NCBI RefSeq assembly: GCF_028128765.1
Contig: NZ_LBJG01000020.1
Span: 1-64,000 of the forward strand
Direction: 5' to 3'
Source of the DNA: Bradyrhizobium sp. CCBAU 51627
GTDB lineage: Bacteria > Pseudomonadota > Alphaproteobacteria > Rhizobiales > Xanthobacteraceae
Length of the DNA stretch: 64,000 bases
The notes below the pieces were generated by a model. That model saw nothing but the letters and a program-made list of their open reading frames with translations. It ran no database searches and was not told where the DNA came from. Both the position numbers and the translations under genes were made by a program. This document shows positions 1 to 64,000 of the stretch, piece after piece. The first letter of the stretch is position 1. Each line of letters begins with the position of its first letter.

Positions 1-1
1 G

Positions 2-250
2 TTGCGTGGGCTTGATGAGTGGATCAGGCGACGGTTGCGCGCCATCGCCTGGAAGCAATGGAAGCGTGGACGGACTCGTTATCGCGAACTGCGGCGCCGC
101 GGCGTCGGCCGGGACCTGGCGGCACAAACCGCTGGCAGCCCACATGGCCCTTGGCGGCTAGCAGCGAGCCTCGCGCTCAACAGCGCCCTGTCAAAGCTCT
201 TCTTCAGATCACTCGGCTTGGCTTCCGTCGCGGCACCGCGGCCCGCATAA
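2..250 (+). CDS. Group II intron reverse transcriptase/maturase, C-terminal fragment (runs off left edge)
   Basis: This is the C-terminal end of an intron-encoded protein whose start lies outside the window. The pattern LDEWIRRRLR, then KQWKRGRTR, then AAQTAGSPHGPWR, then ALNSAL near the end matches the maturase (X) and end region of LtrA-like reverse transcriptases, which bind the intron RNA and drive splicing and retrohoming. The reading frame stops at 250 and is followed directly by sequence resembling the 3' intron RNA domains, as expected for an ORF inside domain IV. Whether the rest of the protein is intact cannot be seen. Confidence 0.75.
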   Translation: MRGLDEWIRRRLRAIAWKQWKRGRTRYRELRRRGVGRDLAAQTAGSPHGPWRLAASLALNSALSKLFFRSLGLASVAAPRPA

Positions 251-330
251 TCCGCTGAACCGCCGGATACGGACCCGTATGTCCGGTGGTGTGGGAGGGG
301 CGGCGTCGCAAGACGCCCCCTATCCCGATT
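251..330 (+). ncRNA. 3' end of group II intron RNA (domains V-VI region)
   Basis: Directly after the maturase stop comes a stem-forming stretch (GAACCGCCGGATACGG, then GTATGTCCGGTGGTGTG), then a GGGGCG...CGCCCC hairpin and a CCCGAT end near 329. This arrangement is typical of the tail of bacterial group II introns. The exact splice boundary is inferred, not proven. Confidence 0.6.
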
Positions 331-346
331 GCCCCCGCTCTCGCCC

Positions 347-419
347 CGTCATTGCGAGGAGCGAAGCGACGAAGCAATCCAGATTATCTCCGCAGAGGCA
401 TCTCTAACTCGCAATGACG
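347..419. repeat. Palindromic intergenic repeat with 12-bp ends
   Basis: CGTCATTGCGAG at 347-358 is the exact reverse complement of CTCGCAATGACG at 408-419. The interior carries GGAGCGAAGCGACGAAGC. This is the familiar REP-like repeat found in many copies in Bradyrhizobium genomes (family knowledge). It sits between the intron end and a minus-strand gene. Confidence 0.7.
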
Positions 420-435
420 TGGTTGCGGCTGAAGC

Positions 436-672
436 CTACTTCTTCTTCGCTCCCACCCGCTCGATCCGCTCGATCTCCAGCGCCGGCCGCCCGCTCTTTT
501 CCGCGATCTCGCGGTCCTGCTCCATGATGAAGGTGCGCGCGGGTTCGTCGCCGTCGAGGCCGCCGAGCAACTCGGTGGGGACGCGGCGGTTGGAGCGTTG
601 GGAGCCGTCTTCGTAGACGACGCTGAAAAAGGCGAATTCGCCCTTCGGATTGGTACCGGGTTTTTTGGCCAT
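436..672 (-). CDS. Conserved hypothetical protein, 78 aa
   Basis: A short basic-ended protein beginning MAKKPGTNPKGEFAFFSV and ending in ERVGAKKK. The central acidic part (FIMEQDREIAEK) suggests a small soluble cytoplasmic protein. No recognised domain. Codon use is that of a real high-GC gene, and the frame avoids stops while neighbouring frames do not look protein-like. No strong Shine-Dalgarno is visible. Function unknown. Confidence 0.6.
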   Translation of the reverse strand: MAKKPGTNPKGEFAFFSVVYEDGSQRSNRRVPTELLGGLDGDEPARTFIMEQDREIAEKSGRPALEIERIERVGAKKK

Positions 673-834
673 GGCGGCTTGTCGTCGATCAAGGCGCCGC
701 AGTCAAATGACTTCGCGCGGGGTCGCCGATATTGACTCACGATTGATGACCAGCGGCGCTGGCCTTGGAACCGTTTGAATGCTTGGCGGGAGCGGAATCC
801 TGGCGCGCGCTGAGCGGCCCTTCACTTCAATAAA

Positions 835-857
835 CGGCGGGCCGATAAAGCCCGCCG
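835..857. terminator. Stem-loop in a 500-bp gene-free stretch
   Basis: CGGCGGGC (835-842) pairs with GCCCGCCG (850-857) around a 7-nt loop. T-runs on either side are weak, so it may be a factor-assisted terminator or only a hairpin. I see no supportable gene between 673 and 1170. Confidence 0.4.
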
Positions 858-1170
858 CTTATCTTCGTCTTCAGCGTCACCCGGGGCTGGCGGGGTAACA
901 ACCTGAGATAGAAGATTATCGCTTGCGCTCTGCGATGGCAAGATAAATCATCGTGGTCTCGATGTCGCAGCAGGTGCATCAGATATGCAACCGATATGCG
1001 CGCGGGTTCCCGCATGTTTGAAAAACAAATGCTTGGATCTCCGAAGCACTTTGTTCATCGTGCGCCGGCGCATGCCGTGGGAACCCTGATCGCTCGTTCA
1101 TTTTGTCGGCGTTGCATGCACGTGATCTCACCCAGCGGTTCCAGGCAAGGGCCATCGTGCGTTGCACACG

Positions 1171-1515
1171 TCACATTGGCCGCGTGCGGCGTGAGACCTT
1201 CTTTGCGGCCAGCTTCAATGTATGGCCGCCCCCGCCTTCACTGTCTTCCTGCTTGCGCCCCTGCGCCATGATCGCGCTGCCCATCGCGGCGGAGCCCAGG
1301 GTGATGACGAAGGATACGAACAGCAAGGCCAGTCCGATGCCCGGCGCACGATCGGCGAAGATCAGTTCGCGCAGATGTCCGGGGTTGAGCCAGAGCAGTC
1401 CGCCGACGAGGAGCGTGGCAGCGGAGGCGCCGATTGCGAGATTGATGGCGAGCAGGCGGAGCAGCGGGATGCGCAGCACGCGGAAGGAGGGCAGCCGTGG
1501 TCTGGCGTTCGGCAC
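1171..1515 (-). CDS. Small two-helix membrane protein, 114 aa
   Basis: Start chosen at the GTG at 1515, which has GGAG about 9 nt upstream; the longer upstream frame overlaps the preceding gene and looks out of frame. The protein begins VPNARPRLPSF and has two hydrophobic segments (LLRLLAINLAIGASAATLLV and GIGLALLFVSFVITLGSAA), then a soluble basic tail. Probably inner membrane. Function unknown. It lies just downstream of another conserved hypothetical gene on the same strand, so the two may be co-transcribed. Confidence 0.6.
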   Translation of the reverse strand: MPNARPRLPSFRVLRIPLLRLLAINLAIGASAATLLVGGLLWLNPGHLRELIFADRAPGIGLALLFVSFVITLGSAAMGSAIMAQGRKQEDSEGGGGHTLKLAAKKVSRRTRPM

Positions 1516-1574
1516 GATGAATTCTCCGCAAACCGAGCTGTCGCCTGTCGGTTGTCCGATCCGCGCCACCAGGC

Positions 1575-2099
1575 TCAGGCTGCCGGCGCGATCCGTTCGT
1601 CCGCCTTGATCTGCTGCGACTGCTGGCGCTCCATCATGCTCTGCCAGAGCGTCGCGATGCTGGCCTGCGTCTGCGGCGCGATCAGGCAATGGCCCTCATT
1701 GTCGTAGCCGCAGAACCGCACCGACGGGTCTTTCCTGACCACGGTCAGCGCCTGATTGATCATCTCCAGGCAGGTCATGAGCTGGCCGATCTCCTGCAGC
1801 CGCGTGTGGTGCAGGATATCCATCAGGCGGAACGTCATCACCGCGGGCTGGCCGTAATTGATGCCGGGCCGGCCGAACTCGAACAGCACGTTGACCGCCG
1901 GGAACGTGCCGCGGATGTGCTCGAGCACGCCGGCCACGTCGTCGACGCTGCAGGCGACGAGATGGGCGGTTTGAGCCGGCGCGGCGACGGGCGGGCGCGG
2001 CGCAAGGCCGAGCGAATTGATCACCTCCTGCTCGATCCATTGCCGCACCGGTGCGGGCGCGTTGCGGATCTGATCGGCGGTGAGGGTAATTCCGGTCAT
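1575..2099 (-). CDS. Conserved hypothetical protein, 174 aa
   Basis: Start at the ATG at 2099 is supported by AGGAG 7 nt upstream; the 18 codons before it lack support. The soluble protein begins MTGITLTADQIRNAPAPVRQWIE and has a mixed alpha/beta central part containing FEFGRPGINYGQPAVMTFRL. No catalytic motif or domain is recognised. It is followed 59 bp downstream by a small membrane protein on the same strand. Function unknown. Confidence 0.65.
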   Translation of the reverse strand: MTGITLTADQIRNAPAPVRQWIEQEVINSLGLAPRPPVAAPAQTAHLVACSVDDVAGVLEHIRGTFPAVNVLFEFGRPGINYGQPAVMTFRLMDILHHTRLQEIGQLMTCLEMINQALTVVRKDPSVRFCGYDNEGHCLIAPQTQASIATLWQSMMERQQSQQIKADERIAPAA

Positions 2100-2474
2100 G
2101 GCTGGTCTCCTGCGCGGACGCTGCTGTTTGTCCCAGTCTATGAACGAAGCCATGAGGCACGTTGATGCGGATCAAACCCGCAGCCTTGACGCTGTTCGCT
2201 TTCAACGGGCGCTTCGCGGGCGGGCGCCAACGTCCGAAGTCTGCGATGCTGGCACAATAACGCTGTTTTGCCCGACGGGTCAATTTAAATTCGGAAAAGC
2301 AAAATTTACGATCGCGTCGCGTCTACTGTGCATGGGGTTGTTTTGCGGTTTTTGTCTCGGCGGTGTCAGGCGCGGCCATCCGGCACGATCGGTGCTGCGG
2401 TCGTTTTGACGCGAATCCCGTTCCCGGGCATGATCGCCTTCTGTTTCGCGCCCATTGCATGAGGACTCCTTCGG

Positions 2475-3281
2475 ATGTTGAGACCGCTTTTCGCCGCCGC
2501 CGTCATTGTTTCCCTCGCCGGCGGGTCGGCCGAGGCCGCGCGTTGCGGCGGCGACTTCAACAGCTTCATCGCCGGCATGAGCGCGGACGCGCAAGCCGCG
2601 GGCGTCTCGGCGGGCGTGACCAGCGCGGCCTTCAGCGGCATCACCCCCGATGGTGGCGTGCTCGCCTTCGACCGGCGCCAGCGCTACACCTTCAACAAGA
2701 CTTTCGAGCAGTATGTCTCGACCCGCGTCGGCGCCGGCCGAATCAATGGCGGGCGCGCGCTGCTGCAGCGTCATGCCGCGCTGCTCTCGCGCATCGAGCA
2801 GCAGTTCGGCGTGCCCCGGCAGATCCTGGTCGCGATCTGGGGCCTGGAGAGCGATTTCGGCAAGGGCGACATGGGCAAGCTGCCGGTGATCCGCACGCTT
2901 GCGACGCTCGCGCATGATTGCCGCCGCACCGAGCTGTTCCAGGGCGAGCTGCTCGCCGCGCTCAAGATCGTGCAGCGCGGCGACCTGCCGCTGCGCGACC
3001 TGATCGGCGCCTATGCCGGCGAAATCGGCCAGACCCAGTTCCTGCCGTCGTCCTACATCAAATACGGCGTCGACTTCGACGGCGACGGCCATGTCGATCT
3101 CCGCCACAGCGTCCCCGACGTGCTCGCCTCGACCGCGAACCTGCTGCATTCGAGCGGCTTCAAGATGGGCCAGCCCTACGGCGAAGGCTCGGCCAATTTC
3201 GAGGCGATGCGCGAGTGGAACAGGGCGGTGATCTACCGCAAGACGATCGGGTACTTTGCGGACCGGCTCGTGGGGCAGTAG
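2475..3281 (+). CDS. Lytic murein transglycosylase (MltB/SLT_2 type), 268 aa
   Basis: A secreted enzyme that cleaves the MurNAc-GlcNAc bond of peptidoglycan to give 1,6-anhydro products. Residues 1-21 are a signal peptide ending AEA. The core shows VAIWGLESDFGK, with the catalytic Glu in WGLES, then IGAYAGEIGQTQFLPS and YGVDFDGDGHVDLRHSVPDVLASTANLL, all hallmarks of the SLT_2 family. Length is short for MltB but usual for alphaproteobacterial members without a C-terminal peptidoglycan-binding domain. A GAGGACTCC-like ribosome site precedes the ATG. Acts in the periplasm. Confidence 0.9.
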   Translation: MLRPLFAAAVIVSLAGGSAEAARCGGDFNSFIAGMSADAQAAGVSAGVTSAAFSGITPDGGVLAFDRRQRYTFNKTFEQYVSTRVGAGRINGGRALLQRHAALLSRIEQQFGVPRQILVAIWGLESDFGKGDMGKLPVIRTLATLAHDCRRTELFQGELLAALKIVQRGDLPLRDLIGAYAGEIGQTQFLPSSYIKYGVDFDGDGHVDLRHSVPDVLASTANLLHSSGFKMGQPYGEGSANFEAMREWNRAVIYRKTIGYFADRLVGQ

Positions 3282-3290
3282 CCACATACT

Positions 3291-3400
3291 CGGTGTCATC
3301 GCCCGCGAAGTGACCGGGCGATCCAGTACTCCGAGACGGCGCGGCTAGAATTGGGAAGCCACGGTGTGCTGGATGCCCCGGTCAAGCCGGGGCATGACAG
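3291..3400. repeat. REP-like intergenic repeats
   Basis: Two short palindrome-bearing units lie between convergent genes: one around TGTCATCGCCCGCGAAG...GGGCGATCCAGTA, and a perfect hairpin ATGCCCCGG-TCAAG-CCGGGGCAT at 3373-3395. Both resemble repeats spread through Bradyrhizobium intergenic regions. The hairpin could end transcription from both sides. Confidence 0.6.
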
Positions 3401-3436
3401 CGGAGGATGAGGTGGATGCCTGCGCGTCCCTCCACT

Positions 3437-4027
3437 TCACGTCCCCTTCGCCATCTTCTCCAGCCGCCGCTGCAACGGCGCCCAATAGCTCCCCGGACGG
3501 AAGCGCTGCAGGATATCCATGAACCTTGCGTCGTTGCCGATCAGGATGCGCGGCTCGTTTCTCTCGATGCCCCTGATGATGCGCAGCGCCGCCTCCTTCG
3601 GCGTCGTCCGGGCCGCGGCCTCGAAGCGGTCGATCATCTGCGCGCGGCGTGCATTGTCGGTGACGCCGACGCCGGTGCGTGAGGAGCAGGCGATGCTGTC
3701 GAACAGCCGGTCCATCTGCGCCTGGTCGATCTCCTCGAATGTTCCCATCAGCGCCACGCCGGCATTGTTGACGAGGATGTTGAGCGCGGGATGCGCCGCG
3801 ACCGCCTCGCGCGCGCATAGCGCGATGTCGGCGGCCTCGCCGACATCGACGCGATGCACGCTGACTTTGTGTTGCGCACCGATCTCGGCGGCGAGGCTGT
3901 TCAACCCGGCCTCGTCGCGGTCGGCGAGCGCGAGCTCACAGCGGCGTTGCGCAAGCTCGATTGCGAGCGCACGACCGATGCCGCTCGCCGCTCCCGTGAT
4001 AGCGGCCGCGCCGCGAATCGCCGTCAT
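3437..4027 (-). pseudogene. Short-chain dehydrogenase/reductase with catalytic core deleted, 196 aa
   Basis: The N-terminus is a classical SDR Rossmann fold: TGAASGIGRA (NAD(P) binding), then LNILVNNAGVALMGTFEEIDQAQMDRLF. After residue 109 the sequence jumps to GVGVTDNARRAQ and the usual C-terminus (EPRILIGNDARFMDILQRFRP). The stretch that should hold the catalytic Ser and the Tyr-x3-Lys pair, about 80 residues, is missing although the frame stays open. It cannot work as an oxidoreductase as it stands. Start at 4027 is supported by GGGAG. A recent in-frame internal deletion is the simplest explanation. Confidence 0.7.
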
Positions 4028-4153
4028 GAGATCTCCCGCCAAGACCCGAAAGGGGAACAAGAATTTACATATTTTCAGATTGGAACAGAACTGTCGTCCG
4101 GTTCCGGTCTTAACATGCATTACTTGGGCAAGGCCAAGCATTGGGAGCCACCA

Positions 4154-4528
4154 ATGGGACAATCAAAGCCATTCACGGCGACGGCACTCATCGTTGAGGA
4201 CGACCTCATGCAGCGCGAGATGCTGTGTCTCCTCCTTGAAGAGAGTGGCTATGAGGTCATTCAGTGCGAAAGCGCGGAGGCCGCCGAGCGTGTGCTGGAG
4301 AAGAATGCCGGTGCGCTCTGCCTGATGCTGACGGACGTCCAACTCGCAGGCCAGATGAACGGCGTCGAGCTCGCCCACGTCGCCAAGGATCGCAATCCGA
4401 AGCTCGACGTCGTCGTGACCTCCGGCCGCCCCTTGATGCAGCCCTTGCCCGCCGGCGCAAAGTTCTGGGCCAAGCCGTGGGCGCCGCTCGACGTGTTGCG
4501 TGAAGCCGAAATCGCCCAGTTGAACTGA
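4154..4528 (+). CDS. Single-domain response regulator, 124 aa
   Basis: A stand-alone receiver domain: acidic pair EDD at 15-17, phosphoacceptor Asp61 in MLTDVQ, Thr89 in VVTSG, and Lys107 in WAKPW. No output domain follows, so it likely passes phosphate to, or competes for, another partner. Start at 4154 has GGGAG 6 nt upstream; upstream in-frame ATGs have worse sites. It diverges from the disrupted SDR gene. No kinase is adjacent. Confidence 0.85.
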   Translation: MGQSKPFTATALIVEDDLMQREMLCLLLEESGYEVIQCESAEAAERVLEKNAGALCLMLTDVQLAGQMNGVELAHVAKDRNPKLDVVVTSGRPLMQPLPAGAKFWAKPWAPLDVLREAEIAQLN

Positions 4529-4596
4529 GGCGCGAATGCGCTTCGCTGACCGTGTCGTGACTTCTCCGTCCGCGCCGGGGATGGTAGGAACACGAC

Positions 4597-5208
4597 ATGT
4601 CCTGGTCCTTCCTGCTCACCTCGCTGATCGTCGTCGCCTCACCGGGCACCGGCGTGCTCTACACCTTGGCTGCCGCACTCACGCGCGGCTCGCGCGCCAG
4701 CGTGGCAGCGGCGTTCGGCTGCACGCTGGGGATCGTGCCGCACATGTGTGCCGCGATGCTCGGGCTTGCCGCCGTGCTCCATACCAGCGCGCTTGCCTTC
4801 GCCGCGCTGAAATGGTGCGGCGTGGTCTATCTGCTCTACATGTCGTGGCAGACGTTGCGCGAGAGTGGTGCGCTTGCGGTCGAGGCTGATATCAAGGAGC
4901 GCTCGAGCGGCCGCGTCATCGTCACCGGCTTCCTGATCAATATCCTCAACCCGAAGCTCTCGATCTTCTTCCTCGCCTTCCTGCCGCAGTTCATCGCGGC
5001 GGACGAGGGGCATGTGCTGGCGCGGATGCTGGAATTGAGCGGCGCCTTCATGGCGATGACCTTCGCGGTGTTCGTCGTCTACGGCCTCTGCGCGGCGTCC
5101 GTGCGCGAGCGCGTCATCTCCCGCCCCGGTGTGATGGCCTGGCTGCGCCGCTCCTTTGCCGCCGGCTTTGCCCTGCTGGGGGCCAAGCTCGCTTTTGCCG
5201 AGCGGTAG
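4597..5208 (+). CDS. LysE/RhtB family amino-acid exporter, 203 aa
   Basis: An inner-membrane efflux protein of about six helices. The N-terminal half carries VVASPGTGVLYTLAAALTRGSRASVAAAFGCTLG, the LysE/RhtB signature (PGP-like motif, here SPGT). Then come WCGVVYLLYMSW and INILNPKLSIFFLAFLPQF, the second conserved block (NPK). Family members export lysine, homoserine, threonine or related amino acids by proton antiport. The substrate cannot be told from sequence. Confidence 0.88.
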   Translation: MSWSFLLTSLIVVASPGTGVLYTLAAALTRGSRASVAAAFGCTLGIVPHMCAAMLGLAAVLHTSALAFAALKWCGVVYLLYMSWQTLRESGALAVEADIKERSSGRVIVTGFLINILNPKLSIFFLAFLPQFIAADEGHVLARMLELSGAFMAMTFAVFVVYGLCAASVRERVISRPGVMAWLRRSFAAGFALLGAKLAFAER

Positions 5209-5210
5209 CC

Positions 5211-5236
5211 AATAAAAAAGCGGGCCGTTCGCCCGC
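5211..5236 (-). terminator. Rho-independent terminator for the minus strand
   Basis: On the minus strand GCGGGC-GAACG-GCCCGC is followed by TTTTTTATT. It lies downstream of the 22-residue lysine-rich gene and could also serve the LysE gene from the other side. A second long hairpin (5263-5290, GCCCGGG...CCCGGGC) lies between it and that gene. Confidence 0.75.
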
Positions 5237-5308
5237 AACCTTCAACCTCTTTTCGACCCGACGCCCGGGCGGAGCGTGCTCCACCCGGGCAAAGAAAAAG
5301 AAGCCGCG

Positions 5309-5377
5309 TTACTTCTTCTTCGCCTTCTTGGCCTTTTTCGCCTTCTTCTTCGTGGCCTTCTTCGCTTTCTTAGCCAT
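5309..5377 (-). CDS. Tiny lysine/alanine-rich protein, 22 aa
   Basis: The reading frame encodes only Met, Ala, Lys and one Thr, 14 of the 22 residues being lysine (MAKKAKKATKKK at the start), with a GAGG site 6 nt before the ATG and a clear terminator downstream. The composition resembles the tail of histone H1-like nucleoid proteins, so it may bind DNA or RNA through charge alone; that is inference. A good ribosome site plus strong hairpins downstream argue that it is a real gene. The 415 bp upstream, to 5791, contain no other gene I can support. Confidence 0.6.
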   Translation of the reverse strand: MAKKAKKATKKKAKKAKKAKKK

Positions 5378-5791
5378 AGGATCCTCTTAAGGGTTAATGG
5401 TGAAACGCGACACGAGGAACGCTCGGCGGAGGGCCAGCCTCGCAACATCCTCGATGACAAACTCAGCAGATTCGCGGGGCGCTGCCCCGCGTCGTCACAT
5501 CTGTGTCATCCCGTTATCCACAGCTCAGATGCATTTTCAGGTGATTTTCGCCCGCGAATCCGCTTCGCGGTGCGCCTCGACGCGCGTGCACCGAGGCCGG
5601 CGACGTGCCTAACGATCTGATAACCGAGACGCGGCGTTCACGAATCCAAAACCAAAAGGCACGCTTTCGACGATCGCCGTGAGGTTCCGTTAAGTGCAAC
5701 TCGCGCATGATCACCGCAAGAACACGGGGGCGGTGATGGACGGACGTTTGCCAATCGGAAGGGGCGGGACGCGGCATGTCCCGATGTCGTC

Positions 5792-6994
5792 ATGCTGAGC
5801 GTGCTGACACTCTGGACCGTGTTCATCATCAACTTCCTCGCGCTCGGCCTGATCTGGGCCTATGTGGCGCGCTCCTATCCCAAATTCGCGGCGGCGCGAT
5901 TCTGGATGGCATCGGCGTTCGTCGGCGCCGGCGGCGCGATGACCGCGCTGGTCCGACTGCTCGTCGATTCCCCCGTGCCGACCGCGGCCGGGGCTGTCGG
6001 CATCATCACGGCGTGCTGCCTTGCTGCCATGGGCATCCAGCGCTTCTACGACCAGCCGGTGACGTGGCGCCTCATGATCGCAACGACCGTGTTGAGCTTC
6101 GCCGGCATCTTGGTGTTTCTGTTCGTCTTCGATCACATGCTGCTGCGCATGGCGAGCTACACGCTCGGGCAGGCCGTGCCGCTGGTGGTGGCACTGCCCC
6201 TGTTGCTGTCGCCGCCGGAAGGCCGTGTCAGCCCGGGCGCGCGGCTGTCCGGCACGGTCATCCTCGCCATCATCGCCATGTTCGTGATACGCACGGCGGG
6301 CAATCTGTTCGGCTACGACTTCTCGGCGCGAGGCGCCGGTCAGGTCCATGGCTTCCTGGTGCTCGGACTGCTCTTCCTGTCGATGACGCTCAATTTCGGC
6401 TTCCTGCTGATGGCGATGGATCGCCTGCGCAACGAGGTCGCCGACCTCGCGCTGCTCGACGATCTCACCGGCGTCGCCAACCGCCGCCATCTGTTGCAGC
6501 GGCTGTCGGAGGAATGCGCCCGTTCTGAGCGCAGCGGCGAGCCGTTCTCCCTGCTGGTGATCGACCTCGATGGCTTCAAGACTATCAACGACACCTATGG
6601 TCACGCTGCGGGCGATGCCTGTCTCCAGCACTTCACCCTGATGGCGCAGACGCGATTGCGGCCGGGCGACATGCTCGCCCGTACCGGCGGCGATGAGTTC
6701 TGCGTCGTGCTGCCATCCTCCTCCTTGCGCGAAGGCGCGCTGATCGCCCGCCGCATCCTCGAGGCCTGCCGCCGGGATGCCGCCGGGTGCTCCGGCAACG
6801 ACATCCCGATCGCGATCTCGATCGGCGTTGCGGAATGGGATCGTGGCATCGGCCAATTCCCGGACAAGCTGATCGCCCATGCCGACCACGCGCTTTATGC
6901 CGCCAAGAAGAACGGCAAGAACGATTTTGCCACCTATGATCCGGCCCCGCCGCTGTCGCCCGAGCCAGTCGAACCCGCGCGCAAATTCGCCTAG
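5792..6994 (+). CDS. Membrane-anchored diguanylate cyclase (GGDEF), 400 aa
   Basis: Makes the second messenger cyclic di-GMP from two GTP. Residues 1-208 form about six hydrophobic segments of a membrane sensor. Residues 215-375 are a GGDEF domain with the exact GGDEF active-site loop at 299-303 and DLDGFKTINDTYGHAAGD. An RxxD inhibitory site (RPGD, 290-293) sits five residues before it, so product feedback is likely. The input signal is unknown. No PAS or EAL domain is present. Confidence 0.92.
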   Translation: MLSVLTLWTVFIINFLALGLIWAYVARSYPKFAAARFWMASAFVGAGGAMTALVRLLVDSPVPTAAGAVGIITACCLAAMGIQRFYDQPVTWRLMIATTVLSFAGILVFLFVFDHMLLRMASYTLGQAVPLVVALPLLLSPPEGRVSPGARLSGTVILAIIAMFVIRTAGNLFGYDFSARGAGQVHGFLVLGLLFLSMTLNFGFLLMAMDRLRNEVADLALLDDLTGVANRRHLLQRLSEECARSERSGEPFSLLVIDLDGFKTINDTYGHAAGDACLQHFTLMAQTRLRPGDMLARTGGDEFCVVLPSSSLREGALIARRILEACRRDAAGCSGNDIPIAISIGVAEWDRGIGQFPDKLIAHADHALYAAKKNGKNDFATYDPAPPLSPEPVEPARKFA

Positions 6995-7042
6995 AGCATG
7001 ATACGGAAAAGTGCGCAGCGGTTTTCCGAAAAGATCATGCTC
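6994..7042. repeat. Inverted repeat GAGCATGAT...ATCATGCTC
   Basis: GAGCATGAT begins at 6994 and its complement ends at 7042, with CGGAAAA and TTTTCCG forming an inner stem. This is a common intergenic palindrome of Rhizobiales chromosomes. It starts at the stop codon of the cyclase gene and may act as its terminator. Confidence 0.7.
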
Positions 7043-7129
7043 AAACAACAGCCTAAAGCGCGATGACGATTCATCCTAATCGCTTCGCGCGTTGGATACT
7101 GCTACGCTCGAGTCCGTAGTCGGATTCCG

Positions 7130-7753
7130 GTGATGATATCTCGTCTTGTCGCGGCGGTTCTCGCCACTCTTCTGATCGCTCCCGGCTTTGCAATGGACGC
7201 CGAGCTCACCAGGCTCGCGCGCAGCTCCGGCACGCCGGATATTCCCGGGCTGAAGATCGTATGGCTGGCCCCGTGGGGCGACGTCGCCAATGCCCGTCCC
7301 TGGCGCAACATCATCGTGCACCAGACCGAGGGGCCGGCCGGTTCGGCGCGCGGCGGTGCACAGGAGCAATCCAGGAATCCGACCCGGCGCGGCGTGATGG
7401 TCTGGGTCGAGACTGACGGCACGGTCTACTGGTCGGTCGCGGACAATCTCGTGCCGACTCATACCGACGGCGCCAACCGCAATGACAACAAATACGTCGA
7501 CAACAGCGCGACCTATCATCAGGTCGTGCGAGACAATTCGATCGGTGTCGAGTTCGCCGGCAACTATCCCGATGTCACGGTCGGTCCGACCGAAGCGCAG
7601 GTCGCAGCCTGGAAGATCCTGGTCCAGGTCTTGCGCGCCCGTTACGGCATCCCGCTCGATCACGTCTATGCCCACAACTGGATCGACTTCAAGGATGCCC
7701 GCTATTGCGAAGGCTGCTGGCTCGCGACGCTGGCGCGGACATGGGGCAATTAG
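7130..7753 (+). CDS. N-acetylmuramoyl-L-alanine amidase (Amidase_2), 207 aa
   Basis: A secreted peptidoglycan amidase. Residues 1-21 form a signal peptide (hydrophobic stretch ending GFAMDAE). The Amidase_2 fold shows IIVHQTEG with the first zinc His, TVYWSVADNLVPTHTDG, SIGVEFAGN with the catalytic-side Glu, and VYAHNWIDFKDARYC with the second zinc His; the third zinc ligand fits the Asp/Cys region near the end. It cuts the bond between MurNAc and the stem peptide, in cell-wall turnover or recycling. Confidence 0.8.
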   Translation: MMISRLVAAVLATLLIAPGFAMDAELTRLARSSGTPDIPGLKIVWLAPWGDVANARPWRNIIVHQTEGPAGSARGGAQEQSRNPTRRGVMVWVETDGTVYWSVADNLVPTHTDGANRNDNKYVDNSATYHQVVRDNSIGVEFAGNYPDVTVGPTEAQVAAWKILVQVLRARYGIPLDHVYAHNWIDFKDARYCEGCWLATLARTWGN

Positions 7754-7782
7754 GATCTTCTGCGCAGCGAGCCTTCCCAAGG

Positions 7783-8175
7783 TCAGGCAAATCCCTTGGG
7801 AAGATCGGCGCAGGGCTTCGTGACGATCTGATGCGCGTCGCGCCAGATCACCTCGCGCTGACGCGCGGTTCTGATCGCGCGCACCGGCAGGCCTCCCTCT
7901 TCGAGCAGCCAGGCGCAATAATGCGCGCGGCTGATAGCCTCGCGTGCCCCGGGGTCGAACCAGCAGATGCCCCAGACCGTGTCGCGCCCCTTGAAGTGCC
8001 GCGCGATGCGTCCGGGAATCGGCAAGTGCTTCCCGAACCAGTCGAACTGGTCCGCGAGCTCGTGCCGGATCCAGTCCGGGCAGTTGTTGCGCTGGATATA
8101 CCAGGACGCGCGAAAGAAGCCGCTCTCCACGCGGCTGTACGGGTGGATGAGCGGTGTAACGAACCGCAAATACAT
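7783..8175 (-). CDS. Conserved hypothetical protein, 130 aa
   Basis: A soluble protein rich in Trp, His and Arg (ASWYIQRNNCPDWIRHELADQF, WGICWFDPGAREAISRAHYC). No signal peptide or membrane segment. No domain is recognised. It is convergent with the amidase, 29 bp apart. Codon use fits the chromosome. Function unknown. Confidence 0.6.
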   Translation of the reverse strand: MYLRFVTPLIHPYSRVESGFFRASWYIQRNNCPDWIRHELADQFDWFGKHLPIPGRIARHFKGRDTVWGICWFDPGAREAISRAHYCAWLLEEGGLPVRAIRTARQREVIWRDAHQIVTKPCADLPKGFA

Positions 8176-8447
8176 GACGACACGGCGCGACGCCGTGTTG
8201 CGTCACGCCCCTCGTAGCTGGATAAAATGAATGGAGCGCAGCCGCAAAGCGGCGTTCAGCCTATGGCCGATGGCCGATCGGAGATGGGCGGCGGCCGGAA
8301 CGTATCGAACTGCTGATCATGCCGCCTCCCTCGAAAGCGCTGAACAAAAAGGGCGCGACCTCGCGCCGGGGCGGCAGCACATACACCAGCAAGCGTTCTG
8401 CGACAAGCGTGATGGATTGGAATGATGTCGCCGGTCGCAATAGCGAG

Positions 8448-8789
8448 CTACATCGGCTGCGCCATCCAGCCGAACAAGCGCCGAATCAGTCCCGGCTGCT
8501 CAGGCAATTCCGGTGGGCCGTCCGCAGCCAGCACGCGTTTGAAGAAGTAATCCAGAAACACCATGTCGTTCGGCTCGGTGATGGTGAACTCCTCCTCGCC
8601 GAAATACACGCTGTAGTTAAAGAAGAACGGTCCCATGATCGGGATCGTCGCGGTCGAGGCATAGTCCTTCGAGATGACGAACTCCGACGGGTCGAGGCCG
8701 TGGTCGCGCATGGCCTGCTCGACCAGCGGTAGCTTGCGCATGAACTGGGCGGAATAGCCGCCGACGGTGGATTGCAGGATGATCGACAC
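8448..8789 (-). CDS. Conserved hypothetical protein, 113 aa
   Basis: Start taken at the GTG at 8789 (VSIILQSTVGGYSAQFMRKLP), since the 17 codons upstream look unconserved; AGAGA lies upstream. The protein has a mixed hydrophobic centre (IPIMGPFFFNYSVYFGEEEFTI) and a C-terminal GLIRRLFGWMAQPM amphipathic end. No domain recognised. Possible peripheral membrane contact is inference. Confidence 0.55.
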   Translation of the reverse strand: MSIILQSTVGGYSAQFMRKLPLVEQAMRDHGLDPSEFVISKDYASTATIPIMGPFFFNYSVYFGEEEFTITEPNDMVFLDYFFKRVLAADGPPELPEQPGLIRRLFGWMAQPM

Positions 8790-8895
8790 GGCGCGTTCTC
8801 TGGATCTGGCCCGATAATCTTTGGTCGATCGACCCGTCACAGGCGTTCAAGACACCCGCCGGCATGTCCCGCGACCATGCTCCAGCTCACACAAC

Positions 8896-8923
8896 AAAAA
8901 AGCCGGCGTCGCCGCCGGCTTTT
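8896..8923 (-). terminator. Terminator downstream of rpoH
   Basis: The 8-bp stem AGCCGGCG/CGCCGGCT with a TCGC loop (8901-8920) has T-runs on both sides, so it works for the minus strand (end of rpoH) and possibly in both directions. Confidence 0.8.
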
Positions 8924-8968
8924 CGTCTCGTCTCGATCCGCCAATGTCCGGCGCGAAAAGCCGCGCGC

Positions 8969-9868
8969 TTAGTGCGCGGCTTCCAGCGCAGCCTGTTCCT
9001 GCCTTGCGATCGTGCCCTTGACCGCGGACTGCACCTTCTCGAAGGCGCGGACCTCGATCTGGCGGACGCGCTCGCGCGACACGCCGAACTCGGCGGCAAG
9101 GTCTTCCAGCGTCATCGGCTCATCGGCGAGGCGGCGGGCCTCGAAGATGCGGCGTTCACGCGGGTTGAGCACGCCCATGGCGCCGTTCAGCGCGTCACGG
9201 CGGTGATCATACTCCTCGTGCTCCGCCATCATGGCTTCCTGGTTGGGCGTATTGTCCACCAGCCAGTCCTGCCATTCGCCGGCTTCGCCGTCGTCGCGGA
9301 TCGGCGCGTTGAGCGACGCATCGCCACCGAGGCGGCGGTTCATGTCGATCACGTCCTGATCGGTGACGCCGAGGCGCTTAGCAATGATCTTGACCTGATC
9401 GGGGCGGAGATCGCCCTCGTCCAGCGCGTTGATCTTGCTCTTCGCCTTGCGCAGGTTGAAGAACAGCTTCTTCTGGTTCGCGGTGGTGCCCATCTTCACG
9501 AGCGACCAGGAACGCAGAATGTACTCTTGAATCGACGCCTTGATCCACCACATCGCATAGGTAGCAAGACGGAAGCCCTTTTCAGGCTCGAAGCGCTTCA
9601 CCGCCTGCATCAGGCCGACGTTGCCTTCCGAGACGACCTCGGAGATCGGCAAGCCGTAGCCGCGATAGCCCATGGCGATCTTGGCCACGAGCCGGAGATG
9701 GCTGGTGACGAGTTGATGTGCCGCGTCGCGATCGTCATGCTCGCGCCAACGCTTGGCGAGCATGTATTCCTGCTGGGGTTCCAGCATCGGGAATTTGCGG
9801 ATCTCGGCGAGGTAGCGAGAGAGGCCGGATTCTCCATTGAGGACCGGCAAAGCAGCGGTACGGGCCAT
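8969..9868 (-). CDS. rpoH: RNA polymerase sigma-32 factor RpoH, 299 aa
   Basis: Heat-shock sigma factor directing RNA polymerase to chaperone and protease promoters. It shows region 1.2/2 (YLAEIRKFPMLEPQQEYMLAKRW), the region 2.3-2.4 block RLATYAMWWIKASIQEYILRSWSLVK, the RpoH box QKKLFFNLRK (residues about 135-145), and region 4.2 TLEDLAAEFGVSRERVRQIEVRAFEKVQ. Start at the ATG at 9868 with GGAGG upstream rather than the in-frame TTG at 9883. Its neighbour rluD is the usual alphaproteobacterial partner. Bradyrhizobium-type genomes often have several rpoH copies; which one this is cannot be told. Confidence 0.95.
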   Translation of the reverse strand: MARTAALPVLNGESGLSRYLAEIRKFPMLEPQQEYMLAKRWREHDDRDAAHQLVTSHLRLVAKIAMGYRGYGLPISEVVSEGNVGLMQAVKRFEPEKGFRLATYAMWWIKASIQEYILRSWSLVKMGTTANQKKLFFNLRKAKSKINALDEGDLRPDQVKIIAKRLGVTDQDVIDMNRRLGGDASLNAPIRDDGEAGEWQDWLVDNTPNQEAMMAEHEEYDHRRDALNGAMGVLNPRERRIFEARRLADEPMTLEDLAAEFGVSRERVRQIEVRAFEKVQSAVKGTIARQEQAALEAAH

Positions 9869-10085
9869 ATGTAAGCCCTCCAAGGTTCAGGCCCCCGATA
9901 GCGGCGGGCCAGGCAGACGACCGCTTTGTTAAAGCCGGCCGTAGCTGCGATGTTCCACGTTGGTCATTTCCAACGCAGGCGCAATATACCCTATCGGGGG
10001 TCAAAAAGGGAAGGATTGCTGACGTCACGTCCCCGTGTGGCAGCTATAACTTTTTGTAAGGTAAGGGTTTTTCAAAAGCCCTGCG

Positions 10086-11093
10086 TCATAGCGCCGCTTT
10101 CAGCGTGCTCTCCAAGAGAAGCAAATCCTCCGGCACGCCTGCCTCCCAGTGAAGAAGTTCTCCGGTTCTGGGGTGTTCCAATACCAGCAAATAGGCATGC
10201 AGGGCTTGGCGGCCAAGCGCCGTCAAGGCGGCCTGCGACTCGGGGCCGAGCTGGTTCGCCTTGGTCTTGAAATGGGGGCCATAGACAGCGTCGCCCATCA
10301 AAGGATGGCCGATATGGGCGAGGTGGACGCGGATCTGGTGGGTTCGGCCGGTCTCTAGCTCGCAGGCCAGCAGCGCCGCCACCGGCTTGCCGTCGCGCCC
10401 GTTAAAACTCTCCAGCAGCTCCCAATGCGTCACCGCCTCGCGGCCGCCCTGGCGCACCGCCATTTTTTCCCGGGCATGCGGGTGGCGATCGATCGGCGCA
10501 TCGACGGTGCCGCGGTGCCGGCCCGGCAGCCCCCAGGCGAATGCCATGTAGCCGCGCCGCATCGGCCCGGTGCGGCCATGGTCGGCGAATTGGGCGGTCA
10601 GCGAGGCGTGCGCGAGGTCATTCTTGGCCACCACCATCAGCCCGGTCGTGTCCTTGTCCAGCCGGTGCACGATGCCGGGCCGGCGGACCCCGCCGATGCC
10701 CGACAGCGAGGTGCCGCAATGGGCGATCAGGGCGTTCACCAGCGTGCCGGTCTCGTGGCCGGCCGCGGGGTGCACCACCAGCCCTTTGGGTTTGTTGATG
10801 ACGATGATGTCGTCGTCCTCGAACGCGATATCGAGCGCGATGTCCTCAGCCTTAGGCTCGGGCGGGGCCGCCTCCGGCACGTCGATTATGATCGTATCGC
10901 CGGAAGTGACGTGATAAGCGGGGTCGCGGACCTCGGCGGCCTTCAGGCTCACCGCGCCCGCCAGAATCAAGGTTTTGAGCCTTGATCGCGACAACTCGGG
11001 AAGGCGCGCCGCCAGCACGCGGTCGAGCCGGGCCGAGCCCTCGTCGCCTTCGACCACGACTTCCAACCTCTGCGCTGAACCTGAGCTTTCCAT
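10086..11093 (-). CDS. rluD: RluA/RluD family 23S rRNA pseudouridine synthase, 335 aa
   Basis: Converts uridines in 23S rRNA to pseudouridine. An N-terminal S4-like RNA-binding domain (ARLDRVLAARLPELSRSRLKTLILAGAV) is followed by the catalytic domain with GIVHRLDKDTTGLMVVAKND, whose Asp in HRLDKDT is the active residue, and ELETGRTHQIRVHLAHIGHPLMGD. Start at 11093, whose CAT overlaps the ATG of the divergent neighbour. Assignment to RluD rather than another RluA-family member rests on size, the S4 domain and context. Confidence 0.85.
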   Translation of the reverse strand: MESSGSAQRLEVVVEGDEGSARLDRVLAARLPELSRSRLKTLILAGAVSLKAAEVRDPAYHVTSGDTIIIDVPEAAPPEPKAEDIALDIAFEDDDIIVINKPKGLVVHPAAGHETGTLVNALIAHCGTSLSGIGGVRRPGIVHRLDKDTTGLMVVAKNDLAHASLTAQFADHGRTGPMRRGYMAFAWGLPGRHRGTVDAPIDRHPHAREKMAVRQGGREAVTHWELLESFNGRDGKPVAALLACELETGRTHQIRVHLAHIGHPLMGDAVYGPHFKTKANQLGPESQAALTALGRQALHAYLLVLEHPRTGELLHWEAGVPEDLLLLESTLKAAL

Positions 11094-11436
11094 GACGACG
11101 TCTGATACCGCTGTTCCCGAACCGACCCCCGAGCAGGCCGCGCTGTTCGCGCGGGTGCGGCGGATGATGCTGATCGCGGGATTGACCACGGCGCTGGCCG
11201 TCTGCGCCGTCCTGATTGCGGTGGGCTACCGCCTTTTCAAGTCGGAGGGAAGGGTGGCCGGGCCCGTGGGCGACGTCATCGCCACCCTGCCGAAAGGCGC
11301 CAAAATCGTCTCCACCGGCGTTGCCGGCGACCGTCTCGTCGTCACGCTCGATATCGGCGGGGTTACCGAGATTCGCACCTTCGATGCCCAGACGCTCAAG
11401 CCGGCCGGAAAGCTGAAATTTGCCAATGAGCCATAA
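11092..11436 (+). CDS. Single-pass membrane protein, DUF6476-like, 114 aa
   Basis: Begins MTTSDTAVPEPTPEQAALFARV, then one membrane helix (MMLIAGLTTALAVCAVLIAV), then a small beta-rich outer domain (VVTLDIGGVTEIRTFDAQT). Its ATG overlaps the ATG of the divergent rluD gene within CATG, so each gene's promoter and ribosome site lie inside the other's coding sequence. The pairing with an rluD-type gene is known in alphaproteobacteria. Function unknown. Confidence 0.6.
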   Translation: MTTSDTAVPEPTPEQAALFARVRRMMLIAGLTTALAVCAVLIAVGYRLFKSEGRVAGPVGDVIATLPKGAKIVSTGVAGDRLVVTLDIGGVTEIRTFDAQTLKPAGKLKFANEP

Positions 11437-11492
11437 AAGGCCGGTTCAGTCCTTGCGGCGGACAAATTTCGAGGCTATTGGCTAGCCCTCAC

Positions 11493-11567
11493 GCTCCCTT
11501 CGTCTAGCGGTTAGGACGCGGCCCTCTCAAGGCTGAAACAGGGGTTCGATTCCCCTAGGGAGCGCCA
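11493..11567 (+). tRNA. tRNA-Glu (CTC anticodon), CCA encoded
   Basis: The acceptor GCTCCCT (11493) pairs with AGGGAGC (11557-11563), then discriminator G and encoded CCA. The D arm holds TCTAGCGGTTAGGA, the anticodon loop is CTCTCAA giving CTC, and the T arm is GGGGTTCGATTCCCC. Its 3' 17 bases serve as the attachment site of the genomic island. Confidence 0.95.
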
Positions 11568-13172
11568 TTTGCGTACAAAACCGCGAACCCTCCTTTCCGG
11601 TTGATCGCCGGCCATAATGGCTTGTTCGAGGGTCGTTTTTGACCCGTGAATACGGATGACGCGGTCATCAACCTCGACCGCATCAATCAGTGAGCGCAGA
11701 TAGGATTTGCGGAACGGAACGCTGCCCGCGGTTATGCTTTCGCGCATCAGGGAGCCGAAGCGTTCGATTTTGCTCCGGTCGATGCACGCGGTTGACGATC
11801 GGCTTTTGATCCGGTCAAGCGCGCTTTGCGCCTGATCTCGATCTGCCTTGATATCGGCAAGACGAGCTTTCAAGACCTCGTCCAGATCCGTGATGCCATC
11901 TTCGACCAGGGCATAGAGGCGCCGGAGCTTTTCCTCAGCGGCCCTTGCCTGCCGTGACAATTGGTCGATGCGGTCCTGGACTTCGCCACCGGCCACCGCT
12001 CGCTTCTGAACGATTTCCGCAAGGAGAGCGGTGATACGATCTGGAACCAGCAGACGATCGGCAATATGGCTGGTCACCAACTGGTCTAGCTTGTCCATTG
12101 GGATCGACCGCCCCTTACACGCGGTCTTGCCCATACGTGCAGCAGCTGAGCAGGAGTAGTATCGATAAACTCGCCCGGTTTTGGAGGTTCCGCTGCGCAT
12201 CGTCATGGCGCTGCCGCAACTAGCGCAGTGCGCGAGCCCCGTCAGTAGAATCGGTCCCGTGGTCACCCTTGGCGGCGTCGTTCGTGGATTGCGCGCGACG
12301 AGCGTGCGCTGGACTTCGTCGAAGGCGGCGCGCTCGATGATGGACGCCACCTCCACGGCGATGATTTCCGTGACCGGTTTCTCGCGTCCGGTTTTTGCAT
12401 GGCGCCGGTTGAAGCGCCACTCGCCGATATAGATTGGATTGGTCAGGATCTTGTGCACCGGCCCCACGCCAAAGCGCGCGCCGAGCCGCGTTCGCATGCC
12501 GCGCGTGTTCAAGGTTTTGGCAATCTCCTTGACGCCAAGAGGCCCACTCGTTGCTTCACCGTTGAGGTAGAGCTTGAAGATCAACCGCACAGTCTCTGCT
12601 TCGACAGGGTCGATGATGAGGCGCTTTTTTGTCCGGTGTCCACGTTTCTCGACGTCCGCGACGGTGTAGCCGAGTGGCACGCGAGAGCCGTTGTAAAAGC
12701 CCTGACGAGCGTTCTCCTTCATCGCTCGCAGCACATGCTTGGCGTTCTCGCGGCTCTGATATTCGTCGAACAGCGCGATCACCTGCCGCATCATCACTTG
12801 CGAGGGATCATCGCCCAACTCCTGGGTGATCGACACTAGCCGAACCCCGTACTTGGCCAGCCGGCGGATGTACATCTCAAGCCCGAACGCGTCGCGGAAG
12901 AAACGGCTAAAGCTGTGCACCACGATAACGTCGAAGGGCCGATCGTCGTCGGACGCGCGCTCAATCATGCGCTGGAATTCCGGGCGCTGGTCGTCCATCG
13001 CAGATGCGCCGGGCTCGACATACTCCGCGATGACCTGCCACCCTTGCCGTTCACAATAGGAGGCTGTCTGCGAGCGTTGGTCAGGGATCGAGAGATCGAC
13101 TTCGGCCTGCCTCATGGTCGAGACTCGCAGGTAGAGTGCAGCACGCGAGGGGATGGACATTTGCAAATTCAC
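11511..13172 (-). CDS. Large serine site-specific recombinase, 553 aa
   Basis: Catalyses integration or excision of the island. Residues 9-150 are the resolvase domain with catalytic Ser18 in LRVST and VVHSFSRFFRD. About 165-270 is the recombinase domain (VPLGYT...KILTNPIYIGEWRFNR). A zinc ribbon uses Cys316, Cys319, Cys341 and Cys352, and a coiled coil spans about 395-445. The GTG at 13172 has AAGGAG 6 nt upstream. The last 18 codons and the stop lie inside the tRNA-Glu gene, so the protein's C-terminus is encoded by host DNA across attL and would change on excision. Confidence 0.9.
   Translation of the reverse strand: MNLQMSIPSRAALYLRVSTMRQAEVDLSIPDQRSQTASYCERQGWQVIAEYVEPGASAMDDQRPEFQRMIERASDDDRPFDVIVVHSFSRFFRDAFGLEMYIRRLAKYGVRLVSITQELGDDPSQVMMRQVIALFDEYQSRENAKHVLRAMKENARQGFYNGSRVPLGYTVADVEKRGHRTKKRLIIDPVEAETVRLIFKLYLNGEATSGPLGVKEIAKTLNTRGMRTRLGARFGVGPVHKILTNPIYIGEWRFNRRHAKTGREKPVTEIIAVEVASIIERAAFDEVQRTLVARNPRTTPPRVTTGPILLTGLAHCASCGSAMTMRSGTSKTGRVYRYYSCSAAARMGKTACKGRSIPMDKLDQLVTSHIADRLLVPDRITALLAEIVQKRAVAGGEVQDRIDQLSRQARAAEEKLRRLYALVEDGITDLDEVLKARLADIKADRDQAQSALDRIKSRSSTACIDRSKIERFGSLMRESITAGSVPFRKSYLRSLIDAVEVDDRVIRIHGSKTTLEQAIMAGDQPERRVRGFVRKWRSLGESNPCFSLERAAS
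11551..11567. repeat. attL, 17-bp direct repeat in the tRNA 3' end
   Basis: TCCCCTAGGGAGCGCCA is identical to 37263-37279. Bases on either side differ, so the repeat is exactly 17 bp. The left copy keeps the tRNA functional. Confidence 0.88.
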
Positions 13173-13196
13173 GAACGGCTCCTTCGCGAGTCGAAA

Positions 13197-13487
13197 TCAT
13201 TTGAGCAGGTCATCGAGCAGCGGTCCCAAGAACGCGTCAATGACGTCCAATTCGCGCGAAGATATGGCGATCTTTGTCGGTAAGTCGTCGACGACAGCGA
13301 TGGTTTCGCAGGCTGGGTCATCACCGCCATCGCAGGTCGACGGAAGGGGGCCGGCGGCCGCGCTGCCTTGCGCTGTTGTCGGCAGCTTGCGCTTGGTTCG
13401 ATGCGGATCGTTGCGAGCCATCCCGCTAGGGAATGCAATGGGAGCGCCGGCGCAATCGATGGTGGCGGCCTTCGCAGCATAGCGCAC
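13197..13487 (-). CDS. Hypothetical protein upstream of the recombinase, up to 96 aa
   Basis: Stops 24 bp before the recombinase start on the same strand, so it is probably co-transcribed. The C-terminal part (KIAISSRELDVIDAFLGPLLDDLLK) is a likely helix and looks conserved; the middle is low-complexity. An internal ATG at 13421 is an alternative start. The position suggests a helper of recombination (accessory or directionality factor), but there is no motif to prove it. Confidence 0.5.
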   Translation of the reverse strand: MRYAAKAATIDCAGAPIAFPSGMARNDPHRTKRKLPTTAQGSAAAGPLPSTCDGGDDPACETIAVVDDLPTKIAISSRELDVIDAFLGPLLDDLLK

Positions 13488-13690
13488 GATGACAAGCGAA
13501 CGGCGGAGTGGCTTCCGTTTGTCCCACCGCCAGGACGATCCTGGGATACAGTCTCACTTGCGTCTGTCATGTAGGACTGAGCTACTTTGGGTGGGCGTCC
13601 GCTCGGCGAAGCGGGTGGTTTTCGCCTGCCCGGCTCGCAGCGCTGCAAGTGGTTCACCACCACTTGCTGACCGCAAGCGAGCCATCGTGT

Positions 13691-13778
13691 TCCGGGCAAC
13701 GGTCGCGGTCAATGATCTTCGACCGCTTCGCGGCGCGCTCCCAAGTGAGCGCGTCATTGACCGCGCCCGCTGCCCGGA
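13691..13778. other. Candidate transfer origin (oriT): nested palindrome
   Basis: Two 25-nt arms face each other: TCCGGGCA-N5-CGCGGTCAATGA (13691-13715) and TCATTGACCGCG-N5-TGCCCGGA (13754-13778). Inside is another hairpin, GCGCTC-CCAAGT-GAGCGC. The element lies about 700 bp upstream of the relaxase gene in a region without supported genes (13488-14483). Relaxases nick next to such palindromes, so oriT is a fair reading. Alternatives are a recombinase accessory site or a bidirectional operator. Confidence 0.45.
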
Positions 13779-14483
13779 AATCGCGCGGCCAAGCGATCAA
13801 CGGGGAGATCTTGCCGCCACCACGATGACCACATGCGTGCTCCTACCGGCGATCGAAGCATTCGTGAACATCCGAGGCGGCGGCATGGCCTGGGCAGGGT
13901 CTTGGCCGTGCTAACAATCGCTATACGACATCCGACAACAACCGTATACGCTCCGCGCCGACTTTTGCGCTGCGTCGTTGATGCCAGAATGTTGCCGGCG
14001 CAACACTGTTTGTTGACAGACGTTGGCTTCCGCTAGAGCATTTGCCTCGCAGCTCGGAGACGCGGATTGGCGCTACGAATTTGCGAAAGGAAAACCGGAT
14101 GTGTGCAGTTGGAGATCGCGAGACCTACGTTGATTACTCGATCGTTGCGGATCACTAGGAATGTACTCGTATTGGCGAAGACGTACTCTCAACGTCGAGA
14201 TATTGCTTGGCATTGCGCGATCAATCTCACAGATGCTGAGACTTTCTTTCGAATGGCAGTCGTGATCTAGCGTGGATTGGCGCATGATCGGCGAAGCTAC
14301 GGTGGAGGGCAAGATTAAAGCAAACTAGCGTTTGCTCGAAGCCCTTGTCTGCACACTGGTTTTAGAGCCGATGTCGCCAGAGCGGGGGCGCTGAATCCGC
14401 CAATTCCTTGTTTTTGCTGCCGTTGATGCGATGGCGGCATGCCGATGATTGCGTTCGAGGACGCAGGCTGCGACATCGCTTGC

Positions 14484-16535
14484 ATGAGCCGCGACGACAA
14501 ATCAGATTTCCGCCCCCGCCCCGGCCGCATCCGTGACAGAGGAGGCAGCGCGCGGCGGCCGAAGTCGTTCTTCGCGCAGGTCATGAAGGCTGCCGTGAAG
14601 GCCAATGGAGGCCCCCTGACGCCGGGACGGTCGCGCGGCAAGAACAGAGGTCCTTCGCGGTCGACGCGTCCCAAAAAAGGTCGTTGCTCGCGGATCGGTC
14701 GGGGCCAAGCCGCGGCCGATCGATTGAAGTTGGCGGCGGGGCAGCGGGACGCGAGCCAGCGTATGCGCCGTGTCGTGGTCAAGGCACGGATCGTCCGGTT
14801 GAAGATCGGCAGCAGAGCTGCCCATGCGCATCTCAACTACCTCCAGCGCGATGGGACGACCCGCGACGGCGGGCGAGGTCAGCTCTATGGACCGGATGAC
14901 GAGCGGGTGGATGGCCGGGCCTTCGTCGAGCAGGGGCGCGAGGACCGCCACCAATTCCGCTTCATCGTGGTTCCCGAGGACGGCGATCGTCTGTCCGATC
15001 TCCATGGCTTCACGAGGGACGTGATGCGGCAAATGGAAGAGGATCTCGGCACGAGCCTCGATTGGGTCGCGGTCGACCACTTCAACACCGGCCATCCTCA
15101 CAGCCATATCGTGATCCGGGGCAAGGACGATCTCGGTAAGGATCTCATTATCGCCCAGGACTACATCACCGATGGGTTGCGGCTCCGCGCCCAGGACCGG
15201 GCGACCCTAGAGCTAGGACCTGAGACGGATATTGAGGTGCGGACGAAGCTTCAGGCGGAGATCGCCGCCGAGCGCTTCACCCGCATTGATCGCGCGATGG
15301 TGGGGGCGGCCGATAATGGCTTCCTCGACCTGCGGCCGGACGCCGGTCAGCGCCACGCCGACTTCGATCGGACGCTCCGGATCGGACGATTGCAGGTGCT
15401 GGGGCGCTTCGGATTGGCAAGGGAGATTGAACCCGGCGTCTGGCACCTGTCCGATCGGCTCGAGCCGGCATTGAGAGAGCTTGGCGAACGCGGCGATATC
15501 ATCAAGTCCATCAACCGTTCCCTCGCCGCGCGGGGGCAAGCACGAGGCGCAGAGAACATCCTCCTCCACGGCGATACGACATCGGCCCCGGTGATCGGCA
15601 GGGTCATCGGCAAGGAGCTGGCTGATGAGCTCGCCGATAGGGTCGGAATCATCGTCGATGGCATCGACGGACGCGTCCACCACGTGGCCTTGAGGGACGC
15701 TGCGATTGCCGACGAGGCGAGGATCGGCGCGATCGTCGAGATTGGGCGCGCGCCGGCCGGCCCACGTCCCGCCGACCGCAATATCGCTGAGCTTGCGAGA
15801 GGCACCGGCGAGTACCACCCGAACGAGCATCGGGCGCTTGCCGAGGCAGGTCACGTGCGTGTTCCCGGCAGCGACTATCAGGCCTATGTCGAAAGCCACA
15901 TCCGCCGCCTGGAGGCGTTGCGCCGGGCCGGTATCGTCGAGCGGGCAGGTCCCGACCGTTGGATTATACCGGACGATCTCGAAGCCCGCGCACAGGCCTA
16001 TGAGGCCGGCGTTGGCCGGCGGACGAGTCTGCGGGTCCACTCGGCCTTCGATCTTGATCGCCAGGTGACCAGCGACGGCGCTACTTGGCTCGACCGGCAA
16101 TTAGTCAATCCCAACCGCGGTATGCTGGCCGAGGGAGGCTTCGGCGCTGAGGTGCGGGACGCCTTGGAACGGCGGAAGGACGAATTGATCCGGCGGGGCC
16201 ACGCCCGGCGCATGCCCGATGGTGGCGTCCGTGCGAGAGCCGACCTTCTGCCCACGCTCGAACGTCGAGAGGTCGAGCGAGTTGGACGGAAGCTCGCCGC
16301 TGAACGAGGCCTTGCTTTCCAAGCGATCGAAGATGGTCAAACCATTCGCGGCAAGTTGATCGGATCCACCCAACTCGCCAGCGGCCGCTTCGCCATGATC
16401 GATGGCGGACTCGGCTTCAGCCTCGTACCGTGGCGCCCGGCTATTGAGAAGGAAATCGGCCGAGAGGTCGTCGGCATCATGCGTGGCGATGACATTTCCT
16501 GGCAATTTGGCCGAAAACGCGGGCTCGGAATTTAG
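14484..16535 (+). CDS. Relaxase/mobilization nuclease with DUF3363 domain (RlxS-like), 683 aa
   Basis: Nicks DNA at oriT to start conjugative transfer. The three-histidine metal motif appears as DHFNTGHPHSHIVIRG (His204, 206 and 208, counted from the ATG at 14484), preceded by AHLNYLQRDG and RHQFRFIVVPEDG. The long C-terminal part with EYHPNEHRALAEAGHVRVPGSD and LEALRRAGIVER matches DUF3363-type relaxases found on rhizobial integrative elements. The N-terminus is very basic. The start is uncertain because no strong ribosome site is visible. No coupling protein or secretion genes lie nearby. Confidence 0.85.
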   Translation: MSRDDKSDFRPRPGRIRDRGGSARRPKSFFAQVMKAAVKANGGPLTPGRSRGKNRGPSRSTRPKKGRCSRIGRGQAAADRLKLAAGQRDASQRMRRVVVKARIVRLKIGSRAAHAHLNYLQRDGTTRDGGRGQLYGPDDERVDGRAFVEQGREDRHQFRFIVVPEDGDRLSDLHGFTRDVMRQMEEDLGTSLDWVAVDHFNTGHPHSHIVIRGKDDLGKDLIIAQDYITDGLRLRAQDRATLELGPETDIEVRTKLQAEIAAERFTRIDRAMVGAADNGFLDLRPDAGQRHADFDRTLRIGRLQVLGRFGLAREIEPGVWHLSDRLEPALRELGERGDIIKSINRSLAARGQARGAENILLHGDTTSAPVIGRVIGKELADELADRVGIIVDGIDGRVHHVALRDAAIADEARIGAIVEIGRAPAGPRPADRNIAELARGTGEYHPNEHRALAEAGHVRVPGSDYQAYVESHIRRLEALRRAGIVERAGPDRWIIPDDLEARAQAYEAGVGRRTSLRVHSAFDLDRQVTSDGATWLDRQLVNPNRGMLAEGGFGAEVRDALERRKDELIRRGHARRMPDGGVRARADLLPTLERREVERVGRKLAAERGLAFQAIEDGQTIRGKLIGSTQLASGRFAMIDGGLGFSLVPWRPAIEKEIGREVVGIMRGDDISWQFGRKRGLGI

Positions 16536-16970
16536 AATAGAAAGACAGCTCGACCTCTCGGCCCCCATCACTTCTACAAAGCCCTGAAGCCGGTTGCCTG
16601 CCGAGCAGAAAAATGCAGAAGTTTGCGGAGACCAGACCACACCTGTGCACCATGAGGTGCTTTACCCGTGGCTTGAAACGGATCGGTCGCTGACCTTGAA
16701 CGACGATGATACGAGCGACGTCAGCCTGTGCCGGTGGAGGCGCGCCGGCAGCGCAATATATGGCGATGCGCCGATAGCAAACCCAAACATCTGTCAGAGA
16801 GTCATCGCTTGGGACAAAGGGAACAAAAAACGCCACCCGCTTAAATAAAGCGCAGGCGGCGGATCACCAGCCCCGGGAGGGTGAGGGTAAAATCCCGACA
16901 AAGGTTAGTCCCGACGTGTCGCCCTAAGGTTCATCGGCATCGAGTGGCAACGCCCGAGGTCAAAGATAAT
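16536..16970. other. No supportable gene
   Basis: Downstream of the relaxase. Short open frames exist but none has a good start, ribosome site or protein-like composition. GGGAGGGTGAGGGTAAAATC around 16876 is a G-rich stretch of unknown role. Confidence 0.5.
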
Positions 16971-17183
16971 TCAAGAATCGGTAGGTCGCAGACCGAGCGT
17001 ATTTGATCGAAGCTGCTTTTCCCTGAGCCATTGGATGATGGCACGTTGAGCTGCGATGATAGCCTCTGCTCGATTGAAGCCGATGCCTGTTTTCGATGAC
17101 CGACCGGCTCGCTCAAACGACCATTTCCAGCCAGGTGGATTGATCGTTTGAACCACCGTATACTCAATACCCTGATGTTCCAT
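16971..17183 (-). CDS. Conserved hypothetical protein, 70 aa
   Basis: The sequence MEHQGIEYTVVQTINPPGWK begins a compact beta-strand-like fold (WSFERAGRSSKTGIGFNRAEA), followed by an amphipathic helix (AIIAAQRAIIQWLREKQ). The pattern recalls small hypothetical proteins common in Bradyrhizobium. No catalytic residues are evident. Function unknown. Confidence 0.6.
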   Translation of the reverse strand: MEHQGIEYTVVQTINPPGWKWSFERAGRSSKTGIGFNRAEAIIAAQRAIIQWLREKQLRSNTLGLRPTDS

Positions 17184-17235
17184 GCACCGTCATCGCTCCG
17201 CGACGAAACAACACGTAGGCAGCGAGAAACGCTGA

Positions 17236-17448
17236 TCAATCAGCGTCGCTTGAAGTCTTCTCTGAACGATCGACTCGAACTTCCCGAAACTCCGCGGGCC
17301 CGTCGAGAAGACGCTGCTTGCGCATCTGGTGCTCCTGCGAACTCGCGGAGCTGTCGGCCCTGTCATCCAACACCGCACCCGCCAAACGAAGGGCTCGCCT
17401 TCGTTGGCAGCCCGTCCGACGACCTCTTGCATCCTCGTTCGTCATCAA
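17236..17448 (-). CDS. Possible small hypothetical protein, 70 aa
   Basis: An open frame beginning MMTNEDARGRRTGCQRRRAL, with an Arg-rich first half and a polar tail. It may be real or the remains of a small gene shifted in frame, as another frame of the same strand is also open. Weak evidence only. Confidence 0.3.
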   Translation of the reverse strand: MMTNEDARGRRTGCQRRRALRLAGAVLDDRADSSASSQEHQMRKQRLLDGPAEFREVRVDRSEKTSSDAD

Positions 17449-17505
17449 ATTGAACCCTCAAATAGGAGCGTACATGATCGGATACGCCCGCTCGGTCGGC
17501 GAAGC

Positions 17506-17757
17506 TCAGCAACCGCGGCAAATGTTCTTCAGCTTTGCGGCGGTTCGAGCCTCTTCCGCAACGAATGGGTCCTTGTACCCTGACGATGGGGCACTATCGG
17601 TTTCGGCGGGCTTCTTGGCCTTTGGCGGAAACGCCGCATCGTAACAAGAGAGCCGGGCACTGGTGCTCTCGATCGCGCTGCAATTCGGTTCCGCTACGGA
17701 AGCGGATAACGCAGATGTGCTTAATCCCGACGCGAGCAGGAGCGCCGCCGTCCGCAT
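17506..17757 (-). CDS. Small secreted protein with CYDAAF motif, 83 aa
   Basis: Start chosen at the ATG at 17757 because it gives a clean signal peptide (MRTAALLLASGLSTSALSAS). The mature part has CSAIESTSARLSCYDAAFPP and ends LKNICRGC. The ARLSCYD pattern is shared by several small periplasmic proteins of proteobacteria. Four cysteines could form disulfides. Function unknown; periplasmic location inferred. Confidence 0.6.
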   Translation of the reverse strand: MRTAALLLASGLSTSALSASVAEPNCSAIESTSARLSCYDAAFPPKAKKPAETDSAPSSGYKDPFVAEEARTAAKLKNICRGC

Positions 17758-17791
17758 ACCGGATCGAGTTCTGCTCACACCGAAGGTCCCG

Positions 17792-17989
17792 TCATGATCC
17801 ACCTTTGTTGACCCAAGAAGGACGCTGGCCGGTCCAGATTGGAAGAGCATCCCACTCAGAGCAGCGCATCCGGCGCTCCTCACCCCCGACGCTCACGAAA
17901 ACAAAAGGCGCATCGTCCCGGCCTGTTTTCGAGCCAACGAAAATTGCCGGAACGCCGTAGGCATCCCTGATGATTGCGGTGTTTGCCAT
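17792..17989 (-). CDS. Conserved hypothetical protein, 65 aa
   Basis: Start at 17989 has GGGAG before the ATG. The sequence (MANTAIIRDAYGVPAIFVGS, then FVFVSVGGEERRMRCSEWDAL) suggests a small beta-rich cytoplasmic protein. It precedes the small secreted protein on the same strand and may be co-transcribed with it. No known domain. Confidence 0.6.
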   Translation of the reverse strand: MANTAIIRDAYGVPAIFVGSKTGRDDAPFVFVSVGGEERRMRCSEWDALPIWTGQRPSWVNKGGS

Positions 17990-18067
17990 TATCGGCTCCC
18001 ATTGGCCCAAACTTGCTCCAGGCATTCGATTTGCATTTTGAACGCATGGTTGCTGAACCGCTTGCAG

Positions 18068-18169
18068 CTATAGAATAGCCACAACCGCGATCAGCAGTGC
18101 GAGGAAGACCGGCACCAACAGCGGCGGCACAAGCCACTCACGGATTTCGAATTTGTCGGATTTTGACAT
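18068..18169 (-). CDS. 32-residue single-helix membrane protein, leader-controlled
   Basis: Begins MSKSDKFEIREWLVPP and is followed by one hydrophobic helix (LLVPVFLALLIAVVAIL) to the end. It is clearly related to the 32-residue protein at 33317-33415, sharing the EW-VPP-VP-FL-LL pattern. Both are preceded by the same leader RNA motif. Such tiny one-helix proteins often regulate larger membrane proteins; the partner is unknown. Confidence 0.6.
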   Translation of the reverse strand: MSKSDKFEIREWLVPPLLVPVFLALLIAVVAIL

Positions 18170-18243
18170 CTTACCGCCTTCACTGGGTTGAGGCGGGAGC
18201 GCAAAGCTCTCAGTCACCGATAACAGCCACGAAGCGCGCGGTG
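18170..18243 (-). promoter_or_regulatory. Leader RNA motif, copy H
   Basis: On the minus strand: CACCG...CGGTG hairpin (plus coordinates 18239-18243 and 18215-18219), then GTGACTGAGAG, then GCGCTCCCGCC (18192-18202). The CCGCC can pair with GGCGG (18174-18178) at the ribosome site. Confidence 0.65.
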
Positions 18244-18346
18244 ATACCAATCCTATAGCAGTCTTCTTACCACCGAGCCAGATCAATCTTGGTCCATTGC
18301 TGCCGAAAGTAGATTGGCAGTCGATTGCGTCTCCGGATCGGGCGGC

Positions 18347-18436
18347 TCACTTCCAAAAAACGGCGGCGATCACCAACACGACCGGGATAGTCCCGAGTAC
18401 GGTCACGCCTATGCGGAAGCCAATTTCGCCAGGCAT
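18347..18436 (-). CDS. 29-residue single-helix membrane protein
   Basis: A short frame with GGGAG 6 nt before its ATG. It starts MPGEIGFRIGVTVLGTIPVV and ends in a hydrophobic helix closed by FWK. Not obviously related to the 32-residue pair. The perfect ribosome site and clean membrane-helix composition support it. It lies between the receiver gene and the 32-residue gene on the same strand. Confidence 0.5.
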   Translation of the reverse strand: MPGEIGFRIGVTVLGTIPVVLVIAAVFWK

Positions 18437-18576
18437 TGGGAACTCCCGCCAAGGCAAGAGTGTAAGCTGTCCTTCTGACCCAGATAGACGCTTTAAGCAC
18501 GCTGCATGATTGACCATTTTCCAAACCTTCGCAGGCCCGCATCGAAATCAAAACACAGGGGACGGGCGGCTGGCCA

Positions 18577-18939
18577 TCATCCGGTGAGAGCATGGAGATG
18601 CTGGCCGAGCTGCCTCTGCACATAGGGCTTGGCCAGGAAGCGGGCTCCGGCGGGAAGATCGTCGACGGCAGGTTCTACCTGGCCCGAAGTGACCAGCAGT
18701 GCGATCGGAGGCCAACGGTCGCGAACGGTGGCTAGAAGTCCCAGGCCATCCATCGAGCCGGGCATCTGGATATCGGTAAATACGATCGCTATATCGGCGG
18801 TGTTCTCCAGGAGCTCGATTGCGTGATCCGCATCGGCGGCCTCTATGACCTCGTAGCCCAGCTCGCGTACCATCTCAGCCGCATTCAGACGAATGAGGAA
18901 CTCGTCCTCGACTATCAAAACAACAGATTTGTGAGCCAC
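18577..18939 (-). CDS. Single-domain response regulator, 120 aa
   Basis: Receiver domain only: acidic residues EDE at 11-13, phosphoacceptor Asp56 in FTDIQMP, LLVTSGQ, and FLAKPY with the conserved Lys. Start set at GTG 18939 as there is no ATG. It is divergent from a sensor kinase (start 19063), 123 bp away, so the two probably form a signalling pair. No DNA-binding output. Confidence 0.82.
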   Translation of the reverse strand: MAHKSVVLIVEDEFLIRLNAAEMVRELGYEVIEAADADHAIELLENTADIAIVFTDIQMPGSMDGLGLLATVRDRWPPIALLVTSGQVEPAVDDLPAGARFLAKPYVQRQLGQHLHALTG

Positions 18940-19062
18940 CGAATAGGGGTACTTTACTCTAGAGGTCAACACGCAACGGCTCCCGCCTCGCGTTGTTCCG
19001 AGAACATTCTATCTCTTCCAGAGTTGGGTCAGGAACCCAGATGCTCCCCTGAGTATAGTTCA

Positions 19063-20322
19063 ATGATAACCGAACTTAGCGGCGAAATCACCGCCGTTCA
19101 GCAAATCAATGCTGTTCCGAAAATTTTGGATGCCGTAACCCGCTTAACGGGCATGGGCTTCGTAGCGGTCGCCAGGGTGACCAGCGATCGCTGGTTGTGC
19201 TGTGCTGTTCGCGACAGCATAGATTTCGGCCTCGTGGAAGGGAGCGAGCTTCACGTCGAAACAACGATCTGCAATGAAATTCGCGGCCACGGCGAACTGG
19301 TTGTCATCGATGACGTCGAGACGGATTCCAGATTTTGCAATCACCCGACGCCACGCATGTATGGCTTCAGGAGCTACATCTCAGCTCCGATCAAGCGTGC
19401 GAACGGAGACATCTGGGGCACGCTCTGCGCGATCGATCCGCGACCGCGTGAGTTAAATCGACCTGAGATCGTCGAAAGCTTGCGGCTTTTTGGGGAATTG
19501 ATCGCTGCGCATTTGGATCTCAACGAGCGCTTCGAGCAATCTCAGGCCGACCTTGCCAAGAGATCAGAAAGCCTGCTGGCCAGTGAGGTGGGGCGGCAGT
19601 CTGCCGAAGCGGACCTGAAAAGCACCCGAGCCGATCTTCTTGACGAACGGAAGACGTCGGAGCTGCGCGAGCAATTTATCGGCGTGCTGGGACACGACCT
19701 CCGCAATCCGCTGGCGTCAATAGCCGGCGGCATGCGTGTTCTCCTCAAGAATGCGAATAGCGAGCGAGCGCCCGACATCGTCGCATCAATCCAGAAATCC
19801 GTGATGCGAATGGCGGGTCTGGTGGACAACATCATGGATTTTGCCCGCGGCCGCCTCGGCGGCGGATTGACGATCAGGCCCGACGCAAACGAGCCACTGA
19901 CCCCCGTGATCGAACACGTCATCAACGAAATGCGTCTGGCGTGGCCAAGCCTTAACATCGAGACCGATATTGCCCTAAACGAGCCGGTTCGATGCGATCG
20001 CATCAAAATCAGCCAATTGTTCTCCAATTTACTCGGGAATGCGGTCACCTATGGCGACATCGACAAGCCAATCATTGTTTCGGCAAGGACGAGCGATGGA
20101 AGTTTTACCCTCAGGGTGACAAATTACGGTACGCCGATCTCGGACAAGGCGATGCAAAGCCTGTTTCTGCCTTACACCCGCGGCGACCGTCCCAGCCAGC
20201 AAGGTTTAGGTCTCGGCCTCTACATCGCATCCGAGATTGCGCGAGCCCATGACGGGACGCTTAAGGTCGTCTCGAGCGGCAAAGAGACAATTTTTGAGTT
20301 CAGCATGCCTGCAACGACTTAG
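19063..20322 (+). CDS. GAF-domain sensor histidine kinase, 419 aa
   Basis: A soluble two-component kinase. Residues about 20-150 are a GAF domain (ILDAVTRLTGMGFVAVARVT...YGFRSYISAPIKRANGDIWG). About 155-205 is a coiled coil. The HisKA box is FIGVLGHDLRNPLASIAGG with phosphorylated His211, and the ATPase domain has FSNLLGNAVTYG and GLGLGLYIASEIARAHDG. No membrane helix, so it likely senses a cytoplasmic small molecule or redox state. Start at 19063, weak ribosome site. Its stop codon overlaps the stop of the inserted transposase frame. Confidence 0.88.
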   Translation: MITELSGEITAVQQINAVPKILDAVTRLTGMGFVAVARVTSDRWLCCAVRDSIDFGLVEGSELHVETTICNEIRGHGELVVIDDVETDSRFCNHPTPRMYGFRSYISAPIKRANGDIWGTLCAIDPRPRELNRPEIVESLRLFGELIAAHLDLNERFEQSQADLAKRSESLLASEVGRQSAEADLKSTRADLLDERKTSELREQFIGVLGHDLRNPLASIAGGMRVLLKNANSERAPDIVASIQKSVMRMAGLVDNIMDFARGRLGGGLTIRPDANEPLTPVIEHVINEMRLAWPSLNIETDIALNEPVRCDRIKISQLFSNLLGNAVTYGDIDKPIIVSARTSDGSFTLRVTNYGTPISDKAMQSLFLPYTRGDRPSQQGLGLGLYIASEIARAHDGTLKVVSSGKETIFEFSMPATT

Positions 20323-21081
20323 GACGCGGACTCATTAAGGCGCAGCCATAGCCGGATTGACGCGAGTTGAATGAATGCGAGGTAGTTGGCGGCGAGCCTA
20401 TCGTAGCGCGTCGCCACCCGACGACATTGTTTGATCCTGTTGAAGAACCGCTCGACCTGGTTGCGAGCACGAGAGAGATAAGGGCTGAAGCAAATCGGAT
20501 CGCTGCGATTGCTTTTCGGCGAGATGTTTGCCCACGCGCCCTTCTTCATGGCAAGCTCCCTGATCCCAGTCCGCATCATACCCACGGTCAGCAAGCAGCA
20601 TCGACCCGGATTTCAGACGAGACAGCAGTTTTCCGGCGAGTCGAACGTCATGGGCCTCACCCGGGCTCAGCGCCAGCCGTACCGGCAGACCATTGCCATC
20701 GACCATCGCATGGATTTTGCTCGTCAAGCCGCCGCGGGACCTTCCCATCGATTGGCGCTGGTTCCTTTTGATGCAGGCTCCATGCTGATGCACGCGGACA
20801 ATGGAGGTGTCGATCATTTGGACAGCGGCATCATGGGCAGTGGCAAGCGCTTCTATGATGCGGCCCCAAACGTTGGCCCGCCGCCACCTAACGAAACGGT
20901 TGTAGCAAGTGGTGTATGGGCCAAACGCCGTCGGCAGATCACGCCAGGGTGCTCCTGATCGGAGGACCCAGAAAATGCCATTCAGGACCCGACTGTCGTT
21001 CACCCGAGGAACGCCACGCGGCTTGTTCGGCAGCATCGGCTTGATGGCGGTCCATTCATGGTCGGCGAGTTCGTAGCGCAT
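20319..21081 (-). pseudogene. IS5-family transposase split by a frameshift
   Basis: The first frame (from 21081) reads MRYELADHEWTAIKPMLP through the DDE core (SKIHAMVDGNGLPVRLALSPG, LLADRGYDADW). After DADW the good sequence continues in another frame (IRELAMKKGAWANISP through ARNQVERFFNRIKQCRRVATRYD). One extra G in the run near 20565 accounts for the shift. Some IS5 members use programmed frameshifting, but single-frame relatives make a broken gene more likely. The second frame reads out of the element to a stop at 20319. Confidence 0.75.
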
Positions 21082-21092
21082 GATTCGAGTCC
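20328..21092 (-). mobile_element. IS5-family insertion sequence, about 0.77 kb
   Basis: Encodes a DDE transposase on the minus strand. GGACTC occurs at the left edge (20328) and, inverted, as GAGTCC at the right (21087-21092), followed on each side by a GCGC-containing stretch, suggesting imperfect terminal repeats. A target duplication could not be resolved. It lies just after the kinase stop codon. Confidence 0.75.
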
Positions 21093-21310
21093 CCAGTTCG
21101 GGACCTTGAATCACGGCAGTCCGGCCAAACGCAACTCTCCTGGCCCGCTCTTGGTACGGCGCTTACGGACAGGAGCGGACATCAACCAGTCCTCAATCCC
21201 TGCCAAATGCGTCGAAAATGACCCGCAGCGGACTCAGCGCGGATGTAGGCTCGTACCAAGAGGTAGATCGCGTAAAGCCGCTAGCAGGAGCTAGGTGGTT
21301 GCGTTGACGT

Positions 21311-21589
21311 CTATCCCTCAGCGGTGGGCTCCCTTCCACGCTTTCGCATCACAGGCTGCGGCTCACCGCCATCAGCAGTGCTGGTATCCACCGATACAAG
21401 CTCGGCAATCCGGAGCTTAGACCCGTCCCTAGCGACCCTAACTTGCACAGTGGTCCCCGCCGGAAGCGTCACATACCCTGCGGTCTTTAGGACAGCTATA
21501 TGCAGAAAGGCGTCTTCCCCCGAGTCCAGAGTTACAAAACCAAACTTCTTCTCCAATCTGAACCAAGTCACACGACCGGTCGCAATCAT
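21311..21589 (-). CDS. Cold-shock-domain protein, divergent, 92 aa
   Basis: A CspA-like fold: GRVTWFRLEKKFGFVTLDSGEDAFLH, where the usual KWFN...KGFGFI becomes TWFRLEKKFGFV, then LPAGTTVQVRVARDGSKLRIAEL and a polar tail. Binds single-stranded RNA or DNA if functional. Start at ATG 21589, with GAGG 8 nt upstream, preferred to the GTG at 21598. Much more diverged than the second cold-shock gene at 30751. Located next to the IS on the island. Confidence 0.75.
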   Translation of the reverse strand: MIATGRVTWFRLEKKFGFVTLDSGEDAFLHIAVLKTAGYVTLPAGTTVQVRVARDGSKLRIAELVSVDTSTADGGEPQPVMRKRGREPTAEG

Positions 21590-21681
21590 TTCCGACACCT
21601 CAATAGGCCCATGCTTTCGACCTAGCCCGCAGTTACGATTTCAGGACACTTTATGCTGTCGGACCTCTCCTGGCGTCATGT

Positions 21682-21828
21682 TCAACGCTGCGGCGTCGTC
21701 CGCCCCAGCTCCCGCTGAACTAAGGAGGCGGTCCAGCCTTCGGGAATGGCATCAAGCACATGGTCAACGGCTTCGTTGCGCCCCGTGGCCGCAAGCCATA
21801 TCTGGCGCTCGCCGCTGTCAGTAATCAC
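21682..21828 (-). CDS. Possible small protein, 48 aa
   Basis: A frame starting at GTG 21828 reads VITDSGERQIWLAATGRN, then EAVDHVLDAIPEGWTASLV and a basic end. The composition looks protein-like and resembles small alpha/beta hypothetical proteins. No ribosome site is obvious, and the frame is open further upstream without an ATG, so the start is unsure. The rest of 21600-22037 has no supportable gene but contains the inverted repeat CGGAACC-N8-GGTTCCG at 21957-21978. Confidence 0.35.
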   Translation of the reverse strand: MITDSGERQIWLAATGRNEAVDHVLDAIPEGWTASLVQRELGRTTPQR

Positions 21829-22037
21829 ACAAATCGACGCGAATGACCATGCCTGCGGCCAACGGAGGGGTGGTTTTCGCTACATCATCAGGTCCGACAG
21901 GCTTCCAAGGGTGTCTGGCGGGAGATAATCTTGAGCAGTCGGAGGCGACCAAAAAGCGGAACCTTCCGCATGGTTCCGGTCGCAGATTAAAACAATGCGG
22001 TGGCTATCTATCCGAAAAGAGCGCACTCTCTCGCCAC

Positions 22038-22117
22038 CACCGAGCGGCCCTTAGCATCTATCGGTGATGTGAACGCATTGTATTGCGCTCCCGCTCAACC
22101 CGCAGCGGAGCATAAGT
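22038..22117 (+). promoter_or_regulatory. Leader RNA motif, copy A
   Basis: CACCGA (22038-22043) pairs with TCGGTG (22061-22066). GCTCC (22087-22091) of GCGCTCCCGC pairs with GGAGC (22107-22111), the ribosome site 7 nt before the start. The linker is diverged (ATGTGAACG). Confidence 0.65.
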
Positions 22118-22318
22118 ATGTCGACTCAACGATCCCCGGCACACTCATCGACCTTCGAGTATCGTCTCGCGCAAGAGGCAAACAGTCTGCGCGCACAGGC
22201 CAAGGGAATGCCCCTTGGAGTCCGGCGGACGGAACTTTTACGGAAGGCCAAGCAGATCGACGTTGCTGGAGAGATGAACAAATGGCTGACCTCACCGGGA
22301 CTGCAGCCGCCATCGTAA
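22118..22318 (+). CDS. Small helical protein of the STFEYRL family, 66 aa
   Basis: Contains STFEYRLAQEANSLRAQAKG, MPLGVRRTELLRKAKQIDVA and ends WLTSPGLQPPS. Closely related to 26865-27062 and more distantly to 25944-26153 in this window. Predicted all-helical, amphipathic, cytoplasmic. Sits directly upstream of a DUF6894-type gene, a pairing repeated at 26865/27127. Function unknown. Confidence 0.7.
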   Translation: MSTQRSPAHSSTFEYRLAQEANSLRAQAKGMPLGVRRTELLRKAKQIDVAGEMNKWLTSPGLQPPS

Positions 22319-22388
22319 AGTCTGACCTCTGTGCACCTATATTCAGTTAGCAAGCAACCAACCGAGGCTCCCTGAATTGCATTCGCAT

Positions 22389-22459
22389 CACCGACCGAGT
22401 CCGAGGCGTCGGTGGCTGAGAGACCGCGTGTGCTCCCGCCTAAAATTGGGAGCGCCAAG
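22389..22459 (+). promoter_or_regulatory. Leader RNA motif, copy B (clearest)
   Basis: CACCGAC (22389-22395) pairs with GTCGGTG (22408-22414). The linker is GCTGAGAGACCG. GCTCCC (22432-22437) pairs perfectly with GGGAGC (22448-22453), which covers the ribosome site 6 nt before the ATG at 22460. Confidence 0.75.
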
Positions 22460-22708
22460 ATGACAATTTACTTCTTCGACATGCGCGATGGCGCAGACCT
22501 CTATCCCGATGAGGAGGGGCTGGAACTATCCAATCTCAAAGCAGTGCAGATCGAGGCCGCACGGGCATTGGGAAGTATGACTAAGCAAACGATATGGACG
22601 AAAGCGAAATCTCAGCTAGGCCATCAGATGGCAGTAGAAGTCCGCGACGCGGTCGGACCAGTGCTAACAGCCGGTTTCTCGTTTGAGACCGAACGATACA
22701 AGCAATAA
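22460..22708 (+). CDS. DUF6894-type protein, 82 aa
   Basis: Begins MTIYFFDMRDGADLYPDEEG with the family pattern YFFD-R-G-----DEEG, then a helix rich in Glu/Ala (NLKAVQIEAARALGSM) and a strand MAVEVRDAVGPVLTAGFSF. One of five such proteins on the island. Small alpha/beta fold; function unknown. Start at 22460 is favoured by GGGAG, though the frame is open to a GTG at 22412 in the leader. Confidence 0.75.
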   Translation: MTIYFFDMRDGADLYPDEEGLELSNLKAVQIEAARALGSMTKQTIWTKAKSQLGHQMAVEVRDAVGPVLTAGFSFETERYKQ

Positions 22709-22754
22709 AGCCACCTATCGGCGAGACTTTCCACATCTATGCGGAGGAGCGCAA

Positions 22755-22928
22755 ATGCCATCCATTGAACAATGCAGAGCGTATGCGGCTGACTTTAAAA
22801 TCCAAGGAGCCGATTCGAAAAATTCAGCAAGGCGCTCTGCGGTACTCATGAGCATTTCAAGGAGCTGGGTAGCACTGGGGCACCAGCTTGAAAACCTTGC
22901 AGATATCGTGAAATCTGAAGGAAAGTAA
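22755..22928 (+). CDS. Small helical conserved protein, 57 aa
   Basis: Starts with GGAGGAGC upstream of the ATG. The sequence IEQCRAYAADFKIQGADSK followed by SARRSAVLMSISRSWVALG and QLENLADIVKSEGK is a two-helix protein of a kind often seen near DUF6894 genes in Bradyrhizobium. Function unknown. Follows the DUF6894 gene by 46 bp, same strand. Confidence 0.7.
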   Translation: MPSIEQCRAYAADFKIQGADSKNSARRSAVLMSISRSWVALGHQLENLADIVKSEGK

Positions 22929-23017
22929 AATCTGCATCGTTGGTCGGGCTGCTTGTACCTCCACGCGAATCCAGAGCTTAGCAACCAACTAGGATCGGCT
23001 CGGGTTAGGTACCACAT

Positions 23018-23094
23018 CACCGGCCGAGGTTGCCCAGGCGTCGGTGACGAGAGAGACACGAGTGCTCCCGCCGCCTTCTGACTGGGAGAAGATC
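23018..23094 (+). promoter_or_regulatory. Leader RNA motif, copy C
   Basis: CACCG (23018-23022) pairs with CGGTG (23042-23046). The linker is ACGAGAGAGAC. CTCCC (23065-23069) pairs with GGGAG (23084-23088), 6 nt before the GTG start. Confidence 0.7.
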
Positions 23095-23253
23095 GTGGCT
23101 CCGATTCAACAGCCTCTGCGAGAACCACCCAGCCATTGTCCCCGCTGTGATGGGGTTCCGCGACTTTACCTGACGCTTCCCAACACTGCCAAAGGCACCA
23201 TGACTTACGTCTATCGCTGCCAAGCATGCCACCAGCTGATATGGGACGAGTAA
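23095..23253 (+). CDS. Small zinc-ribbon protein, 52 aa
   Basis: Two Cys pairs (HCPRCDGVPRLYLTL and YVYRCQACHQLIWDE) form a classic rubredoxin-like zinc ribbon. GTG start with GGGAG upstream; an upstream GTG at 23044 in the leader is in frame. Might bind nucleic acid or a protein partner. Function unknown. Confidence 0.65.
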   Translation: MAPIQQPLREPPSHCPRCDGVPRLYLTLPNTAKGTMTYVYRCQACHQLIWDE

Positions 23254-23293
23254 TGCTGCTTCAGTTGGGGGCTCTCAACGCTGGCTTCCGCTT

Positions 23294-23465
23294 ATGGCCC
23301 AGGTTGTGTGAAAACGCGAAATCTCGCGAAGGCCAGAGAATCTGCTTCTCAGATGCCGCTGCGCCGCAGTTTAGTATGCTCCTCAAGCTCCCAGAGCGGG
23401 CTTCCGAAGGAATGCTTTTCTCTGCAATTTGCTCTGCGCTGCGTTTTCACACAGCCTGGGCCCAT
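23294..23465. mobile_element. MITE-like element, 172 bp
   Basis: The ends are imperfect inverted repeats of about 24 bp: TGGCCCAGG-TTGTGTGAAAACGC at the left (23294-23317) against the complement of GCGTTTTCACACAGCC-TGGGCCCAT at the right (23441-23465). No coding capacity. It fits a non-autonomous transposon. A target duplication is not evident. No gene is supported between 23254 and 23693. Confidence 0.6.
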
Positions 23466-23693
23466 CGCTGCCGCGATCCACGGCCGAGGATATGTCGGCT
23501 ATCGACCTAACTTAACGGGGCTAAAGCATCGCGATTGACCCAGACTGACTCGTTATGCTGTTAGCGTTAGGGGGCCTGTAGGGGCCGAACGCCGTGTCGT
23601 CCAGACGTGTCTCGCGTCGAGCTGCATAGTACGCATGTGCTCGGAAGGGCTTCAGTTCAAGGTTCAATACCCCTAATTGCGCAGGTTGGGCTG

Positions 23694-24410
23694 TCAAAGT
23701 TTTTCATCCCTGAGATGGAGATACTCTGGCGTGAAGTCCGCCAGCTCCTCCAGCTCCTTCCGTCGGAGCAGCGTCAACGTGCGCCTCTCCCACTCAATGA
23801 GTCGCAGTTGTCTTAGCTCCTGTATAGTCCGATTGATGTGCACGACGGACAAACCGCAGGCATCCGCGATGTTCTGCTGGGTGAAAGGAAGATAAAAGCT
23901 GGCGTTCTCCAGCAATCCGACGACTTCGAGTCGCGCCGCAAGCTCGCAGATGAGGTGCCCCACTCGTGAGCGCGCGTCGCGGGCAAGGCCTGCAATCCAT
24001 TCGCGGTAAATCGCGGCATCGACAAGGGTCTCGCGCCAGAGGGCGTGAACCAGTCCGGGAGAGCTACTCAGGATATCATTGAGATAGGTGTGCGGCACAA
24101 AGCCAACGGTCGATGGACCCGCACTGCAAATATTGTGGTCCATGACGGGTAGCTGCAAAGTGTGCAGATCGGGCATATCGCCAGCCAGGTAGATCGACAG
24201 GATCTGGGCTCGGGTGCCGACGACCTTATGACGAAACACAAACCCGCTCATCACGATGGCGCACCGGGACGCTCTGTCTCCTTCACGCACGATGTATTCG
24301 CCGTCAGTGAATTCCTTCACCGTATGGGGCATGTTCGCGAGCTTGGTCCGGTCCTCGTCGGAGAGTCCAACAACGGCTTGCAGCCGTTTGATCAAGATTT
24401 TGCTTGGCAT
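23694..24410 (-). CDS. Crp/Fnr family transcriptional regulator, 238 aa
   Basis: N-terminal cyclic-nucleotide-type beta barrel (VKEFTDGEYIVREGDRASRCAIVMSGFVFRH, QILSIYLAGDMPDLH) and C-terminal winged helix (LPFTQQNIADACGLSVVHINRTIQELRQLRLIEWERRTL). No Fnr-type cysteine cluster is seen, so it is not an oxygen-sensing FNR. Start at the ATG at 24410. Preceded by a partial copy of the leader motif, which would place a transcription factor under the same control as the small proteins. Confidence 0.88.
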   Translation of the reverse strand: MPSKILIKRLQAVVGLSDEDRTKLANMPHTVKEFTDGEYIVREGDRASRCAIVMSGFVFRHKVVGTRAQILSIYLAGDMPDLHTLQLPVMDHNICSAGPSTVGFVPHTYLNDILSSSPGLVHALWRETLVDAAIYREWIAGLARDARSRVGHLICELAARLEVVGLLENASFYLPFTQQNIADACGLSVVHINRTIQELRQLRLIEWERRTLTLLRRKELEELADFTPEYLHLRDEKL

Positions 24411-24460
24411 TGCAGCACCCGAGTTCTGGGGCGGGAGCACAACACTCTCAGTTGCCAGCT
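24411..24460 (-). promoter_or_regulatory. Leader RNA motif, partial copy I
   Basis: The minus strand has AACTGAGAGTGTTGTGCTCCCGCC before the Crp-type gene, matching the linker and anti-ribosome-site parts of the motif. The upstream CACCG/CGGTG hairpin is replaced by GCTGGC-type repeats, so this copy is degenerate. Confidence 0.5.
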
Positions 24461-24558
24461 ACCCTGCATTAACGCCAGCAATGCTGATACGCTAACACAA
24501 AACTCCGGGGGGAACATGACCTCGGAGCTGTTAGCATTCTCGGCAGCAAACCACGCCC

Positions 24559-24807
24559 TTAGGAGGGAGGCTCAGATTGAAGTGCGGTAAACCGCAGAAC
24601 GAAGAGCGTCCGGCCGTGTGGTAATGGACCGTCGGTTACCTTCATCTCCCACGGAATGTCCTTCCACAGATTTCCCATTGAGCCTTGTTTGATGATTTGG
24701 CCACTCATTTGCACGGCTTCAGCTCGTGCGGCTGCAATGTCGGGGAGCTCAGTGCCGGCATCATCCAGCGAAGAGCTATCAGAGATATGGAAGAAGTAGC
24801 GCGGCAT
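24559..24807 (-). CDS. DUF6894-type protein, divergent member, 82 aa
   Basis: Begins MPRYFFHISDSSSLDDAGTE, followed by LPDIAAARAEAVQMSGQI and a strand-rich end (WEMKVTDGPLPHGRTLFVLRF). The YFFHI start and Ala/Glu helix place it with DUF6894. No leader motif is seen upstream. Function unknown. Confidence 0.7.
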   Translation of the reverse strand: MPRYFFHISDSSSLDDAGTELPDIAAARAEAVQMSGQIIKQGSMGNLWKDIPWEMKVTDGPLPHGRTLFVLRFTALQSEPPS

Positions 24808-24995
24808 GCTGGCTCCGTCGCAGATTGGATCGGCCTCTAACGATGGTCATCCAAGGTTCCAAAATCAGCACAGCCATTCTGTCACCGCTTTGGCTGGTCT
24901 GCATTAGCGCAAGTAAATTTCCAGCTTACCCCGGCTTCATGAAACACGTAATTTCGGTGTCCGTCGCGCCGGCAGCAACTCAAACAGAGCCGACC

Positions 24996-25193
24996 TCAGC
25001 CGCGTTGTTGCCCATCCTCGTCAGCGGGAACAATTGCTGGTGACCGCTCCTCCAATTCCCGCAGCCGTTCGATTTGGCCTCTAAAGCTTTCCGGTTGTTC
25101 CGGCTCAAGCTTCAGCGACGCACGCAGTTGCTGGCCAATCACTTTCATAATTGCTCGACTGTGGCTGCGGTCTATGTCCTTGGGATGGGGCAT
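24996..25193 (-). CDS. Small conserved protein, 65 aa
   Basis: Start at 25193 has GGAGG 6 nt upstream; the much longer open frame upstream is not supported. MPHPKDIDRSHSRAIMKVIG and QQLRASLKLEPEQPESFRGQ, then IERLRELEERSPAIVPA, make a helical protein of a type common in Rhizobiales. Function unknown. Confidence 0.6.
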   Translation of the reverse strand: MPHPKDIDRSHSRAIMKVIGQQLRASLKLEPEQPESFRGQIERLRELEERSPAIVPADEDGQQRG

Positions 25194-25943
25194 AGCGAAG
25201 CCTCCTTCGGCCAACGCGGCGCCGAGATTCAGAAATAGCGCCTGCTCCTCCGCAGCTTTCCGTGTGCGGGCACGGCTGCCCAATCTATGGAACTGGAGAC
25301 AGCCACTGTTGGCTGTCTGCGCGAGCGCTCGGAGAACGGCAGGTCCGGTGGTGGACCTTTGGCTATCCGCGACATGCGCCGTTTGGTTGGCGGCGAGCGA
25401 CGGTCTCACCGAGCCAAGTCGCCCCGAGGCACTTCGTTCCGAAATCACTTGGCGGAGATACGTCCAGCTTGCGGCCCAGAGCCAGCGGCGGCGCACAGTT
25501 CGCCGAGCCGGGGGTCTCTCTACCCGACCCTTGCTCGGACTTCGTGTGCACGTGCGCTGGAGTTGTGGGCCGGTTACGTAGATCCGGAGTTGGCCCATCG
25601 CGACATATTGCGCTGCCGCCCGAAGTCGGTCGCTATAGGGGCAAAGCAGACATTGCTTAGTCACCTCACGTCGCCGGGTTTATGGGTAAGGTCGCTCCTG
25701 CGGGTAGATAGAGTAGATTGAGTAAGTAGCTCAAGACACCAAGAAGCTCTCTGTATCGGCCTGTCGGCCAGCCGAATCTGGATGCATTAGGACGGAGAGC
25801 TGCTGTGTGCGGCCTGCGCCAGATTTTTTCGGTCGCATTGATCTTTGTTATGGTTTGAACCTGTCTGTTTTGTAGCGTTATGTTCACCGTGAGCCCGCGG
25901 CTTTGCCCGGAGCAGATCGCCGGTTGTCGCCATCAACTTGGAA
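25194..25943. other. 750 bp without a supportable gene
   Basis: Several long frames overlap on both strands, but none has a good start or convincing composition. The minus-strand frame in front of the 65-residue gene (RKAAEEQALFLNLGAALAEGG) may be the remains of a longer gene. Confidence 0.4.
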
Positions 25944-26153
25944 ATGAACGCCATGCAGAAGCGACGTCGTTTCAAACAACAACTCACGTTGCAGGAGCGA
26001 CTAACAGCGTGGTCCAAAGAAGTTCTTGACCAGGCCGCCAAGCTCCCGCCGGGACCAGAAAGGGATGCGCTGATCAAGAAGGCCCGTCAGGCCGATGTCG
26101 CCTGCCACCTGGATGAATGGTCGCATTCGCCGGAATTGCAGCTACCGGTCTGA
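25944..26153 (+). CDS. Small helical protein, distant STFEYRL-family member, 69 aa
   Basis: RRRFKQQLTLQERLTAWSKE, VLDQAAKLPPGPERDALIKK and ARQADVACHLDEWSHSPELQ mirror the layout of the 66-residue proteins at 22118 and 26865 (helix, AR-Q-DVA, then W-SP-LQ-P end). Probably a diverged paralog. The start could be 25944 or 25953. No leader motif is evident upstream. Confidence 0.6.
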   Translation: MNAMQKRRRFKQQLTLQERLTAWSKEVLDQAAKLPPGPERDALIKKARQADVACHLDEWSHSPELQLPV

Positions 26154-26331
26154 TAGTCTTGTCGTCGGAACAATCCGTTGACCAAGTCAGGTGATGGTGG
26201 TCGATGCCCGATGGCTCGAATTCGATTCTGAGGCGCTTACGGAGGCAGTCTGTCCAAGTTGCCGCTGCTTAGACCCGGCTGGCCCCGGAATCTCTGGCAA
26301 CCAAGTTAGAGCTGGCGTATTGTCTTCCGAT

Positions 26332-26412
26332 CACCGGCCGAGGCTTGTCCCGTAGGCGTCGGTGACTGAGAGACCGAGAGCGCTCCCGCCTGCACGGAAG
26401 TGGAGTGCTCTT
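26332..26412 (+). promoter_or_regulatory. Leader RNA motif, copy D
   Basis: CACCG (26332-26336) pairs with CGGTG (26360-26364), extended by GCC/GGC. The linker ACTGAGAGACCG is exact. GCGCTCC (26380-26386) pairs with GGAGTGC (26402-26408) over 7 bp with one G-U, covering the ribosome site. Confidence 0.75.
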
Positions 26413-26649
26413 ATGGAACGCTATTTCTTTGACATCCAGAGTGGCCGCGAGTTTTTCGCCGACGAGGAAGGACTACGACTGCCCAATCAGAAGGCTGCTG
26501 AAGTTGAAGCGATGCAAACGCTGACGGGGATCGCCAGAGAGTCCGTGTTCAAAGGCAGTCGTCCAGATTTGGCGGTTGAAGTGCGCTCGATGACTGAACG
26601 GCTTTTCTGCGTATCGATCGTCTATCGAAGTGAGAGCACGAAACATTGA
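26413..26649 (+). CDS. DUF6894-type protein, 78 aa
   Basis: Begins MERYFFDIQSGREFFADEEG, then LPNQKAAEVEAMQTLTGIA and the strand PDLAVEVRSMTERLFCVSIV. Shares the YFFDI...DEEG start with its paralogs at 22460, 27127 and 33870. Start at 26413 after GGAG. Function unknown. Confidence 0.75.
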   Translation: MERYFFDIQSGREFFADEEGLRLPNQKAAEVEAMQTLTGIARESVFKGSRPDLAVEVRSMTERLFCVSIVYRSESTKH

Positions 26650-26791
26650 GGCTGCCTGTGAGAACAGACGCCTCCATCTCGACTGGGTCTCCGGCTCCAG
26701 TTGGAGTACTCGACTAGCCGTAAGGCTGTCCAAAAACATTTCTTCAATCATGTCTGGTCGGAGCGCCTTGGAGCACATATATCAAGGTCGT

Positions 26792-26864
26792 CACCGCCCC
26801 ACCCGAGGCAACCATCGGTGATGAGAACGCCTGTCGCGCTCCCGCCCATTCAAGGGAGAAAGCC
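26792..26864 (+). promoter_or_regulatory. Leader RNA motif, copy E
   Basis: CACCG (26792-26796) pairs with CGGTG (26816-26820). Linker ATGAGAACG. GCGCTCCC (26836-26843) opposes GGGAG (26854-26858), 6 nt before the GTG start. Confidence 0.7.
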
Positions 26865-27062
26865 GTGCAGGTTCGTAGCGAGTCTCAATCTTCGACATTC
26901 GAATACCGTCTCACTCAAGAGGCGATCAATTTGCGCCAGCAGGCTCAAGAGATGCCTGTTTGCGTCCGGCGCGCCGAACTACTTCAGAAGGCCCGGCAGA
27001 TCGATGTTGCCCTGGAGGTGAACAGGTGGCTCAGTTCTCCGGGACTTCAGCCGCCAATGTAA
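26865..27062 (+). CDS. Small helical protein of the STFEYRL family, 65 aa
   Basis: SSTFEYRLTQEAINLRQQAQ and EMPVCVRRAELLQKARQIDVA, ending WLSSPGLQPPM: nearly a duplicate of the protein at 22118. GTG start with GGGAG upstream. It is followed by a DUF6894-type gene at 27127, repeating the order at 22118/22460. Function unknown. Confidence 0.7.
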   Translation: MQVRSESQSSTFEYRLTQEAINLRQQAQEMPVCVRRAELLQKARQIDVALEVNRWLSSPGLQPPM

Positions 27063-27126
27063 TTCGAATCCTGGATCGGCTTGCGGACCTCTCGCGCTGG
27101 CGCAGACATCTTTCCAACAGGCGCTC

Positions 27127-27366
27127 ATGATGATCCGATATTTCTTCGATATCAGAGACGATCGGGAACTGTATCCGGACGAAGACGGAATAGAGTTTTC
27201 AACGCAACGTGAGGCTGAGATGGAGGCGGCTCACACATTGGCGGGACTGGCCCGCGATTTGGCCGGTGAGGAAAACCGGCCGGACGTTGCTATCGAGGTT
27301 CGAACGGAAGCCGGGCACGTATTTCAAGCCGCGTTGACCTTCGAAGCGAATAAGGCCGGGCAATAG
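27127..27366 (+). CDS. DUF6894-type protein, 79 aa
   Basis: MMIRYFFDIRDDRELYPDED followed by the helix QREAEMEAAHTLAGLARDL and the strand PDVAIEVRTEAGHVFQAALTF. Probably in one transcript with the preceding 65-residue gene (64 bp gap), hence likely under leader E at the RNA level only. Function unknown. Confidence 0.75.
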   Translation: MMIRYFFDIRDDRELYPDEDGIEFSTQREAEMEAAHTLAGLARDLAGEENRPDVAIEVRTEAGHVFQAALTFEANKAGQ

Positions 27367-27426
27367 TTCTGTCTTTCGCGGTTCCGGGGATTCGATATGG
27401 ACCGTCGCATTGCAGCGCTTTTGCGA

Positions 27427-28236
27427 TCAGCCGGTGAGTTCGTCGGCCCAAACCTTGAAACTTAGCAACGTGTTGGGTCCGAATGTCTGGGTGATCGGAA
27501 CGTCGGCGGCATCGCGGCCCTGCGCGATCAGGACGCGACCAATCCGCGGAATGTTGTTACGTGGATCGAACGTGTACCAGCGACCACCGATATAGGCTTC
27601 GCACCAGCCCGCGAAATCGCCGGCGGCATATGGAGGCGCCATGCCGATGTCACCGAGATAGCCGGTGCAGTAGCGCGCAGGAATGTTCATGCAGCGGCAG
27701 AACGCTATAGCCAGATGTGCATAGTCCCGGCAAACGCCTTTGCCTTCGTTGAACACTTCCCAGGCGGTCTTGGTCGGGCGGGCGTGCTCGTAGCCGAAAG
27801 CAATGTGGTTATGCACGAAGTCGCAGATCGCCTTGACCCGTGCCCAACCGGGCGCGGTCTTCTCGAACAACTTCCACGCCACGTCGGTAAGTCGGTCAGT
27901 CTCGACATACCGACTGCCGAGCAAATATACGATGGTGTCCGACGGAAGATCTTCCACTGCGTGCTGTTGGGCCGATGGTACGATCACGTCGGGTAGACCG
28001 CTGTCTCGGACTGTGCCGTCCGCTGAGAGGCGCATGCGGCCGGCTGGCGCGACAAGACGACTGCACCAATTCCCGAAACCGTCGCGGTAGGGCGTGATCG
28101 GCACCGACGGCTCGCTGACAAGATGATCGGGCAGGACAATGTCGGATGCCCGTGTGAAGTGAGTGCCGACAACTGCGATAAGAGGGGTCGGTTGCGGAAA
28201 GTCGTAGATCATCTCGAAGCCGACGCGGATCTTCAT
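27427..28236 (-). CDS. Transglutaminase-like cysteine protein, 269 aa
   Basis: An N-terminal beta domain (VGFEMIYDFPQPTPLIAVVG) and a transglutaminase/papain-like core with the active Cys169 in GKGVCRDYAHLA and Asp224 in WYTFDPRNN. Where many relatives have His-Ala-Trp before EAY, this one has Ala-Gly-Trp, so the His of the triad is not in its usual place. Start at 28236 with GGAG upstream. Family members act as proteases or amide hydrolases. Confidence 0.8.
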   Translation of the reverse strand: MKIRVGFEMIYDFPQPTPLIAVVGTHFTRASDIVLPDHLVSEPSVPITPYRDGFGNWCSRLVAPAGRMRLSADGTVRDSGLPDVIVPSAQQHAVEDLPSDTIVYLLGSRYVETDRLTDVAWKLFEKTAPGWARVKAICDFVHNHIAFGYEHARPTKTAWEVFNEGKGVCRDYAHLAIAFCRCMNIPARYCTGYLGDIGMAPPYAAGDFAGWCEAYIGGRWYTFDPRNNIPRIGRVLIAQGRDAADVPITQTFGPNTLLSFKVWADELTG

Positions 28237-28458
28237 GGAAGTAGCTCCAAAGAGATGATTGCGACCGTTACGAACCCCCATTTGGGCATCGTCACCGATG
28301 AAGGCTGCGAGCGCTCGGGTGTGAACAGTATGCCATCGCTGTCCCGACCGCCAGCCGTATGCTCGATTGAGTGGAGAACATCCGCCCAGCGCCTGACCGG
28401 AACCCGTTTCAAACTGAAGGCTTTGTTGAAGATGAAAATGCGATCCGGAGTCACGCCC

Positions 28459-28629
28459 ATGTCGATTCAACCCACGCCAGACTGGGGGGCGCGGCCTGTA
28501 TCTGAGAAGGCCTCTTACCAGGGCGCGCGTCGAACCGTGAGCGAGGTTGATGCTGATATTCTGAGGAAGCGCGCGTTGAAGAAGCAGCGTGCGTTGATCG
28601 ACACCCTCAATGGTCGTGCGCCATCATGA
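28459..28629 (+). CDS. Small protein upstream of the metallopeptidase, 56 aa
   Basis: Starts MSIQPTPDWGARPVSEKASY with GGAG 8 nt upstream, then a basic helix (ILRKRALKKQRALIDTLNG). Its stop overlaps the next start in ATGA, so translation is probably coupled to the metallopeptidase. Function unknown. Confidence 0.6.
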   Translation: MSIQPTPDWGARPVSEKASYQGARRTVSEVDADILRKRALKKQRALIDTLNGRAPS

Positions 28630-29633
28630 GAGATTTCAAATGTCCTCATTGCGGGCAACTATCGGCCTTCGAGCTCTCCAAATGCAACGGCTGCATGCAG
28701 CCGTTGATCTTCGATCCCGAGAATATGGCGATGATCGGTGCGGAAAGTGCCCTTGAATGCGTCAATCGGAATATCATCGGTTGCAACTGGTGCGCGGTTT
28801 CCACGACTTCCTACTGCATGTCCTGCTCCCTGACCCATGTCATTCCCGCCACACAGAATCCCCGTAACGTAGCCCTTTGGAAGCGCGTGGAGGAAGCCAA
28901 GCGCAGGCTGATCTACGACCTGAGACGGCTTCGCGTGCCGATCGCGTTCGCGGGTGGATTTCGCCTGGCATTCGAGATTCTCTCGGACGAGCATGGGCCG
29001 GTCCTGACAGGTCACGAATCCGGCCTGATAACACTCAACCTTGCGGAGGCCGATGATGTACAACGCGAGATCAGGCGTGTTTCCTTTCGCGAACCCTATC
29101 GCACCCTGCTTGGTCACTTTCGACACGAGATAGGGCACTTTTACTGGAATGCCCTGATCCACGAAGCGGGTTTTCGAGCGCCGTTTCGGCTGGTGTTTGG
29201 CGACGAGACAGAGAACTACCAGGCAGCGCTTGCCTATTATTATGCCCGTCAGGATTGGTCTTGCGATCCGGCGAGTCACATTAGCATGTATGCGACGTCT
29301 CATCCCTGGGAGGATTGGGCAGAGACTTTCGCTCACTTCCTGCACATCGTCTCGACCCTGGATTCCCTGGCAGGACTTCCGTTGTCGTTGGACGCGCGCG
29401 GAACGCACACGCTGAATGACCCGTATCTAGAAAGCGATTTCGGTGCGCTCCTTGAGTTGTGGACCCCACTCGCTCTGACGATCAACCGCCTCAACCGCTC
29501 ACTTGGTCTTGCCGACGCGTACCCGTTCGACATTTCACCCGCAGTCGAGGGCAAACTGCACTTGGTGCATATGGCGATTACCGCCTTCAGGAATCGGCAA
29601 GGAAACGCGCACACAACGCCGATGATGTGCTAA
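28626..29633 (+). CDS. Putative zinc-binding metallopeptidase (COG4307 type), 335 aa
   Basis: The N-terminus carries a zinc ribbon (FKCPHCGQLSAFELSKCNGC) and a second Cys cluster (GCNWCAVSTTSYCMSCSLTH). The peptidase motif is HEIGHFYW (His167, Glu168, His171), with a third ligand likely in HPWEDWAETFAHF. The layout matches COG4307 proteins found widely in proteobacteria. Cytoplasmic. Substrate unknown. Translationally coupled to the 56-residue gene and divergent from the transglutaminase. Confidence 0.82.
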   Translation: MRDFKCPHCGQLSAFELSKCNGCMQPLIFDPENMAMIGAESALECVNRNIIGCNWCAVSTTSYCMSCSLTHVIPATQNPRNVALWKRVEEAKRRLIYDLRRLRVPIAFAGGFRLAFEILSDEHGPVLTGHESGLITLNLAEADDVQREIRRVSFREPYRTLLGHFRHEIGHFYWNALIHEAGFRAPFRLVFGDETENYQAALAYYYARQDWSCDPASHISMYATSHPWEDWAETFAHFLHIVSTLDSLAGLPLSLDARGTHTLNDPYLESDFGALLELWTPLALTINRLNRSLGLADAYPFDISPAVEGKLHLVHMAITAFRNRQGNAHTTPMMC

Positions 29634-29940
29634 CCTGAGTTCTGGTGGAAGCGCTTAGCTCGTGAGCGGCGCCCCACTGGTTGCGATTTTAGCTGAACGT
29701 CTGGCAGACGAGCGGCGGCGTGGGCTTCGGCTCGCCCCTCGGGAACATGCGTCCCGCGAAAGCGTTGATAACCATAGGCAGCGTCCGCTTGCCGTTGTTC
29801 GACAACGCGCTGAGACCTCGCGAAAGATCTGGCGCAAAGCGGAGCGTTCACGCTGATCCGCTCCCGGCAAATATCGCTTGGGCTGTCATGGCGAATATCC
29901 GAGCCCCAGACCGGCGCTGATCCAATTCCTGGAGATCAAA
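29634..29940. other. No supportable gene
   Basis: Frames on both strands are short, Arg-rich and overlap each other. Nothing with a good start. Confidence 0.4.
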
Positions 29941-30126
29941 ATGATGAAAAACGAAGCGAAGGCTGCCCGGCATCTGCGGGAGGCGAACAACGCGTTCAAA
30001 TTGGTGCGAACAGAAAAACCAATGACCGATTACGCGAAAGATCAGCAATCCCTGCACGATAATCACGAGCGTCTGAAGGCGGCCCGATTGGCGCGTGAAG
30101 CCAAGCCGAAAGACTCCCGGGCATAA
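29941..30126 (+). CDS. Small charged helical protein, 61 aa
   Basis: GGAG 6 nt upstream of ATGATG. The protein (MMKNEAKAARHLREANNAFK, then DYAKDQQSLHDNHERLKAARL) is almost wholly charged helix with a Lys-rich end. Cytoplasmic. Function unknown. Confidence 0.6.
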   Translation: MMKNEAKAARHLREANNAFKLVRTEKPMTDYAKDQQSLHDNHERLKAARLAREAKPKDSRA

Positions 30127-30140
30127 TCGTCGCTCTCGAT

Positions 30141-30314
30141 TTAGAGCATCGAGAGCACGACGATTCCGTTTTCGAGCTCGCCGGAGGCGAGCCGCGCACG
30201 GGCTATATGCTCGAATTCTTTTCGATATTTGTGAAGATAACTGAAGGCCTGCTTGTCGGTCTGAAACGTCGTTGTAAGCCTGCACATCTGCCGTGCTGCG
30301 CCAAGCGCAAGCAT
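30141..30314 (-). CDS. Conserved hypothetical protein, 57 aa
   Basis: MLALGAARQMCRLTTTFQTD and KQAFSYLHKYRKEFEHIARA, with an ELENGIVVLSML end. Start at 30314 preferred because GGGGA lies upstream; the frame is open further to 30356. Convergent with the 61-residue gene. Function unknown. Confidence 0.5.
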   Translation of the reverse strand: MLALGAARQMCRLTTTFQTDKQAFSYLHKYRKEFEHIARARLASGELENGIVVLSML

Positions 30315-30411
30315 GAAAGTGATCGTTCCCCCGCCGTCTGCTTTGACTCTAGGCATCCACCCAGCCCGTGCAATTCGGTTTCACGATGATGCCGTGCGAT
30401 CGCGAGTTCGA

Positions 30412-30654
30412 CTATCGCGCCGACCTGTTTTTGCGCTTCGTCGGTGCGGGCGCAGGCAGCGATGCCCGAAACGCGATGTCGGCAACTTCCTTGGCCTCAC
30501 GCAGCTCGCGGAGGCGCGCCATGTTCTTTCGCACCTCGATGGCCTGCCGTTCCGCGTCAGCCAATGCCCGCGCGCCGTCTTCAGCAGCCAATCGCTTGCG
30601 GTTCGAGCGCGCGATACCTTCGGGCGACGGCTCTGCCGATTTCCTGGCGATCAT
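30412..30654 (-). CDS. Small coiled-coil-like protein, 80 aa
   Basis: MIARKSAEPSPEGIARSNRK, then AEDGARALADAERQAIEVRK and MARLRELREAKEVADIAF: a long charged helix with a basic C-terminus (TKRKNRSAR). GAGG immediately precedes the ATG at 30654; a TTG two codons earlier is the alternative. Function unknown. Confidence 0.55.
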   Translation of the reverse strand: MIARKSAEPSPEGIARSNRKRLAAEDGARALADAERQAIEVRKNMARLRELREAKEVADIAFRASLPAPAPTKRKNRSAR

Positions 30655-30750
30655 CCTCAACCCGCATTATGAAAAACAAAACCCGCTCCATCCGAAGATC
30701 GAGCGGGCAGCCTGCCGTTTCAGTACATCCGTGAAAGCGGCGTCGACAAA

Positions 30751-30960
30751 TCAAGCCAGCGAGAGGTTTTCGGCGCTCACTTTGCCGCGCATCTTGTCGG
30801 TCTTGGCCTCAAAGTTAACCTTTTGGCCCTCGGCGAGACCCGCAAGGCCAGCCCGTTCGACCGCGCTGACGTGAACGAACACATCATTGCTGCCGTCGGT
30901 CGGCTGGATAAATCCAAAGCCTTTTTGGCCGTTGAACCACTTAACAGTACCTGTCGTCAT
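30751..30960 (-). CDS. Cold-shock protein, CspA family, 69 aa
   Basis: A canonical cold-shock domain: [20 protein letters not shown] with both RNP motifs ([15 protein letters not shown]), then [20 protein letters not shown]. Acts as an RNA chaperone. Start at the ATG at 30960, 7 nt after GGAG, rather than the ATG two codons earlier. About 150 nt of AT-rich DNA upstream (TTTAATATATATCATTTT on the plus strand near 31085) is consistent with a long cold-shock 5' leader. Confidence 0.92.
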
Positions 30961-31409
30961 TTTCATTCTCCAAAGCGCGCGAGCGCGTATCGCGTGACGA
31001 GCACGCGATTACTTCAACTTCGTCGATGTCTTTGGAAAAGGAGCCCGCGGGCGCGTTCAACAAGGCACAGCGGCTAATCGAATTTCTTTAATATATATCA
31101 TTTTCGGCTTTTTGCAAGGCAACACTCAAAATTGTTTCCGAGAGCGCTGCTACACGAGCGCGTGTGGGCGAACGTTCCTTTGCGATCGAGGGCTCCAAAC
31201 GACGTGTGGGAACGGCTCTATCCATTGACAGCGCGGCTGACAGTGGTCACGTTGCTCTACCGAACTTGATTGCCGTGACGCATAGACCGGCTTGTTCGAG
31301 GCCGGCGGAAGAAGACGCCGTCACTCCCATCATCGCAATCGCCACGAGACTCCTGCGCAATTGGCTGCATGCAGGACTTGCGCATTCGCAGCCCAGCGAG
31401 GAATGTCAA

Positions 31410-31688
31410 TTGCAGGTACTTGTTCGCGACAACAATGTCGACCAGGCCCTTCGTGTTCTGAAGAAGAAGATGCAACGCGAGGGTGTCTTTCGCGAAATGA
31501 AGCAGCGGCGCTCATACGAAAAGCCTTCCGAAAGAAAGACGCGCGAAAAATCCGAGGCTATTCGCCGGGCCCGTAAGCTCGCTCGGAAGCAGGCCATCAG
31601 GGAAGGTTTGCTGCCGGCGCCCCCGAAAAAGAAGCTTCCCGAGCGCAAGCCTCCCTTGCCGCAGATCGCCGGCAAGGAGCGCGCGTAA
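31410..31688 (+). CDS. rpsU: Ribosomal protein S21 paralog, 92 aa
   Basis: [20 protein letters not shown] and [20 protein letters not shown] are S21 hallmarks, with a long basic tail ([20 protein letters not shown]). It begins with TTG at 31410, a GAGGA site upstream; the normal gene starts ATG-CAG, so the start codon appears altered. S21 contacts the anti-Shine-Dalgarno region of 16S rRNA. As an island copy it is an extra S21 that could alter which mRNAs are translated. The frame is open further upstream but unsupported. Confidence 0.82.
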
Positions 31689-31815
31689 CGGGAATGCGCG
31701 TAGAGGAACGTTATTGCCATAGATTGCCATGGTGGTTGCGCCGAGTTCGACGCAGCAAAAGCGGGGGTGCGTAGCTGCCAGATTTCAGTCGCGGTCTGTA
31801 ATCCAGGAGATCGAG

Positions 31816-32007
31816 ATGACGAAGACGGGCACGAGTGATCATCGCATTCTGACCCAACGCGCGCGTGCCGCTCACCTGGCTGGCAAAGTTATAGACGAGA
31901 GGGCGGACAATTCTGCGAAGGGCGATGATCAAGCGATGCGAAGGTTTGATCGAGGGACCATCGGAGTTCAGGGCCGTCCGCGTCGATCGTTCAAGAAAAA
32001 CTATTGA
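31816..32007 (+). CDS. Small basic hypothetical protein, 63 aa
   Basis: AGGAG 7 nt upstream of the ATG. MTKTGTSDHRILTQRARAAH followed by a polar stretch and a basic end (GVQGRPRRSFKKNY). Low structure expected. Follows the S21 gene on the same strand. Function unknown. Confidence 0.5.
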   Translation: MTKTGTSDHRILTQRARAAHLAGKVIDERADNSAKGDDQAMRRFDRGTIGVQGRPRRSFKKNY

Positions 32008-32174
32008 TCGTTAACTGGCCTTCAGTCGCTTACGGGTTCCTTGCGACGTCCAGAACGCATTGACGTTGTCTTGAGCATCGGCCTGTCCGTCTCTGCCGGG
32101 CGAGTTATCGGGCGCCGGGGCCAACTTGTGAAGAATTCGCCTAAGCGATTCCCAGATCACGACATGGCATGTTG

Positions 32175-32453
32175 TTAGGTTCTGAAATCGATGCCGCGCA
32201 GCACGATACCCCGAGGATCTCCTTCAAGTTCCGTCGCTCGATACTTGCTGGCCGCGCGGGCCTCGATGCGGTCGCGTAGGCGGACGAATTGGGCTTCGCG
32301 CTGCTCGGGGCGGACCTGCGGGCCGCGCTCAAGATAGTCCATCGCGGTGGTCGAGATCGCGCAGGGAATTTCCTTACCGCCGTCCTGCATCGAGAACAGC
32401 ACGATCATCCGGTCATATTCGTGGCCGATGTAGCGACCGCTCGTGAGCGTCAT
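32175..32453 (-). CDS. DUF1488-like protein, 92 aa
   Basis: Start at 32453 has a strong GGAGG. The sequence IGHEYDRMIVLFSMQDGGKE and IPCAISTTAMDYLERG matches the DUF1488 pattern (strand, G-K-x-I-x-C-x-I-S/T, A-x-x-x-L). C-terminal charged helix (QREAQFVRLRDRIEARAASK). Function unknown. Third of a minus-strand run with the coiled-coil pseudogene and the 86-residue gene. Confidence 0.7.
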   Translation of the reverse strand: MTLTSGRYIGHEYDRMIVLFSMQDGGKEIPCAISTTAMDYLERGPQVRPEQREAQFVRLRDRIEARAASKYRATELEGDPRGIVLRGIDFRT

Positions 32454-32514
32454 GGCTTCCTCCTTTAAGTGACCGTTGCTGGCACGTTCGCGCGTTCGGA
32501 GAGTTGCTCTGCCG

Positions 32515-32804
32515 TCAGTCCTCGCCCGAGAGCCGGACGAAGTCGTCGAGCAACGACGCGACCAGCGCCTCGTATCCTCGGCGGGCAGGCTCGCGGCATA
32601 GAGGTTGAGCAGGTGCCGCGCCTTGACCGCAGCCTCCGGCCAGGAAGCGGCGGGCACCGTCATCATGCGGTGTTCAAGTTCGGCCTCCCGCTCACGCAAT
32701 TCCCTGACACGGGCCTCGACGTCTGCCAGCGCGCGGCGCAGATCGGTAGCCTTCTGCGCAGCCATGCCGCGATGCTTGTCGAGATCTACGGGATGGTCAG
32801 TCAT
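32515..32804 (-). pseudogene. Frameshifted small coiled-coil protein
   Basis: MTDHPVDLDKHRGMAAQKAT leads into a coiled coil (LADVEARVRELREREAELEH) and WPEAAVKARHLLNLYAASLP. After the next few codons the original frame turns Arg/Ser-rich, while another frame reads YEALVASLLDDFVRLSGED and stops at 32515, which looks like the true C-terminus. A one-base indel near 32565-32575 explains it. Confidence 0.6.
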
Positions 32805-33061
32805 GCGGCGCTCGCATCCGCAGCCTGCGCATTGGCGAGATCGACTGAGCCGATCGAGAGCATCTCCATTGAGTCGCGAACGCCTTCCGCCGGCACCATA
32901 ATCATCGTGGCGATGCGGCGATAGGCCGAGAAGGTGAGACCCTCGATCGTTTCTTCATCAGTGATGACCTCGTAGGCGCCGGCGGGCAGCAGCCGCTCGA
33001 TGCCGCGGATTCGGAACGGATGTCTGAACGTGACGGTCTCTCGCCGTGAGCGGATGGTCAT
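32801..33061 (-). CDS. Conserved hypothetical protein, 86 aa
   Basis: TVTFRHPFRIRGIERLLPAG followed by AYEVITDEETIEGLTFSAYR and MVPAEGVRDSMEMLSIGSVD: a beta-rich small protein. Its stop overlaps the start of the next gene (ATGA), so they are translationally coupled. Similar proteins are common in Bradyrhizobium. Function unknown. Confidence 0.65.
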   Translation of the reverse strand: MTIRSRRETVTFRHPFRIRGIERLLPAGAYEVITDEETIEGLTFSAYRRIATMIMVPAEGVRDSMEMLSIGSVDLANAQAADASAA

Positions 33062-33239
33062 GCACGCCTGCCTTTTTGCAAGAGGGGCCCTAACCGACCG
33101 ACAGCGACGACCATGCGCCCGTCATTGAGCAATAGCCAGCACATTCGCCATTGCCGCGCGCTGACGTCGCAGTGCAGCCTTGCCCGAACTGCGTTTTAGC
33201 ACTCGCTATTGGCGCCTCGCAGGCGTAGGGTTGTCGCAT

Positions 33240-33316
33240 CACCGCACTTCTCAACGGCATCGACCGGTGACTGAGGGTCACGTGCGCTCCCGCCGACAGA
33301 GTTGCAGGAGCGCTCG
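33240..33316 (+). promoter_or_regulatory. Leader RNA motif, copy F
   Basis: CACCG (33240-33244) pairs with CGGTG (33265-33269). Linker ACTGAGGG. GCGCTCC (33284-33290) pairs perfectly with GGAGCGC (33307-33313), hiding the ribosome site 6 nt before the ATG. Confidence 0.75.
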
Positions 33317-33415
33317 ATGTCGCGTTTTCGCGCCTCGGAATGGATGGTCCCGCCGGTGATCGTTCCGTTGTTCCTTTTGCTTCTGGTGTGTGCTGCGGCC
33401 ATCCTCAATGGCTAA
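33317..33415 (+). CDS. 32-residue single-helix membrane protein, leader-controlled
   Basis: Begins MSRFRASEWMVPPVIVPLFL and continues as one hydrophobic helix to NG. Homologous in layout to 18068-18169 (EW-VPP-VP-FL). AGGAG precedes the ATG inside the leader hairpin. Its stop codon overlaps the next gene's ATG (ATGGCTAA), so the two are probably coupled. Confidence 0.65.
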   Translation: MSRFRASEWMVPPVIVPLFLLLLVCAAAILNG

Positions 33416-33755
33416 GGCAACGCGCGTGCCTTACCTGGTCATGGGGACCAACGAATATGGCAGCGCCAATCTCGGCCGTGGCAGCGCGATCGTTGCACTG
33501 CGGCTCGCGCGAAAGCTGCTGCGCGACGGTTACATGGATGTCCGCGTCTGCACGCCTCGCGGGCGCATCCTGCAGTCGGACGAACTGAAAGAACTTGAAC
33601 CCCAACAGGAGATGGACGTCATGGGCAAGGGACAGCAACGCGGCAATCGCGAAGCCAAGAAGCCGAAGAAGGAAAAAGCCAAGGTGATCGCAGCACAGCC
33701 CAGCCGGAAAGAGGTCGCCTGGCAGCCGGATTTCGGGTCGGCAAAAAAGAGGTAG
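33408..33755 (+). CDS. Hypothetical protein, possible fusion of two small proteins, 115 aa
   Basis: The first part (MAKATRVPYLVMGTNEYGSA, then IVALRLARKLLRDGYMDVRV) is a compact alpha/beta unit. From Met72 (33621) the sequence MGKGQQRGNREAKKPKKEKA looks like the start of a separate Lys-rich small protein known from related genomes, and AGGAG lies 9 nt before it. So this may be a read-through fusion or two products from one frame. Confidence 0.55.
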   Translation: MAKATRVPYLVMGTNEYGSANLGRGSAIVALRLARKLLRDGYMDVRVCTPRGRILQSDELKELEPQQEMDVMGKGQQRGNREAKKPKKEKAKVIAAQPSRKEVAWQPDFGSAKKR

Positions 33756-33869
33756 GCGGCGCAGTCAAGCGTGAGGCGGACGCTTGACCGCTATTGCGGC
33801 GCGACGAGGGGCCACCTCATGGATGCTCGAAGGTGGATCGAGGAGCAACGCCGGCACCCATAGGCCCTG

Positions 33870-34115
33870 TCACTGTTGCCGCCCTCCGTCGCCAAATTCG
33901 AACCCCACATGCATCACGGGACCGGCGTCGTCCCGTACCGCAATTGCCATATGGCGCTTTGAAGAACTGCCAGATTCATACGTCGCATCCCGTGCCATGT
34001 CGGCCAATGACTTTGCCGCCTCAACCTGCGCCGCCCGAAAGTCAGCAAGTTCCAGACCTTCCTCGTCAAGGAACAGGCCGTCATCGTCGACGAGATCGAA
34101 ATAGTACCGGGTCAT
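33870..34115 (-). CDS. DUF6894-type protein, 81 aa
   Basis: MTRYYFDLVDDDGLFLDEEG, then the helix LADFRAAQVEAAKSLADMAR and the strand MAIAVRDDAGPVMHVGFEF. The best match in this window to the 22460 copy at the C-terminal strand. CCGGAG lies upstream of the ATG. Function unknown. Confidence 0.75.
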   Translation of the reverse strand: MTRYYFDLVDDDGLFLDEEGLELADFRAAQVEAAKSLADMARDATYESGSSSKRHMAIAVRDDAGPVMHVGFEFGDGGRQQ

Positions 34116-34187
34116 GACGCACTCCGGAGACAGACGGAAGTTCCATGTGCCAGCGACCGATGCCCCTTGTGCAGCCTCGATCGGTGA
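34116..34187 (-). promoter_or_regulatory. Leader RNA motif, divergent copy J
   Basis: The minus strand shows CACCGAT...ATCGGT (plus coordinates 34180-34186 and 34156-34161) with the same CGAGG loop start. The ACTGAGAG linker and GCTCCCGCC part are lost. A TCCG/CGGA pairing remains around the ribosome site. Confidence 0.4.
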
Positions 34188-34411
34188 TGGAGGACAAGAG
34201 ATGTGGCAGAAAATGGTTGCTGGTCCGGCGGCCCGCACGAGGATCTCAAAGTCCGCTGTCTAGCCTGGCACACCTGCATAAGCTGCACGGCAGCCTTCGG
34301 CTGACTATCACTGCGTCGACTGCGTTGCGTGGAAGGCGATCGTTGTTGTTAGCTCCGCGCTGGGGTCGAAGATAGATCGGACAACAACGGGTGATCGTGC
34401 TATCGGCATTG

Positions 34412-34648
34412 ATGGAAAAGATCTTGGTGGTCGGCGCGATCCTCTTCTTGTCATCCAGTGCTAACGTTCGAGCGGCCGAGCAAGCGCCTGCTGCAACAGA
34501 AATGTCAATTCGCGACCAGATCAAGGCGGCACGCGCTAAAGATGTATTGGAAGAGAAATCAGCATCGGTTGCGCGCCCATGGGATCGTGACGCGTCCGGC
34601 AAACGCCCATGGGATACCGCGAAACCGACTGAGCCTGTGAAGCGGTGA
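34412..34648 (+). CDS. Small secreted protein with RPWD repeats, 78 aa
   Basis: MEKILVVGAILFLSSSANVRA is a clear signal peptide; the mature protein is polar with a charged helix (SIRDQIKAARAKDVLEEK) and two RPWD units (ARPWDRDASGKRPWD). Start at 34412 chosen from the signal peptide; a GTG at 34391 is in frame. Periplasmic or exported. Function unknown. Confidence 0.5.
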   Translation: MEKILVVGAILFLSSSANVRAAEQAPAATEMSIRDQIKAARAKDVLEEKSASVARPWDRDASGKRPWDTAKPTEPVKR

Positions 34649-34730
34649 AATACCTTGGCGCAGCGTGCGGCCCCGAGGTGAAGCCTGTCGAGCATTCTTC
34701 TACTGTTTTGTTTGTCGGTTGGGGCGCCAT

Positions 34731-35105
34731 TTGCTGAGATTGATCAAGCTCACGTTGGCAGCAGCCATTGCGCTCGCGCTGATTCCCCATGCCGTGAGAT
34801 ACTATGCTTTTCCCCGCGACCGTCTGATTCAGATCGCAAAGCAGTGCGAGAATGATGCAGACAAGTTAACGGCCTCCGACGCGGCAAAATGGACGGAAGC
34901 TCACAACGGTGGGACAAATAATCCGTATCGAGCGCAAAGGGACGCTCGAGTCGAGATCTGCATTAAGGCGGACGGCTGGTGTTCAATGAGTGATGACCGG
35001 CCGGCAGTCAGTAACCCAGCCATGTTCGCGCCGCGTGATCCGGTTGCCCGGGCGCTATATCGTTGGCGATACGCCGACGAATCTGGAAGCATCTGTCGCG
35101 ATTGA
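34731..35105 (+). CDS. Membrane-anchored hypothetical protein, 124 aa
   Basis: One N-terminal hydrophobic helix (LIKLTLAAAIALALIPHAV), then a periplasmic-type domain with four cysteines (AKQCEND, VEICIKADGWCSMSD, SGSICRD). TTG start at 34731 assumed; the frame continues upstream to 34665. Function unknown. Confidence 0.5.
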   Translation: MLRLIKLTLAAAIALALIPHAVRYYAFPRDRLIQIAKQCENDADKLTASDAAKWTEAHNGGTNNPYRAQRDARVEICIKADGWCSMSDDRPAVSNPAMFAPRDPVARALYRWRYADESGSICRD

Positions 35106-35189
35106 GCTACTGGGACAATCGAAAAGACAATCAATCGCGTCGCAAGACAATGGAGACAAGACTATCTTCATGCCCGTCGCTGCTGTTCG

Positions 35190-35363
35190 TCACTTCAAAG
35201 TAGCGGCTTCCTTGGCGATAGCCGAGATTGAAATGCCCGATTTGCGAAGGACGCTGCTAAACTGCTCATCCGTCAGCTTGAGCCGCTTGCGCAGGATCTT
35301 GACCTGCACCTTGTCTCTCAAATTCAACGAGTTGCGGAAATGGGTTGGCTTCGACCTGTTCAT
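35190..35363 (-). CDS. DUF3606-like small protein, 57 aa
   Basis: MNRSKPTHFRNSLNLRDKVQ, then VKILRKRLKLTDEQFSSVLR and SGISISAIAKEA fit the DUF3606 pattern (V-x-x-L-x-x-x-L-x-L-T-x-E-x-L ...). Its ATG overlaps the stop of the upstream frame (ATGA). Basic, helical, perhaps nucleic-acid binding; function unknown. Confidence 0.6.
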   Translation of the reverse strand: MNRSKPTHFRNSLNLRDKVQVKILRKRLKLTDEQFSSVLRKSGISISAIAKEAATLK

Positions 35364-35611
35364 GATATTTCTCTTGCTTGGAGGGGTGGCTTGATCGCGA
35401 CTAAGCGGGCATTACGCCGCTCCGGCCGCGATGGTGACTGTCCTGCTCCTCGCAAAATTTCCGCCGCCGCAGAGGCAATAGTCCCCCCAGACCGGCGTTC
35501 CCCCATTTCGGAAATATCTAGGCGCGTAGCGCTAAGGTGGGCTTGGCCGGGGACCGCAATTAGGATGGACCGGCTTCCCCCGCGGGCCACAATCTGGAAA
35601 TCTCGCGGCAT
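35360..35611 (-). CDS. Hypothetical protein coupled to the DUF3606-like gene, 83 aa
   Basis: Frame MPRDFQIVARGGSRSILIAV ... PSRPERRNARLVAIKPPLQ, ending in ATGA overlap with the next gene. The overlap supports it; composition is only moderately protein-like. Could start further upstream (35683). Element R1 lies about 170 bp upstream in the right orientation. Confidence 0.4.
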   Translation of the reverse strand: MPRDFQIVARGGSRSILIAVPGQAHLSATRLDISEMGERRSGGTIASAAAEILRGAGQSPSRPERRNARLVAIKPPLQAREIS

Positions 35612-35784
35612 TCGGAAAAGCTGCCCTGGACACCACACAATGTCCGTGTCCACATTTCGGTCCCTCGGCCGACAATTGTGCAACTCAACAGCTGCCCAAA
35701 TTGGGCTCCGCCCCGCTCACAAGCCCCGGTACTTGTTCGGGAAGCACTCGCTTCCTAAACTCGACCACTTGTCAGGCATGTTCA

Positions 35785-35846
35785 TTTTATATAATAACTT
35801 CAATGATATATGAGTTCGCAGTTTTGTTCTGAATGGCGCGCCATTC
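35785..35846 (-). promoter_or_regulatory. Conserved element R1
   Basis: GTTC at 35814 and 35826 (12 apart), and the palindrome TGGCGCGCCA starting 20 nt after the first GTTC, here part of a 16-bp perfect palindrome (35831-35846). An AT-rich stretch (ATATAATAAC...GATATATG) is on the other side. Same layout as R2, R3 and R4. Reads toward 35611 on the minus strand. Confidence 0.6.
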
Positions 35847-35933
35847 GCAAGAATAGCCATTGAATCTGCTAATTAAATTCGTCGATTTGTCCCACCCCTA
35901 GAACTGGTGGGACACGGTCTGTTCGATGGAAGT

Positions 35934-36443
35934 TCACCCACCATCTATCACCAAGAATACGCGAAGCGTGCTGCGGAGGTTATCGGCCTTCGTTCGGTAA
36001 GCTCCAAATTTTGTAGCCAGTTCAGAGAACTTTCCACCTTGGAACGCCAACTGAACATCCAGAAGTAGCGACTTCGTCTCTTTGATCTGCTCGGTAAAAC
36101 GATCCGGCAAAATCAGTTCGAGCGAAACCAAGTCGGCATCGGCTAGGTTGAACAGCCTGACTATCTTGTCGGCTTCGCCGGAATGAAGCTCACCGTCGGT
36201 GAACGCTTCGCGATCGGGTACCCCGACAAAAGCTCCCAGCTCCCAGCCGTACGCATTCGTCGACTCGAGCGCTCTAGAGACGAGTTTTATGCGCTCAGCG
36301 TGCAGCGTATTTTTGGGACCAAGTGTGGTCGTATACAAAGCCACTGAGAAAGCGGCCAAAGACAGAATGATGGTGACCGTCTTAAAAACGAAATCCCAGC
36401 CATCCTTGCCGCTGAATGCTCCCTCCACTTCCAACCTCCCCAT
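35934..36443 (-). CDS. Membrane-anchored hypothetical protein, 169 aa
   Basis: One N-terminal membrane helix (TVTIILSLAAFSVALYTTTL), then a long soluble part of helices (IVRLFNLADADLVSLELILP, EIKETKSLLLDVQLAF-like pattern). No catalytic motif. Lower GC than the chromosome, in keeping with acquired DNA. Function unknown. Confidence 0.6.
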   Translation of the reverse strand: MGRLEVEGAFSGKDGWDFVFKTVTIILSLAAFSVALYTTTLGPKNTLHAERIKLVSRALESTNAYGWELGAFVGVPDREAFTDGELHSGEADKIVRLFNLADADLVSLELILPDRFTEQIKETKSLLLDVQLAFQGGKFSELATKFGAYRTKADNLRSTLRVFLVIDGG

Positions 36444-36570
36444 TTCTTACTACAGGGGAGTTTCGCTTCGAAAAGATGCCTTGCGCAATATGAAGCTCAA
36501 GAAACGGTGGTGGATAACGACTACCTTAGAGTGCATTCGGAATCGGCTATTTTGAGGCGCCCGCCCGCTG

Positions 36571-37071
36571 TCAAACGATCAACTTGCGCATCCCGGCATC
36601 CGCCGTTTTCCTTCGCCGCACAGCCTTGGTGTACCGCTCCACCTCTGCCAAGGTTTGGTGGCCTGTAATTGCCATGATCTCGTATGGTGTTGCTTCAGCC
36701 TCGGCGAGCGCCGTCGCGGTCGCCTTACGCACACCATGGGCCGAGCAGTGCGGAGGATCGGCTTGGCAGCACCAGTCCTTGAACTTGTTTCCGAACCCGT
36801 TCGCCGTAAACGGCTTGCCGAATTCGGTGAGCAGGAACGTCATGTTGTTGCTGACGTTCGCAGCCCCGATACTCTCTGCCAGCGCCGGGTGCACGGGAAT
36901 ATCAATGTTGATGGGGTTGCGGTGCTCGTTCTTCGCTTCACGAAATCGGATGCGACCGTCCCGGATATGTTGTCGGCCGAGGCGCGGCGCACCCCCGTGG
37001 CACACATTGCAGCCGTAAGCTCGGCGGCGGCAGCAGCCTTTAACCGAAGGAACTTGAAACCGCATCGTCAA
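36571..37071 (-). pseudogene. Tyrosine recombinase (phage-type integrase), decayed C-terminal part
   Basis: The C-terminal catalytic block is clear: HGVRKATATALAEAEATPYE, IMAITGHQTLAEVERYTKAV holds the conserved His, Arg, Gly-His and Tyr. The N-terminal arm and core-binding domains are absent, and the region with the first catalytic Arg is garbled (CCRRRAYGCNVCHGGAPRLG). It lies about 190 bp inside attR. Probably a leftover of an earlier or composite integration. Confidence 0.75.
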
Positions 37072-37262
37072 TGATGTTCAAAAAGGGTCCGATGGGACGA
37101 GATGGGACGGTGCTGCTTTCGGCCCGCCTGAAGACCCGCGCCCTGACGACACTCAAGGATTAGGGGCAGGCTTGCTGGTGGTAGCAGTACATGGTAGCAA
37201 AGACAAAGCAGCCAAGCTAATTTGCGTTGATTTTCCTTGGGCTTACAGTGTCGGGCTTTGCC

Positions 37263-37279
37263 TCCCCTAGGGAGCGCCA
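37263..37279. repeat. attR, 17-bp direct repeat
   Basis: Exact copy of the tRNA-Glu 3' end (11551-11567). It marks the right end of the island. Confidence 0.88.
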
Positions 37280-37635
37280 GACTTCGGGCTTCGCGTGGCG
37301 CAGCGATGCGGGACTGAAGGGCAACGCGTGTCCGGCGGCGAAGCCGAGCGAAGCGAGAGCGAAGACGGACTTTCCCTTCACACCAAGCCTCGTCCCGGCG
37401 TAGCCCCGAAGGGGCGAAACCGGATGGTTCGATTCCGCCCCTCGGACCAATGCATGCCGGACGGCGAGCCGCCGAAGAGCCCTTTGTATCAAGTAATTTG
37501 TCTATCAAGCGGTTTGCGGATGCGTCGTCATGCTGACCCGATCGACGCTCCGCCGCCACCGTTGACGTTTTGTAGTTATCCAAAGGCGTGCGAACACGTC
37601 GCGCGATCCCGAGCAGGCTATTGTAAAAAAATACG
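37280..37635. other. Chromosomal junction without a gene
   Basis: GC-rich sequence after attR with the repeat-like stretch GCGAAGCCGAGCGAAGCGAG and a T-arm-like piece GGTTCGATTCC at 37426-37436. That piece could be the scar of another tRNA-targeted element, but no tRNA folds there. No gene is supported. Confidence 0.4.
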
Positions 37636-38727
37636 TCAGATTGCCGCTTGCGAGACACCGTCGAAGAAGTGCAGCCGGTCGGGATTCAGCGCGAGGCGAA
37701 GGTGGTCATGAACTTTCGCTTTGACGGTCGGCTCCACTGCCGCCACCATCGTGTTCGGGCCCACCTTCACGTCCAGGAGAATCTGGGAGCCGAGCTTCTC
37801 GATGACCTCGACCACGGCATCGAAGCTTTGGTCCGCCGTGTCGCCGTCGGATGCGACGCGCAAATCCTCCGGCCGGATCCCAAGCGTGACATTCTCTCCG
37901 GCATGCCGCCTGAGCCGGCCTGCGATCCCCTCCGGCACCTTAATGCGGATGCCCTCATGGCGTGCCCAGAGGGCGCCGTCCGCGTCGGCCATCTCCACCG
38001 TCGCGAAGTTCATGGCTGGGGAGCCGATGAAGCCTGCGACGAAGCGGTTGGCAGGCTCGTTGTAGAGCTCGAGCGGCTCGCCCACCTGCTGAACCACACC
38101 ATCCTTCATGACGACCACGCGATCGCCGAGCGTCATCGCTTCGACCTGATCGTGGGTCACGTAGATCGCGGTGGTGCCGAGGCGGACGTGGATCTTCTTG
38201 ATCTCCACCCGCATCTGGATGCGCAGCTTGGCGTCGAGGTTCGATAGCGGCTCGTCGAACAGGAACACCTGCGGATGTCGCACGATGGCGCGCCCCAACG
38301 CGACGCGCTGCCGCTGACCGCCGGACAGCTGCCGCGGCTTGCGATTCAGCTGTTCGTGAATGCCGAGGATTTCGGCCGCGGCCTGCACGCGGCTGGTGAT
38401 CTCGACGCGATCGAACCCGCGCATCTTCAGGCCGAAGGCCATGTTGTCATAGACGTTCATGTGCGGATAAAGGGCGTAGTTCTGGAACACCATGGCGATG
38501 TCGCGGTCCATCGGAGGCAGCTCGTTGACCACCCGGTCGCCGATCAGGACCTCGCCCGATGTGATCGATTCGAGCCCAGCCACCATGCGGAGCGTCGTGG
38601 TTTTGCCGCAGCCCGAGGGACCGACCAGAACCACGAATTCCTTGTCGTGAATTTCAAGGTTCACGTCCTTGACGGCATGGACACCGTCAAACTTCTTGTT
38701 CAAGTTCCGTATGATGACCCGGGCCAT
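37636..38727 (-). CDS. ABC transporter ATP-binding protein, CUT1 type (MalK/UgpC-like), 363 aa
   Basis: Energy-coupling ATPase of a sugar importer. Walker A GPSGCGKTTT, Q-loop VFQNYALYP, signature LSGGQRQRVALGRA, Walker B VFLFDEPLSNLD and H-loop THDQ are all intact. The C-terminal MOP-like regulatory domain (NVTLGIRPEDLRV) is present, as in MalK/UgpC. Last gene of a minus-strand operon: binding protein, two permeases, ATPase. Confidence 0.94.
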   Translation of the reverse strand: MARVIIRNLNKKFDGVHAVKDVNLEIHDKEFVVLVGPSGCGKTTTLRMVAGLESITSGEVLIGDRVVNELPPMDRDIAMVFQNYALYPHMNVYDNMAFGLKMRGFDRVEITSRVQAAAEILGIHEQLNRKPRQLSGGQRQRVALGRAIVRHPQVFLFDEPLSNLDAKLRIQMRVEIKKIHVRLGTTAIYVTHDQVEAMTLGDRVVVMKDGVVQQVGEPLELYNEPANRFVAGFIGSPAMNFATVEMADADGALWARHEGIRIKVPEGIAGRLRRHAGENVTLGIRPEDLRVASDGDTADQSFDAVVEVIEKLGSQILLDVKVGPNTMVAAVEPTVKAKVHDHLRLALNPDRLHFFDGVSQAAI

Positions 38728-38752
38728 GGTTCACCCTTCGGCGGATTTGCGG

Positions 38753-39604
38753 TCAGCCCTTGACGGACCCTGTGATGCCGGCGACGTAGTACTCCACGAA
38801 GAAGGAATAGATCAGCGCCACCGGCACTGAACCGAGCAGCGCGCCGGCCATCAGCGAGCCCCAGTAGAACACGTCACCTCGGACAAGCTCCGAGGTTATG
38901 CCGACGGAAACTGTCTTCTGCTCTGGCGAGGACAGGAAGACGAGGGCATAGATGAACTCGTTCCACGACAAGGTGAACGCGAAGATTCCGGCTGAGAGGA
39001 TGCCCGGCACGGCGACCGGAAAAACGATGTAGACCATCGCTTGCCAGCGCGTCGCGCCGTCGATGCGCGCGCATTCCTCGAGCTCGCGTGGGATCGCCTT
39101 GAAGTAGCCCATCAGCAGCCACGTACAGAACGGGATGAGGAAGGTGGGGTATGTCAGTATGAGCGCCCATGGCGTATCGCCGAGGCGAAAGTTGCGGATG
39201 ACATCGGCGAGCGGAATGAACAGCAGCGTCTGCGGCACGAGATAGGTGATGAAGATTCCGGTGCCGAGACTGCCGGCGAACGGAAATTTGAGCCGGGAGA
39301 GCGCGTAGCCGGCAAGGAGCCCGCAGAAAAGCGAGATCGCGGTGGCAAGCACGGAGATGAAGAAGGTGTTCAGCATCCACCTGCTGAACAGCGTCTCGTC
39401 GAGCAGGTATCGGATATGGTCGAGGGTAGGATGGAGGGTCCAGAAGGGCGTGTAGTTCGGCGCCATCCATGGCCGATAGAGCTCGGCGTCCGGCCGCACC
39501 GTCGTCACCACCATCCAATAGAATGGGAAGAGCAGCCCGATCACGAACAGCGTGAGCGGGAGATTGAAGAAGATCCAACGTCGCCAGCGCGCGCCCTCGA
39601 TCAT
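38753..39604 (-). CDS. ABC transporter permease, CUT1 type (MalG-like), 283 aa
   Basis: Six membrane helices, with the EAA loop ECARIDGATRWQAMVYIVFPVA contacting the ATPase. Begins MIEGARWRRWIFFNLPLTLF. Start at 39604, sharing one base with the stop of the first permease, so the two are translationally coupled. Confidence 0.93.
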   Translation of the reverse strand: MIEGARWRRWIFFNLPLTLFVIGLLFPFYWMVVTTVRPDAELYRPWMAPNYTPFWTLHPTLDHIRYLLDETLFSRWMLNTFFISVLATAISLFCGLLAGYALSRLKFPFAGSLGTGIFITYLVPQTLLFIPLADVIRNFRLGDTPWALILTYPTFLIPFCTWLLMGYFKAIPRELEECARIDGATRWQAMVYIVFPVAVPGILSAGIFAFTLSWNEFIYALVFLSSPEQKTVSVGITSELVRGDVFYWGSLMAGALLGSVPVALIYSFFVEYYVAGITGSVKG

Positions 39605-40563
39605 TAGTGTATCTCCACTCGGCGGATATAGAGGAGCTGCACGACGACGACGACCAGCAGCACCGGGAACATGGCGAGCGATATCGCCGCGCCCTGACCC
39701 AGCAGACCCGTGCCGACGCCGATCTGATAGGCGTATGTGGCGAAGAGCTGCGTGGCGTTGGCCGGTCCGCCGCCGGTCAACACATAGACGAGCTGGAAAT
39801 CGGCGAAGGTTTGGATCACTGAGAACAGCACGACGACCATGGTGACCGGCAGCAGCAGCGGCCAGGTGATGTAGCGGAAGCGCTGCCAGGGTCGCGCTCC
39901 ATCGATCGCCGCCGCCTCGGCCAGCTCCGGGTTGATGGTCTGCAATCCAGCCAACAGGCTGATCGCGTAGAACGGCACGCCGCGCCAGATATTGACGATG
40001 ATCACCGAGACGAGCGCAAGTCCGGGATCGCTCAGCCAATTGATGCGAGTGCGGATGATACCGAGGTGAAAGAGCGTCCAGTTGATGACGCTGAAGGTCG
40101 GATCGAACATCCACTTCCACGCAAAGGTCGAGAGCACGGTCGGGATGATGAATGGCAGCAGGACGAAGGCGCGGGTTACGGCCTTTCCCCTGAAATGGCG
40201 GTTGAGCAGCAGAGCAAGCCACAAGCCGAGCGCCAGCTTGAAGACGGTCGTCACCGCCGTGTAGAGGACGGTATTCCAGACTGCGATCCGGAAGATGCTG
40301 TCGTTCAGCAGGACTGCGAAGTTCTGCAGTCCGACGAAGTTTCCGGGCACGCCGACCTTGGCGTCGCTCAGGGCCAGCAGCACGCCCTCGATGAAGGGAT
40401 AGGCCATGAAGAGGCCGAGCAGCACCGCGGTCGGCAGCAGAAGGAAGAAAGCGAACCAGCCCTCGTTCTCGAGAATTCGCGTGACCGGCCCGCGCCGTGG
40501 CGCGGCCACGTAGGATTTGGCAGATTTGACGGCGGCAACGGAGTCGACGACCATCGAGCTCAT
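39604..40563 (-). CDS. ABC transporter permease, CUT1 type (MalF-like), 319 aa
   Basis: N-terminal cytoplasmic segment, then about six helices; EAA loop ELAEAAAIDGARPWQRFRYI followed by TWPLLLP. Partner of the downstream permease in a heterodimeric channel. Family members import oligosaccharides, polyols or glycerol-phosphate. Confidence 0.93.
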   Translation of the reverse strand: MSSMVVDSVAAVKSAKSYVAAPRRGPVTRILENEGWFAFFLLLPTAVLLGLFMAYPFIEGVLLALSDAKVGVPGNFVGLQNFAVLLNDSIFRIAVWNTVLYTAVTTVFKLALGLWLALLLNRHFRGKAVTRAFVLLPFIIPTVLSTFAWKWMFDPTFSVINWTLFHLGIIRTRINWLSDPGLALVSVIIVNIWRGVPFYAISLLAGLQTINPELAEAAAIDGARPWQRFRYITWPLLLPVTMVVVLFSVIQTFADFQLVYVLTGGGPANATQLFATYAYQIGVGTGLLGQGAAISLAMFPVLLVVVVVQLLYIRRVEIH

Positions 40564-40581
40564 CTCCGGACAACTGCCGGA

Positions 40582-40606
40582 GCGCTGCGGCCGCGGGCCG
40601 CAGCGC
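40582..40606 (-). promoter_or_regulatory. Intercistronic stem-loop after the binding-protein gene
   Basis: GCGCTGCGGCC and GGCCGCAGCGC form an 11-bp perfect stem with a 3-nt loop between the binding-protein and first permease genes. No T-run. In ABC operons such hairpins protect the upstream mRNA, so more binding protein than permease is made; here that is inference. Confidence 0.6.
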
Positions 40607-40644
40607 CGGGGCGAGCACTAGGCTAGTGCGCCAAGGCAGGCGCT

Positions 40645-41979
40645 TCAAGCGGCATGGATTCCTGCGACCTCATCGTGCGCCCATTTCACGGCGTCCTGGA
40701 CCGGCATGCCTTGTATCGCCTTTGCAGTCATGTCGACCACGATGTACTTGCTCAGCACCTCGGCTGCGTGCCGGTCGGCCGGTCCGGCGTAGCCGGGGAA
40801 ACGTCCGGCCCGCGCCGCCGTCCGGAAGGGCAGCATGACGGGGTCCTTTTCCCAGAGCTTATCCTGCTCCCAAATCGTGGTCGCCCCGACGGAATAGCCC
40901 TGCTGCGAATCGAACCATGTTTGATAGACCGGTTTCGAGGTGATCCAGCGCAGGAACTCCTTGCCGGCCTTTGGGTCTTTCACATACTTCATCAGCATGT
41001 TCGACATCGGCAGGTGATAGCCGAACTGGCCGGCGACGCCCTTGGGCAGCGGCGCGTGCAGGATGTCCTTCCAGAGCGGGGTGCCGGTTTCGGTAAGATA
41101 GACCTCGGGCTTGCGCTTGGCCTCGATATAGATCGAGGCGCCGTTTAACGTGGAGCTGATCGTGCCAGCGAGGAAGGCCCGGTTATTGCTGCTGTCGTCC
41201 CAGGCGAGCCCACCATCGTCATAAGCGTCCTTCCAGAAGCCAACGGCGAAGTTGACGGAATCGACCGTCGCCTTGGAGTTCAGCACCACCGTCTTGCCGT
41301 CCGCTTCGACCTCCTTGCCGCCCCATGACCAAAGATACGGATAGGCATAAGTCGGCGGATCGCCGAAGCTGTGGCTGACCGCCTGCCCCAGGGGCCGGCC
41401 CTTCGCCTTGAGCTTCTTGCCCGCCTCGCGATATTCCTCCCAGGTCTGCGGGAACTTTGGCGCGTCGTAGCCGATCTCCGCGAACCAGGACTTGCGGTAT
41501 GCCAACTGCGCGCCGAGCACGCACCAGGGGACGGCGATCCATTTCTTGCCGTCATTGGCGACGACGCGTGATTCCTCGTAGAAGCCGCCTTGTGCCTTGC
41601 CTATTTCGTCGGCCACGTCGCTCACGTCGACGACGCTTTCGGGGTAGAGCTGCGGCCAGTTGTTGAGGGCGCAGATCACGTCAGGTCCGGTGCCAGACTG
41701 AATCGCCGAGGTCGTGCGTGCCTGGATGTCGTTCCCGTTGATCATCTCAATGTTGAGCTTGATGCCAAGCGCCTTTGCGCAATCGGGTATGATCGCGTTG
41801 CGGAGCACTTGGTCTGAGGCAGGAACGAAATCGTTCCAGCGCAGCCAGTGAACTGTCGTTCCTTGTGCGTAGGCGGGGGCCTGCTTCAGCGCAAGAATTG
41901 ACGCTATCCCTCCGGTCCTTGCCGCGACAGCGCCGCCGCCGGAAAGCTTAAGGAGCTTACGCCGACTTATGCGAGCCAT
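40645..41979 (-). CDS. ABC transporter substrate-binding protein, CUT1 type, 444 aa
   Basis: Extracellular solute-binding protein family 1. The N-terminus is a Tat signal (ISRRKLLKLSGG, twin Arg) ending near AYAQG. The core has TTVHWLRWNDFVPASDQVLR, GTGPDVICALNNWPQLYPES and KEFLRWITSKPVYQTWFDSQ, typical of sugar-binding family-1 proteins. Tat export means it folds before crossing the membrane. First gene of the operon; element R2 lies about 290 bp upstream. Substrate unknown. Confidence 0.9.
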   Translation of the reverse strand: MARISRRKLLKLSGGGAVAARTGGIASILALKQAPAYAQGTTVHWLRWNDFVPASDQVLRNAIIPDCAKALGIKLNIEMINGNDIQARTTSAIQSGTGPDVICALNNWPQLYPESVVDVSDVADEIGKAQGGFYEESRVVANDGKKWIAVPWCVLGAQLAYRKSWFAEIGYDAPKFPQTWEEYREAGKKLKAKGRPLGQAVSHSFGDPPTYAYPYLWSWGGKEVEADGKTVVLNSKATVDSVNFAVGFWKDAYDDGGLAWDDSSNNRAFLAGTISSTLNGASIYIEAKRKPEVYLTETGTPLWKDILHAPLPKGVAGQFGYHLPMSNMLMKYVKDPKAGKEFLRWITSKPVYQTWFDSQQGYSVGATTIWEQDKLWEKDPVMLPFRTAARAGRFPGYAGPADRHAAEVLSKYIVVDMTAKAIQGMPVQDAVKWAHDEVAGIHAA

Positions 41980-42263
41980 GATCTGTCCTCCCTGTTATCT
42001 TGTAGGTTGAGTCTCCTTCCCAGACGTGGACGTAACCTGAAAGACTTGGGCGTGAACGACTTCAGATACAAGCGCGCCCGCGCAATTTCCGTGATGGAGG
42101 CGCAGAGGACGGAAGCTCGCCCGAGCCGGCGCCAAACCAGGACAGCGTCGGTTCTGCCGGGCGCCCCGCCGCACCATTCAGGCGATCCAGCCGCCGTCCC
42201 AGCCCAGCTCCGGAGGAGTCTTGCTCCCTCAAGGCCGGGATACAATCCAGCTTGGCAATCAAG

Positions 42264-42322
42264 AATTACATTGTAATTTCAACAATATACGTGTTCGTCG
42301 ATTTATCCTCGGTGGCGCGCCA
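42264..42322 (-). promoter_or_regulatory. Conserved element R2
   Basis: GTTC at 42293, a degenerate ATCC at 42305, TGGCGCGCCA at 42313-42322, and an AT-rich stretch (ATTGTAATTTCAACAATATA) on the far side. Same spacing as R1, R3 and R4. Faces the ABC operon. Apart from it, 41980-42708 holds no gene I can support. Confidence 0.6.
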
Positions 42323-42708
42323 TTGCCTTCCGTTGCGGTACCGCAGCCAGCCTTAGGCCCCCCGCAATAACTTCGACTGGCAGATTGCGCGAAAGGCCCG
42401 GTAAAGGCCTGGTCGTCATCGCCGACGTGCCTTCGAAAACAAGGCGCCCTCTTGGGATCAGGACACGCGGCGCACACCTCTCGACGACACACTCGGCTGC
42501 CGCGGTCCGGTTCGCCGAAGCGCAGGTGCGGTCGTGTCGCAGATTGAGCATGCCGAAGACGATGCCGCCCCCTTTCTCTGAACAATCGCAACCGTGCAGT
42601 CGAGCCGGCTCGCTCTTATGTATCCATCGATACGCACCAGCACGACGATTGCCGCGGCCTTATTCGCCGCATAGGTGCTGATGAAACCAACGACCAGGGA
42701 GTTGATCG

Positions 42709-43005
42709 ATGAGGTCTTTTCTGCTGCTGACGGCCAGTGGTCCGTTGCTGGTCCTCACGTCCCACGGAACGCTGCACGATCCGAAGTTCCTGGGCAGGCT
42801 CAAAGCCAAGGGAATCGACAAGTTTGTCGCCTTCGATGTGCCGCTTGATCTCGCGAAGGAGCGCTATGGCGGGCATTTCCACGCGGTCGAGAGCGATTTG
42901 CACGAAACAGACGACTTGAGGGTCCTCGATTTCAATGGCCAGCGGATCTTTCAGCTGTTTCGTTTCGACGAACTCGGTGCCGCAGTATTGCAAGAGCAAG
43001 CCTGA
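42709..43005 (+). CDS. Conserved hypothetical protein, 98 aa
   Basis: Begins MRSFLLLTASGPLLVLTSHG, followed by LHDPKFLGRLKAKGIDKFVA, GHFHAVESDLHETDDLRVLD and FNGQRIFQLFRFDELGAAVL. A small alpha/beta cytosolic protein seen in Bradyrhizobium and Rhodopseudomonas stress-gene clusters. Convergent with groEL. Function unknown. Confidence 0.65.
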   Translation: MRSFLLLTASGPLLVLTSHGTLHDPKFLGRLKAKGIDKFVAFDVPLDLAKERYGGHFHAVESDLHETDDLRVLDFNGQRIFQLFRFDELGAAVLQEQA

Positions 43006-43046
43006 TGCGCGCTTGATCGCGCCCGGAAGAGAGCGGCTGGTTGCCG

Positions 43047-44672
43047 TCAGAAATCCACTGGCGGCATGTTCGGCGCATGCGTCTCGGCCTTCTTCGGCTT
43101 TTCGGCGACCAGCGCTTCCGTCGTGATCAGGAGCGCGGCGATGGAGGAGGCATCCTGCAACGCGGTACGCACGACCTTGGCGGGGTCGATCACGCCGGCC
43201 TTCACCATGTCCTGATATTCGCCGGTCGCAGCATTGAACCCCCAATTGTAGTTGTCGTTCTCAAGCACCTTGTTGACGACCAGCGAGCCCTCTTCACCCG
43301 CGTTCTCCGCGATCTGGCATGCTGGCATCCGCAGCGCGCGACGTACGATCTCGACGCCTGCCTTCTGATCGGCATTGGCCGTCCTCATGCCCTTGAGCGT
43401 CTTCTGCGCTCGCAGCAGGGCGACGCCGCCGCCGGGAAGGATGCCTTCCTCGACCGCTGCGCGCGTTGCATGATGCGCGTCGTCGACGCGGTCCTTGCGC
43501 TCCTTGACCTCGACCTCGGTTGCGCCGCCGACGCGGATCACCGCGACCCCGCCGACAAGCTTCGCCAAACGCTCCTGGAGTTTCTCGCGGTCGTAGTCAG
43601 AGGTGGTCTCCTCGATCTGCACCTTGATCTGCGTCGTGCGCGCTTCAATGTCCTTTTTCGCGCCGGCGCCGTCGACGATGGTCGTGCTCTCCTTATCAAC
43701 CACGACCTTCTTGGCGCGCCCGAGCATGTCGAGCGTGACATTCTCGAGCTTGATGCCGATATCTTCGGAGATCGCGGTGCCGCCGGTCAGGATCGCAATG
43801 TCTTCCAGCATCGCCTTGCGGCGCTCGCCAAAACCCGGCGCCTTCACCGCGGCGACCTTCAAGCCGCCACGCAGCTTGTTGACCAGGAGCGTTGCGAGCG
43901 CTTCGCCTTCCACATCCTCCGCGACGATCAGAAGCGGCTTGCCCGATTGCGCCACCGCCTCCAGGAGCGGAAGCAGGGACTGCAGTGCAGACAGCTTCTT
44001 CTCGTGGATCAGCAGATAGACGTCCTCAAGCTCGACGCGCATCTTTTCGGCATTGGTGGCGAAATAGGGCGAGATGTAGCCGCGGTCGAACTGCATGCCT
44101 TCGACGATTTCGAGCTCGGTGCTGAGGCTCTTTGCCTCCTCCACCGTAATGACGCCCTCATGGCCGACCTTCTTCATGGCGTCGGCAAGGAACTTGCCTA
44201 TCTCGGCGTCGCCATTCGCCGAGATGGTGGCGACCTGAGCGATCTCCTCGTTAGCCGTCACCTTCCTGGCATGAGACTTCAGGTCATGCACGATCGCGTC
44301 CACCGCAAGATCGATGCCGCGCTTGAGGTCCATCGGATTCATGCCTGCGGCGACCGACTTGGCGCCTTCCTTGACGATCGCTTCTGCGAGCACGGTTGCG
44401 GTCGTGGTGCCGTCGCCTGCGATATCGCTGGTCCTGGACGCCACCTCGCGCACCATCTGGGCGCCCATGTTCTCGAACCTGTCCTCAAGCTCGATCTCCT
44501 TGGCGACGGTGATACCGTCCTTGGTGATACGCGGCGCGCCGAACGATCTTTCGATCACCACATTGCGCCCTTTGGGACCGAGCGTGACCTTGACGGCACT
44601 CGCCAGCGTATCAATGCCCCGCAGCATCCGTTCGCGCGCTTCGGTCGCGAATTTCAGATCCTTGGCAACCAT
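43047..44672 (-). CDS. groL: Chaperonin GroEL paralog, 541 aa
   Basis: ATP-driven folding chamber subunit. All core motifs are present: [35 protein letters not shown] and [18 protein letters not shown]. The C-terminus ends [15 protein letters not shown] instead of the usual Gly-Gly-Met repeat, which may change the cavity. GGGAGG site upstream. No groES gene precedes it and no CIRCE inverted repeat is visible; element R3 lies 100 bp upstream. Probably one of several GroEL copies, under its own control. Confidence 0.95.
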
Positions 44673-44772
44673 GATGCGAACCTCCCTTCACTCCTCCTCT
44701 TAAGCTGAGCAAGCGGTCTCAGGTCGCTTCGATTAGGAGCCGGCACCCTTGACCGTCCGTCGGTTACGTCTG

Positions 44773-44831
44773 GATTATACAGCAATTTCAATTATCTACG
44801 AGTTCGCATTTTTGTTCTGATTGGCGCGCCA
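44773..44831 (-). promoter_or_regulatory. Conserved element R3 (upstream of groEL)
   Basis: GTTC at 44802 and 44814, TGGCGCGCCA at 44822-44831, AT-rich stretch ATTATACAGCAATTTCAATT at the gene-proximal side. On the minus strand TATAAT lies at the groEL side, about 100 bp before its start. The remaining bases 44673-45294 hold no supportable gene. Confidence 0.65.
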
Positions 44832-45294
44832 TTTTCCGATTTCTCGTTCTCGCGAAAATCTTGCTGAGGCCGTTCGGGTGATGCGCCGCGCCGAAACGCG
44901 CGCCGGGCGTATATCCGTTGCGCGTGGTGGAGCGGCCCCATGTTAACTCCCTCGTGCTAACGTTGCGTCGGCAACACATTTCGCCTTTTCTGTGGTGGAG
45001 ATGACGGATGCGCGTTGTCGGATGCGTGCGAGTCGCTTAGCGTGACTTGTGGTAGTATCCCGCGTGGCGCGATCGCTGTCAGATGAACACGCTTGGGTCG
45101 CTCGGGCAAATGGGAAGGGGCACCCATGCGCGAATGCATCGGGGCTACGACGATTCGACGCCGGGCAGATGACGCGCGGCGCCTCGTCTGGTGATGACCG
45201 GGCCTTTGAGTGCCTCGCGGTTTTAGCCCTGACACGTGAGTCGGGAATGACCTTTTCGGGCCTGGCGTGACGTCCCACCGTGTGCACAAGATTC

Positions 45295-45765
45295 TCAATC
45301 GTGCCCGCTAAAGCGCCCGTGTGGCGCGTCGGCCGTCAAGCGCGAAAACTGCGCGTGACCCATATGAAGCAGCGTCTCGTGATCGCCGGCTTCCATATAG
45401 ATGTCCGGCTGTGCCTCGATGCTGTCGTCGACGATGATTTCGAGCCCGTAGCACTTGCCGACGGCAGGAACCGCACCGTGTACACAGTCGCGGAACAGCT
45501 GATTGATCTCGGCTTCATCGGCCATGTGGACATTGTCGCCGAGGTTTGACCTCAGATCCGAAAGGCGGAGGTGATGCGATGCGGGCAAGACCGCCAGCAT
45601 GTATCCGTCGTCGCGCCGCAACACGATGCCTTTGGCGAGGCGGTCGCCCGAGATGTGGCAAGCCTCAGCCGTTCGAGCGGACGTCATGCTGAGTTCGTGC
45701 GGGATCACCTCGTACTGGATGTTTTCAGCGGCTAGGTATTTCTGGAGGGTGGGAGCAATGGCCAT
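45295..45765 (-). CDS. YbaK/EbsC-type aminoacyl-tRNA deacylase domain protein, 156 aa
   Basis: The YbaK fold shows YEVIPHELSMTSARTAEACH, GDRLAKGIVLRRDDGYMLAV with the conserved Lys, and VPAVGKCYGLEIIVDDSIEA. Relatives remove wrongly attached amino acids from tRNA (ProXp/YbaK) or are of unknown role. Element R4 lies 86 bp upstream. Divergent from the UPF0182 gene. Confidence 0.82.
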   Translation of the reverse strand: MAIAPTLQKYLAAENIQYEVIPHELSMTSARTAEACHISGDRLAKGIVLRRDDGYMLAVLPASHHLRLSDLRSNLGDNVHMADEAEINQLFRDCVHGAVPAVGKCYGLEIIVDDSIEAQPDIYMEAGDHETLLHMGHAQFSRLTADAPHGRFSGHD

Positions 45766-45849
45766 GACATGACCTCCGATGCAAGATGCAGATCATCCAC
45801 CGTAGTGGCTTCCCCGGCAGACTCTCGCCATACGGTGGGCACTCGCTGA

Positions 45850-45920
45850 TTATAGACCCAACATCGTCTTCCATCCGCAATTATATGCGGGTTCGCAGTT
45901 TTATTCAGCATGGCGCGTCA
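45850..45920 (-). promoter_or_regulatory. Conserved element R4
   Basis: GTTC at 45891, ATTC at 45903, TGGCGCGTCA at 45911-45920, AT-rich stretch CGCAATTATATG beside the first GTTC. Same spacing as R1-R3. Lies between the divergent YbaK-type and UPF0182 genes and faces the YbaK-type gene. Confidence 0.6.
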
Positions 45921-46124
45921 TGTTCCATGATATGATGCAGTGCGGCTTTGCTTCGAGAGCGCGATGCCGCATGACGACTGACTGGCAGCGCTAGCTGTAT
46001 CGGCCGATCTGGCGGCTGTGCGCCTGTTCCGCGCTGCCGGTTCTGACACACCCGTGTCCTCGCCTCGAGGTGCTAATCCGGAATCGAGCGGGCGGGCGTC
46101 TCTCATTTCCGCTATAATGGCACC

Positions 46125-48908
46125 ATGACGATCCGGATTGCCGGACCCAAACGAAAGATACCAAGGCAAAGTGCCGCGGTCAGGCTCCTCGTTGCGGCCG
46201 CCGTCATCGGGACTTGCCTCATCCTGCTCGCGCTCGCGAGCGACCTCCTGGTCGACTGGCTGTGGTTTTCCTCGATCGGTTATCTCCAGGTTTTCTGGAC
46301 GACAATCGGCACTGAACTCGTTGTATTTCTTGCAGTCTGGACCGGGACCACCGTCGTCCTTTGGTTGAACGGATGGCTCGCATTGCACTTTGCCGGACGG
46401 CACCCGACGCAGCCAGCCGCCGCTCCGCCGTGGAGTGCTGCGGGCAACGCGCCGCCGGATCTGCTTGCGCTTGTGCGCGATCAACTGTCGTGGCCCTGGT
46501 TGATTACAGGCGGTGTGGTCTTGCTCGCTCTTCTTGTCGCCGCGGCCGAAGCCGGCAACTGGGGCGTCTTCCTGCGATTTGTCTATCAGGTGCCATACGG
46601 CGCGGACGATCCGCTCTACAACAAGGATATCGGCTTCTACCTGTTCTCGCTGCCCGCCTATCTCATCATCAAGAACTGGATGATGCTCGTACTCGTCCTG
46701 AGCGGGCTTTTCGCTGCGGCGATCTACTGGATGCATGGCGACATCGAATACGACGCTCATCGCCGGTCAATGTCGCCGGCAGCGATCGCTCACGGCTCCG
46801 CCCTGCTTGGTTTTCTGTTCGCGACAAAAGCCTGGTCCTATGGTCTCGACCGCTATCTGCTGCTCTACGGCGACAACGGCGTCGTCGTCGGCGCAAGTTA
46901 CACCGACGTGCATGTAGGGCTGCCGGCGTTGTGGCTGATGATCGGACTTTCCATCATCGCGGCGCTTGTCGCCTGGGCGAACATCTCCGTTCGCACTTAC
47001 CGGCTTCCGGTCGTGGCGATCGCGCTCGTTAGCGTCGGCGTGTTCGTGCTGTCCGGCGTCGTCCCTGGGCTGTTCCGGCAGTTCTTCGTCAAGCCAAGCG
47101 AGCTGGAACTGGAGAGGCCCTACCTTGAATACAACATCGCGCTCACCCGGCAGGCCTATAATCTCGATCAGATCACAGCCAAGCCGTTTGCCGCCGAGCA
47201 GAAGCTGACCCCCGAGGTGCTCGACGCCAACAAGGCGACCATTGAGAATATCAGGCTGTGGGACTGGCTGCCTCTGTCGGATACCTACGCGCAATTGCAG
47301 GAAATCCGCACCTACTACAAATTCCACGACCTCGACGTCGATCGTTACTGGCTCGACGGCTCCTACCAGAGCGTGATGCTCTCGGCCCGCGAACTGCGCT
47401 CCTCGCTGCTGCCGCCGAACGCCCAGACCTGGGTCAATCGCCACGTGCTGTTCACCCACGGCAATGGCGCGGTGATGAGTCCGGTCACACGCAAGAGTGC
47501 CGAAGGACTGCCGCTGTTCTATCTGCGGGACATCCCTCCCGTCGCAGACGTCGGTCCCAGGATCGACGAGCCGCGCATCTACTTCGGCGAGCAGACCGAC
47601 GACTACGTCATCGTCAAGGGCTCCACGCCGGAGTTCGATTACCCGAAGGGGAAGGAGAACGCCTACGCGACCTATGCCGGCGCAGGCGGCATTCCGATCG
47701 GAGGAATGGCCACGCGAACGCTGTTTGCCTACTATTTCAACGACCCGAACCTCATTCTTTCAGACTACATCACGAGCAACAGCCGGATCATGATCCGGCG
47801 CAATATCCAGGAGCGGGTCAGCGCGATCGCTCCGTTCCTGAAGCTCGATCATGATCCCTATCTGGTCGTCAGCAATGGGCGCCTGTTCTGGATACAGGAC
47901 GTCTACACGACGAACGCCCATTTCCCGTATGCACAGCCCGCACAGGGTCTCGATCTCAACTACATTCGCAATTCGGCGAAGGTCGTCGTCGATGCCTATA
48001 ATGGGACTGTCGACTTCTACCTGATTGATTCCCGCGACCCGATTGCGGCGACCTACCAGCGCATCTTTCCGAGCCTGTTCAAGCCGTTCACGACGATGCC
48101 GCCGGATTTGCGCAAGCACGTTCGCTATCCGGAAGACCTGTTCCTGATCCAGGCCCGGCTGTACCAAGCCTATCACATGGAGTCGGCCGACGTTTTCTAC
48201 AACCGCGAGGATCTCTGGCAATTCCCGCGTCAGCCGGGCGGCGACGGCATCTCGACCATGACCCCCTATTACATCATCATGCGGTTGCCCGGCGAAGCGC
48301 AGGCTGAGTTCTTCCTCATGCTTCCCATGGTTCCGAGCCGCCGCGACAACATGATCGCGTGGCTCGCCGCTCGTTGCGACGCGCCCGACTACGGCAAATT
48401 GATCGTCTACGAGTTCCCGAAGGACAAGCTCGTCTACGGGCCGTTCCAGATCGAGGCGAGGATCAATCAGACTACCGAGATCTCGCAACAGCTCACGCTA
48501 TGGAATCAAATGGGCTCGCGGGTGATCCGCGGCGCGAATTTGCTTGCGATTCCGATCGACAACTCGATCCTTTATGTGTCGCCACTTTATTTGCGGGCGG
48601 AGCACGGACACCTGCCGGAGCTGAAGCGCGTGATCGCAGCTTATGGTGAGCGCGTCGTGATGAAGGAAACGCTCGCCGAGGCGTTGTCGGCTCTGTTCAC
48701 GGAATCCGGTTCGGCGCCGGTCGCCTCGAGCAGGACGGGGGAAGCGCCCCTGGCAAGCCGTACCGAAAATCAGTCCAGGGAGGCGCTTGATCGCTACAAC
48801 CAGGCAGTGGAGCGATTGAAGGCAGGGGATTGGAAAGGCTTCGGCACGCAATTCGATGCGATGCGCGAGCTCCTGGAGGGCATGAACCGACGCCCCGTCG
48901 GCCAATAA
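46125..48908 (+). CDS. UPF0182 family large membrane protein, 927 aa
   Basis: Full-length COG1615 protein. The first 310 residues hold about seven membrane helices (LLVAAAVIGTCLILLALASD, VVLWLNGWLALHF, SVGVFVLSGVVPGLF). The remainder is a large periplasmic part containing LERPYLEYNIALTRQAYNLD, WVNRHVLFTHGNGAVMSPVT and SADVFYNREDLWQFPRQ. The family is widespread; function unknown. Stands alone, divergent from the YbaK-type gene. Confidence 0.9.
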   Translation: MTIRIAGPKRKIPRQSAAVRLLVAAAVIGTCLILLALASDLLVDWLWFSSIGYLQVFWTTIGTELVVFLAVWTGTTVVLWLNGWLALHFAGRHPTQPAAAPPWSAAGNAPPDLLALVRDQLSWPWLITGGVVLLALLVAAAEAGNWGVFLRFVYQVPYGADDPLYNKDIGFYLFSLPAYLIIKNWMMLVLVLSGLFAAAIYWMHGDIEYDAHRRSMSPAAIAHGSALLGFLFATKAWSYGLDRYLLLYGDNGVVVGASYTDVHVGLPALWLMIGLSIIAALVAWANISVRTYRLPVVAIALVSVGVFVLSGVVPGLFRQFFVKPSELELERPYLEYNIALTRQAYNLDQITAKPFAAEQKLTPEVLDANKATIENIRLWDWLPLSDTYAQLQEIRTYYKFHDLDVDRYWLDGSYQSVMLSARELRSSLLPPNAQTWVNRHVLFTHGNGAVMSPVTRKSAEGLPLFYLRDIPPVADVGPRIDEPRIYFGEQTDDYVIVKGSTPEFDYPKGKENAYATYAGAGGIPIGGMATRTLFAYYFNDPNLILSDYITSNSRIMIRRNIQERVSAIAPFLKLDHDPYLVVSNGRLFWIQDVYTTNAHFPYAQPAQGLDLNYIRNSAKVVVDAYNGTVDFYLIDSRDPIAATYQRIFPSLFKPFTTMPPDLRKHVRYPEDLFLIQARLYQAYHMESADVFYNREDLWQFPRQPGGDGISTMTPYYIIMRLPGEAQAEFFLMLPMVPSRRDNMIAWLAARCDAPDYGKLIVYEFPKDKLVYGPFQIEARINQTTEISQQLTLWNQMGSRVIRGANLLAIPIDNSILYVSPLYLRAEHGHLPELKRVIAAYGERVVMKETLAEALSALFTESGSAPVASSRTGEAPLASRTENQSREALDRYNQAVERLKAGDWKGFGTQFDAMRELLEGMNRRPVGQ

Positions 48909-49224
48909 CGCCTCCCGCTTTCCGCATCCTTACATCCTCTACCGGCCGAGGCATGGAAACGATGGGCGCGGGTGAACGCATTAGCGCCGACGCTACTCCG
49001 GAAGCGGTTGGCGGGTTGTTCTCAAGCTGTAATTGTCAGTCGCCCATCGAGCGTCTGCTTGCCGGACATCGTTCTGCTCTCGTGATGAAAGTTCATTCGT
49101 TACACCTCAGCAGACGATCAAGCATCCGCCGCCCAATCGATGGGAGAACTTGATTTTCGCGAGAATTCATGTTCTTCGCGGGTGGCTTGCGAGGGAGACG
49201 GCTGTCCCACACTTTGGTGAGCCT

Positions 49225-49758
49225 ATGTCATTGGCAATCAACATCCGAGCCGACAACGATCCGGCAGGCGAGATCGAGCGGTTGTGGGATCAGGTCGGCG
49301 CGTTCGAGGCCAAGCCATCGATGCGTGCGCTCGGCTACCGTCCGCATTTCACATTTGCGATCTACGACGGGCCTGCGGTCGACCAACAGGTCGCGTGGAA
49401 CGCCATGCTGGCAGCCGTGGCTGGCGAAACGCAGCTGCGCATCGAATTCAGGCGAATTCGCTGGTTCGAAGGCTCTCCGCTTGTGCTCTGGGCGGAGCCG
49501 GTGGTCGACAGGGCGCTGGCCCGCATCCACAGCGCCGTCAGCGCCGCAATCGATCCGGCCCATTGTCGTCCTCACTACCGCCCCGGCGCATGGATTCCGC
49601 ATTGTACGCTCGGCACCGCCGTCGCCGGCGAACGGTGCGGTGATGCCATTGCCTATGCACGAGGGTTCGATCGCAGCTTCGAAGTGACCTTCGATACAGT
49701 CGATTGCGTTTCCTTTCCGCCGGTGCGGATCCTCGCAGAGCGGCGGTTACCGTCGTGA
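49225..49758 (+). CDS. 2H phosphoesterase (2'-5' RNA ligase-like), 177 aa
   Basis: The two His-x-Thr motifs of the 2H superfamily are seen as PHFTFAIYD and PHCTLGTAV, with about 100 residues between. Relatives hydrolyse or join 2',5' or cyclic phosphodiesters. Start at 49225 (MSLAINIRADND) with GGTGAG upstream; the 48909-49224 region before it contains no other gene. Confidence 0.8.
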   Translation: MSLAINIRADNDPAGEIERLWDQVGAFEAKPSMRALGYRPHFTFAIYDGPAVDQQVAWNAMLAAVAGETQLRIEFRRIRWFEGSPLVLWAEPVVDRALARIHSAVSAAIDPAHCRPHYRPGAWIPHCTLGTAVAGERCGDAIAYARGFDRSFEVTFDTVDCVSFPPVRILAERRLPS

Positions 49759-50107
49759 TCGACAATCGCTTCGCTGGCGGCAGACGATGGAAGTCATGAC
49801 AACAGGTTCGCAATGCGGCGAACCCGGGAAGCGTGCAGTCGTCGACATGGTCGCCTCCAAAATGAAAATGCGCGCACCCGATAGCTTGGACGTGGCCGAG
49901 ATGCAACCGGGGACTGCATCCCACCTGCGCGTCCGCCGTGATGCGTGCAGCAATCTGCATACTTCGTCGGCTTCAGTGGCGGTGGTGGTTCATCAAAAAA
50001 TCTGCCTTGATGCGCGCCGGGACGGTTGAGCGATGCGGCCGGTCTCTGCCTCCGAAGTAGCTGCCGGACCTTTGGAGACTTTGGAAATAGCTTGGCGGAG
50101 TGACGAT
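49759..50107. other. No supportable gene
   Basis: Short frames only; nothing with a convincing start. It likely holds the promoter of the amidohydrolase gene. Confidence 0.4.
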
Positions 50108-51598
50108 ATGAGCGGTTTGGTGATCTCTGGCGGCCGGGTGGTGGATCCGGCGAGCGGCATGGACGCCGCTGGCGACGTGGCGGTGGTCGACGGCAAGATC
50201 GCCGCCGTCGGCGCCTCGCTGGGCGGCGCCGAGCGCGTGATCGATGCGACCGGGCTCGTGGTCGCGCCCGGCTTTATCGATCTGCACGCACACGGCCAAT
50301 CCATTCCCGCTGACCGCATGCAGGCCTTTGACGGCGTAACGACGACGCTCGACCTCGAGGCCGGCGTGCTGCCGGTCGCGTCCTGGTATGAGCGTCAGGC
50401 CAGGAAAGGCCGCGTGCTGAACTACGGCGCCGCCACCAATTGGGCCTTCGCGCGCATCGGCGCGATGACGGGCTCCAATGCCGAGAGTTCGCTGGAGGCG
50501 TTCGGCAATGCCATGCGCGACCGCCGCTGGATGGACAACGTCGCGACCGATACGGAGGTCGCCGGCATCCTCGAGCGCCTGGCGCGCGGACTGAACGAGG
50601 GCGGCATCGGCATCGGCATCCTCAACGCCTATGCGCCGGGAGCCGGCGTGCAGGAGCTGACCGCGGTATGCCAGCTCGCGGCCAGGCAGAACGTGCCGAC
50701 CTTCACCCACGTCGCCTACATGTCGCGCATCGACCCGGAAAGCGCCGCGGAGGCCTATATCCGCCTGATCGGCTATGCCGGCGCCACCGGCGCACATATG
50801 CACATTTGCCATTTCAACTCCTCGAGCAAGACCGACGTCGAACGCTGCCGCGTGCTGGTCGAGAAGGCGCAGGCGCAAGGGCTTCCCATCACGGTCGAGG
50901 CCTACCCTTACGGCACCGGCTCGACGGTGCTGGCGGCGGCGTTCTTCAGCGATCCCCAGTTCGTCGAGCGCAACGGCACCGGTTATGATTCCGTGCAGCG
51001 CGTGACCGACGGCTATCGCTTTCACGACCGCGAGGAGCTCTTGAAGGCGCAGGCCGAGGAGCCATCCTCGCTGGTGCTCTGGCACATCCTCGATACCGAG
51101 AACAATGCGCATCATCGCGACCTTCTCGACATGTCGGTGCTCTATCCCGGCGGCGCGATCGCGTCCGACGCGATGCCATGGACCCTGTCGGACGGCACCA
51201 CCTACAAGGGTGATGCCTGGCCGCTGCCTGATGACGCCACCTCGCATCCGCGCTCGGCCGGCTGCTTCACGAAGTTCATCCGCGAATGGGTGCGCGAGCG
51301 CAAAGCGGTGTCGCTGCTCGAAGGCGTGCGCAAATGCGCCCTGATCCCCGCAGACATCCTGTCGCAAAGCACGCCCGCGATGCGCGCCAAGGGCCGGCTC
51401 GCCAAGGACGCCGATGCCGACATCGTCGTGTTCGACTATGAGAAGCTTTCGGACCGCGCGACGTTCGCGGCGATGAACCGCCCGTCGGAAGGCGTGCGGC
51501 ATCTCGTCGTCAGCGGTCAGGTACTGATCAGCGACGGCGTGCTCGACGTCGCGGCACGGCCCGGCCGCCCCGTACGCCGCCCGGTCGTCGGAGGATGA
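50108..51598 (+). CDS. Amidohydrolase, N-acyl-D-amino-acid deacylase type, 496 aa
   Basis: A metal-dependent hydrolase: N-terminal beta domain with DGKIAAVGASLGGAERVIDA, metal motif GFIDLHAHG, a later THVAYMSR, GAHMHICHFN, and SDAMPW near the end, then HPRSAGCFTKFI. This layout fits D-aminoacylase/D-glutamate deacylase relatives. It releases an amino acid or amine from an acyl or amide substrate. Start at 50108 with GGAG. Overlaps the next gene by 4 bp. Confidence 0.82.
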   Translation: MSGLVISGGRVVDPASGMDAAGDVAVVDGKIAAVGASLGGAERVIDATGLVVAPGFIDLHAHGQSIPADRMQAFDGVTTTLDLEAGVLPVASWYERQARKGRVLNYGAATNWAFARIGAMTGSNAESSLEAFGNAMRDRRWMDNVATDTEVAGILERLARGLNEGGIGIGILNAYAPGAGVQELTAVCQLAARQNVPTFTHVAYMSRIDPESAAEAYIRLIGYAGATGAHMHICHFNSSSKTDVERCRVLVEKAQAQGLPITVEAYPYGTGSTVLAAAFFSDPQFVERNGTGYDSVQRVTDGYRFHDREELLKAQAEEPSSLVLWHILDTENNAHHRDLLDMSVLYPGGAIASDAMPWTLSDGTTYKGDAWPLPDDATSHPRSAGCFTKFIREWVRERKAVSLLEGVRKCALIPADILSQSTPAMRAKGRLAKDADADIVVFDYEKLSDRATFAAMNRPSEGVRHLVVSGQVLISDGVLDVAARPGRPVRRPVVGG

Positions 51599-52527
51599 CC
51601 ATGCCGGTCCCCATTCTCCTGGTGACGGGCTTTCTGGGGGCGGGCAAGACCACGGTCGTCAACCATCTGCTGGCAAACGCGGACGGGCGGCGGATCGCCG
51701 CTGTCGTCAACGATTTCGGCGCGATCAACATCGATGCCGAGTTGATCGCGGGCGCGAGCGACGGAGTGGTGAGCCTCAGTAACGGCTGCATCTGCTGCTC
51801 GCTTGAAGGTGATCTGCTGCGCACGCTCGCGACGCTGCTGCGGCGTGATCCGAAGCCTGACACCATCGTCATCGAGACCTCCGGTGTCGCCGATCCCGCC
51901 GATATCGTCCGCAACCTGATGGATCCCGTGATCCTGCGCGAGGCGCCGCTGGAAACCGTGCTCTGCGTGCTGGACGCCGCGACGCCGCCGGCGGCGCTCA
52001 ACGATGCGCTTCAGCGTTCGCAGCTGCGCGTCGCCGACATCGTGGCATTGAGCAAGCTGGACCTGGCGGGCGAAGGCGCCGGTGTGCGCATCCGCGAGGC
52101 CATCCGCGCGCAGCGCGTTGCCGCCGTGGTGGTCGATGCGAAGCAGGGCGGGATTCCGTCCGCGCTGCTGTTTCCCGCAAGCGATCGCGCGCCCGCGCCG
52201 CGCCAACCGGGGCCGAAACGCCCGGCAGAAGATCGCTTCGAGACGTTGAGCTGGACCTCCGACCGGCCGCTCTCGCTGCCGCGGCTGCAGCAGGCGATCG
52301 GCAAGCTGGCGCCGAAACTCGCGCGCGCGAAAGGTTTGTTCGAGACAATCGAGCAGCCCGGCCGCCAGATGGTGTTCCAGTTCGCCGGCGGCCGCGCGAC
52401 GCTTGCGCCGGGCGAAGCGCCCGCACCGGGCGTGCCCCGCGCGCGAATCGTCTTCATCGCCGAACTCGGCGTGCTCTCCAAGCCGGAGATCGACGCGCTG
52501 ATGGACGGCTGTGTTGCTCCAGGTTGA
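51595..52527 (+). CDS. CobW/COG0523 family GTPase, 310 aa
   Basis: Metal-handling GTPase: Walker A GFLGAGKTTVVNH, metal motif NGCICCSLEGD (Cys-x-Cys-Cys), ETSGVADPADI and SKLD in the guanine-recognition loop, then a C-terminal CobW domain. Such proteins deliver metal ions to enzymes. Its start overlaps the amidohydrolase stop (ATGA), so it may load metal into that hydrolase. An alternative start is ATG 51601. Confidence 0.88.
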   Translation: MTMPVPILLVTGFLGAGKTTVVNHLLANADGRRIAAVVNDFGAINIDAELIAGASDGVVSLSNGCICCSLEGDLLRTLATLLRRDPKPDTIVIETSGVADPADIVRNLMDPVILREAPLETVLCVLDAATPPAALNDALQRSQLRVADIVALSKLDLAGEGAGVRIREAIRAQRVAAVVVDAKQGGIPSALLFPASDRAPAPRQPGPKRPAEDRFETLSWTSDRPLSLPRLQQAIGKLAPKLARAKGLFETIEQPGRQMVFQFAGGRATLAPGEAPAPGVPRARIVFIAELGVLSKPEIDALMDGCVAPG

Positions 52528-52599
52528 CGTGCCGCGATAGAGTCGATCGCGTCCAATGTCGGCCGCTTGTTGTCTTGCCGTGTCGATCCGAGGCCAGAG

Positions 52600-53463
52600 A
52601 TGTCCCTGAATACCTCATCCGCCCCCACTGACGCAGCCTCGCGCCGCGCGGCCAAGCCGGTCATCGTCTATCCGGCCGGGTCGATGCCAGGGCCTGACAT
52701 GGCCACGCTCGAATCCGCGCGGCAGACGCTGGTCAAGACGCACGAGCTCATCGTGCCGCCTCGCGATGCACGAGCCTTTCGTGTGGCGCGCGGCCAGTTT
52801 GTCCGCATCGTCAGCATTGACGGCCCCCAGGTCGGCGATCTCAATCTCTGGAACGCAGCCGATCTCGCCGAGCACTTCTTCAGCGGCAAGACGCGGGCGC
52901 TCCACGGCACGCATGTTGGCCTCGGTAACAGGCTCTGGAGCACGATGCCTTATCTCCGGCCCATGGCGACCATCAGCCACGATACGCTCGGCTGGTACGG
53001 TTTCGACGCCGATGGCGCCGGCATTCATGATGTCATCGGCACCCGCTGCGATCCCTATACCAATCTCCTGTTGAACGGCACGACTTACGATTTCTGCTGT
53101 CACTCCAACCTGTCCCGCGCGCTCGCCGCCGAATTGAAGCTCGATCCCGCTGCAGTGGAGCATCACGTCCACGATGTGCTCAATGTCTTCATGTGCACCG
53201 GCTTCACGCGGGACACGCATCAGTATTTCATGAAGGCAAGTCCGGTCCGCCCCGGCGACTTCATCGAGTTCTTCGCGGAGATCGACCTGCTCGGAGCGTT
53301 GTCGGCCTGTCCCGGTGGGGACTGCAGCGCAACCCATTCCAGCGATGCCGCGGCGTGCCATCCGCTCAAGATCGAAATCTTCGAGCCGGATCGAACGACG
53401 CTGAAGGACTGGACCTGGCCGATGCCGAGTGCGTATCACCGTCACCACGGCGTCGATGCATGA
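52600..53463 (+). CDS. DUF1989 / urea carboxylase-associated family protein, 287 aa
   Basis: VARGQFVRIVSIDGPQVGDL, then LNLWNAADLAEHFFSGKTRA, TRCDPYTNLLL and CHSNLSRALA, with VLNVFMCTGFT later: the DUF1989 pattern. Several Cys and His suggest a bound metal. Family members occur with urea or amide degradation genes. Same strand as the amidohydrolase-CobW pair, 72 bp downstream. Confidence 0.82.
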   Translation: MSLNTSSAPTDAASRRAAKPVIVYPAGSMPGPDMATLESARQTLVKTHELIVPPRDARAFRVARGQFVRIVSIDGPQVGDLNLWNAADLAEHFFSGKTRALHGTHVGLGNRLWSTMPYLRPMATISHDTLGWYGFDADGAGIHDVIGTRCDPYTNLLLNGTTYDFCCHSNLSRALAAELKLDPAAVEHHVHDVLNVFMCTGFTRDTHQYFMKASPVRPGDFIEFFAEIDLLGALSACPGGDCSATHSSDAAACHPLKIEIFEPDRTTLKDWTWPMPSAYHRHHGVDA

Positions 53464-53472
53464 AGCTGGGTC

Positions 53473-53868
53473 TTAATCCTCCACCGGTATCCCGTCCCCG
53501 TGCACATACCACGCTGCGCGTGACGTCCACTGCACATGCCGGTCGGGCGTCGCGCCCAGCGGCTCGTCGAAGGCGCCGGCATGGATGATCGCCTCGCGCC
53601 CGCTGCGCGTCAGATGTGGCATCGGGCTGCCGCACGTCTTGCAGAATGCGGAGGCAAAGCTTTTCGCATTCGGCAAATCGAAGCGCGCCACCAATTCTTC
53701 GCCGCGGAGCCAGCGCAGTGCGCCCGCCTTGACGATCACCTCACATGAATGAGCCGTGCCGGTGGCCTTGCGGCAGCGCGAACAATGGCAGTTGAGGAAA
53801 CGGTCGAACGGAGCCTCGACCTCGAAGGCGACATCGCCGCACAAGCAGCTTCCCCGGAATACGGTCAT
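53473..53868 (-). CDS. GFA family protein (formaldehyde-activating enzyme fold), 131 aa
   Basis: Zinc fold of the Gfa/CENP-V family: GSCLCGDVAFEVEAP, NCHCSRCRKATGTAHSC and SAFCKTCGSPMPH supply the Cys ligands. Relatives bind glutathione-formaldehyde adducts or have unknown substrates. Start at ATG 53868 with AAGGGG upstream. Convergent with the DUF1989 gene. Confidence 0.88.
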   Translation of the reverse strand: MTVFRGSCLCGDVAFEVEAPFDRFLNCHCSRCRKATGTAHSCEVIVKAGALRWLRGEELVARFDLPNAKSFASAFCKTCGSPMPHLTRSGREAIIHAGAFDEPLGATPDRHVQWTSRAAWYVHGDGIPVED

Positions 53869-53915
53869 GTCATTCCCCTTCGGCAATTCTCAAGAAGGTG
53901 ACAGATCCTCGACGC

Positions 53916-54113
53916 TCACGCAAATTGCGCGAGGCCGTGTCCGACGGACCAGTTTTCCGCGGAGGCATCGAGTACGTTGACGAACACATCTTCGGGCCGG
54001 ATGCCGGGATTCTCGCCGAGCAGATCTGCGATCCTTCGATGCAACGCCCTCTTCTGCTCGGGCGTTCGCGAAGCAAACACGGTGATCTGATTTGCCGGAG
54101 CGGCGAACCCCAA
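53916..54113 (-). pseudogene. Tautomerase family protein, N-terminally truncated, 65 aa
   Basis: Only the C-terminal half remains: FASRTPEQKRALHRRIADLL, then GENPGIRPEDVFVNVLDASA and NWSVGHGLAQFA, the end of the roughly 130-residue double-domain tautomerases. The N-terminal half with the catalytic Pro1 is missing and the frame starts at a TTG. A fragment. Confidence 0.65.
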
Positions 54114-54183
54114 TGCTTAAAGCTTTGCTAAGGAGGCCGGGATAAAATGGCATATCAACCCCGCTCAATTCTTGCGAGCCCCG

Positions 54184-55866
54184 ATGATTTTCTCCCGCAT
54201 CAGTTTCAAGCTGGTCCTCATTGTCGGCATCAGCCTCCTCGGCATGATCGCGCTCGTACCGATCGCGCTGTCGACCCTGCGCAGCCAGATGGTCGCCGAC
54301 CGCCAGGCCAAGACGCAGCACATGGTCGATGTCGGCTACGGCATCCTGGCGCACTATCAGAAGCTCGAGAGCGACGGGAAACTCTCGCGCGAGCAGGCAC
54401 AGGCGGCCGCGATGGCGGAAATCAAGAGTCTGCGCTACGACAAGGTCGAGTATTTCTGGATCAACGACATGACCCCGAAGATGGTCATGCACCCGATCAA
54501 GCCCGAGCTTGACGGCAAGGATCTCGCCGGGATGAAGGATCCCTCGGGCAATGCGCTGTTCCTCGGCTTCGTCGACGTCGTCAGGAAACGGGGCGGGGGC
54601 TTCTACAGCTACCTCTGGCCCAAGCCCGGCTTCGAGCAGCCGGTCGGGAAAATCTCCTATGTGAAGGGCTTTGCGCCCTGGGGCTGGATCATCGGCACCG
54701 GCATCTATCTCGACGACGTCGACGCCGTCTTCCGCCAGGACGCGATGACGTTCGGCCTCGTGTGCCTCGCGGTGTTCGTGCTCGTGCTCGGCGCCTCCTT
54801 CGCGATCGGCCGCAGCGTGACCCGGCCGCTCGCGACGATCACCGGATTGACCGAGCGCCTCGCCGCCGGCGACAGCGCATTCGAGGTACCCTACACCAGC
54901 CGTCGCGACGAGGTCGGCGGGCTTGCCAAGGCGCTGGCGGTGTTCAAGGACAATGCCGCGGCCGTCGGCCGGATGCACGCCGAGCAGCAGGAGGCAAAGC
55001 AGCAGGCCGACGACGAGAAGCGCAAGACGATGGCCGATCTCGCCGGCAAGTTCGAGGCAAGCGTTCAGGCCGTGGTTCGCGACGTTTTCAATGAAGCTCG
55101 GGCGATGCAGCGGGCCGCGCAGGGCATGTCGGAGACCGCGAACAAGGCGAGCGACCGCGCCAGCTTCGTCGCCACCGCGTGCCAGCAGGCATCGAACAAC
55201 GTGCAGATGGTCGCGTCCGCTGCCGGGCAGTTGTCGGCCTCGATCACCGAGATCAGCCAGCGCGTCGCGCAGGCGGCAACCGTCGCCGACAAGGCCGCCG
55301 CCGACGGCCAGCGCACCAACGACACCGTGCAGGGCCTGGCCGCGGCCGCCCACAAGATCGGCGAGGTCATCGACCTCATCAACCAGATCGCCTCGCAGAC
55401 CAACCTGCTCGCGCTCAACGCCACCATCGAAGCCGCGCGTGCCGGCGAGGCCGGCAAGGGGTTTGCCGTGGTCGCGAGCGAGGTGAAGTCGCTGGCGAGC
55501 CAGACCGCCAAGGCCACCGACGAGATCGGCGCGCAGATTACCGCGATCCAGGCCGAGACCAATCAGGTCGTCGGCAACATCGAGAGCATCCGCGCCACCA
55601 TCATGGAGGTCAACGAGATCTCCGCGTCGATCGCGGCCGCAGTCGAAGAGCAGGGCGCCGCGACGCAGGCCATTGCCCACAGCGTGCAGGAAGCCGCCTC
55701 CGGCACCGACCAGGTCTCGCAAAACATCTCCGGCGTCACCGACGCCACCGCGGAGACCGGACAGGTCGCCGGCCTCGTGCTGCAATCGAGCGGCCGGCTG
55801 GCTGAGAAGCTGCAATCGCTGGAGAACGAGGTCAGCGCGTTCGTGGCCGGCGTGCGGGCGGCCTGA
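54184..55866 (+). CDS. Methyl-accepting chemotaxis protein with a single Cache domain, 560 aa
   Basis: Chemoreceptor. Helix 1 ([20 protein letters not shown]), then a periplasmic single Cache domain (about 35-185; [37 protein letters not shown]), helix 2 ([19 protein letters not shown]), a HAMP segment, and a long signalling coiled coil with the CheA/CheW contact tip [34 protein letters not shown]. Cache ligands are often organic acids. Start at 54184. Confidence 0.92.
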
Positions 55867-55978
55867 CGCGCAAGCCGTCTCGCCGTTTTTCCGCGTCACG
55901 GTATCGCCCGTGATGCGGACGAACTGTTTGTCTTGACATGACGTTCGTCGTGCTCGACGTGTAATGACGTCGGTCGAA

Positions 55979-55992
55979 GGCACATCTGTGCC
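55979..55992. promoter_or_regulatory. 14-bp palindrome before the ligase gene
   Basis: GGCACATCTGTGCC lies 30 bp upstream of the acyl-CoA ligase start. A TTGACA hexamer is at 55933. The palindrome may be the operator of a dimeric regulator. Confidence 0.35.
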
Positions 55993-56021
55993 CGAAAAGA
56001 AAAGCACGCGGGAAAGACGCC

Positions 56022-57740
56022 ATGAGTGCAGACCTCAACGAGAAGGACTACCTCGCCACCTTGCACGGCCTGTGGGAGAAGGCGTGGCCAAAGGGCATGC
56101 CGCGCTCGGCGAATTATCTGCATGGCGAAGTTCCGCTGACGGAATATCTGCGCGCCTGGGCCAAGCAGAGCCCCGCGCGCCCCGCGGTGATCTTCTACGG
56201 TCACGTCACGACCTATGCCGAGCTTGACCAGCAGAGCGACCGTTTTGCCGCGCTGTTGCAGGCCAAGGGCGTACGCAGGGGCGATCGCGTCGCGGTCTTT
56301 CTGCCGAACTCCCCGCAATTCCACATCGTGTTCTTCGGCATCCTGAAGCTCGGCGCGGTCCATGTGCCCGTGAGCCCGCTGTCGCGCGCGTTCGAGCTGT
56401 CTTACGAGCTCAACGACACCCAGGCCGAGGTGATCGTGGCGCTCGACCAGCTCATTCCCGTGGTCGAACAGGTGCGGGGCGAAGTCAGTCTGCGCGAGAT
56501 CATCGTGACGAGCTTCGCCGATGTCGTCCCGGCGATGCCGGCGTTTCCGACGCCGGACTCGATCCGTACGCCGCGCATCACGATTTCAGGCGCGACCGAC
56601 CTGTTGCCCGCGCTCGCCGCAATGCCAGCGCCTGTGCCGCTGCCGCCGCCCGGCCTCGATGAGGTCGCCGCGCTCAACTACACCGGCGGCACCACCGGCA
56701 TGCCGAAGGGCTGCGTCCATACCCATCGCGACATGGTCTATACGGCCGCCGCCAATTACGGCATCTCGGTGCTATCAGACGAGAGCAGCGTGTTCCTGTC
56801 GTTCTTCCCCGAGTTCTGGATTGCGGGCGAGAATTTCGGCCTGATTTTTCCGCTGTTCTCCGGCGGGACGCTGGTGCTGCTGGCGCGCTGGGACGCCGTC
56901 GGCGCGATGGCTGCAATCGACAAATACAAGGTCTCGATCACGGCCATGCCGGTTGATGGCGCGGTCGAGCTGATGGACCACCCGCGCTGGAGCGAGTTCG
57001 ACCTGTCGTCGCTTAAACAGGTGCGCGTCGTCTCCTTCGTCAAGAAGCTCAATGCCGACTACCGCAAGCGCTGGAAGGATCTCACGGGCACCATCCTGAT
57101 GGAGGCGGCCTGGGGCATGACCGAGACTCACACCTCCAACACGTTCACATCAGGTTTCCAGGACGACGATTTCGATCTCAACAGCCAGCCGATCTTCGTC
57201 GGCCTGCCGGTCCCCGGCGCCGAGTTCAAGATCACCGATTTCGAGACCGGTGAACTTTTGCCGCTCGGTGCCGAAGGCGAGATCCGCGTGCGGACGCCGT
57301 CGTTGCTCAAGAGCTACTGGAACAAGGCGGAGGCGACCGCGGAGTCGCTCGTTGATGGTTGGCTGCGCACCGGCGACATCGGCACCATCGACAAGGACGG
57401 TTTCCTGCACTTCCTCGGCCGTCGCAAGGAGATGCTGAAGGTCAAGGGCATGAGCGTGTTTCCGCCGGAGATCGAGGCGCTGCTGGGGCAGCATCCGAAG
57501 GTGCTGGGCTCCGGCGTGGTCGGCCGCGACGATCCTGACAGGGGGCAGGTGCCTGTGGCCTATATCCAGCTCAAGCCGGAGGCGGTCGGCACCATCTCCG
57601 AAGACATTCGCGCCTGGTGCGCCGAGCGCATGGCCGTCTACAAGGTGCCGGAAGTGCGCATCATCGACGCGCTGCCGCTGACGGCCACCGGCAAGGTGAA
57701 GAAGCAGGACCTCAATCCCAACCAGCCTGCCGCAGTCTGA
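56022..57740 (+). CDS. AMP-forming acyl-CoA ligase, 572 aa
   Basis: ANL superfamily. Motifs: YTGGTTGMPKGCVHTH (ATP loop), LMEAAWGMTETHTSNT, GWLRTGDIGTIDKDGF, GRRKEMLKVKGMSVFPPEIE and the catalytic Lys in TATGKVKKQDL. Activates a carboxylic acid to its CoA ester. The next gene, 12 bp on, is an acyl-CoA carboxylase, so the product is probably carboxylated next. The fatty acid cannot be named from sequence. Confidence 0.92.
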   Translation: MSADLNEKDYLATLHGLWEKAWPKGMPRSANYLHGEVPLTEYLRAWAKQSPARPAVIFYGHVTTYAELDQQSDRFAALLQAKGVRRGDRVAVFLPNSPQFHIVFFGILKLGAVHVPVSPLSRAFELSYELNDTQAEVIVALDQLIPVVEQVRGEVSLREIIVTSFADVVPAMPAFPTPDSIRTPRITISGATDLLPALAAMPAPVPLPPPGLDEVAALNYTGGTTGMPKGCVHTHRDMVYTAAANYGISVLSDESSVFLSFFPEFWIAGENFGLIFPLFSGGTLVLLARWDAVGAMAAIDKYKVSITAMPVDGAVELMDHPRWSEFDLSSLKQVRVVSFVKKLNADYRKRWKDLTGTILMEAAWGMTETHTSNTFTSGFQDDDFDLNSQPIFVGLPVPGAEFKITDFETGELLPLGAEGEIRVRTPSLLKSYWNKAEATAESLVDGWLRTGDIGTIDKDGFLHFLGRRKEMLKVKGMSVFPPEIEALLGQHPKVLGSGVVGRDDPDRGQVPVAYIQLKPEAVGTISEDIRAWCAERMAVYKVPEVRIIDALPLTATGKVKKQDLNPNQPAAV

Positions 57741-57752
57741 GTGAGAGAGACG

Positions 57753-60700
57753 ATGTCGTTCAAGAAGCTCCTGATCGCCAACCGCGGCGAGATCGCCATC
57801 CGCATTGCGCGCGCGGCGGCTGATGCCGGCATCGCGACGGTCGCGATCCATCCCGCGGACGATGCGCTCTCGCTGCATGTGCGCGTCGCCGACGAGGCGG
57901 TCGAAATCCCCGGCCGCGGCGCAAGGGCCTATCTCGACATCGAGGCGGTGGTGAAGGCGGCGACGAGCGTCGGCTGCGATGCCGTGCATCCCGGCTATGG
58001 TTTCCTCAGCGAGAACCCGGCATTCGCAAGAGCCTGCGCCGATGCGGGCCTTGTCTTCGTCGGGCCGAAGCCGGCCGCGCTTGACCTGTTCGGCGACAAG
58101 GTCGCGGCCCGGCAACTCGCAAAGCGTTGTGGCGTGCCGATCATTGCCGGCACCAGTGGCCCGTCGAGCCTTGAGGAGATCACCGCGTTCGTCAACTCGC
58201 TCGGCGACAATGCTGCGATCGTGATCAAGGCGATGGCCGGCGGCGGTGGCCGCGGCATGCGCGTCGTCGAGACCGCAGCCGATCTCGCGGAGGCCTATGC
58301 ACGCTGCCAGTCCGAAGCCAAGGCCGCCTTCGGCTATGATGGCGTCTATGCCGAGCGGCTGATCCGGCAGGCGCGCCACATCGAGGTGCAGATCATCGGC
58401 GACAAGCACGGGGCGATCTCGCATCTCTGGGAGCGCGAATGCACCATCCAGCGCCGGCATCAGAAGCTGATCGAGGTGGCGCCGAGCCCGTCGCTGAGCG
58501 ACGGTTTGCGTGGCCGCATCATCGAGTCCGCCAAGCAGCTCGCCGCTGCGGCGTCTTATGACAATCTCGGTACGTTCGAGTTTCTGGTCGACGGCTCCGC
58601 CGACGACAGCTTCGCCTTTATCGAGGCCAATCCGCGGCTTCAGGTCGAGCATACGGTGACAGAGGAGGTGCTCGGACTCGATCTCGTTCACGCCCAGCTC
58701 GCGGTGGCATCAGGCGCGACGCTGGCCTCGCTCGGCCTGGCACAGGCATCGGTTCCGAAGCCGCGCGGCTATGCCATGCAGCTGCGCGTCAACATGGAGA
58801 CGCTGGATGCGACCGGGGCGACGCATCCGACCGGCGGCGTGCTGGCTGTGTTCGAGCCGTCGTCCGGTCCCGGCGTCCGGGTCGATAGCTTTGGCTATGC
58901 CGGCTACAAGACCAGCGCGGCCTTCGACTCGCTGCTGGCCAAGGTCATCGTGCATACGCCCGGTGAGGCCTGGCATGACGTCGTGGCGAAGGCCTCGCGT
59001 GCCTTGCGCGAATTCCGCATCGACGGCGTCGTCACCAATATCGCTTTCCTTCAGGCGGTGCTGGCGCACGCCGATTTCAGGACCAACCGCATCGCGACCG
59101 ACTTCATCGATCGCAACATCGCAAAGCTGGTCGAGAGTGCGGACGGCGCGGCCAAGCCGCTCTACTTTGCTGCGACCGAGCGCAGCGGTGTGCACGGCGC
59201 CGAGGCGCATGTTGCGCAAGCCGTGCCCGAAGGCGCGGTGATGGTCGCCGCGCCGTTGCAGGGCACCATCGTCACCATTCAGGTGAAGGAGGGCGAGATC
59301 GTCCGCCCCGGCCAGCAACTCGCCGTGATCGAGTCCATGAAAATGGAGCATCTCGTGATGGCCGAGCAGGGCGGGCGCGTCATGAAGCTCGCAGCCGGCG
59401 ACGGCGTCACGCTGATGCATGGCGAGCCGATCATGTATCTCGAGCCGCTCGACGTCGCGGCCGACAGCGCGGCAGTGGAAGCCGATGTCGATCTCGATCA
59501 TATCCGCCCTGACCTCGCCGAGCTGATCGCCCGCCAGGCCAATACGCTCGATGAAAACCGCCCGGCCGCGGTCGAACGCCGCCGCAACACCAATCAGCGC
59601 ACCGCGCGCGAGAACGTCGCCCAGCTCGTCGACGACGGCTCGTTCATGGAATATGGCAGCCTCGCGATCGCGGCGCAGCGCCGGCGGCGCAAGCTCGACG
59701 ATCTCATCAAGAATACGCCGGCCGACGGCCTCGTCACGGGCGTCGCCACCGTCAACGCCGACAAGTTCGGCGACGCTGCGCGTTGCATTGTCGTGGCCTA
59801 TGATTACACCGTGCTCGCGGGTACGCAGGGCCACATGAATCACAAGAAGATCGACCGCATACTGACGCTTGCGGAAGATTGGCGCGTGCCGCTGGTGTTT
59901 TACGCCGAGGGCGGCGGCGGCCGGCCCGGCGATACCGACCGGCTCGGCATGACCGGCCTCGACGGCCCGTCCTTCGTGCAATTCGCAAGACTCTCCGGCC
60001 TCGTGCCGGTCATCGGCGTCGTCTCCGGCTATTGCTTCGCGGGCAACGCTGCGATGCTCGGTTGCTGCGACGTCATCATCGCGACCAGGAATGCCTCGAT
60101 CGGCATGGGCGGCCCGGCCATGATCGAAGGCGGCGGGCTCGGCGTCTATCATCCGGCCGAGGTCGGCCCGGTCTCGTTCCAGTCGCCAAACGGCGTTATC
60201 GATATCCTCGTCGAAGACGAGGAGGAGGCGACATCGGTCGCGCAAAAATATCTGTCCTATTTCCAGGGTGCGGTGGCGGACTGGGAGGCCGCCGACCAGC
60301 GCCTGCTCCGCCGCGCCATCCCGGAAAACCGTCTGCGCGTCTACGACATCCGCAGCGTCATCGATCTCGTCGCGGACAAAAACAGCGTGCTGGAGCTGCG
60401 CCCCGACTACGGCGTCGGCATGATCACCGCGCTGATCCGGATCGAAGGCAAGCCGTTCGGCCTGATCGCCAACAATCCGCGCCATCTCGGCGGCGCGATC
60501 GATGCCGATGCCGGTGACAAGGCGGCACGCTTCCTCCAGCTTTGCGACGCCTTCGACCTGCCTGTCGTCTCGCTATGCGATACGCCCGGCTTCATGGTCG
60601 GCCCGGAGGCCGAGAAGACCGCGATCGTGCGCCACGTCTCGCGCATGTTCGTCACAGGTGCGAGCCTCACCGTGCCATTGTTCGGCATCGTGCTGCGCAA

Positions 60701-61055
60701 GGGCTATGGGCTGGGGGCGCAGTCGATGATCGGCGGCGGCTTCCACGCCTCATTCTTCACTGCGGCCTGGCCGACCGGTGAGTTCGGCGGCATGGGCCTG
60801 GAAGGCTATGTCCGCCTCGGTTTCCGCAAGGAGATGGAGGCGATCGCCGACCCCGAGGAGCGCGAGACGTATTATCGCAACAAGGTCGCCGAACTCTATG
60901 CCAACGGCAAGGCGGTCTCGATCGCCTCGGTATTCGAGATCGACAACGTCATCGATCCGGCCGAGACCCGGCGCTGGATCATGGCGGGACTTCGCTCGGT
61001 GCCGAAGCCGCCTGTGAGGACCGAGAAGAAGCGGCCGTGTATCGACACCTGGTGA
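57753..61055 (+). CDS. Single-chain biotin-dependent acyl-CoA carboxylase, 1100 aa
   Basis: All three functions in one chain: biotin carboxylase (1-450; LIANRGEIAIRIARAA, KAMAGGGGRGM, FIEANPRLQVEHTVTEE), biotin carrier with biotin-accepting Lys530 in ESMKMEH, and carboxyltransferase (about 590-1085; YDYTVLAGTQGHMNHKKIDR, NPRHLGGAIDADAGDKAARF). Carboxylates an acyl-CoA, as in long-chain or propionyl-type single-chain carboxylases. Start at 57753 with GAGAGA; the GTG at 57741 is an alternative. Overlaps functionally with the ligase upstream. Confidence 0.93.
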   Translation: MSFKKLLIANRGEIAIRIARAAADAGIATVAIHPADDALSLHVRVADEAVEIPGRGARAYLDIEAVVKAATSVGCDAVHPGYGFLSENPAFARACADAGLVFVGPKPAALDLFGDKVAARQLAKRCGVPIIAGTSGPSSLEEITAFVNSLGDNAAIVIKAMAGGGGRGMRVVETAADLAEAYARCQSEAKAAFGYDGVYAERLIRQARHIEVQIIGDKHGAISHLWERECTIQRRHQKLIEVAPSPSLSDGLRGRIIESAKQLAAAASYDNLGTFEFLVDGSADDSFAFIEANPRLQVEHTVTEEVLGLDLVHAQLAVASGATLASLGLAQASVPKPRGYAMQLRVNMETLDATGATHPTGGVLAVFEPSSGPGVRVDSFGYAGYKTSAAFDSLLAKVIVHTPGEAWHDVVAKASRALREFRIDGVVTNIAFLQAVLAHADFRTNRIATDFIDRNIAKLVESADGAAKPLYFAATERSGVHGAEAHVAQAVPEGAVMVAAPLQGTIVTIQVKEGEIVRPGQQLAVIESMKMEHLVMAEQGGRVMKLAAGDGVTLMHGEPIMYLEPLDVAADSAAVEADVDLDHIRPDLAELIARQANTLDENRPAAVERRRNTNQRTARENVAQLVDDGSFMEYGSLAIAAQRRRRKLDDLIKNTPADGLVTGVATVNADKFGDAARCIVVAYDYTVLAGTQGHMNHKKIDRILTLAEDWRVPLVFYAEGGGGRPGDTDRLGMTGLDGPSFVQFARLSGLVPVIGVVSGYCFAGNAAMLGCCDVIIATRNASIGMGGPAMIEGGGLGVYHPAEVGPVSFQSPNGVIDILVEDEEEATSVAQKYLSYFQGAVADWEAADQRLLRRAIPENRLRVYDIRSVIDLVADKNSVLELRPDYGVGMITALIRIEGKPFGLIANNPRHLGGAIDADAGDKAARFLQLCDAFDLPVVSLCDTPGFMVGPEAEKTAIVRHVSRMFVTGASLTVPLFGIVLRKGYGLGAQSMIGGGFHASFFTAAWPTGEFGGMGLEGYVRLGFRKEMEAIADPEERETYYRNKVAELYANGKAVSIASVFEIDNVIDPAETRRWIMAGLRSVPKPPVRTEKKRPCIDTW

Positions 61056-61150
61056 GCGCAGTGCAGCAATAGGCTGCACCCGGTTCCCGATTGACATCCC
61101 CGCCTGTGGTGCCAGACTTTGCACAATAATACAGGGTGGAGACGTCCGCG

Positions 61151-63001
61151 ATGGCCAGCCTTTCGGCCTCGAACCATGTCGCCCGTGTCTTGTCCGTGGC
61201 CAATCATGTGGCCGACATCGGGGCCTCCTCGCGCATTGAAAACTCCTGGCGGCGCTGCCTGATCAGCCACAAGCTCGATCCCGCCCGTCAGGGTCCGCCG
61301 CAGACGCTCACCGAGGCCGAGATCCGTCACGTCGCCGAGCCTTTGGAAGAGACCATTCGGCTGCTGACCCCCGAGCTCGACGATCTCGCCCGCGTGCTGC
61401 GCGACGCCGGCTATTGCGTCAATCTGGCTGACGCGAATGCGACCATGCTGTTCAGCCGCCTGCCGGGCGAAGCAGATGCGCGGATGTTCCTGGACTGGAA
61501 GATCTATACCGGCTCGAATTTCGCCGAGACGTTCGAGGGCACCAACGGGCTCGGTACTGCGCTGGCCGAGCAGAAGCCGATCCTGGTGCATCGCGAGGAG
61601 CATTTTCGTGCGCAATGGCACATGTTCTCCTGCGCGGTCGCGCCGCTGTTCGACCAGGCCGGGCGTCTCGCGGGGGCGATCAACATTACCTCCTGCCGCG
61701 AGGACCTCGAACGCGCCGCCCATCAGCTCGCGCTGGCGGTGACGATGGAGGCAACGCGGCGGATGGAGGGCGCGATCTTCCGCGATCATTTCCGCGACGC
61801 CTGGATCGCCACCGTGCCTGGCGATGGCGGCAGCGGCCTGCTCGCTTATGACGATGACCGCCGCATCATCGGCGCCTGCCGGTCGGCTCGTGCATTGCTG
61901 GGCCTCACGGATGGCCTGATCGCCTCCGGTATCGATCTGTCGCGCTACATCAAGCTCGACCATTCGCTCCATGCCGATGGCATCGTTGAGCTGCGCCGCG
62001 CCGATGGCCGTCCATTGGGCCAGAGCCACGTTGCTCCGCCGCTGCGGGCGAGATCCTCCACGCTTCGCCGCGATGCGTCCGTCGACCGCTTCGATGCATT
62101 GCACCGGCTCGCCGGCCGCGATCCCGGCCTGGTCAGGAGCGTGAAACGCCTCCGCAGCATCGGTGATCACAATCTGCCGGTGCTGCTGCATGGCGAGACC
62201 GGCGTCGGCAAGGACGTGTTCGCCCGCGCGATTCACGCTGCGAGCAACCGCGCCCGCAACAATTATGTCGCGCTGAACTGCGCGGCGATGCCGGAGAGCC
62301 TGATCGACGCCGAGCTGTTCGGCTATGAGGCCGGTGCCTTCACCGGCGCGCGACGCGACGGCTCGAAGGGCCTGATCGTGCAGGCGGACGGCGGCACGTT
62401 GTTCCTGGACGAGATCGGCGACATGCCGATCTCGCTGCAGACGCGGCTGTTGCGCGTGCTGGAAAATCGCGAGGTCTGGCCGCTCGGTGCGCTCAAGCCC
62501 GTGCCCGTCGATATCCGCCTGATCAGCGCCACCCACCGCGACCTCGGTCGCATGGCCGAGGAGGGCGCTTTCCGCGCCGACCTCTATTTCCGCCTGCGCG
62601 GCCTGGAGGTGCGACTGCCCGCGTTGCGTGAGCGCGCGGATCGCGATGACATCATTCGCCAGATCGCGCGCGAGGAGGCGCCGAACTGCCGGCTCTCGCC
62701 GGAGGCTTGGGCGCAGCTCGCAGCCTATCCCTATCCCGGCAACATGCGCCAGCTCCGCCACGTGCTGCGGCTCGCCGGCTGCACGGCCGAGGATGGCGTC
62801 ATCACGGACGCCGATCTCGATCTGCCGCCGTTCGGTGGAAGAGCCGCGGAGGCCGACCTCGAAGCGGCCGAACGCGCCACGATCGTCCAGGCGCTCCGCA
62901 AGCACGGCGGCCGCGTCACTGAAGCCGCCCGCGCTCTCAAACTCAGCCGTGCGACGCTGTATCGCAAGATCAAGCAGCTGAAGATCGAGACGGCGCAGTA
63001 G
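61151..63001 (+). CDS. Sigma-54-dependent activator, AcoR type, 616 aa
   Basis: Enhancer-binding protein for RpoN promoters. N-terminal GAF-like sensor (about 70-210; TFEGTNGLGTALAEQKPILV). AAA+ domain: Walker A GETGVGKD at 348-355, GAFTGA at 395-400, Walker B GGTLFLDEIG. C-terminal Fis helix-turn-helix (ALRKHGGRVTEAARALKLSR, ATLYRKIKQLK). It probably controls the adjacent ligase-carboxylase genes. Start at 61151 with GGAG upstream. Confidence 0.92.
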   Translation: MASLSASNHVARVLSVANHVADIGASSRIENSWRRCLISHKLDPARQGPPQTLTEAEIRHVAEPLEETIRLLTPELDDLARVLRDAGYCVNLADANATMLFSRLPGEADARMFLDWKIYTGSNFAETFEGTNGLGTALAEQKPILVHREEHFRAQWHMFSCAVAPLFDQAGRLAGAINITSCREDLERAAHQLALAVTMEATRRMEGAIFRDHFRDAWIATVPGDGGSGLLAYDDDRRIIGACRSARALLGLTDGLIASGIDLSRYIKLDHSLHADGIVELRRADGRPLGQSHVAPPLRARSSTLRRDASVDRFDALHRLAGRDPGLVRSVKRLRSIGDHNLPVLLHGETGVGKDVFARAIHAASNRARNNYVALNCAAMPESLIDAELFGYEAGAFTGARRDGSKGLIVQADGGTLFLDEIGDMPISLQTRLLRVLENREVWPLGALKPVPVDIRLISATHRDLGRMAEEGAFRADLYFRLRGLEVRLPALRERADRDDIIRQIAREEAPNCRLSPEAWAQLAAYPYPGNMRQLRHVLRLAGCTAEDGVITDADLDLPPFGGRAAEADLEAAERATIVQALRKHGGRVTEAARALKLSRATLYRKIKQLKIETAQ

Positions 63002-63062
63002 CGCGCCGCAGGCTCTTCGCCTCTCCCCGCAAGCGGGGCGAGCGCACCGACGATGTGGCTGC

Positions 63063-63617
63063 TTACGAAAAATCCGTCCAGCTCAGATGCCGTGAATCGA
63101 GATCGCCGATCGAAACGGTCTCACGGATTTCCTGCGGCGTATGGAAACTGCTGCGCAGATACACCAGCGGTGCGGCCGCGGCCGAATGCGTCGCGCTTCT
63201 TACCTCGCCGACGAAGATTGAGTGCGTCCTGGCCTCGAACTCCTGTGCCAGCATGCAATCGAACGCGGCGACCGCGTCCGTCAGCACCGGTGCGCCGGTG
63301 ACGCCCTGCGTCCATTGGCCGAACGCAAACCGGTCGTCGCCATTGATGCCCTTCTGGCCACTGAAGGTCAGCGCCAGCAGCGCGTGATCCTCGTGCAGGA
63401 AGTTGATCGCGAACGCGCCTTCCTCGCGGATACGTGCATGCGCGCTGGCGTTGCGGTTGACGCAGACGATCAGCGATGGCGGATTGTCCGACAGCGAGCA
63501 GGCCGACGTCACGGTAAGTCCGGTGCGCTTGCCGTGCTCGGCACCGACCGTGACCAGCGCGACCGCGCCGGCGCATTGGCGCATCGCCTGCTTGAAGTCC
63601 TTTGCGTCGACGGTCAC
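63063..63617 (-). CDS. Flavin reductase (DIM6/NTAB, HpaC-like), 184 aa
   Basis: A small flavin-binding protein: FKQAMRQCAGAVALVTVGAE, RTGLTVTSACSLSDNPPSLI, CVNRNASAHARIREEGAFAI and NFLHEDH are the family blocks. Supplies reduced FMN to a partner monooxygenase. The luciferase-like gene 57 bp upstream on the same strand is the obvious partner. Confidence 0.9.
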   Translation of the reverse strand: MTVDAKDFKQAMRQCAGAVALVTVGAEHGKRTGLTVTSACSLSDNPPSLIVCVNRNASAHARIREEGAFAINFLHEDHALLALTFSGQKGINGDDRFAFGQWTQGVTGAPVLTDAVAAFDCMLAQEFEARTHSIFVGEVRSATHSAAAAPLVYLRSSFHTPQEIRETVSIGDLDSRHLSWTDFS

Positions 63618-63674
63618 GCCGATATCTCCGGAACTGGTGCGGGTGCGGCAAGTTCGCGCCGCACCCGCTTGGAA

Positions 63675-64000
63675 TCAAGCTGCCTTCTTTGCAGAGCCGA
63701 GATGCTTCAGGCGCGGCATCACCTCGTTCTTGAGCAGCGAGAGCGAGCGGTGCCAGGCTTCCGGCTTGTGCTTGTAATCGAAGCCGAACACGCAGAGCAC
63801 GCCGAAGCCGCCGACCTCGTCGTAGATCGTCTCGATCTTCTCGGCGACGGTTGCCGGCGAGCCGACGATCCAGTTCCGCTTGGCGCAATATTCGACCGTG
63901 ACGTCGCTGTCGGGCACGTCGGGGGCATGCTTGAGATAGTCCTTGAAGCCGAAATGGCCGAGCAGCGGCAGGAAGTACTCGCTCATCATCCGGCCCATCA
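63675..64000 (-). CDS. Luciferase-like (LLM class) flavin monooxygenase, C-terminal part (runs off right edge)
   Basis: Only the C-terminus is in the window: EYFLPLLGHFGFKDYLKHAP, WIVGSPATVAEKIETIYDEV with the flavin-loop GSPATVAEKI, GGFGVLCVFGFDYKHK and a Lys-rich end. These are hallmarks of the LLM family. Its start lies beyond 64000. It forms an operon with the flavin reductase. Confidence 0.85.
   Translation of the reverse strand, partial: MGRMMSEYFLPLLGHFGFKDYLKHAPDVPDSDVTVEYCAKRNWIVGSPATVAEKIETIYDEVGGFGVLCVFGFDYKHKPEAWHRSLSLLKNEVMPRLKHLGSAKKAA

Follow-up and report, generated by a model that had tools for sequence, protein, structure and literature searches.

The genes found behind riboswitches are usually metabolic ones. 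The TPP riboswitch contains a CUGAGA element, and c-di-GMP riboswitches occur in many copies per genome with unrelated genes downstream. ROSE thermometers are known from Bradyrhizobium. The same genus carries the orphan small RNAs BjsR5/6/7/10, which are reported in two to four copies (PMC5082802).

Here, we analyzed a 64,000-nt stretch of DNA from Bradyrhizobium sp. CCBAU 51627 (NZ_LBJG01000020.1, positions 1 to 64,000; assembly GCF_028128765.1), referred to below as the window. The original prediction had placed seven copies of a 5′ leader in it, and all seven are present where they were predicted; an eighth, leader H, lies ahead of a Crp gene. Leaders in the window were recovered with covariance model R3, and leader H was outside the training set of every model. 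The leaders and their genes are as follows:

Leader G, 18191..18246, minus strand: hairpin, CTGAGAG, and GCGCTCCCGCC; R3 E = 2.1e-14
Gene of leader G, 18068..18169, minus strand: 33-aa one-helix membrane protein, REWLVPP type; ribosome site GGCGG pairs with CCGCC
Leader A, 22035..22096, plus strand: TGTGAAC linker, GCTCCCGCT, loop AGC; R3 E = 1.1e-6
Gene of leader A, 22118..22318, plus strand: 66-aa helical protein, paralogue of the leader E gene product; no match in Pfam
Leader B, 22386..22441, plus strand: GCTCCC/GGGAGC pairing; R3 E = 3.8e-13
Gene of leader B, 22460..22708, plus strand: DUF6894 protein; PF21834 E = 7.9e-15 (scanned from 22463)
Leader C, 23015..23073, plus strand: R3 E = 2.3e-10
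Gene of leader C, 23095..23253, plus strand: 52-aa zinc-ribbon-like protein, GTG start; Zn_ribbon_8 below its cut-off
Leader H, 24429..24483, minus strand: hairpin TTGCTG/TGGCAA, CTGAGAG, and GTGCTCCCGCC; R3 E = 1e-6
Gene of leader H, 23694..24410, minus strand: Crp/Fnr-type regulator; PF13545 and PF00027
Leader D, 26329..26391, plus strand: GCGCTCC/GGAGTGC pairing with one G-U; R3 E = 1.6e-12
Gene of leader D, 26413..26649, plus strand: DUF6894 protein; PF21834 E = 1.5e-14
Leader E, 26789..26847, plus strand: TGAGAACGC linker; R3 E = 2e-9
Gene of leader E, 26865..27062, plus strand: 65-aa helical protein, GTG start; no match in Pfam
Leader F, 33237..33295, plus strand: GCGCTCC/GGAGCGC pairing; R3 E = 5.7e-12
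Gene of leader F, 33317..33415, plus strand: 32-aa one-helix membrane protein, by eye of the same type as that of leader G

The leader comprises, in order, a 6-bp 5′ stem, a loop mostly bearing GGC, a CUGAGAG-like strand, and the nearly invariant GCUCCCGCC, after which the start codon follows. The hairpin described earlier was found in the seven leaders with loops of 16 to 23 nt rather than the claimed 12 to 23 nt. The proposed common linker, CTGAGAG or a close version of it (CGAGAGAG in C and CTGAGGG in F), is present in five copies, while A has TGTGAAC and E has TGAGAAC. The shared 3′ strand is near-invariant, with the exception of leader A, which ends in GCTCCCGCT rather than GCC. Pairing with the ribosome site is perfect in B and F and includes a G-U in D, exactly as claimed. 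CTCCC faces the gene's own GGGAG or GGAG except in leader G, which is without GGAG and whose GGCGG pairs with the CCGCC half. The copy before the Crp gene, initially taken for a weaker one, is a full member that R3 detects untrained, whereas R3 did not find the second weak copy suggested ahead of the 33870 gene, although run unfiltered and with the cut-off at E ≤ 5. As for the view that the controlled genes are unrelated, the eight leaders serve five families (helical, DUF6894, one-helix, zinc-ribbon-like, and Crp), but A/E are paralogous, B/D both encode DUF6894 proteins, and F/G (SEWMVPPVIVPLFLLLLV and REWLVPPLLVPVFLALL) share the one-helix membrane type by eye.

The leader is not confined to one island. 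The window's own genome contains 11 copies at E ≤ 1.4e-4, and the search for matches beyond the island, proposed as a check, yielded many within and outside the genus. Within the genus of the window, 35 of the 36 genomes sampled carry leaders, with as many as 41 matches in one genome at E ≤ 0.1; in the window's family the figure is 98 of 198 genomes, and occurrences in the rest of Alphaproteobacteria are sporadic. E-values in per-genome searches reach down to about 1e-12. The host bacteria are soil and plant species, and leaders are also present on contigs catalogued as viral. In the own genome, the DNA pattern GAGAG-N{5,14}-GCTCCCGCC gave 8 rows compared to 3 for a reversed control; its C77 row was discarded as lying within a reading frame. 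An early set of 110 leaders (111 of 117 rows minus one duplicate; six rows whose scores tied with those of listed rows were omitted) underlies the early gene-family comparison and the upstream-column and site-pairing tallies; later tallies use all rows.

Across genomes, the leader genes are mostly tiny and belong to many, largely non-homologous families, among them DUF6894, helical, WLVPP one-helix, MCxxC, and zinc-ribbon proteins. Common coding sequence, which these genes largely lack, does not explain the motif, in agreement with the original prediction. An ATG is located 12 to 25 nt past the leader in 299 of 381 cases compared to 188 of 1,905 random places; this stricter count is the one to use, since a looser start-codon rule was passed by 352 of 381 leaders and also by 896 of 1,905 random places. 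Upstream, a TAnnnT element is found at −11 from the leader in 69 of 382 cases, and every other offset from −7 to −69 stays below 9%; this one constant spacing suggests a transcription start at the hairpin. In the early leader set, the remaining upstream columns were weak and revealed no common promoter beyond this −10-like element. An EcfG promoter was inspected by eye only and dropped.

The proposed covariation check was carried out, and hairpin covariation exceeds that of shuffles. Among 94 divergent leaders, 65 doubly changed cells are distributed over all 6 hairpin pairs; 0 of 500 shuffles matched the doubly changed cells or the covariation score and 2 of 500 reached six pairs, a significance that is overstated since the leaders share ancestry. 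A set of 70 distinct leaders, all from genomes beyond the window's family, gave 66 doubly changed cells and was 99.3% paired. The covariation score of the true structure beats every shuffle and every slid control; by one measure, a control is its equal, the structure slid by +3 giving 13 doubly changed cells versus 12. Folded alone as a single sequence, a leader forms the hairpin with a mean probability of 0.59. These data bear on the idea that the motif is a DNA-level element, or that duplicated genes spread together with their upstream DNA, with no functional RNA involved. Some leader genes are indeed paralogues, but compensatory and G-U pairs recur across families, G-U being common in the stem as expected for an RNA as opposed to a DNA palindrome, the genes are non-homologous, and the leader is phylogenetically spread. 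Covariation thus largely refutes this idea, which we consider extremely improbable.

Masking of the ribosome site was assessed by folding 151 of 251 leaders, those with GGAG. The mean probability of GGAG being unpaired was 0.073 compared to 0.348 in 48 control genes (p = 1.6e-14), some of whose starts may be wrong since controls were picked by a Shine-Dalgarno-like motif before ATG. It rose to 0.241 when the upstream sequence was shuffled and to 0.345 when CTCC (CUCC) was replaced. A C directly follows GGAG in 108 of 151 leaders versus 14 of 48 controls (Fisher 3.6e-7) and predominates in 21 of the 27 gene clusters. GGCGG sites are scarcely commoner in leaders (30 of 251) than in controls (10 of 108). 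Since GCUCCCGCC is nearly invariant, the GCUCC/GGAGC helix is almost devoid of covariation; two ACTCCC leaders stand opposite GGAGT. A longer GCTCC/GGAGC helix was rejected, since neither the base adjoining it (n = 104, p = 0.71) nor the one beyond (n = 55, p = 0.31) covaries. Since GCUCC, or CCGCC in some genes, can pair with the gene's Shine-Dalgarno, the default state is predicted to be translation OFF. Computation thus supports the original proposal of a recurring cis leader that masks the ribosome site.

The simple thermosensor also suggested for it, an RNA thermometer in which warming melts the Shine-Dalgarno helix, fared less well. A short helix does mask the site, and ROSE comes from the same genus; however, the unpaired probability of GGAG, in the energy model only, is 0.070, 0.073, and 0.083 at 20, 37, and 48 C, and a masking that hardly shifts disfavors simple melting. 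The near-invariant CUGAGAG and GCUCCCGCC would not be expected of a thermometer, and no ROSE match was found. We regard a thermometer as very unlikely.

Comparison of sequences and predicted folds leads us to favor, with moderate confidence, a riboswitch-type leader RNA of a new class in Alphaproteobacteria, one that acts in cis and represses translation through the predicted masking. Transcription would start at the hairpin, set by the TAnnnT element. By default, the GCUCCCGCC strand would pair with the gene's Shine-Dalgarno and keep translation OFF. The folded stem and CUGAGAG would form a receptor for an effector, most likely a small signaling molecule, whose binding would make the GCUCCCGCC strand leave the Shine-Dalgarno and let the ribosome enter. 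Release of the strand might proceed via pairing of its GCC with the loop GGC, and one signal would govern many unrelated, mostly tiny genes.

A GGC/GCC pseudoknot between the loop and the 3′ strand is suggestive. Loop and strand vary together as AGC/GCT in seven leaders (all of one gene family) and GAC/GTC in one, versus AGC/GCC in six and GAC/GCC in three; the count (7 of 362 leaders omitted) is biased towards pairing by a preference for GGC at several loop offsets. Leaders with TGAGAACGC-type linkers have GCG directly ahead of CTCCC in 61 of 64 cases, versus 104 of 172 for the GAGAG type (10 rows set aside), which fits an extra CGC/GCG pairing but may reflect gene family. An anti-anti-Shine-Dalgarno hairpin, in which the GAG within CUGAGAG would pair with the CTC within GCTCCC and so free the Shine-Dalgarno, was rejected, its mean probability being 0.071 versus 0.199 with shuffled linkers (326 of 362 unique leaders).

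The same cis anatomy could take a protein input, with an RNA-binding protein that recognizes the hairpin and CUGAGAG and locks or opens the Shine-Dalgarno. CsrA acts on leaders in a comparable manner elsewhere. Many copies per genome ahead of unrelated genes, a short stem, near-invariant strands, and the lack of a metabolic gene theme would suit such a protein, but the loops, GGC excepted, vary widely in length and sequence, and we hold this input to be rather doubtful.

Alternatively, a trans-acting small RNA with a seed complementary to GCUCCCGCC might free the Shine-Dalgarno. The 9-mer is retained in 197 of 220 leaders not chosen by the DNA pattern (though the models used did include it), a conservation beyond the need of pairing with variable Shine-Dalgarno sites. 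Yet GGCGGGAGCRCA, 12 nt complementary to the anti-Shine-Dalgarno strand, occurs seven times in the genome, in five leaders, one reading frame, and one weak leader-like site; this one 12-nt pattern revealed no convincing trans sRNA with extended complementarity in the own genome. The covarying hairpin and conserved CUGAGAG would also be superfluous for such a target, making a small RNA an unlikely regulator.

Returning to the riboswitch-type leader, a more specific and tentative possibility is an undescribed riboswitch class for an alarmone or second-messenger-type signal that controls, as a master switch at the level of translation, a hidden regulon of Alphaproteobacteria. If so, the regulon would comprise up to 41 leaders per genome, governing Crp regulators and many small non-homologous proteins, and would extend to contigs catalogued as viral. 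The leader links functionally uncharacterized small proteins whose sequences by themselves gave no grounds for placing them in one regulon. Identifying the effector would reveal a condition under which the leader genes are used together and would add a class of regulatory RNA, perhaps also a signal, in bacteria among which are nitrogen-fixing symbionts of plants.

Rfam 15 cmscan at the gathering threshold, over the whole window and 14 loci, placed no family on the leaders, ROSE, cspA, and TPP included, in line with the initial failure to match a known class. With the cut-off relaxed to E ≤ 5 over 17900-34500, a cspA-like stretch lay away from the leaders, and a single sR49 match (E = 1.9) lay antisense to leader C. 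Literature searches, with subscription papers and supplements outside their reach and absence therefore unproven, did not find the leader in print; the best matches to its sequence string looked unrelated, and a search on DUF6894 found nothing. Nothing of this kind appears in the accessible parts of PMC5082802, PMC4842269, and PMC7143759, and PMC11109978 and PMC8632094 are without the Bradyrhizobium or alphaproteobacterial terms looked for.

Like BjsR5/6/7/10, as described in PMC5082802, the leader is short and present in several imperfect copies per Bradyrhizobium genome; those are orphan sRNAs, compared here by description rather than sequence, and overlap is possible. As in the TPP riboswitch, a hairpin is followed by CUGAGA, a resemblance only, given no cmscan match and no thiamin gene among the leader genes. 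ROSE and other thermometers likewise conceal the Shine-Dalgarno, but the leader differs in its near-invariant GCUCCCGCC and CUGAGAG, its nearly flat predicted masking from 20 to 48 C, and the lack of an Rfam match. It matches no Rfam model of c-di-GMP riboswitches or any other class, yet resembles the former as a multi-copy leader ahead of unrelated genes. While its genes, which encode Crp regulators and tiny uncharacterized proteins, and its lack of an Rfam family set it apart from translational riboswitches, it shares with them a 5′ location, a covarying conserved fold, near-invariant nucleotides, and predicted masking of the Shine-Dalgarno.

The seven leaders of the original prediction, each a 5′ hairpin followed by a CUGAGAG-like strand and a GCTCCCGCC strand facing the Shine-Dalgarno of the downstream gene, are genuine and correctly placed in the window sequence. 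A covariance model (R1) trained on these seven and one copy from elsewhere in the genome, and spanning the hairpin to GCTCCCGCC with the Shine-Dalgarno part left out, matched additional copies in the same genome. With R3, a covariance model built from 94 divergent leaders, eight leaders (A to H) were found in the window. The eighth, H, is the weaker copy suggested earlier before the Crp gene; its stem is TTGCTG/TGGCAA compared to TCACCG/CGGTGA. The other suggested copy, before the 33870 gene, was absent from the R3 matches in the window, where the next match after the eight had an E value of 0.096. The genome carries 11 leaders in total at E ≤ 1.4e-4.

Features of the window
24429–24483, minus strand: leader H, before the Crp gene (R3 E 1e-6), in no model's training set
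20398–21114, minus strand: reading frame within the island, judged by eye to be IS5-type transposase-like
258–329: group II intron, Rfam match just above threshold
30678–31124, minus strand: weak cspA thermoregulator-like match (27.8 bits, below gathering) over a cold-shock-protein-like gene

A GGAAC-N17-GTT sequence noted by eye on the minus strand at 18975–18999, 5′ of a response-regulator gene, resembles an EcfG general-stress promoter. Back-to-back, outward-pointing leader pairs 98 to 302 nt apart were seen at nine distinct loci (L015, L038, L041, L057, L152, L218, L226, L344, and L421), with the L015 pair located in the window's own genome (C57:56678 minus and 56918 plus).

From 5′ to 3′, a leader usually comprises CA, a 6-bp stem with its loop (usually 16 to 23 nt), CTGAGAG or a relative, a few nucleotides, GYGCTCCCGCC, and the start codon. 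The loop mostly bears GGC (or GGT or AGC) 2 or 6 nt 5′ of the 3′ stem strand, and GAG occurs in the first 9 nt of the CTGAGAG-like strand in 350 of 362 unique leaders. Exact GCTCCCGCC was present in 197 of 220 leaders not chosen by a DNA pattern, found by models that themselves contain GCTCCCGCC. An ATG with an open frame lay 12 to 25 nt downstream of 299/381 leaders compared to 188/1,905 random places at the same loci. TAnnnT was located exactly 11 nt 5′ of the modeled RNA in 69 of 382 leaders and stayed below 9% at every remaining offset between −7 and −69, suggesting that the RNA probably starts at the hairpin.

Covariation, proposed as a check of the original prediction, was found in the hairpin. 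In a set of 70 distinct leaders, all taken from genomes that lie outside the window's family, 99.3% of stem cells pair, with 66 doubly changed cells compared to a shuffled mean of 12.6 and at most 4 in slid versions of the structure. A mixed set of 94 leaders gave 65 (slid versions, at most 17), with double changes at all six pairs, as in 2 of 500 shuffles. The leaders share ancestry and were aligned to fit the structure, so all covariation figures are upper limits. A set of 111 distinct leaders, which understates variation because the search pattern for many members fixed the 3′ strand, showed 98.3% pairing (96.3% in shuffles) and 12 doubly changed cells (1.3 in shuffles); slid structures paired at most 68.6% and scored lower, while the +3-slid one had 13 doubly changed cells. 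G-U pairs are common in the stems, as expected for RNA, which would not be so for a DNA palindrome. There is also some support, at pair 6-12, for a short helix within the loop in the 152 leaders whose loop is 19 nt long. The mean probability of the hairpin in leaders folded alone was 0.59, so some of them have competing folds.

GGAG occurs in the ribosome-site window of 151 of 251 unique leaders with a start. The base following it is C in 108/151 leaders compared to 14/48 control genes at the same loci (Fisher 3.6e-7). Most members carry this C in 21 of 27 gene clusters, and GGGAGC or GGAGC is complementary to GCTCC(C). When these 151 leaders were folded up to the start codon, the mean unpaired probability of GGAG was 0.073 (median 0.004), compared to 0.348 in the 48 controls, 0.241 with the upstream part shuffled, and 0.345 with CTCC replaced. 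The proposed pairing of CTCCC with the ribosome site is thus predicted to mask GGAG in these leaders; it does not describe gene G, in which, as in other genes, GGCGG faces CCGCC. GGCGG is hardly enriched (30/251 leaders and 10/108 controls). Because no covariation was detected at the base flanking the GCTCC/GGAGC helix, the case for this predicted helix is one of base bias and energy, not of compensations; two ACTCCC leaders face GGAGT. The suggestion of a thermosensor is disfavored by the energy model, in which temperature hardly matters (predicted GGAG unpaired probability of 0.070 at 20°C and 0.083 at 48°C).

The near-invariance of GCTCCCGCC is not needed for pairing with variable ribosome sites. 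The loop GGC is a possible pairing partner for the last three bases of GCTCCCGCC, and 337 of 355 loop/GCTCCCGCC-end combinations are fully paired (shuffled mean 329.8, maximum 335 in 5,000). Seven AGC/GCT changes (all in the helical gene family), one GAC/GTC, and one further AGC/GCT at another loop offset (locus L383) support a pseudoknot, while six AGC/GCC and three GAC/GCC oppose it, so that the sequences are suggestive of a GGC/GCC pseudoknot. The idea that CTC is captured by the GAG of CUGAGAG failed in a folding test.

A lax rule places a gene 6 to 35 nt downstream of 352/381 leaders; 314 of the 352 encode at most 100 amino acids (median, 66). Seeded searches assigned 84 to the helical family, 47 to the WLVPP one-helix membrane type, 26 to DUF6894, and 16 to Crp-type regulators, with 179 elsewhere. 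Clustering of 251 genes gave 44 clusters, the largest of which (109) may merge families. An unusually large target is an HflK-like membrane protein gene (named by eye) behind leader L369:1501. The WLVPP type recurs behind leaders in a family outside the order, and in a further such family a leader stands before a Crp-type gene (L421); this recurrence suggests that both pairings may be old. The window holds five DUF6894 genes in 12 kb (22460–34115; four confirmed by Pfam, the fifth, 27127, by resemblance only), two with a leader. No leader was detected by R3 before family members at 27127, 24559, and 25938 (the last assigned by resemblance). The leader is therefore a module separable from the gene families.

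Matches beyond the island, also sought as a check of the original prediction, are plentiful. Genome counts are lower bounds, since runs over 40 genomes apply stricter filters and few candidates are scored. At E ≤ 0.1, R1 found the leader in 35/36 genomes of the genus, the window's own among them, with a best E no higher than 1.3e-7 in any of these and as many as 41 matches per genome, and only weak matches in 6/24 genomes of other families; one further genus genome, in the order sample, had no leader at 1e-5. Within the family, 98/198 genomes and 29/47 genera were positive at E ≤ 1e-4. R2, another covariance model, detected leaders at 1e-5 in 20/397 genomes of the order and 5/385 of the class; R3 detected them in 12/367 of the class and 17/349 of the phylum, all 17 belonging to the same class. 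At E ≤ 0.001, 18/149 genomes were positive in one other family of the order and 44/75 in one family outside it. Among the matches listed (at least 80 loci from at least 118 stretches in named genomes), most are from Bradyrhizobium, with Afipia, Nitrobacter, Tardiphaga, Rhodopseudomonas, Microvirga, and a Reyranella MAG also present; one Acidobacteriaceae bin, from outside the class, may be mis-binned. A Bradyrhizobium liaoningense locus (L135) carries a leader identical to D and a second with E's score at the same 460-nt spacing, which marks the window as Bradyrhizobium-like. In viral_contigs, the pattern occurred in 39 stretches, from which came 33 model matches; 11 of 27 genes behind these leaders belong to the four named families. 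Such leaders on contigs cataloged as viral (IMG/VR; L377 to L415) may be prophage cargo or host flank.

We consider it highly probable that the leader is a cis-acting RNA class that masks the ribosome site. CUGAGAG is probably unpaired and recognized by some factor. As to its nature, we lean slightly toward a riboswitch-type leader with a small effector, the main rival being a protein effector acting on the leader. The original prediction could match the leader to no known class; likewise, no Rfam 15 family matched it, and literature searches found no published description. Multi-copy sRNAs BjsR5/6/7/10 (PMC5082802) were compared with the leader by their description rather than by sequence. 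Among regulators of a known kind, the leader forms a new class that is unusual in its copy number and in the diversity of the tiny genes behind it.
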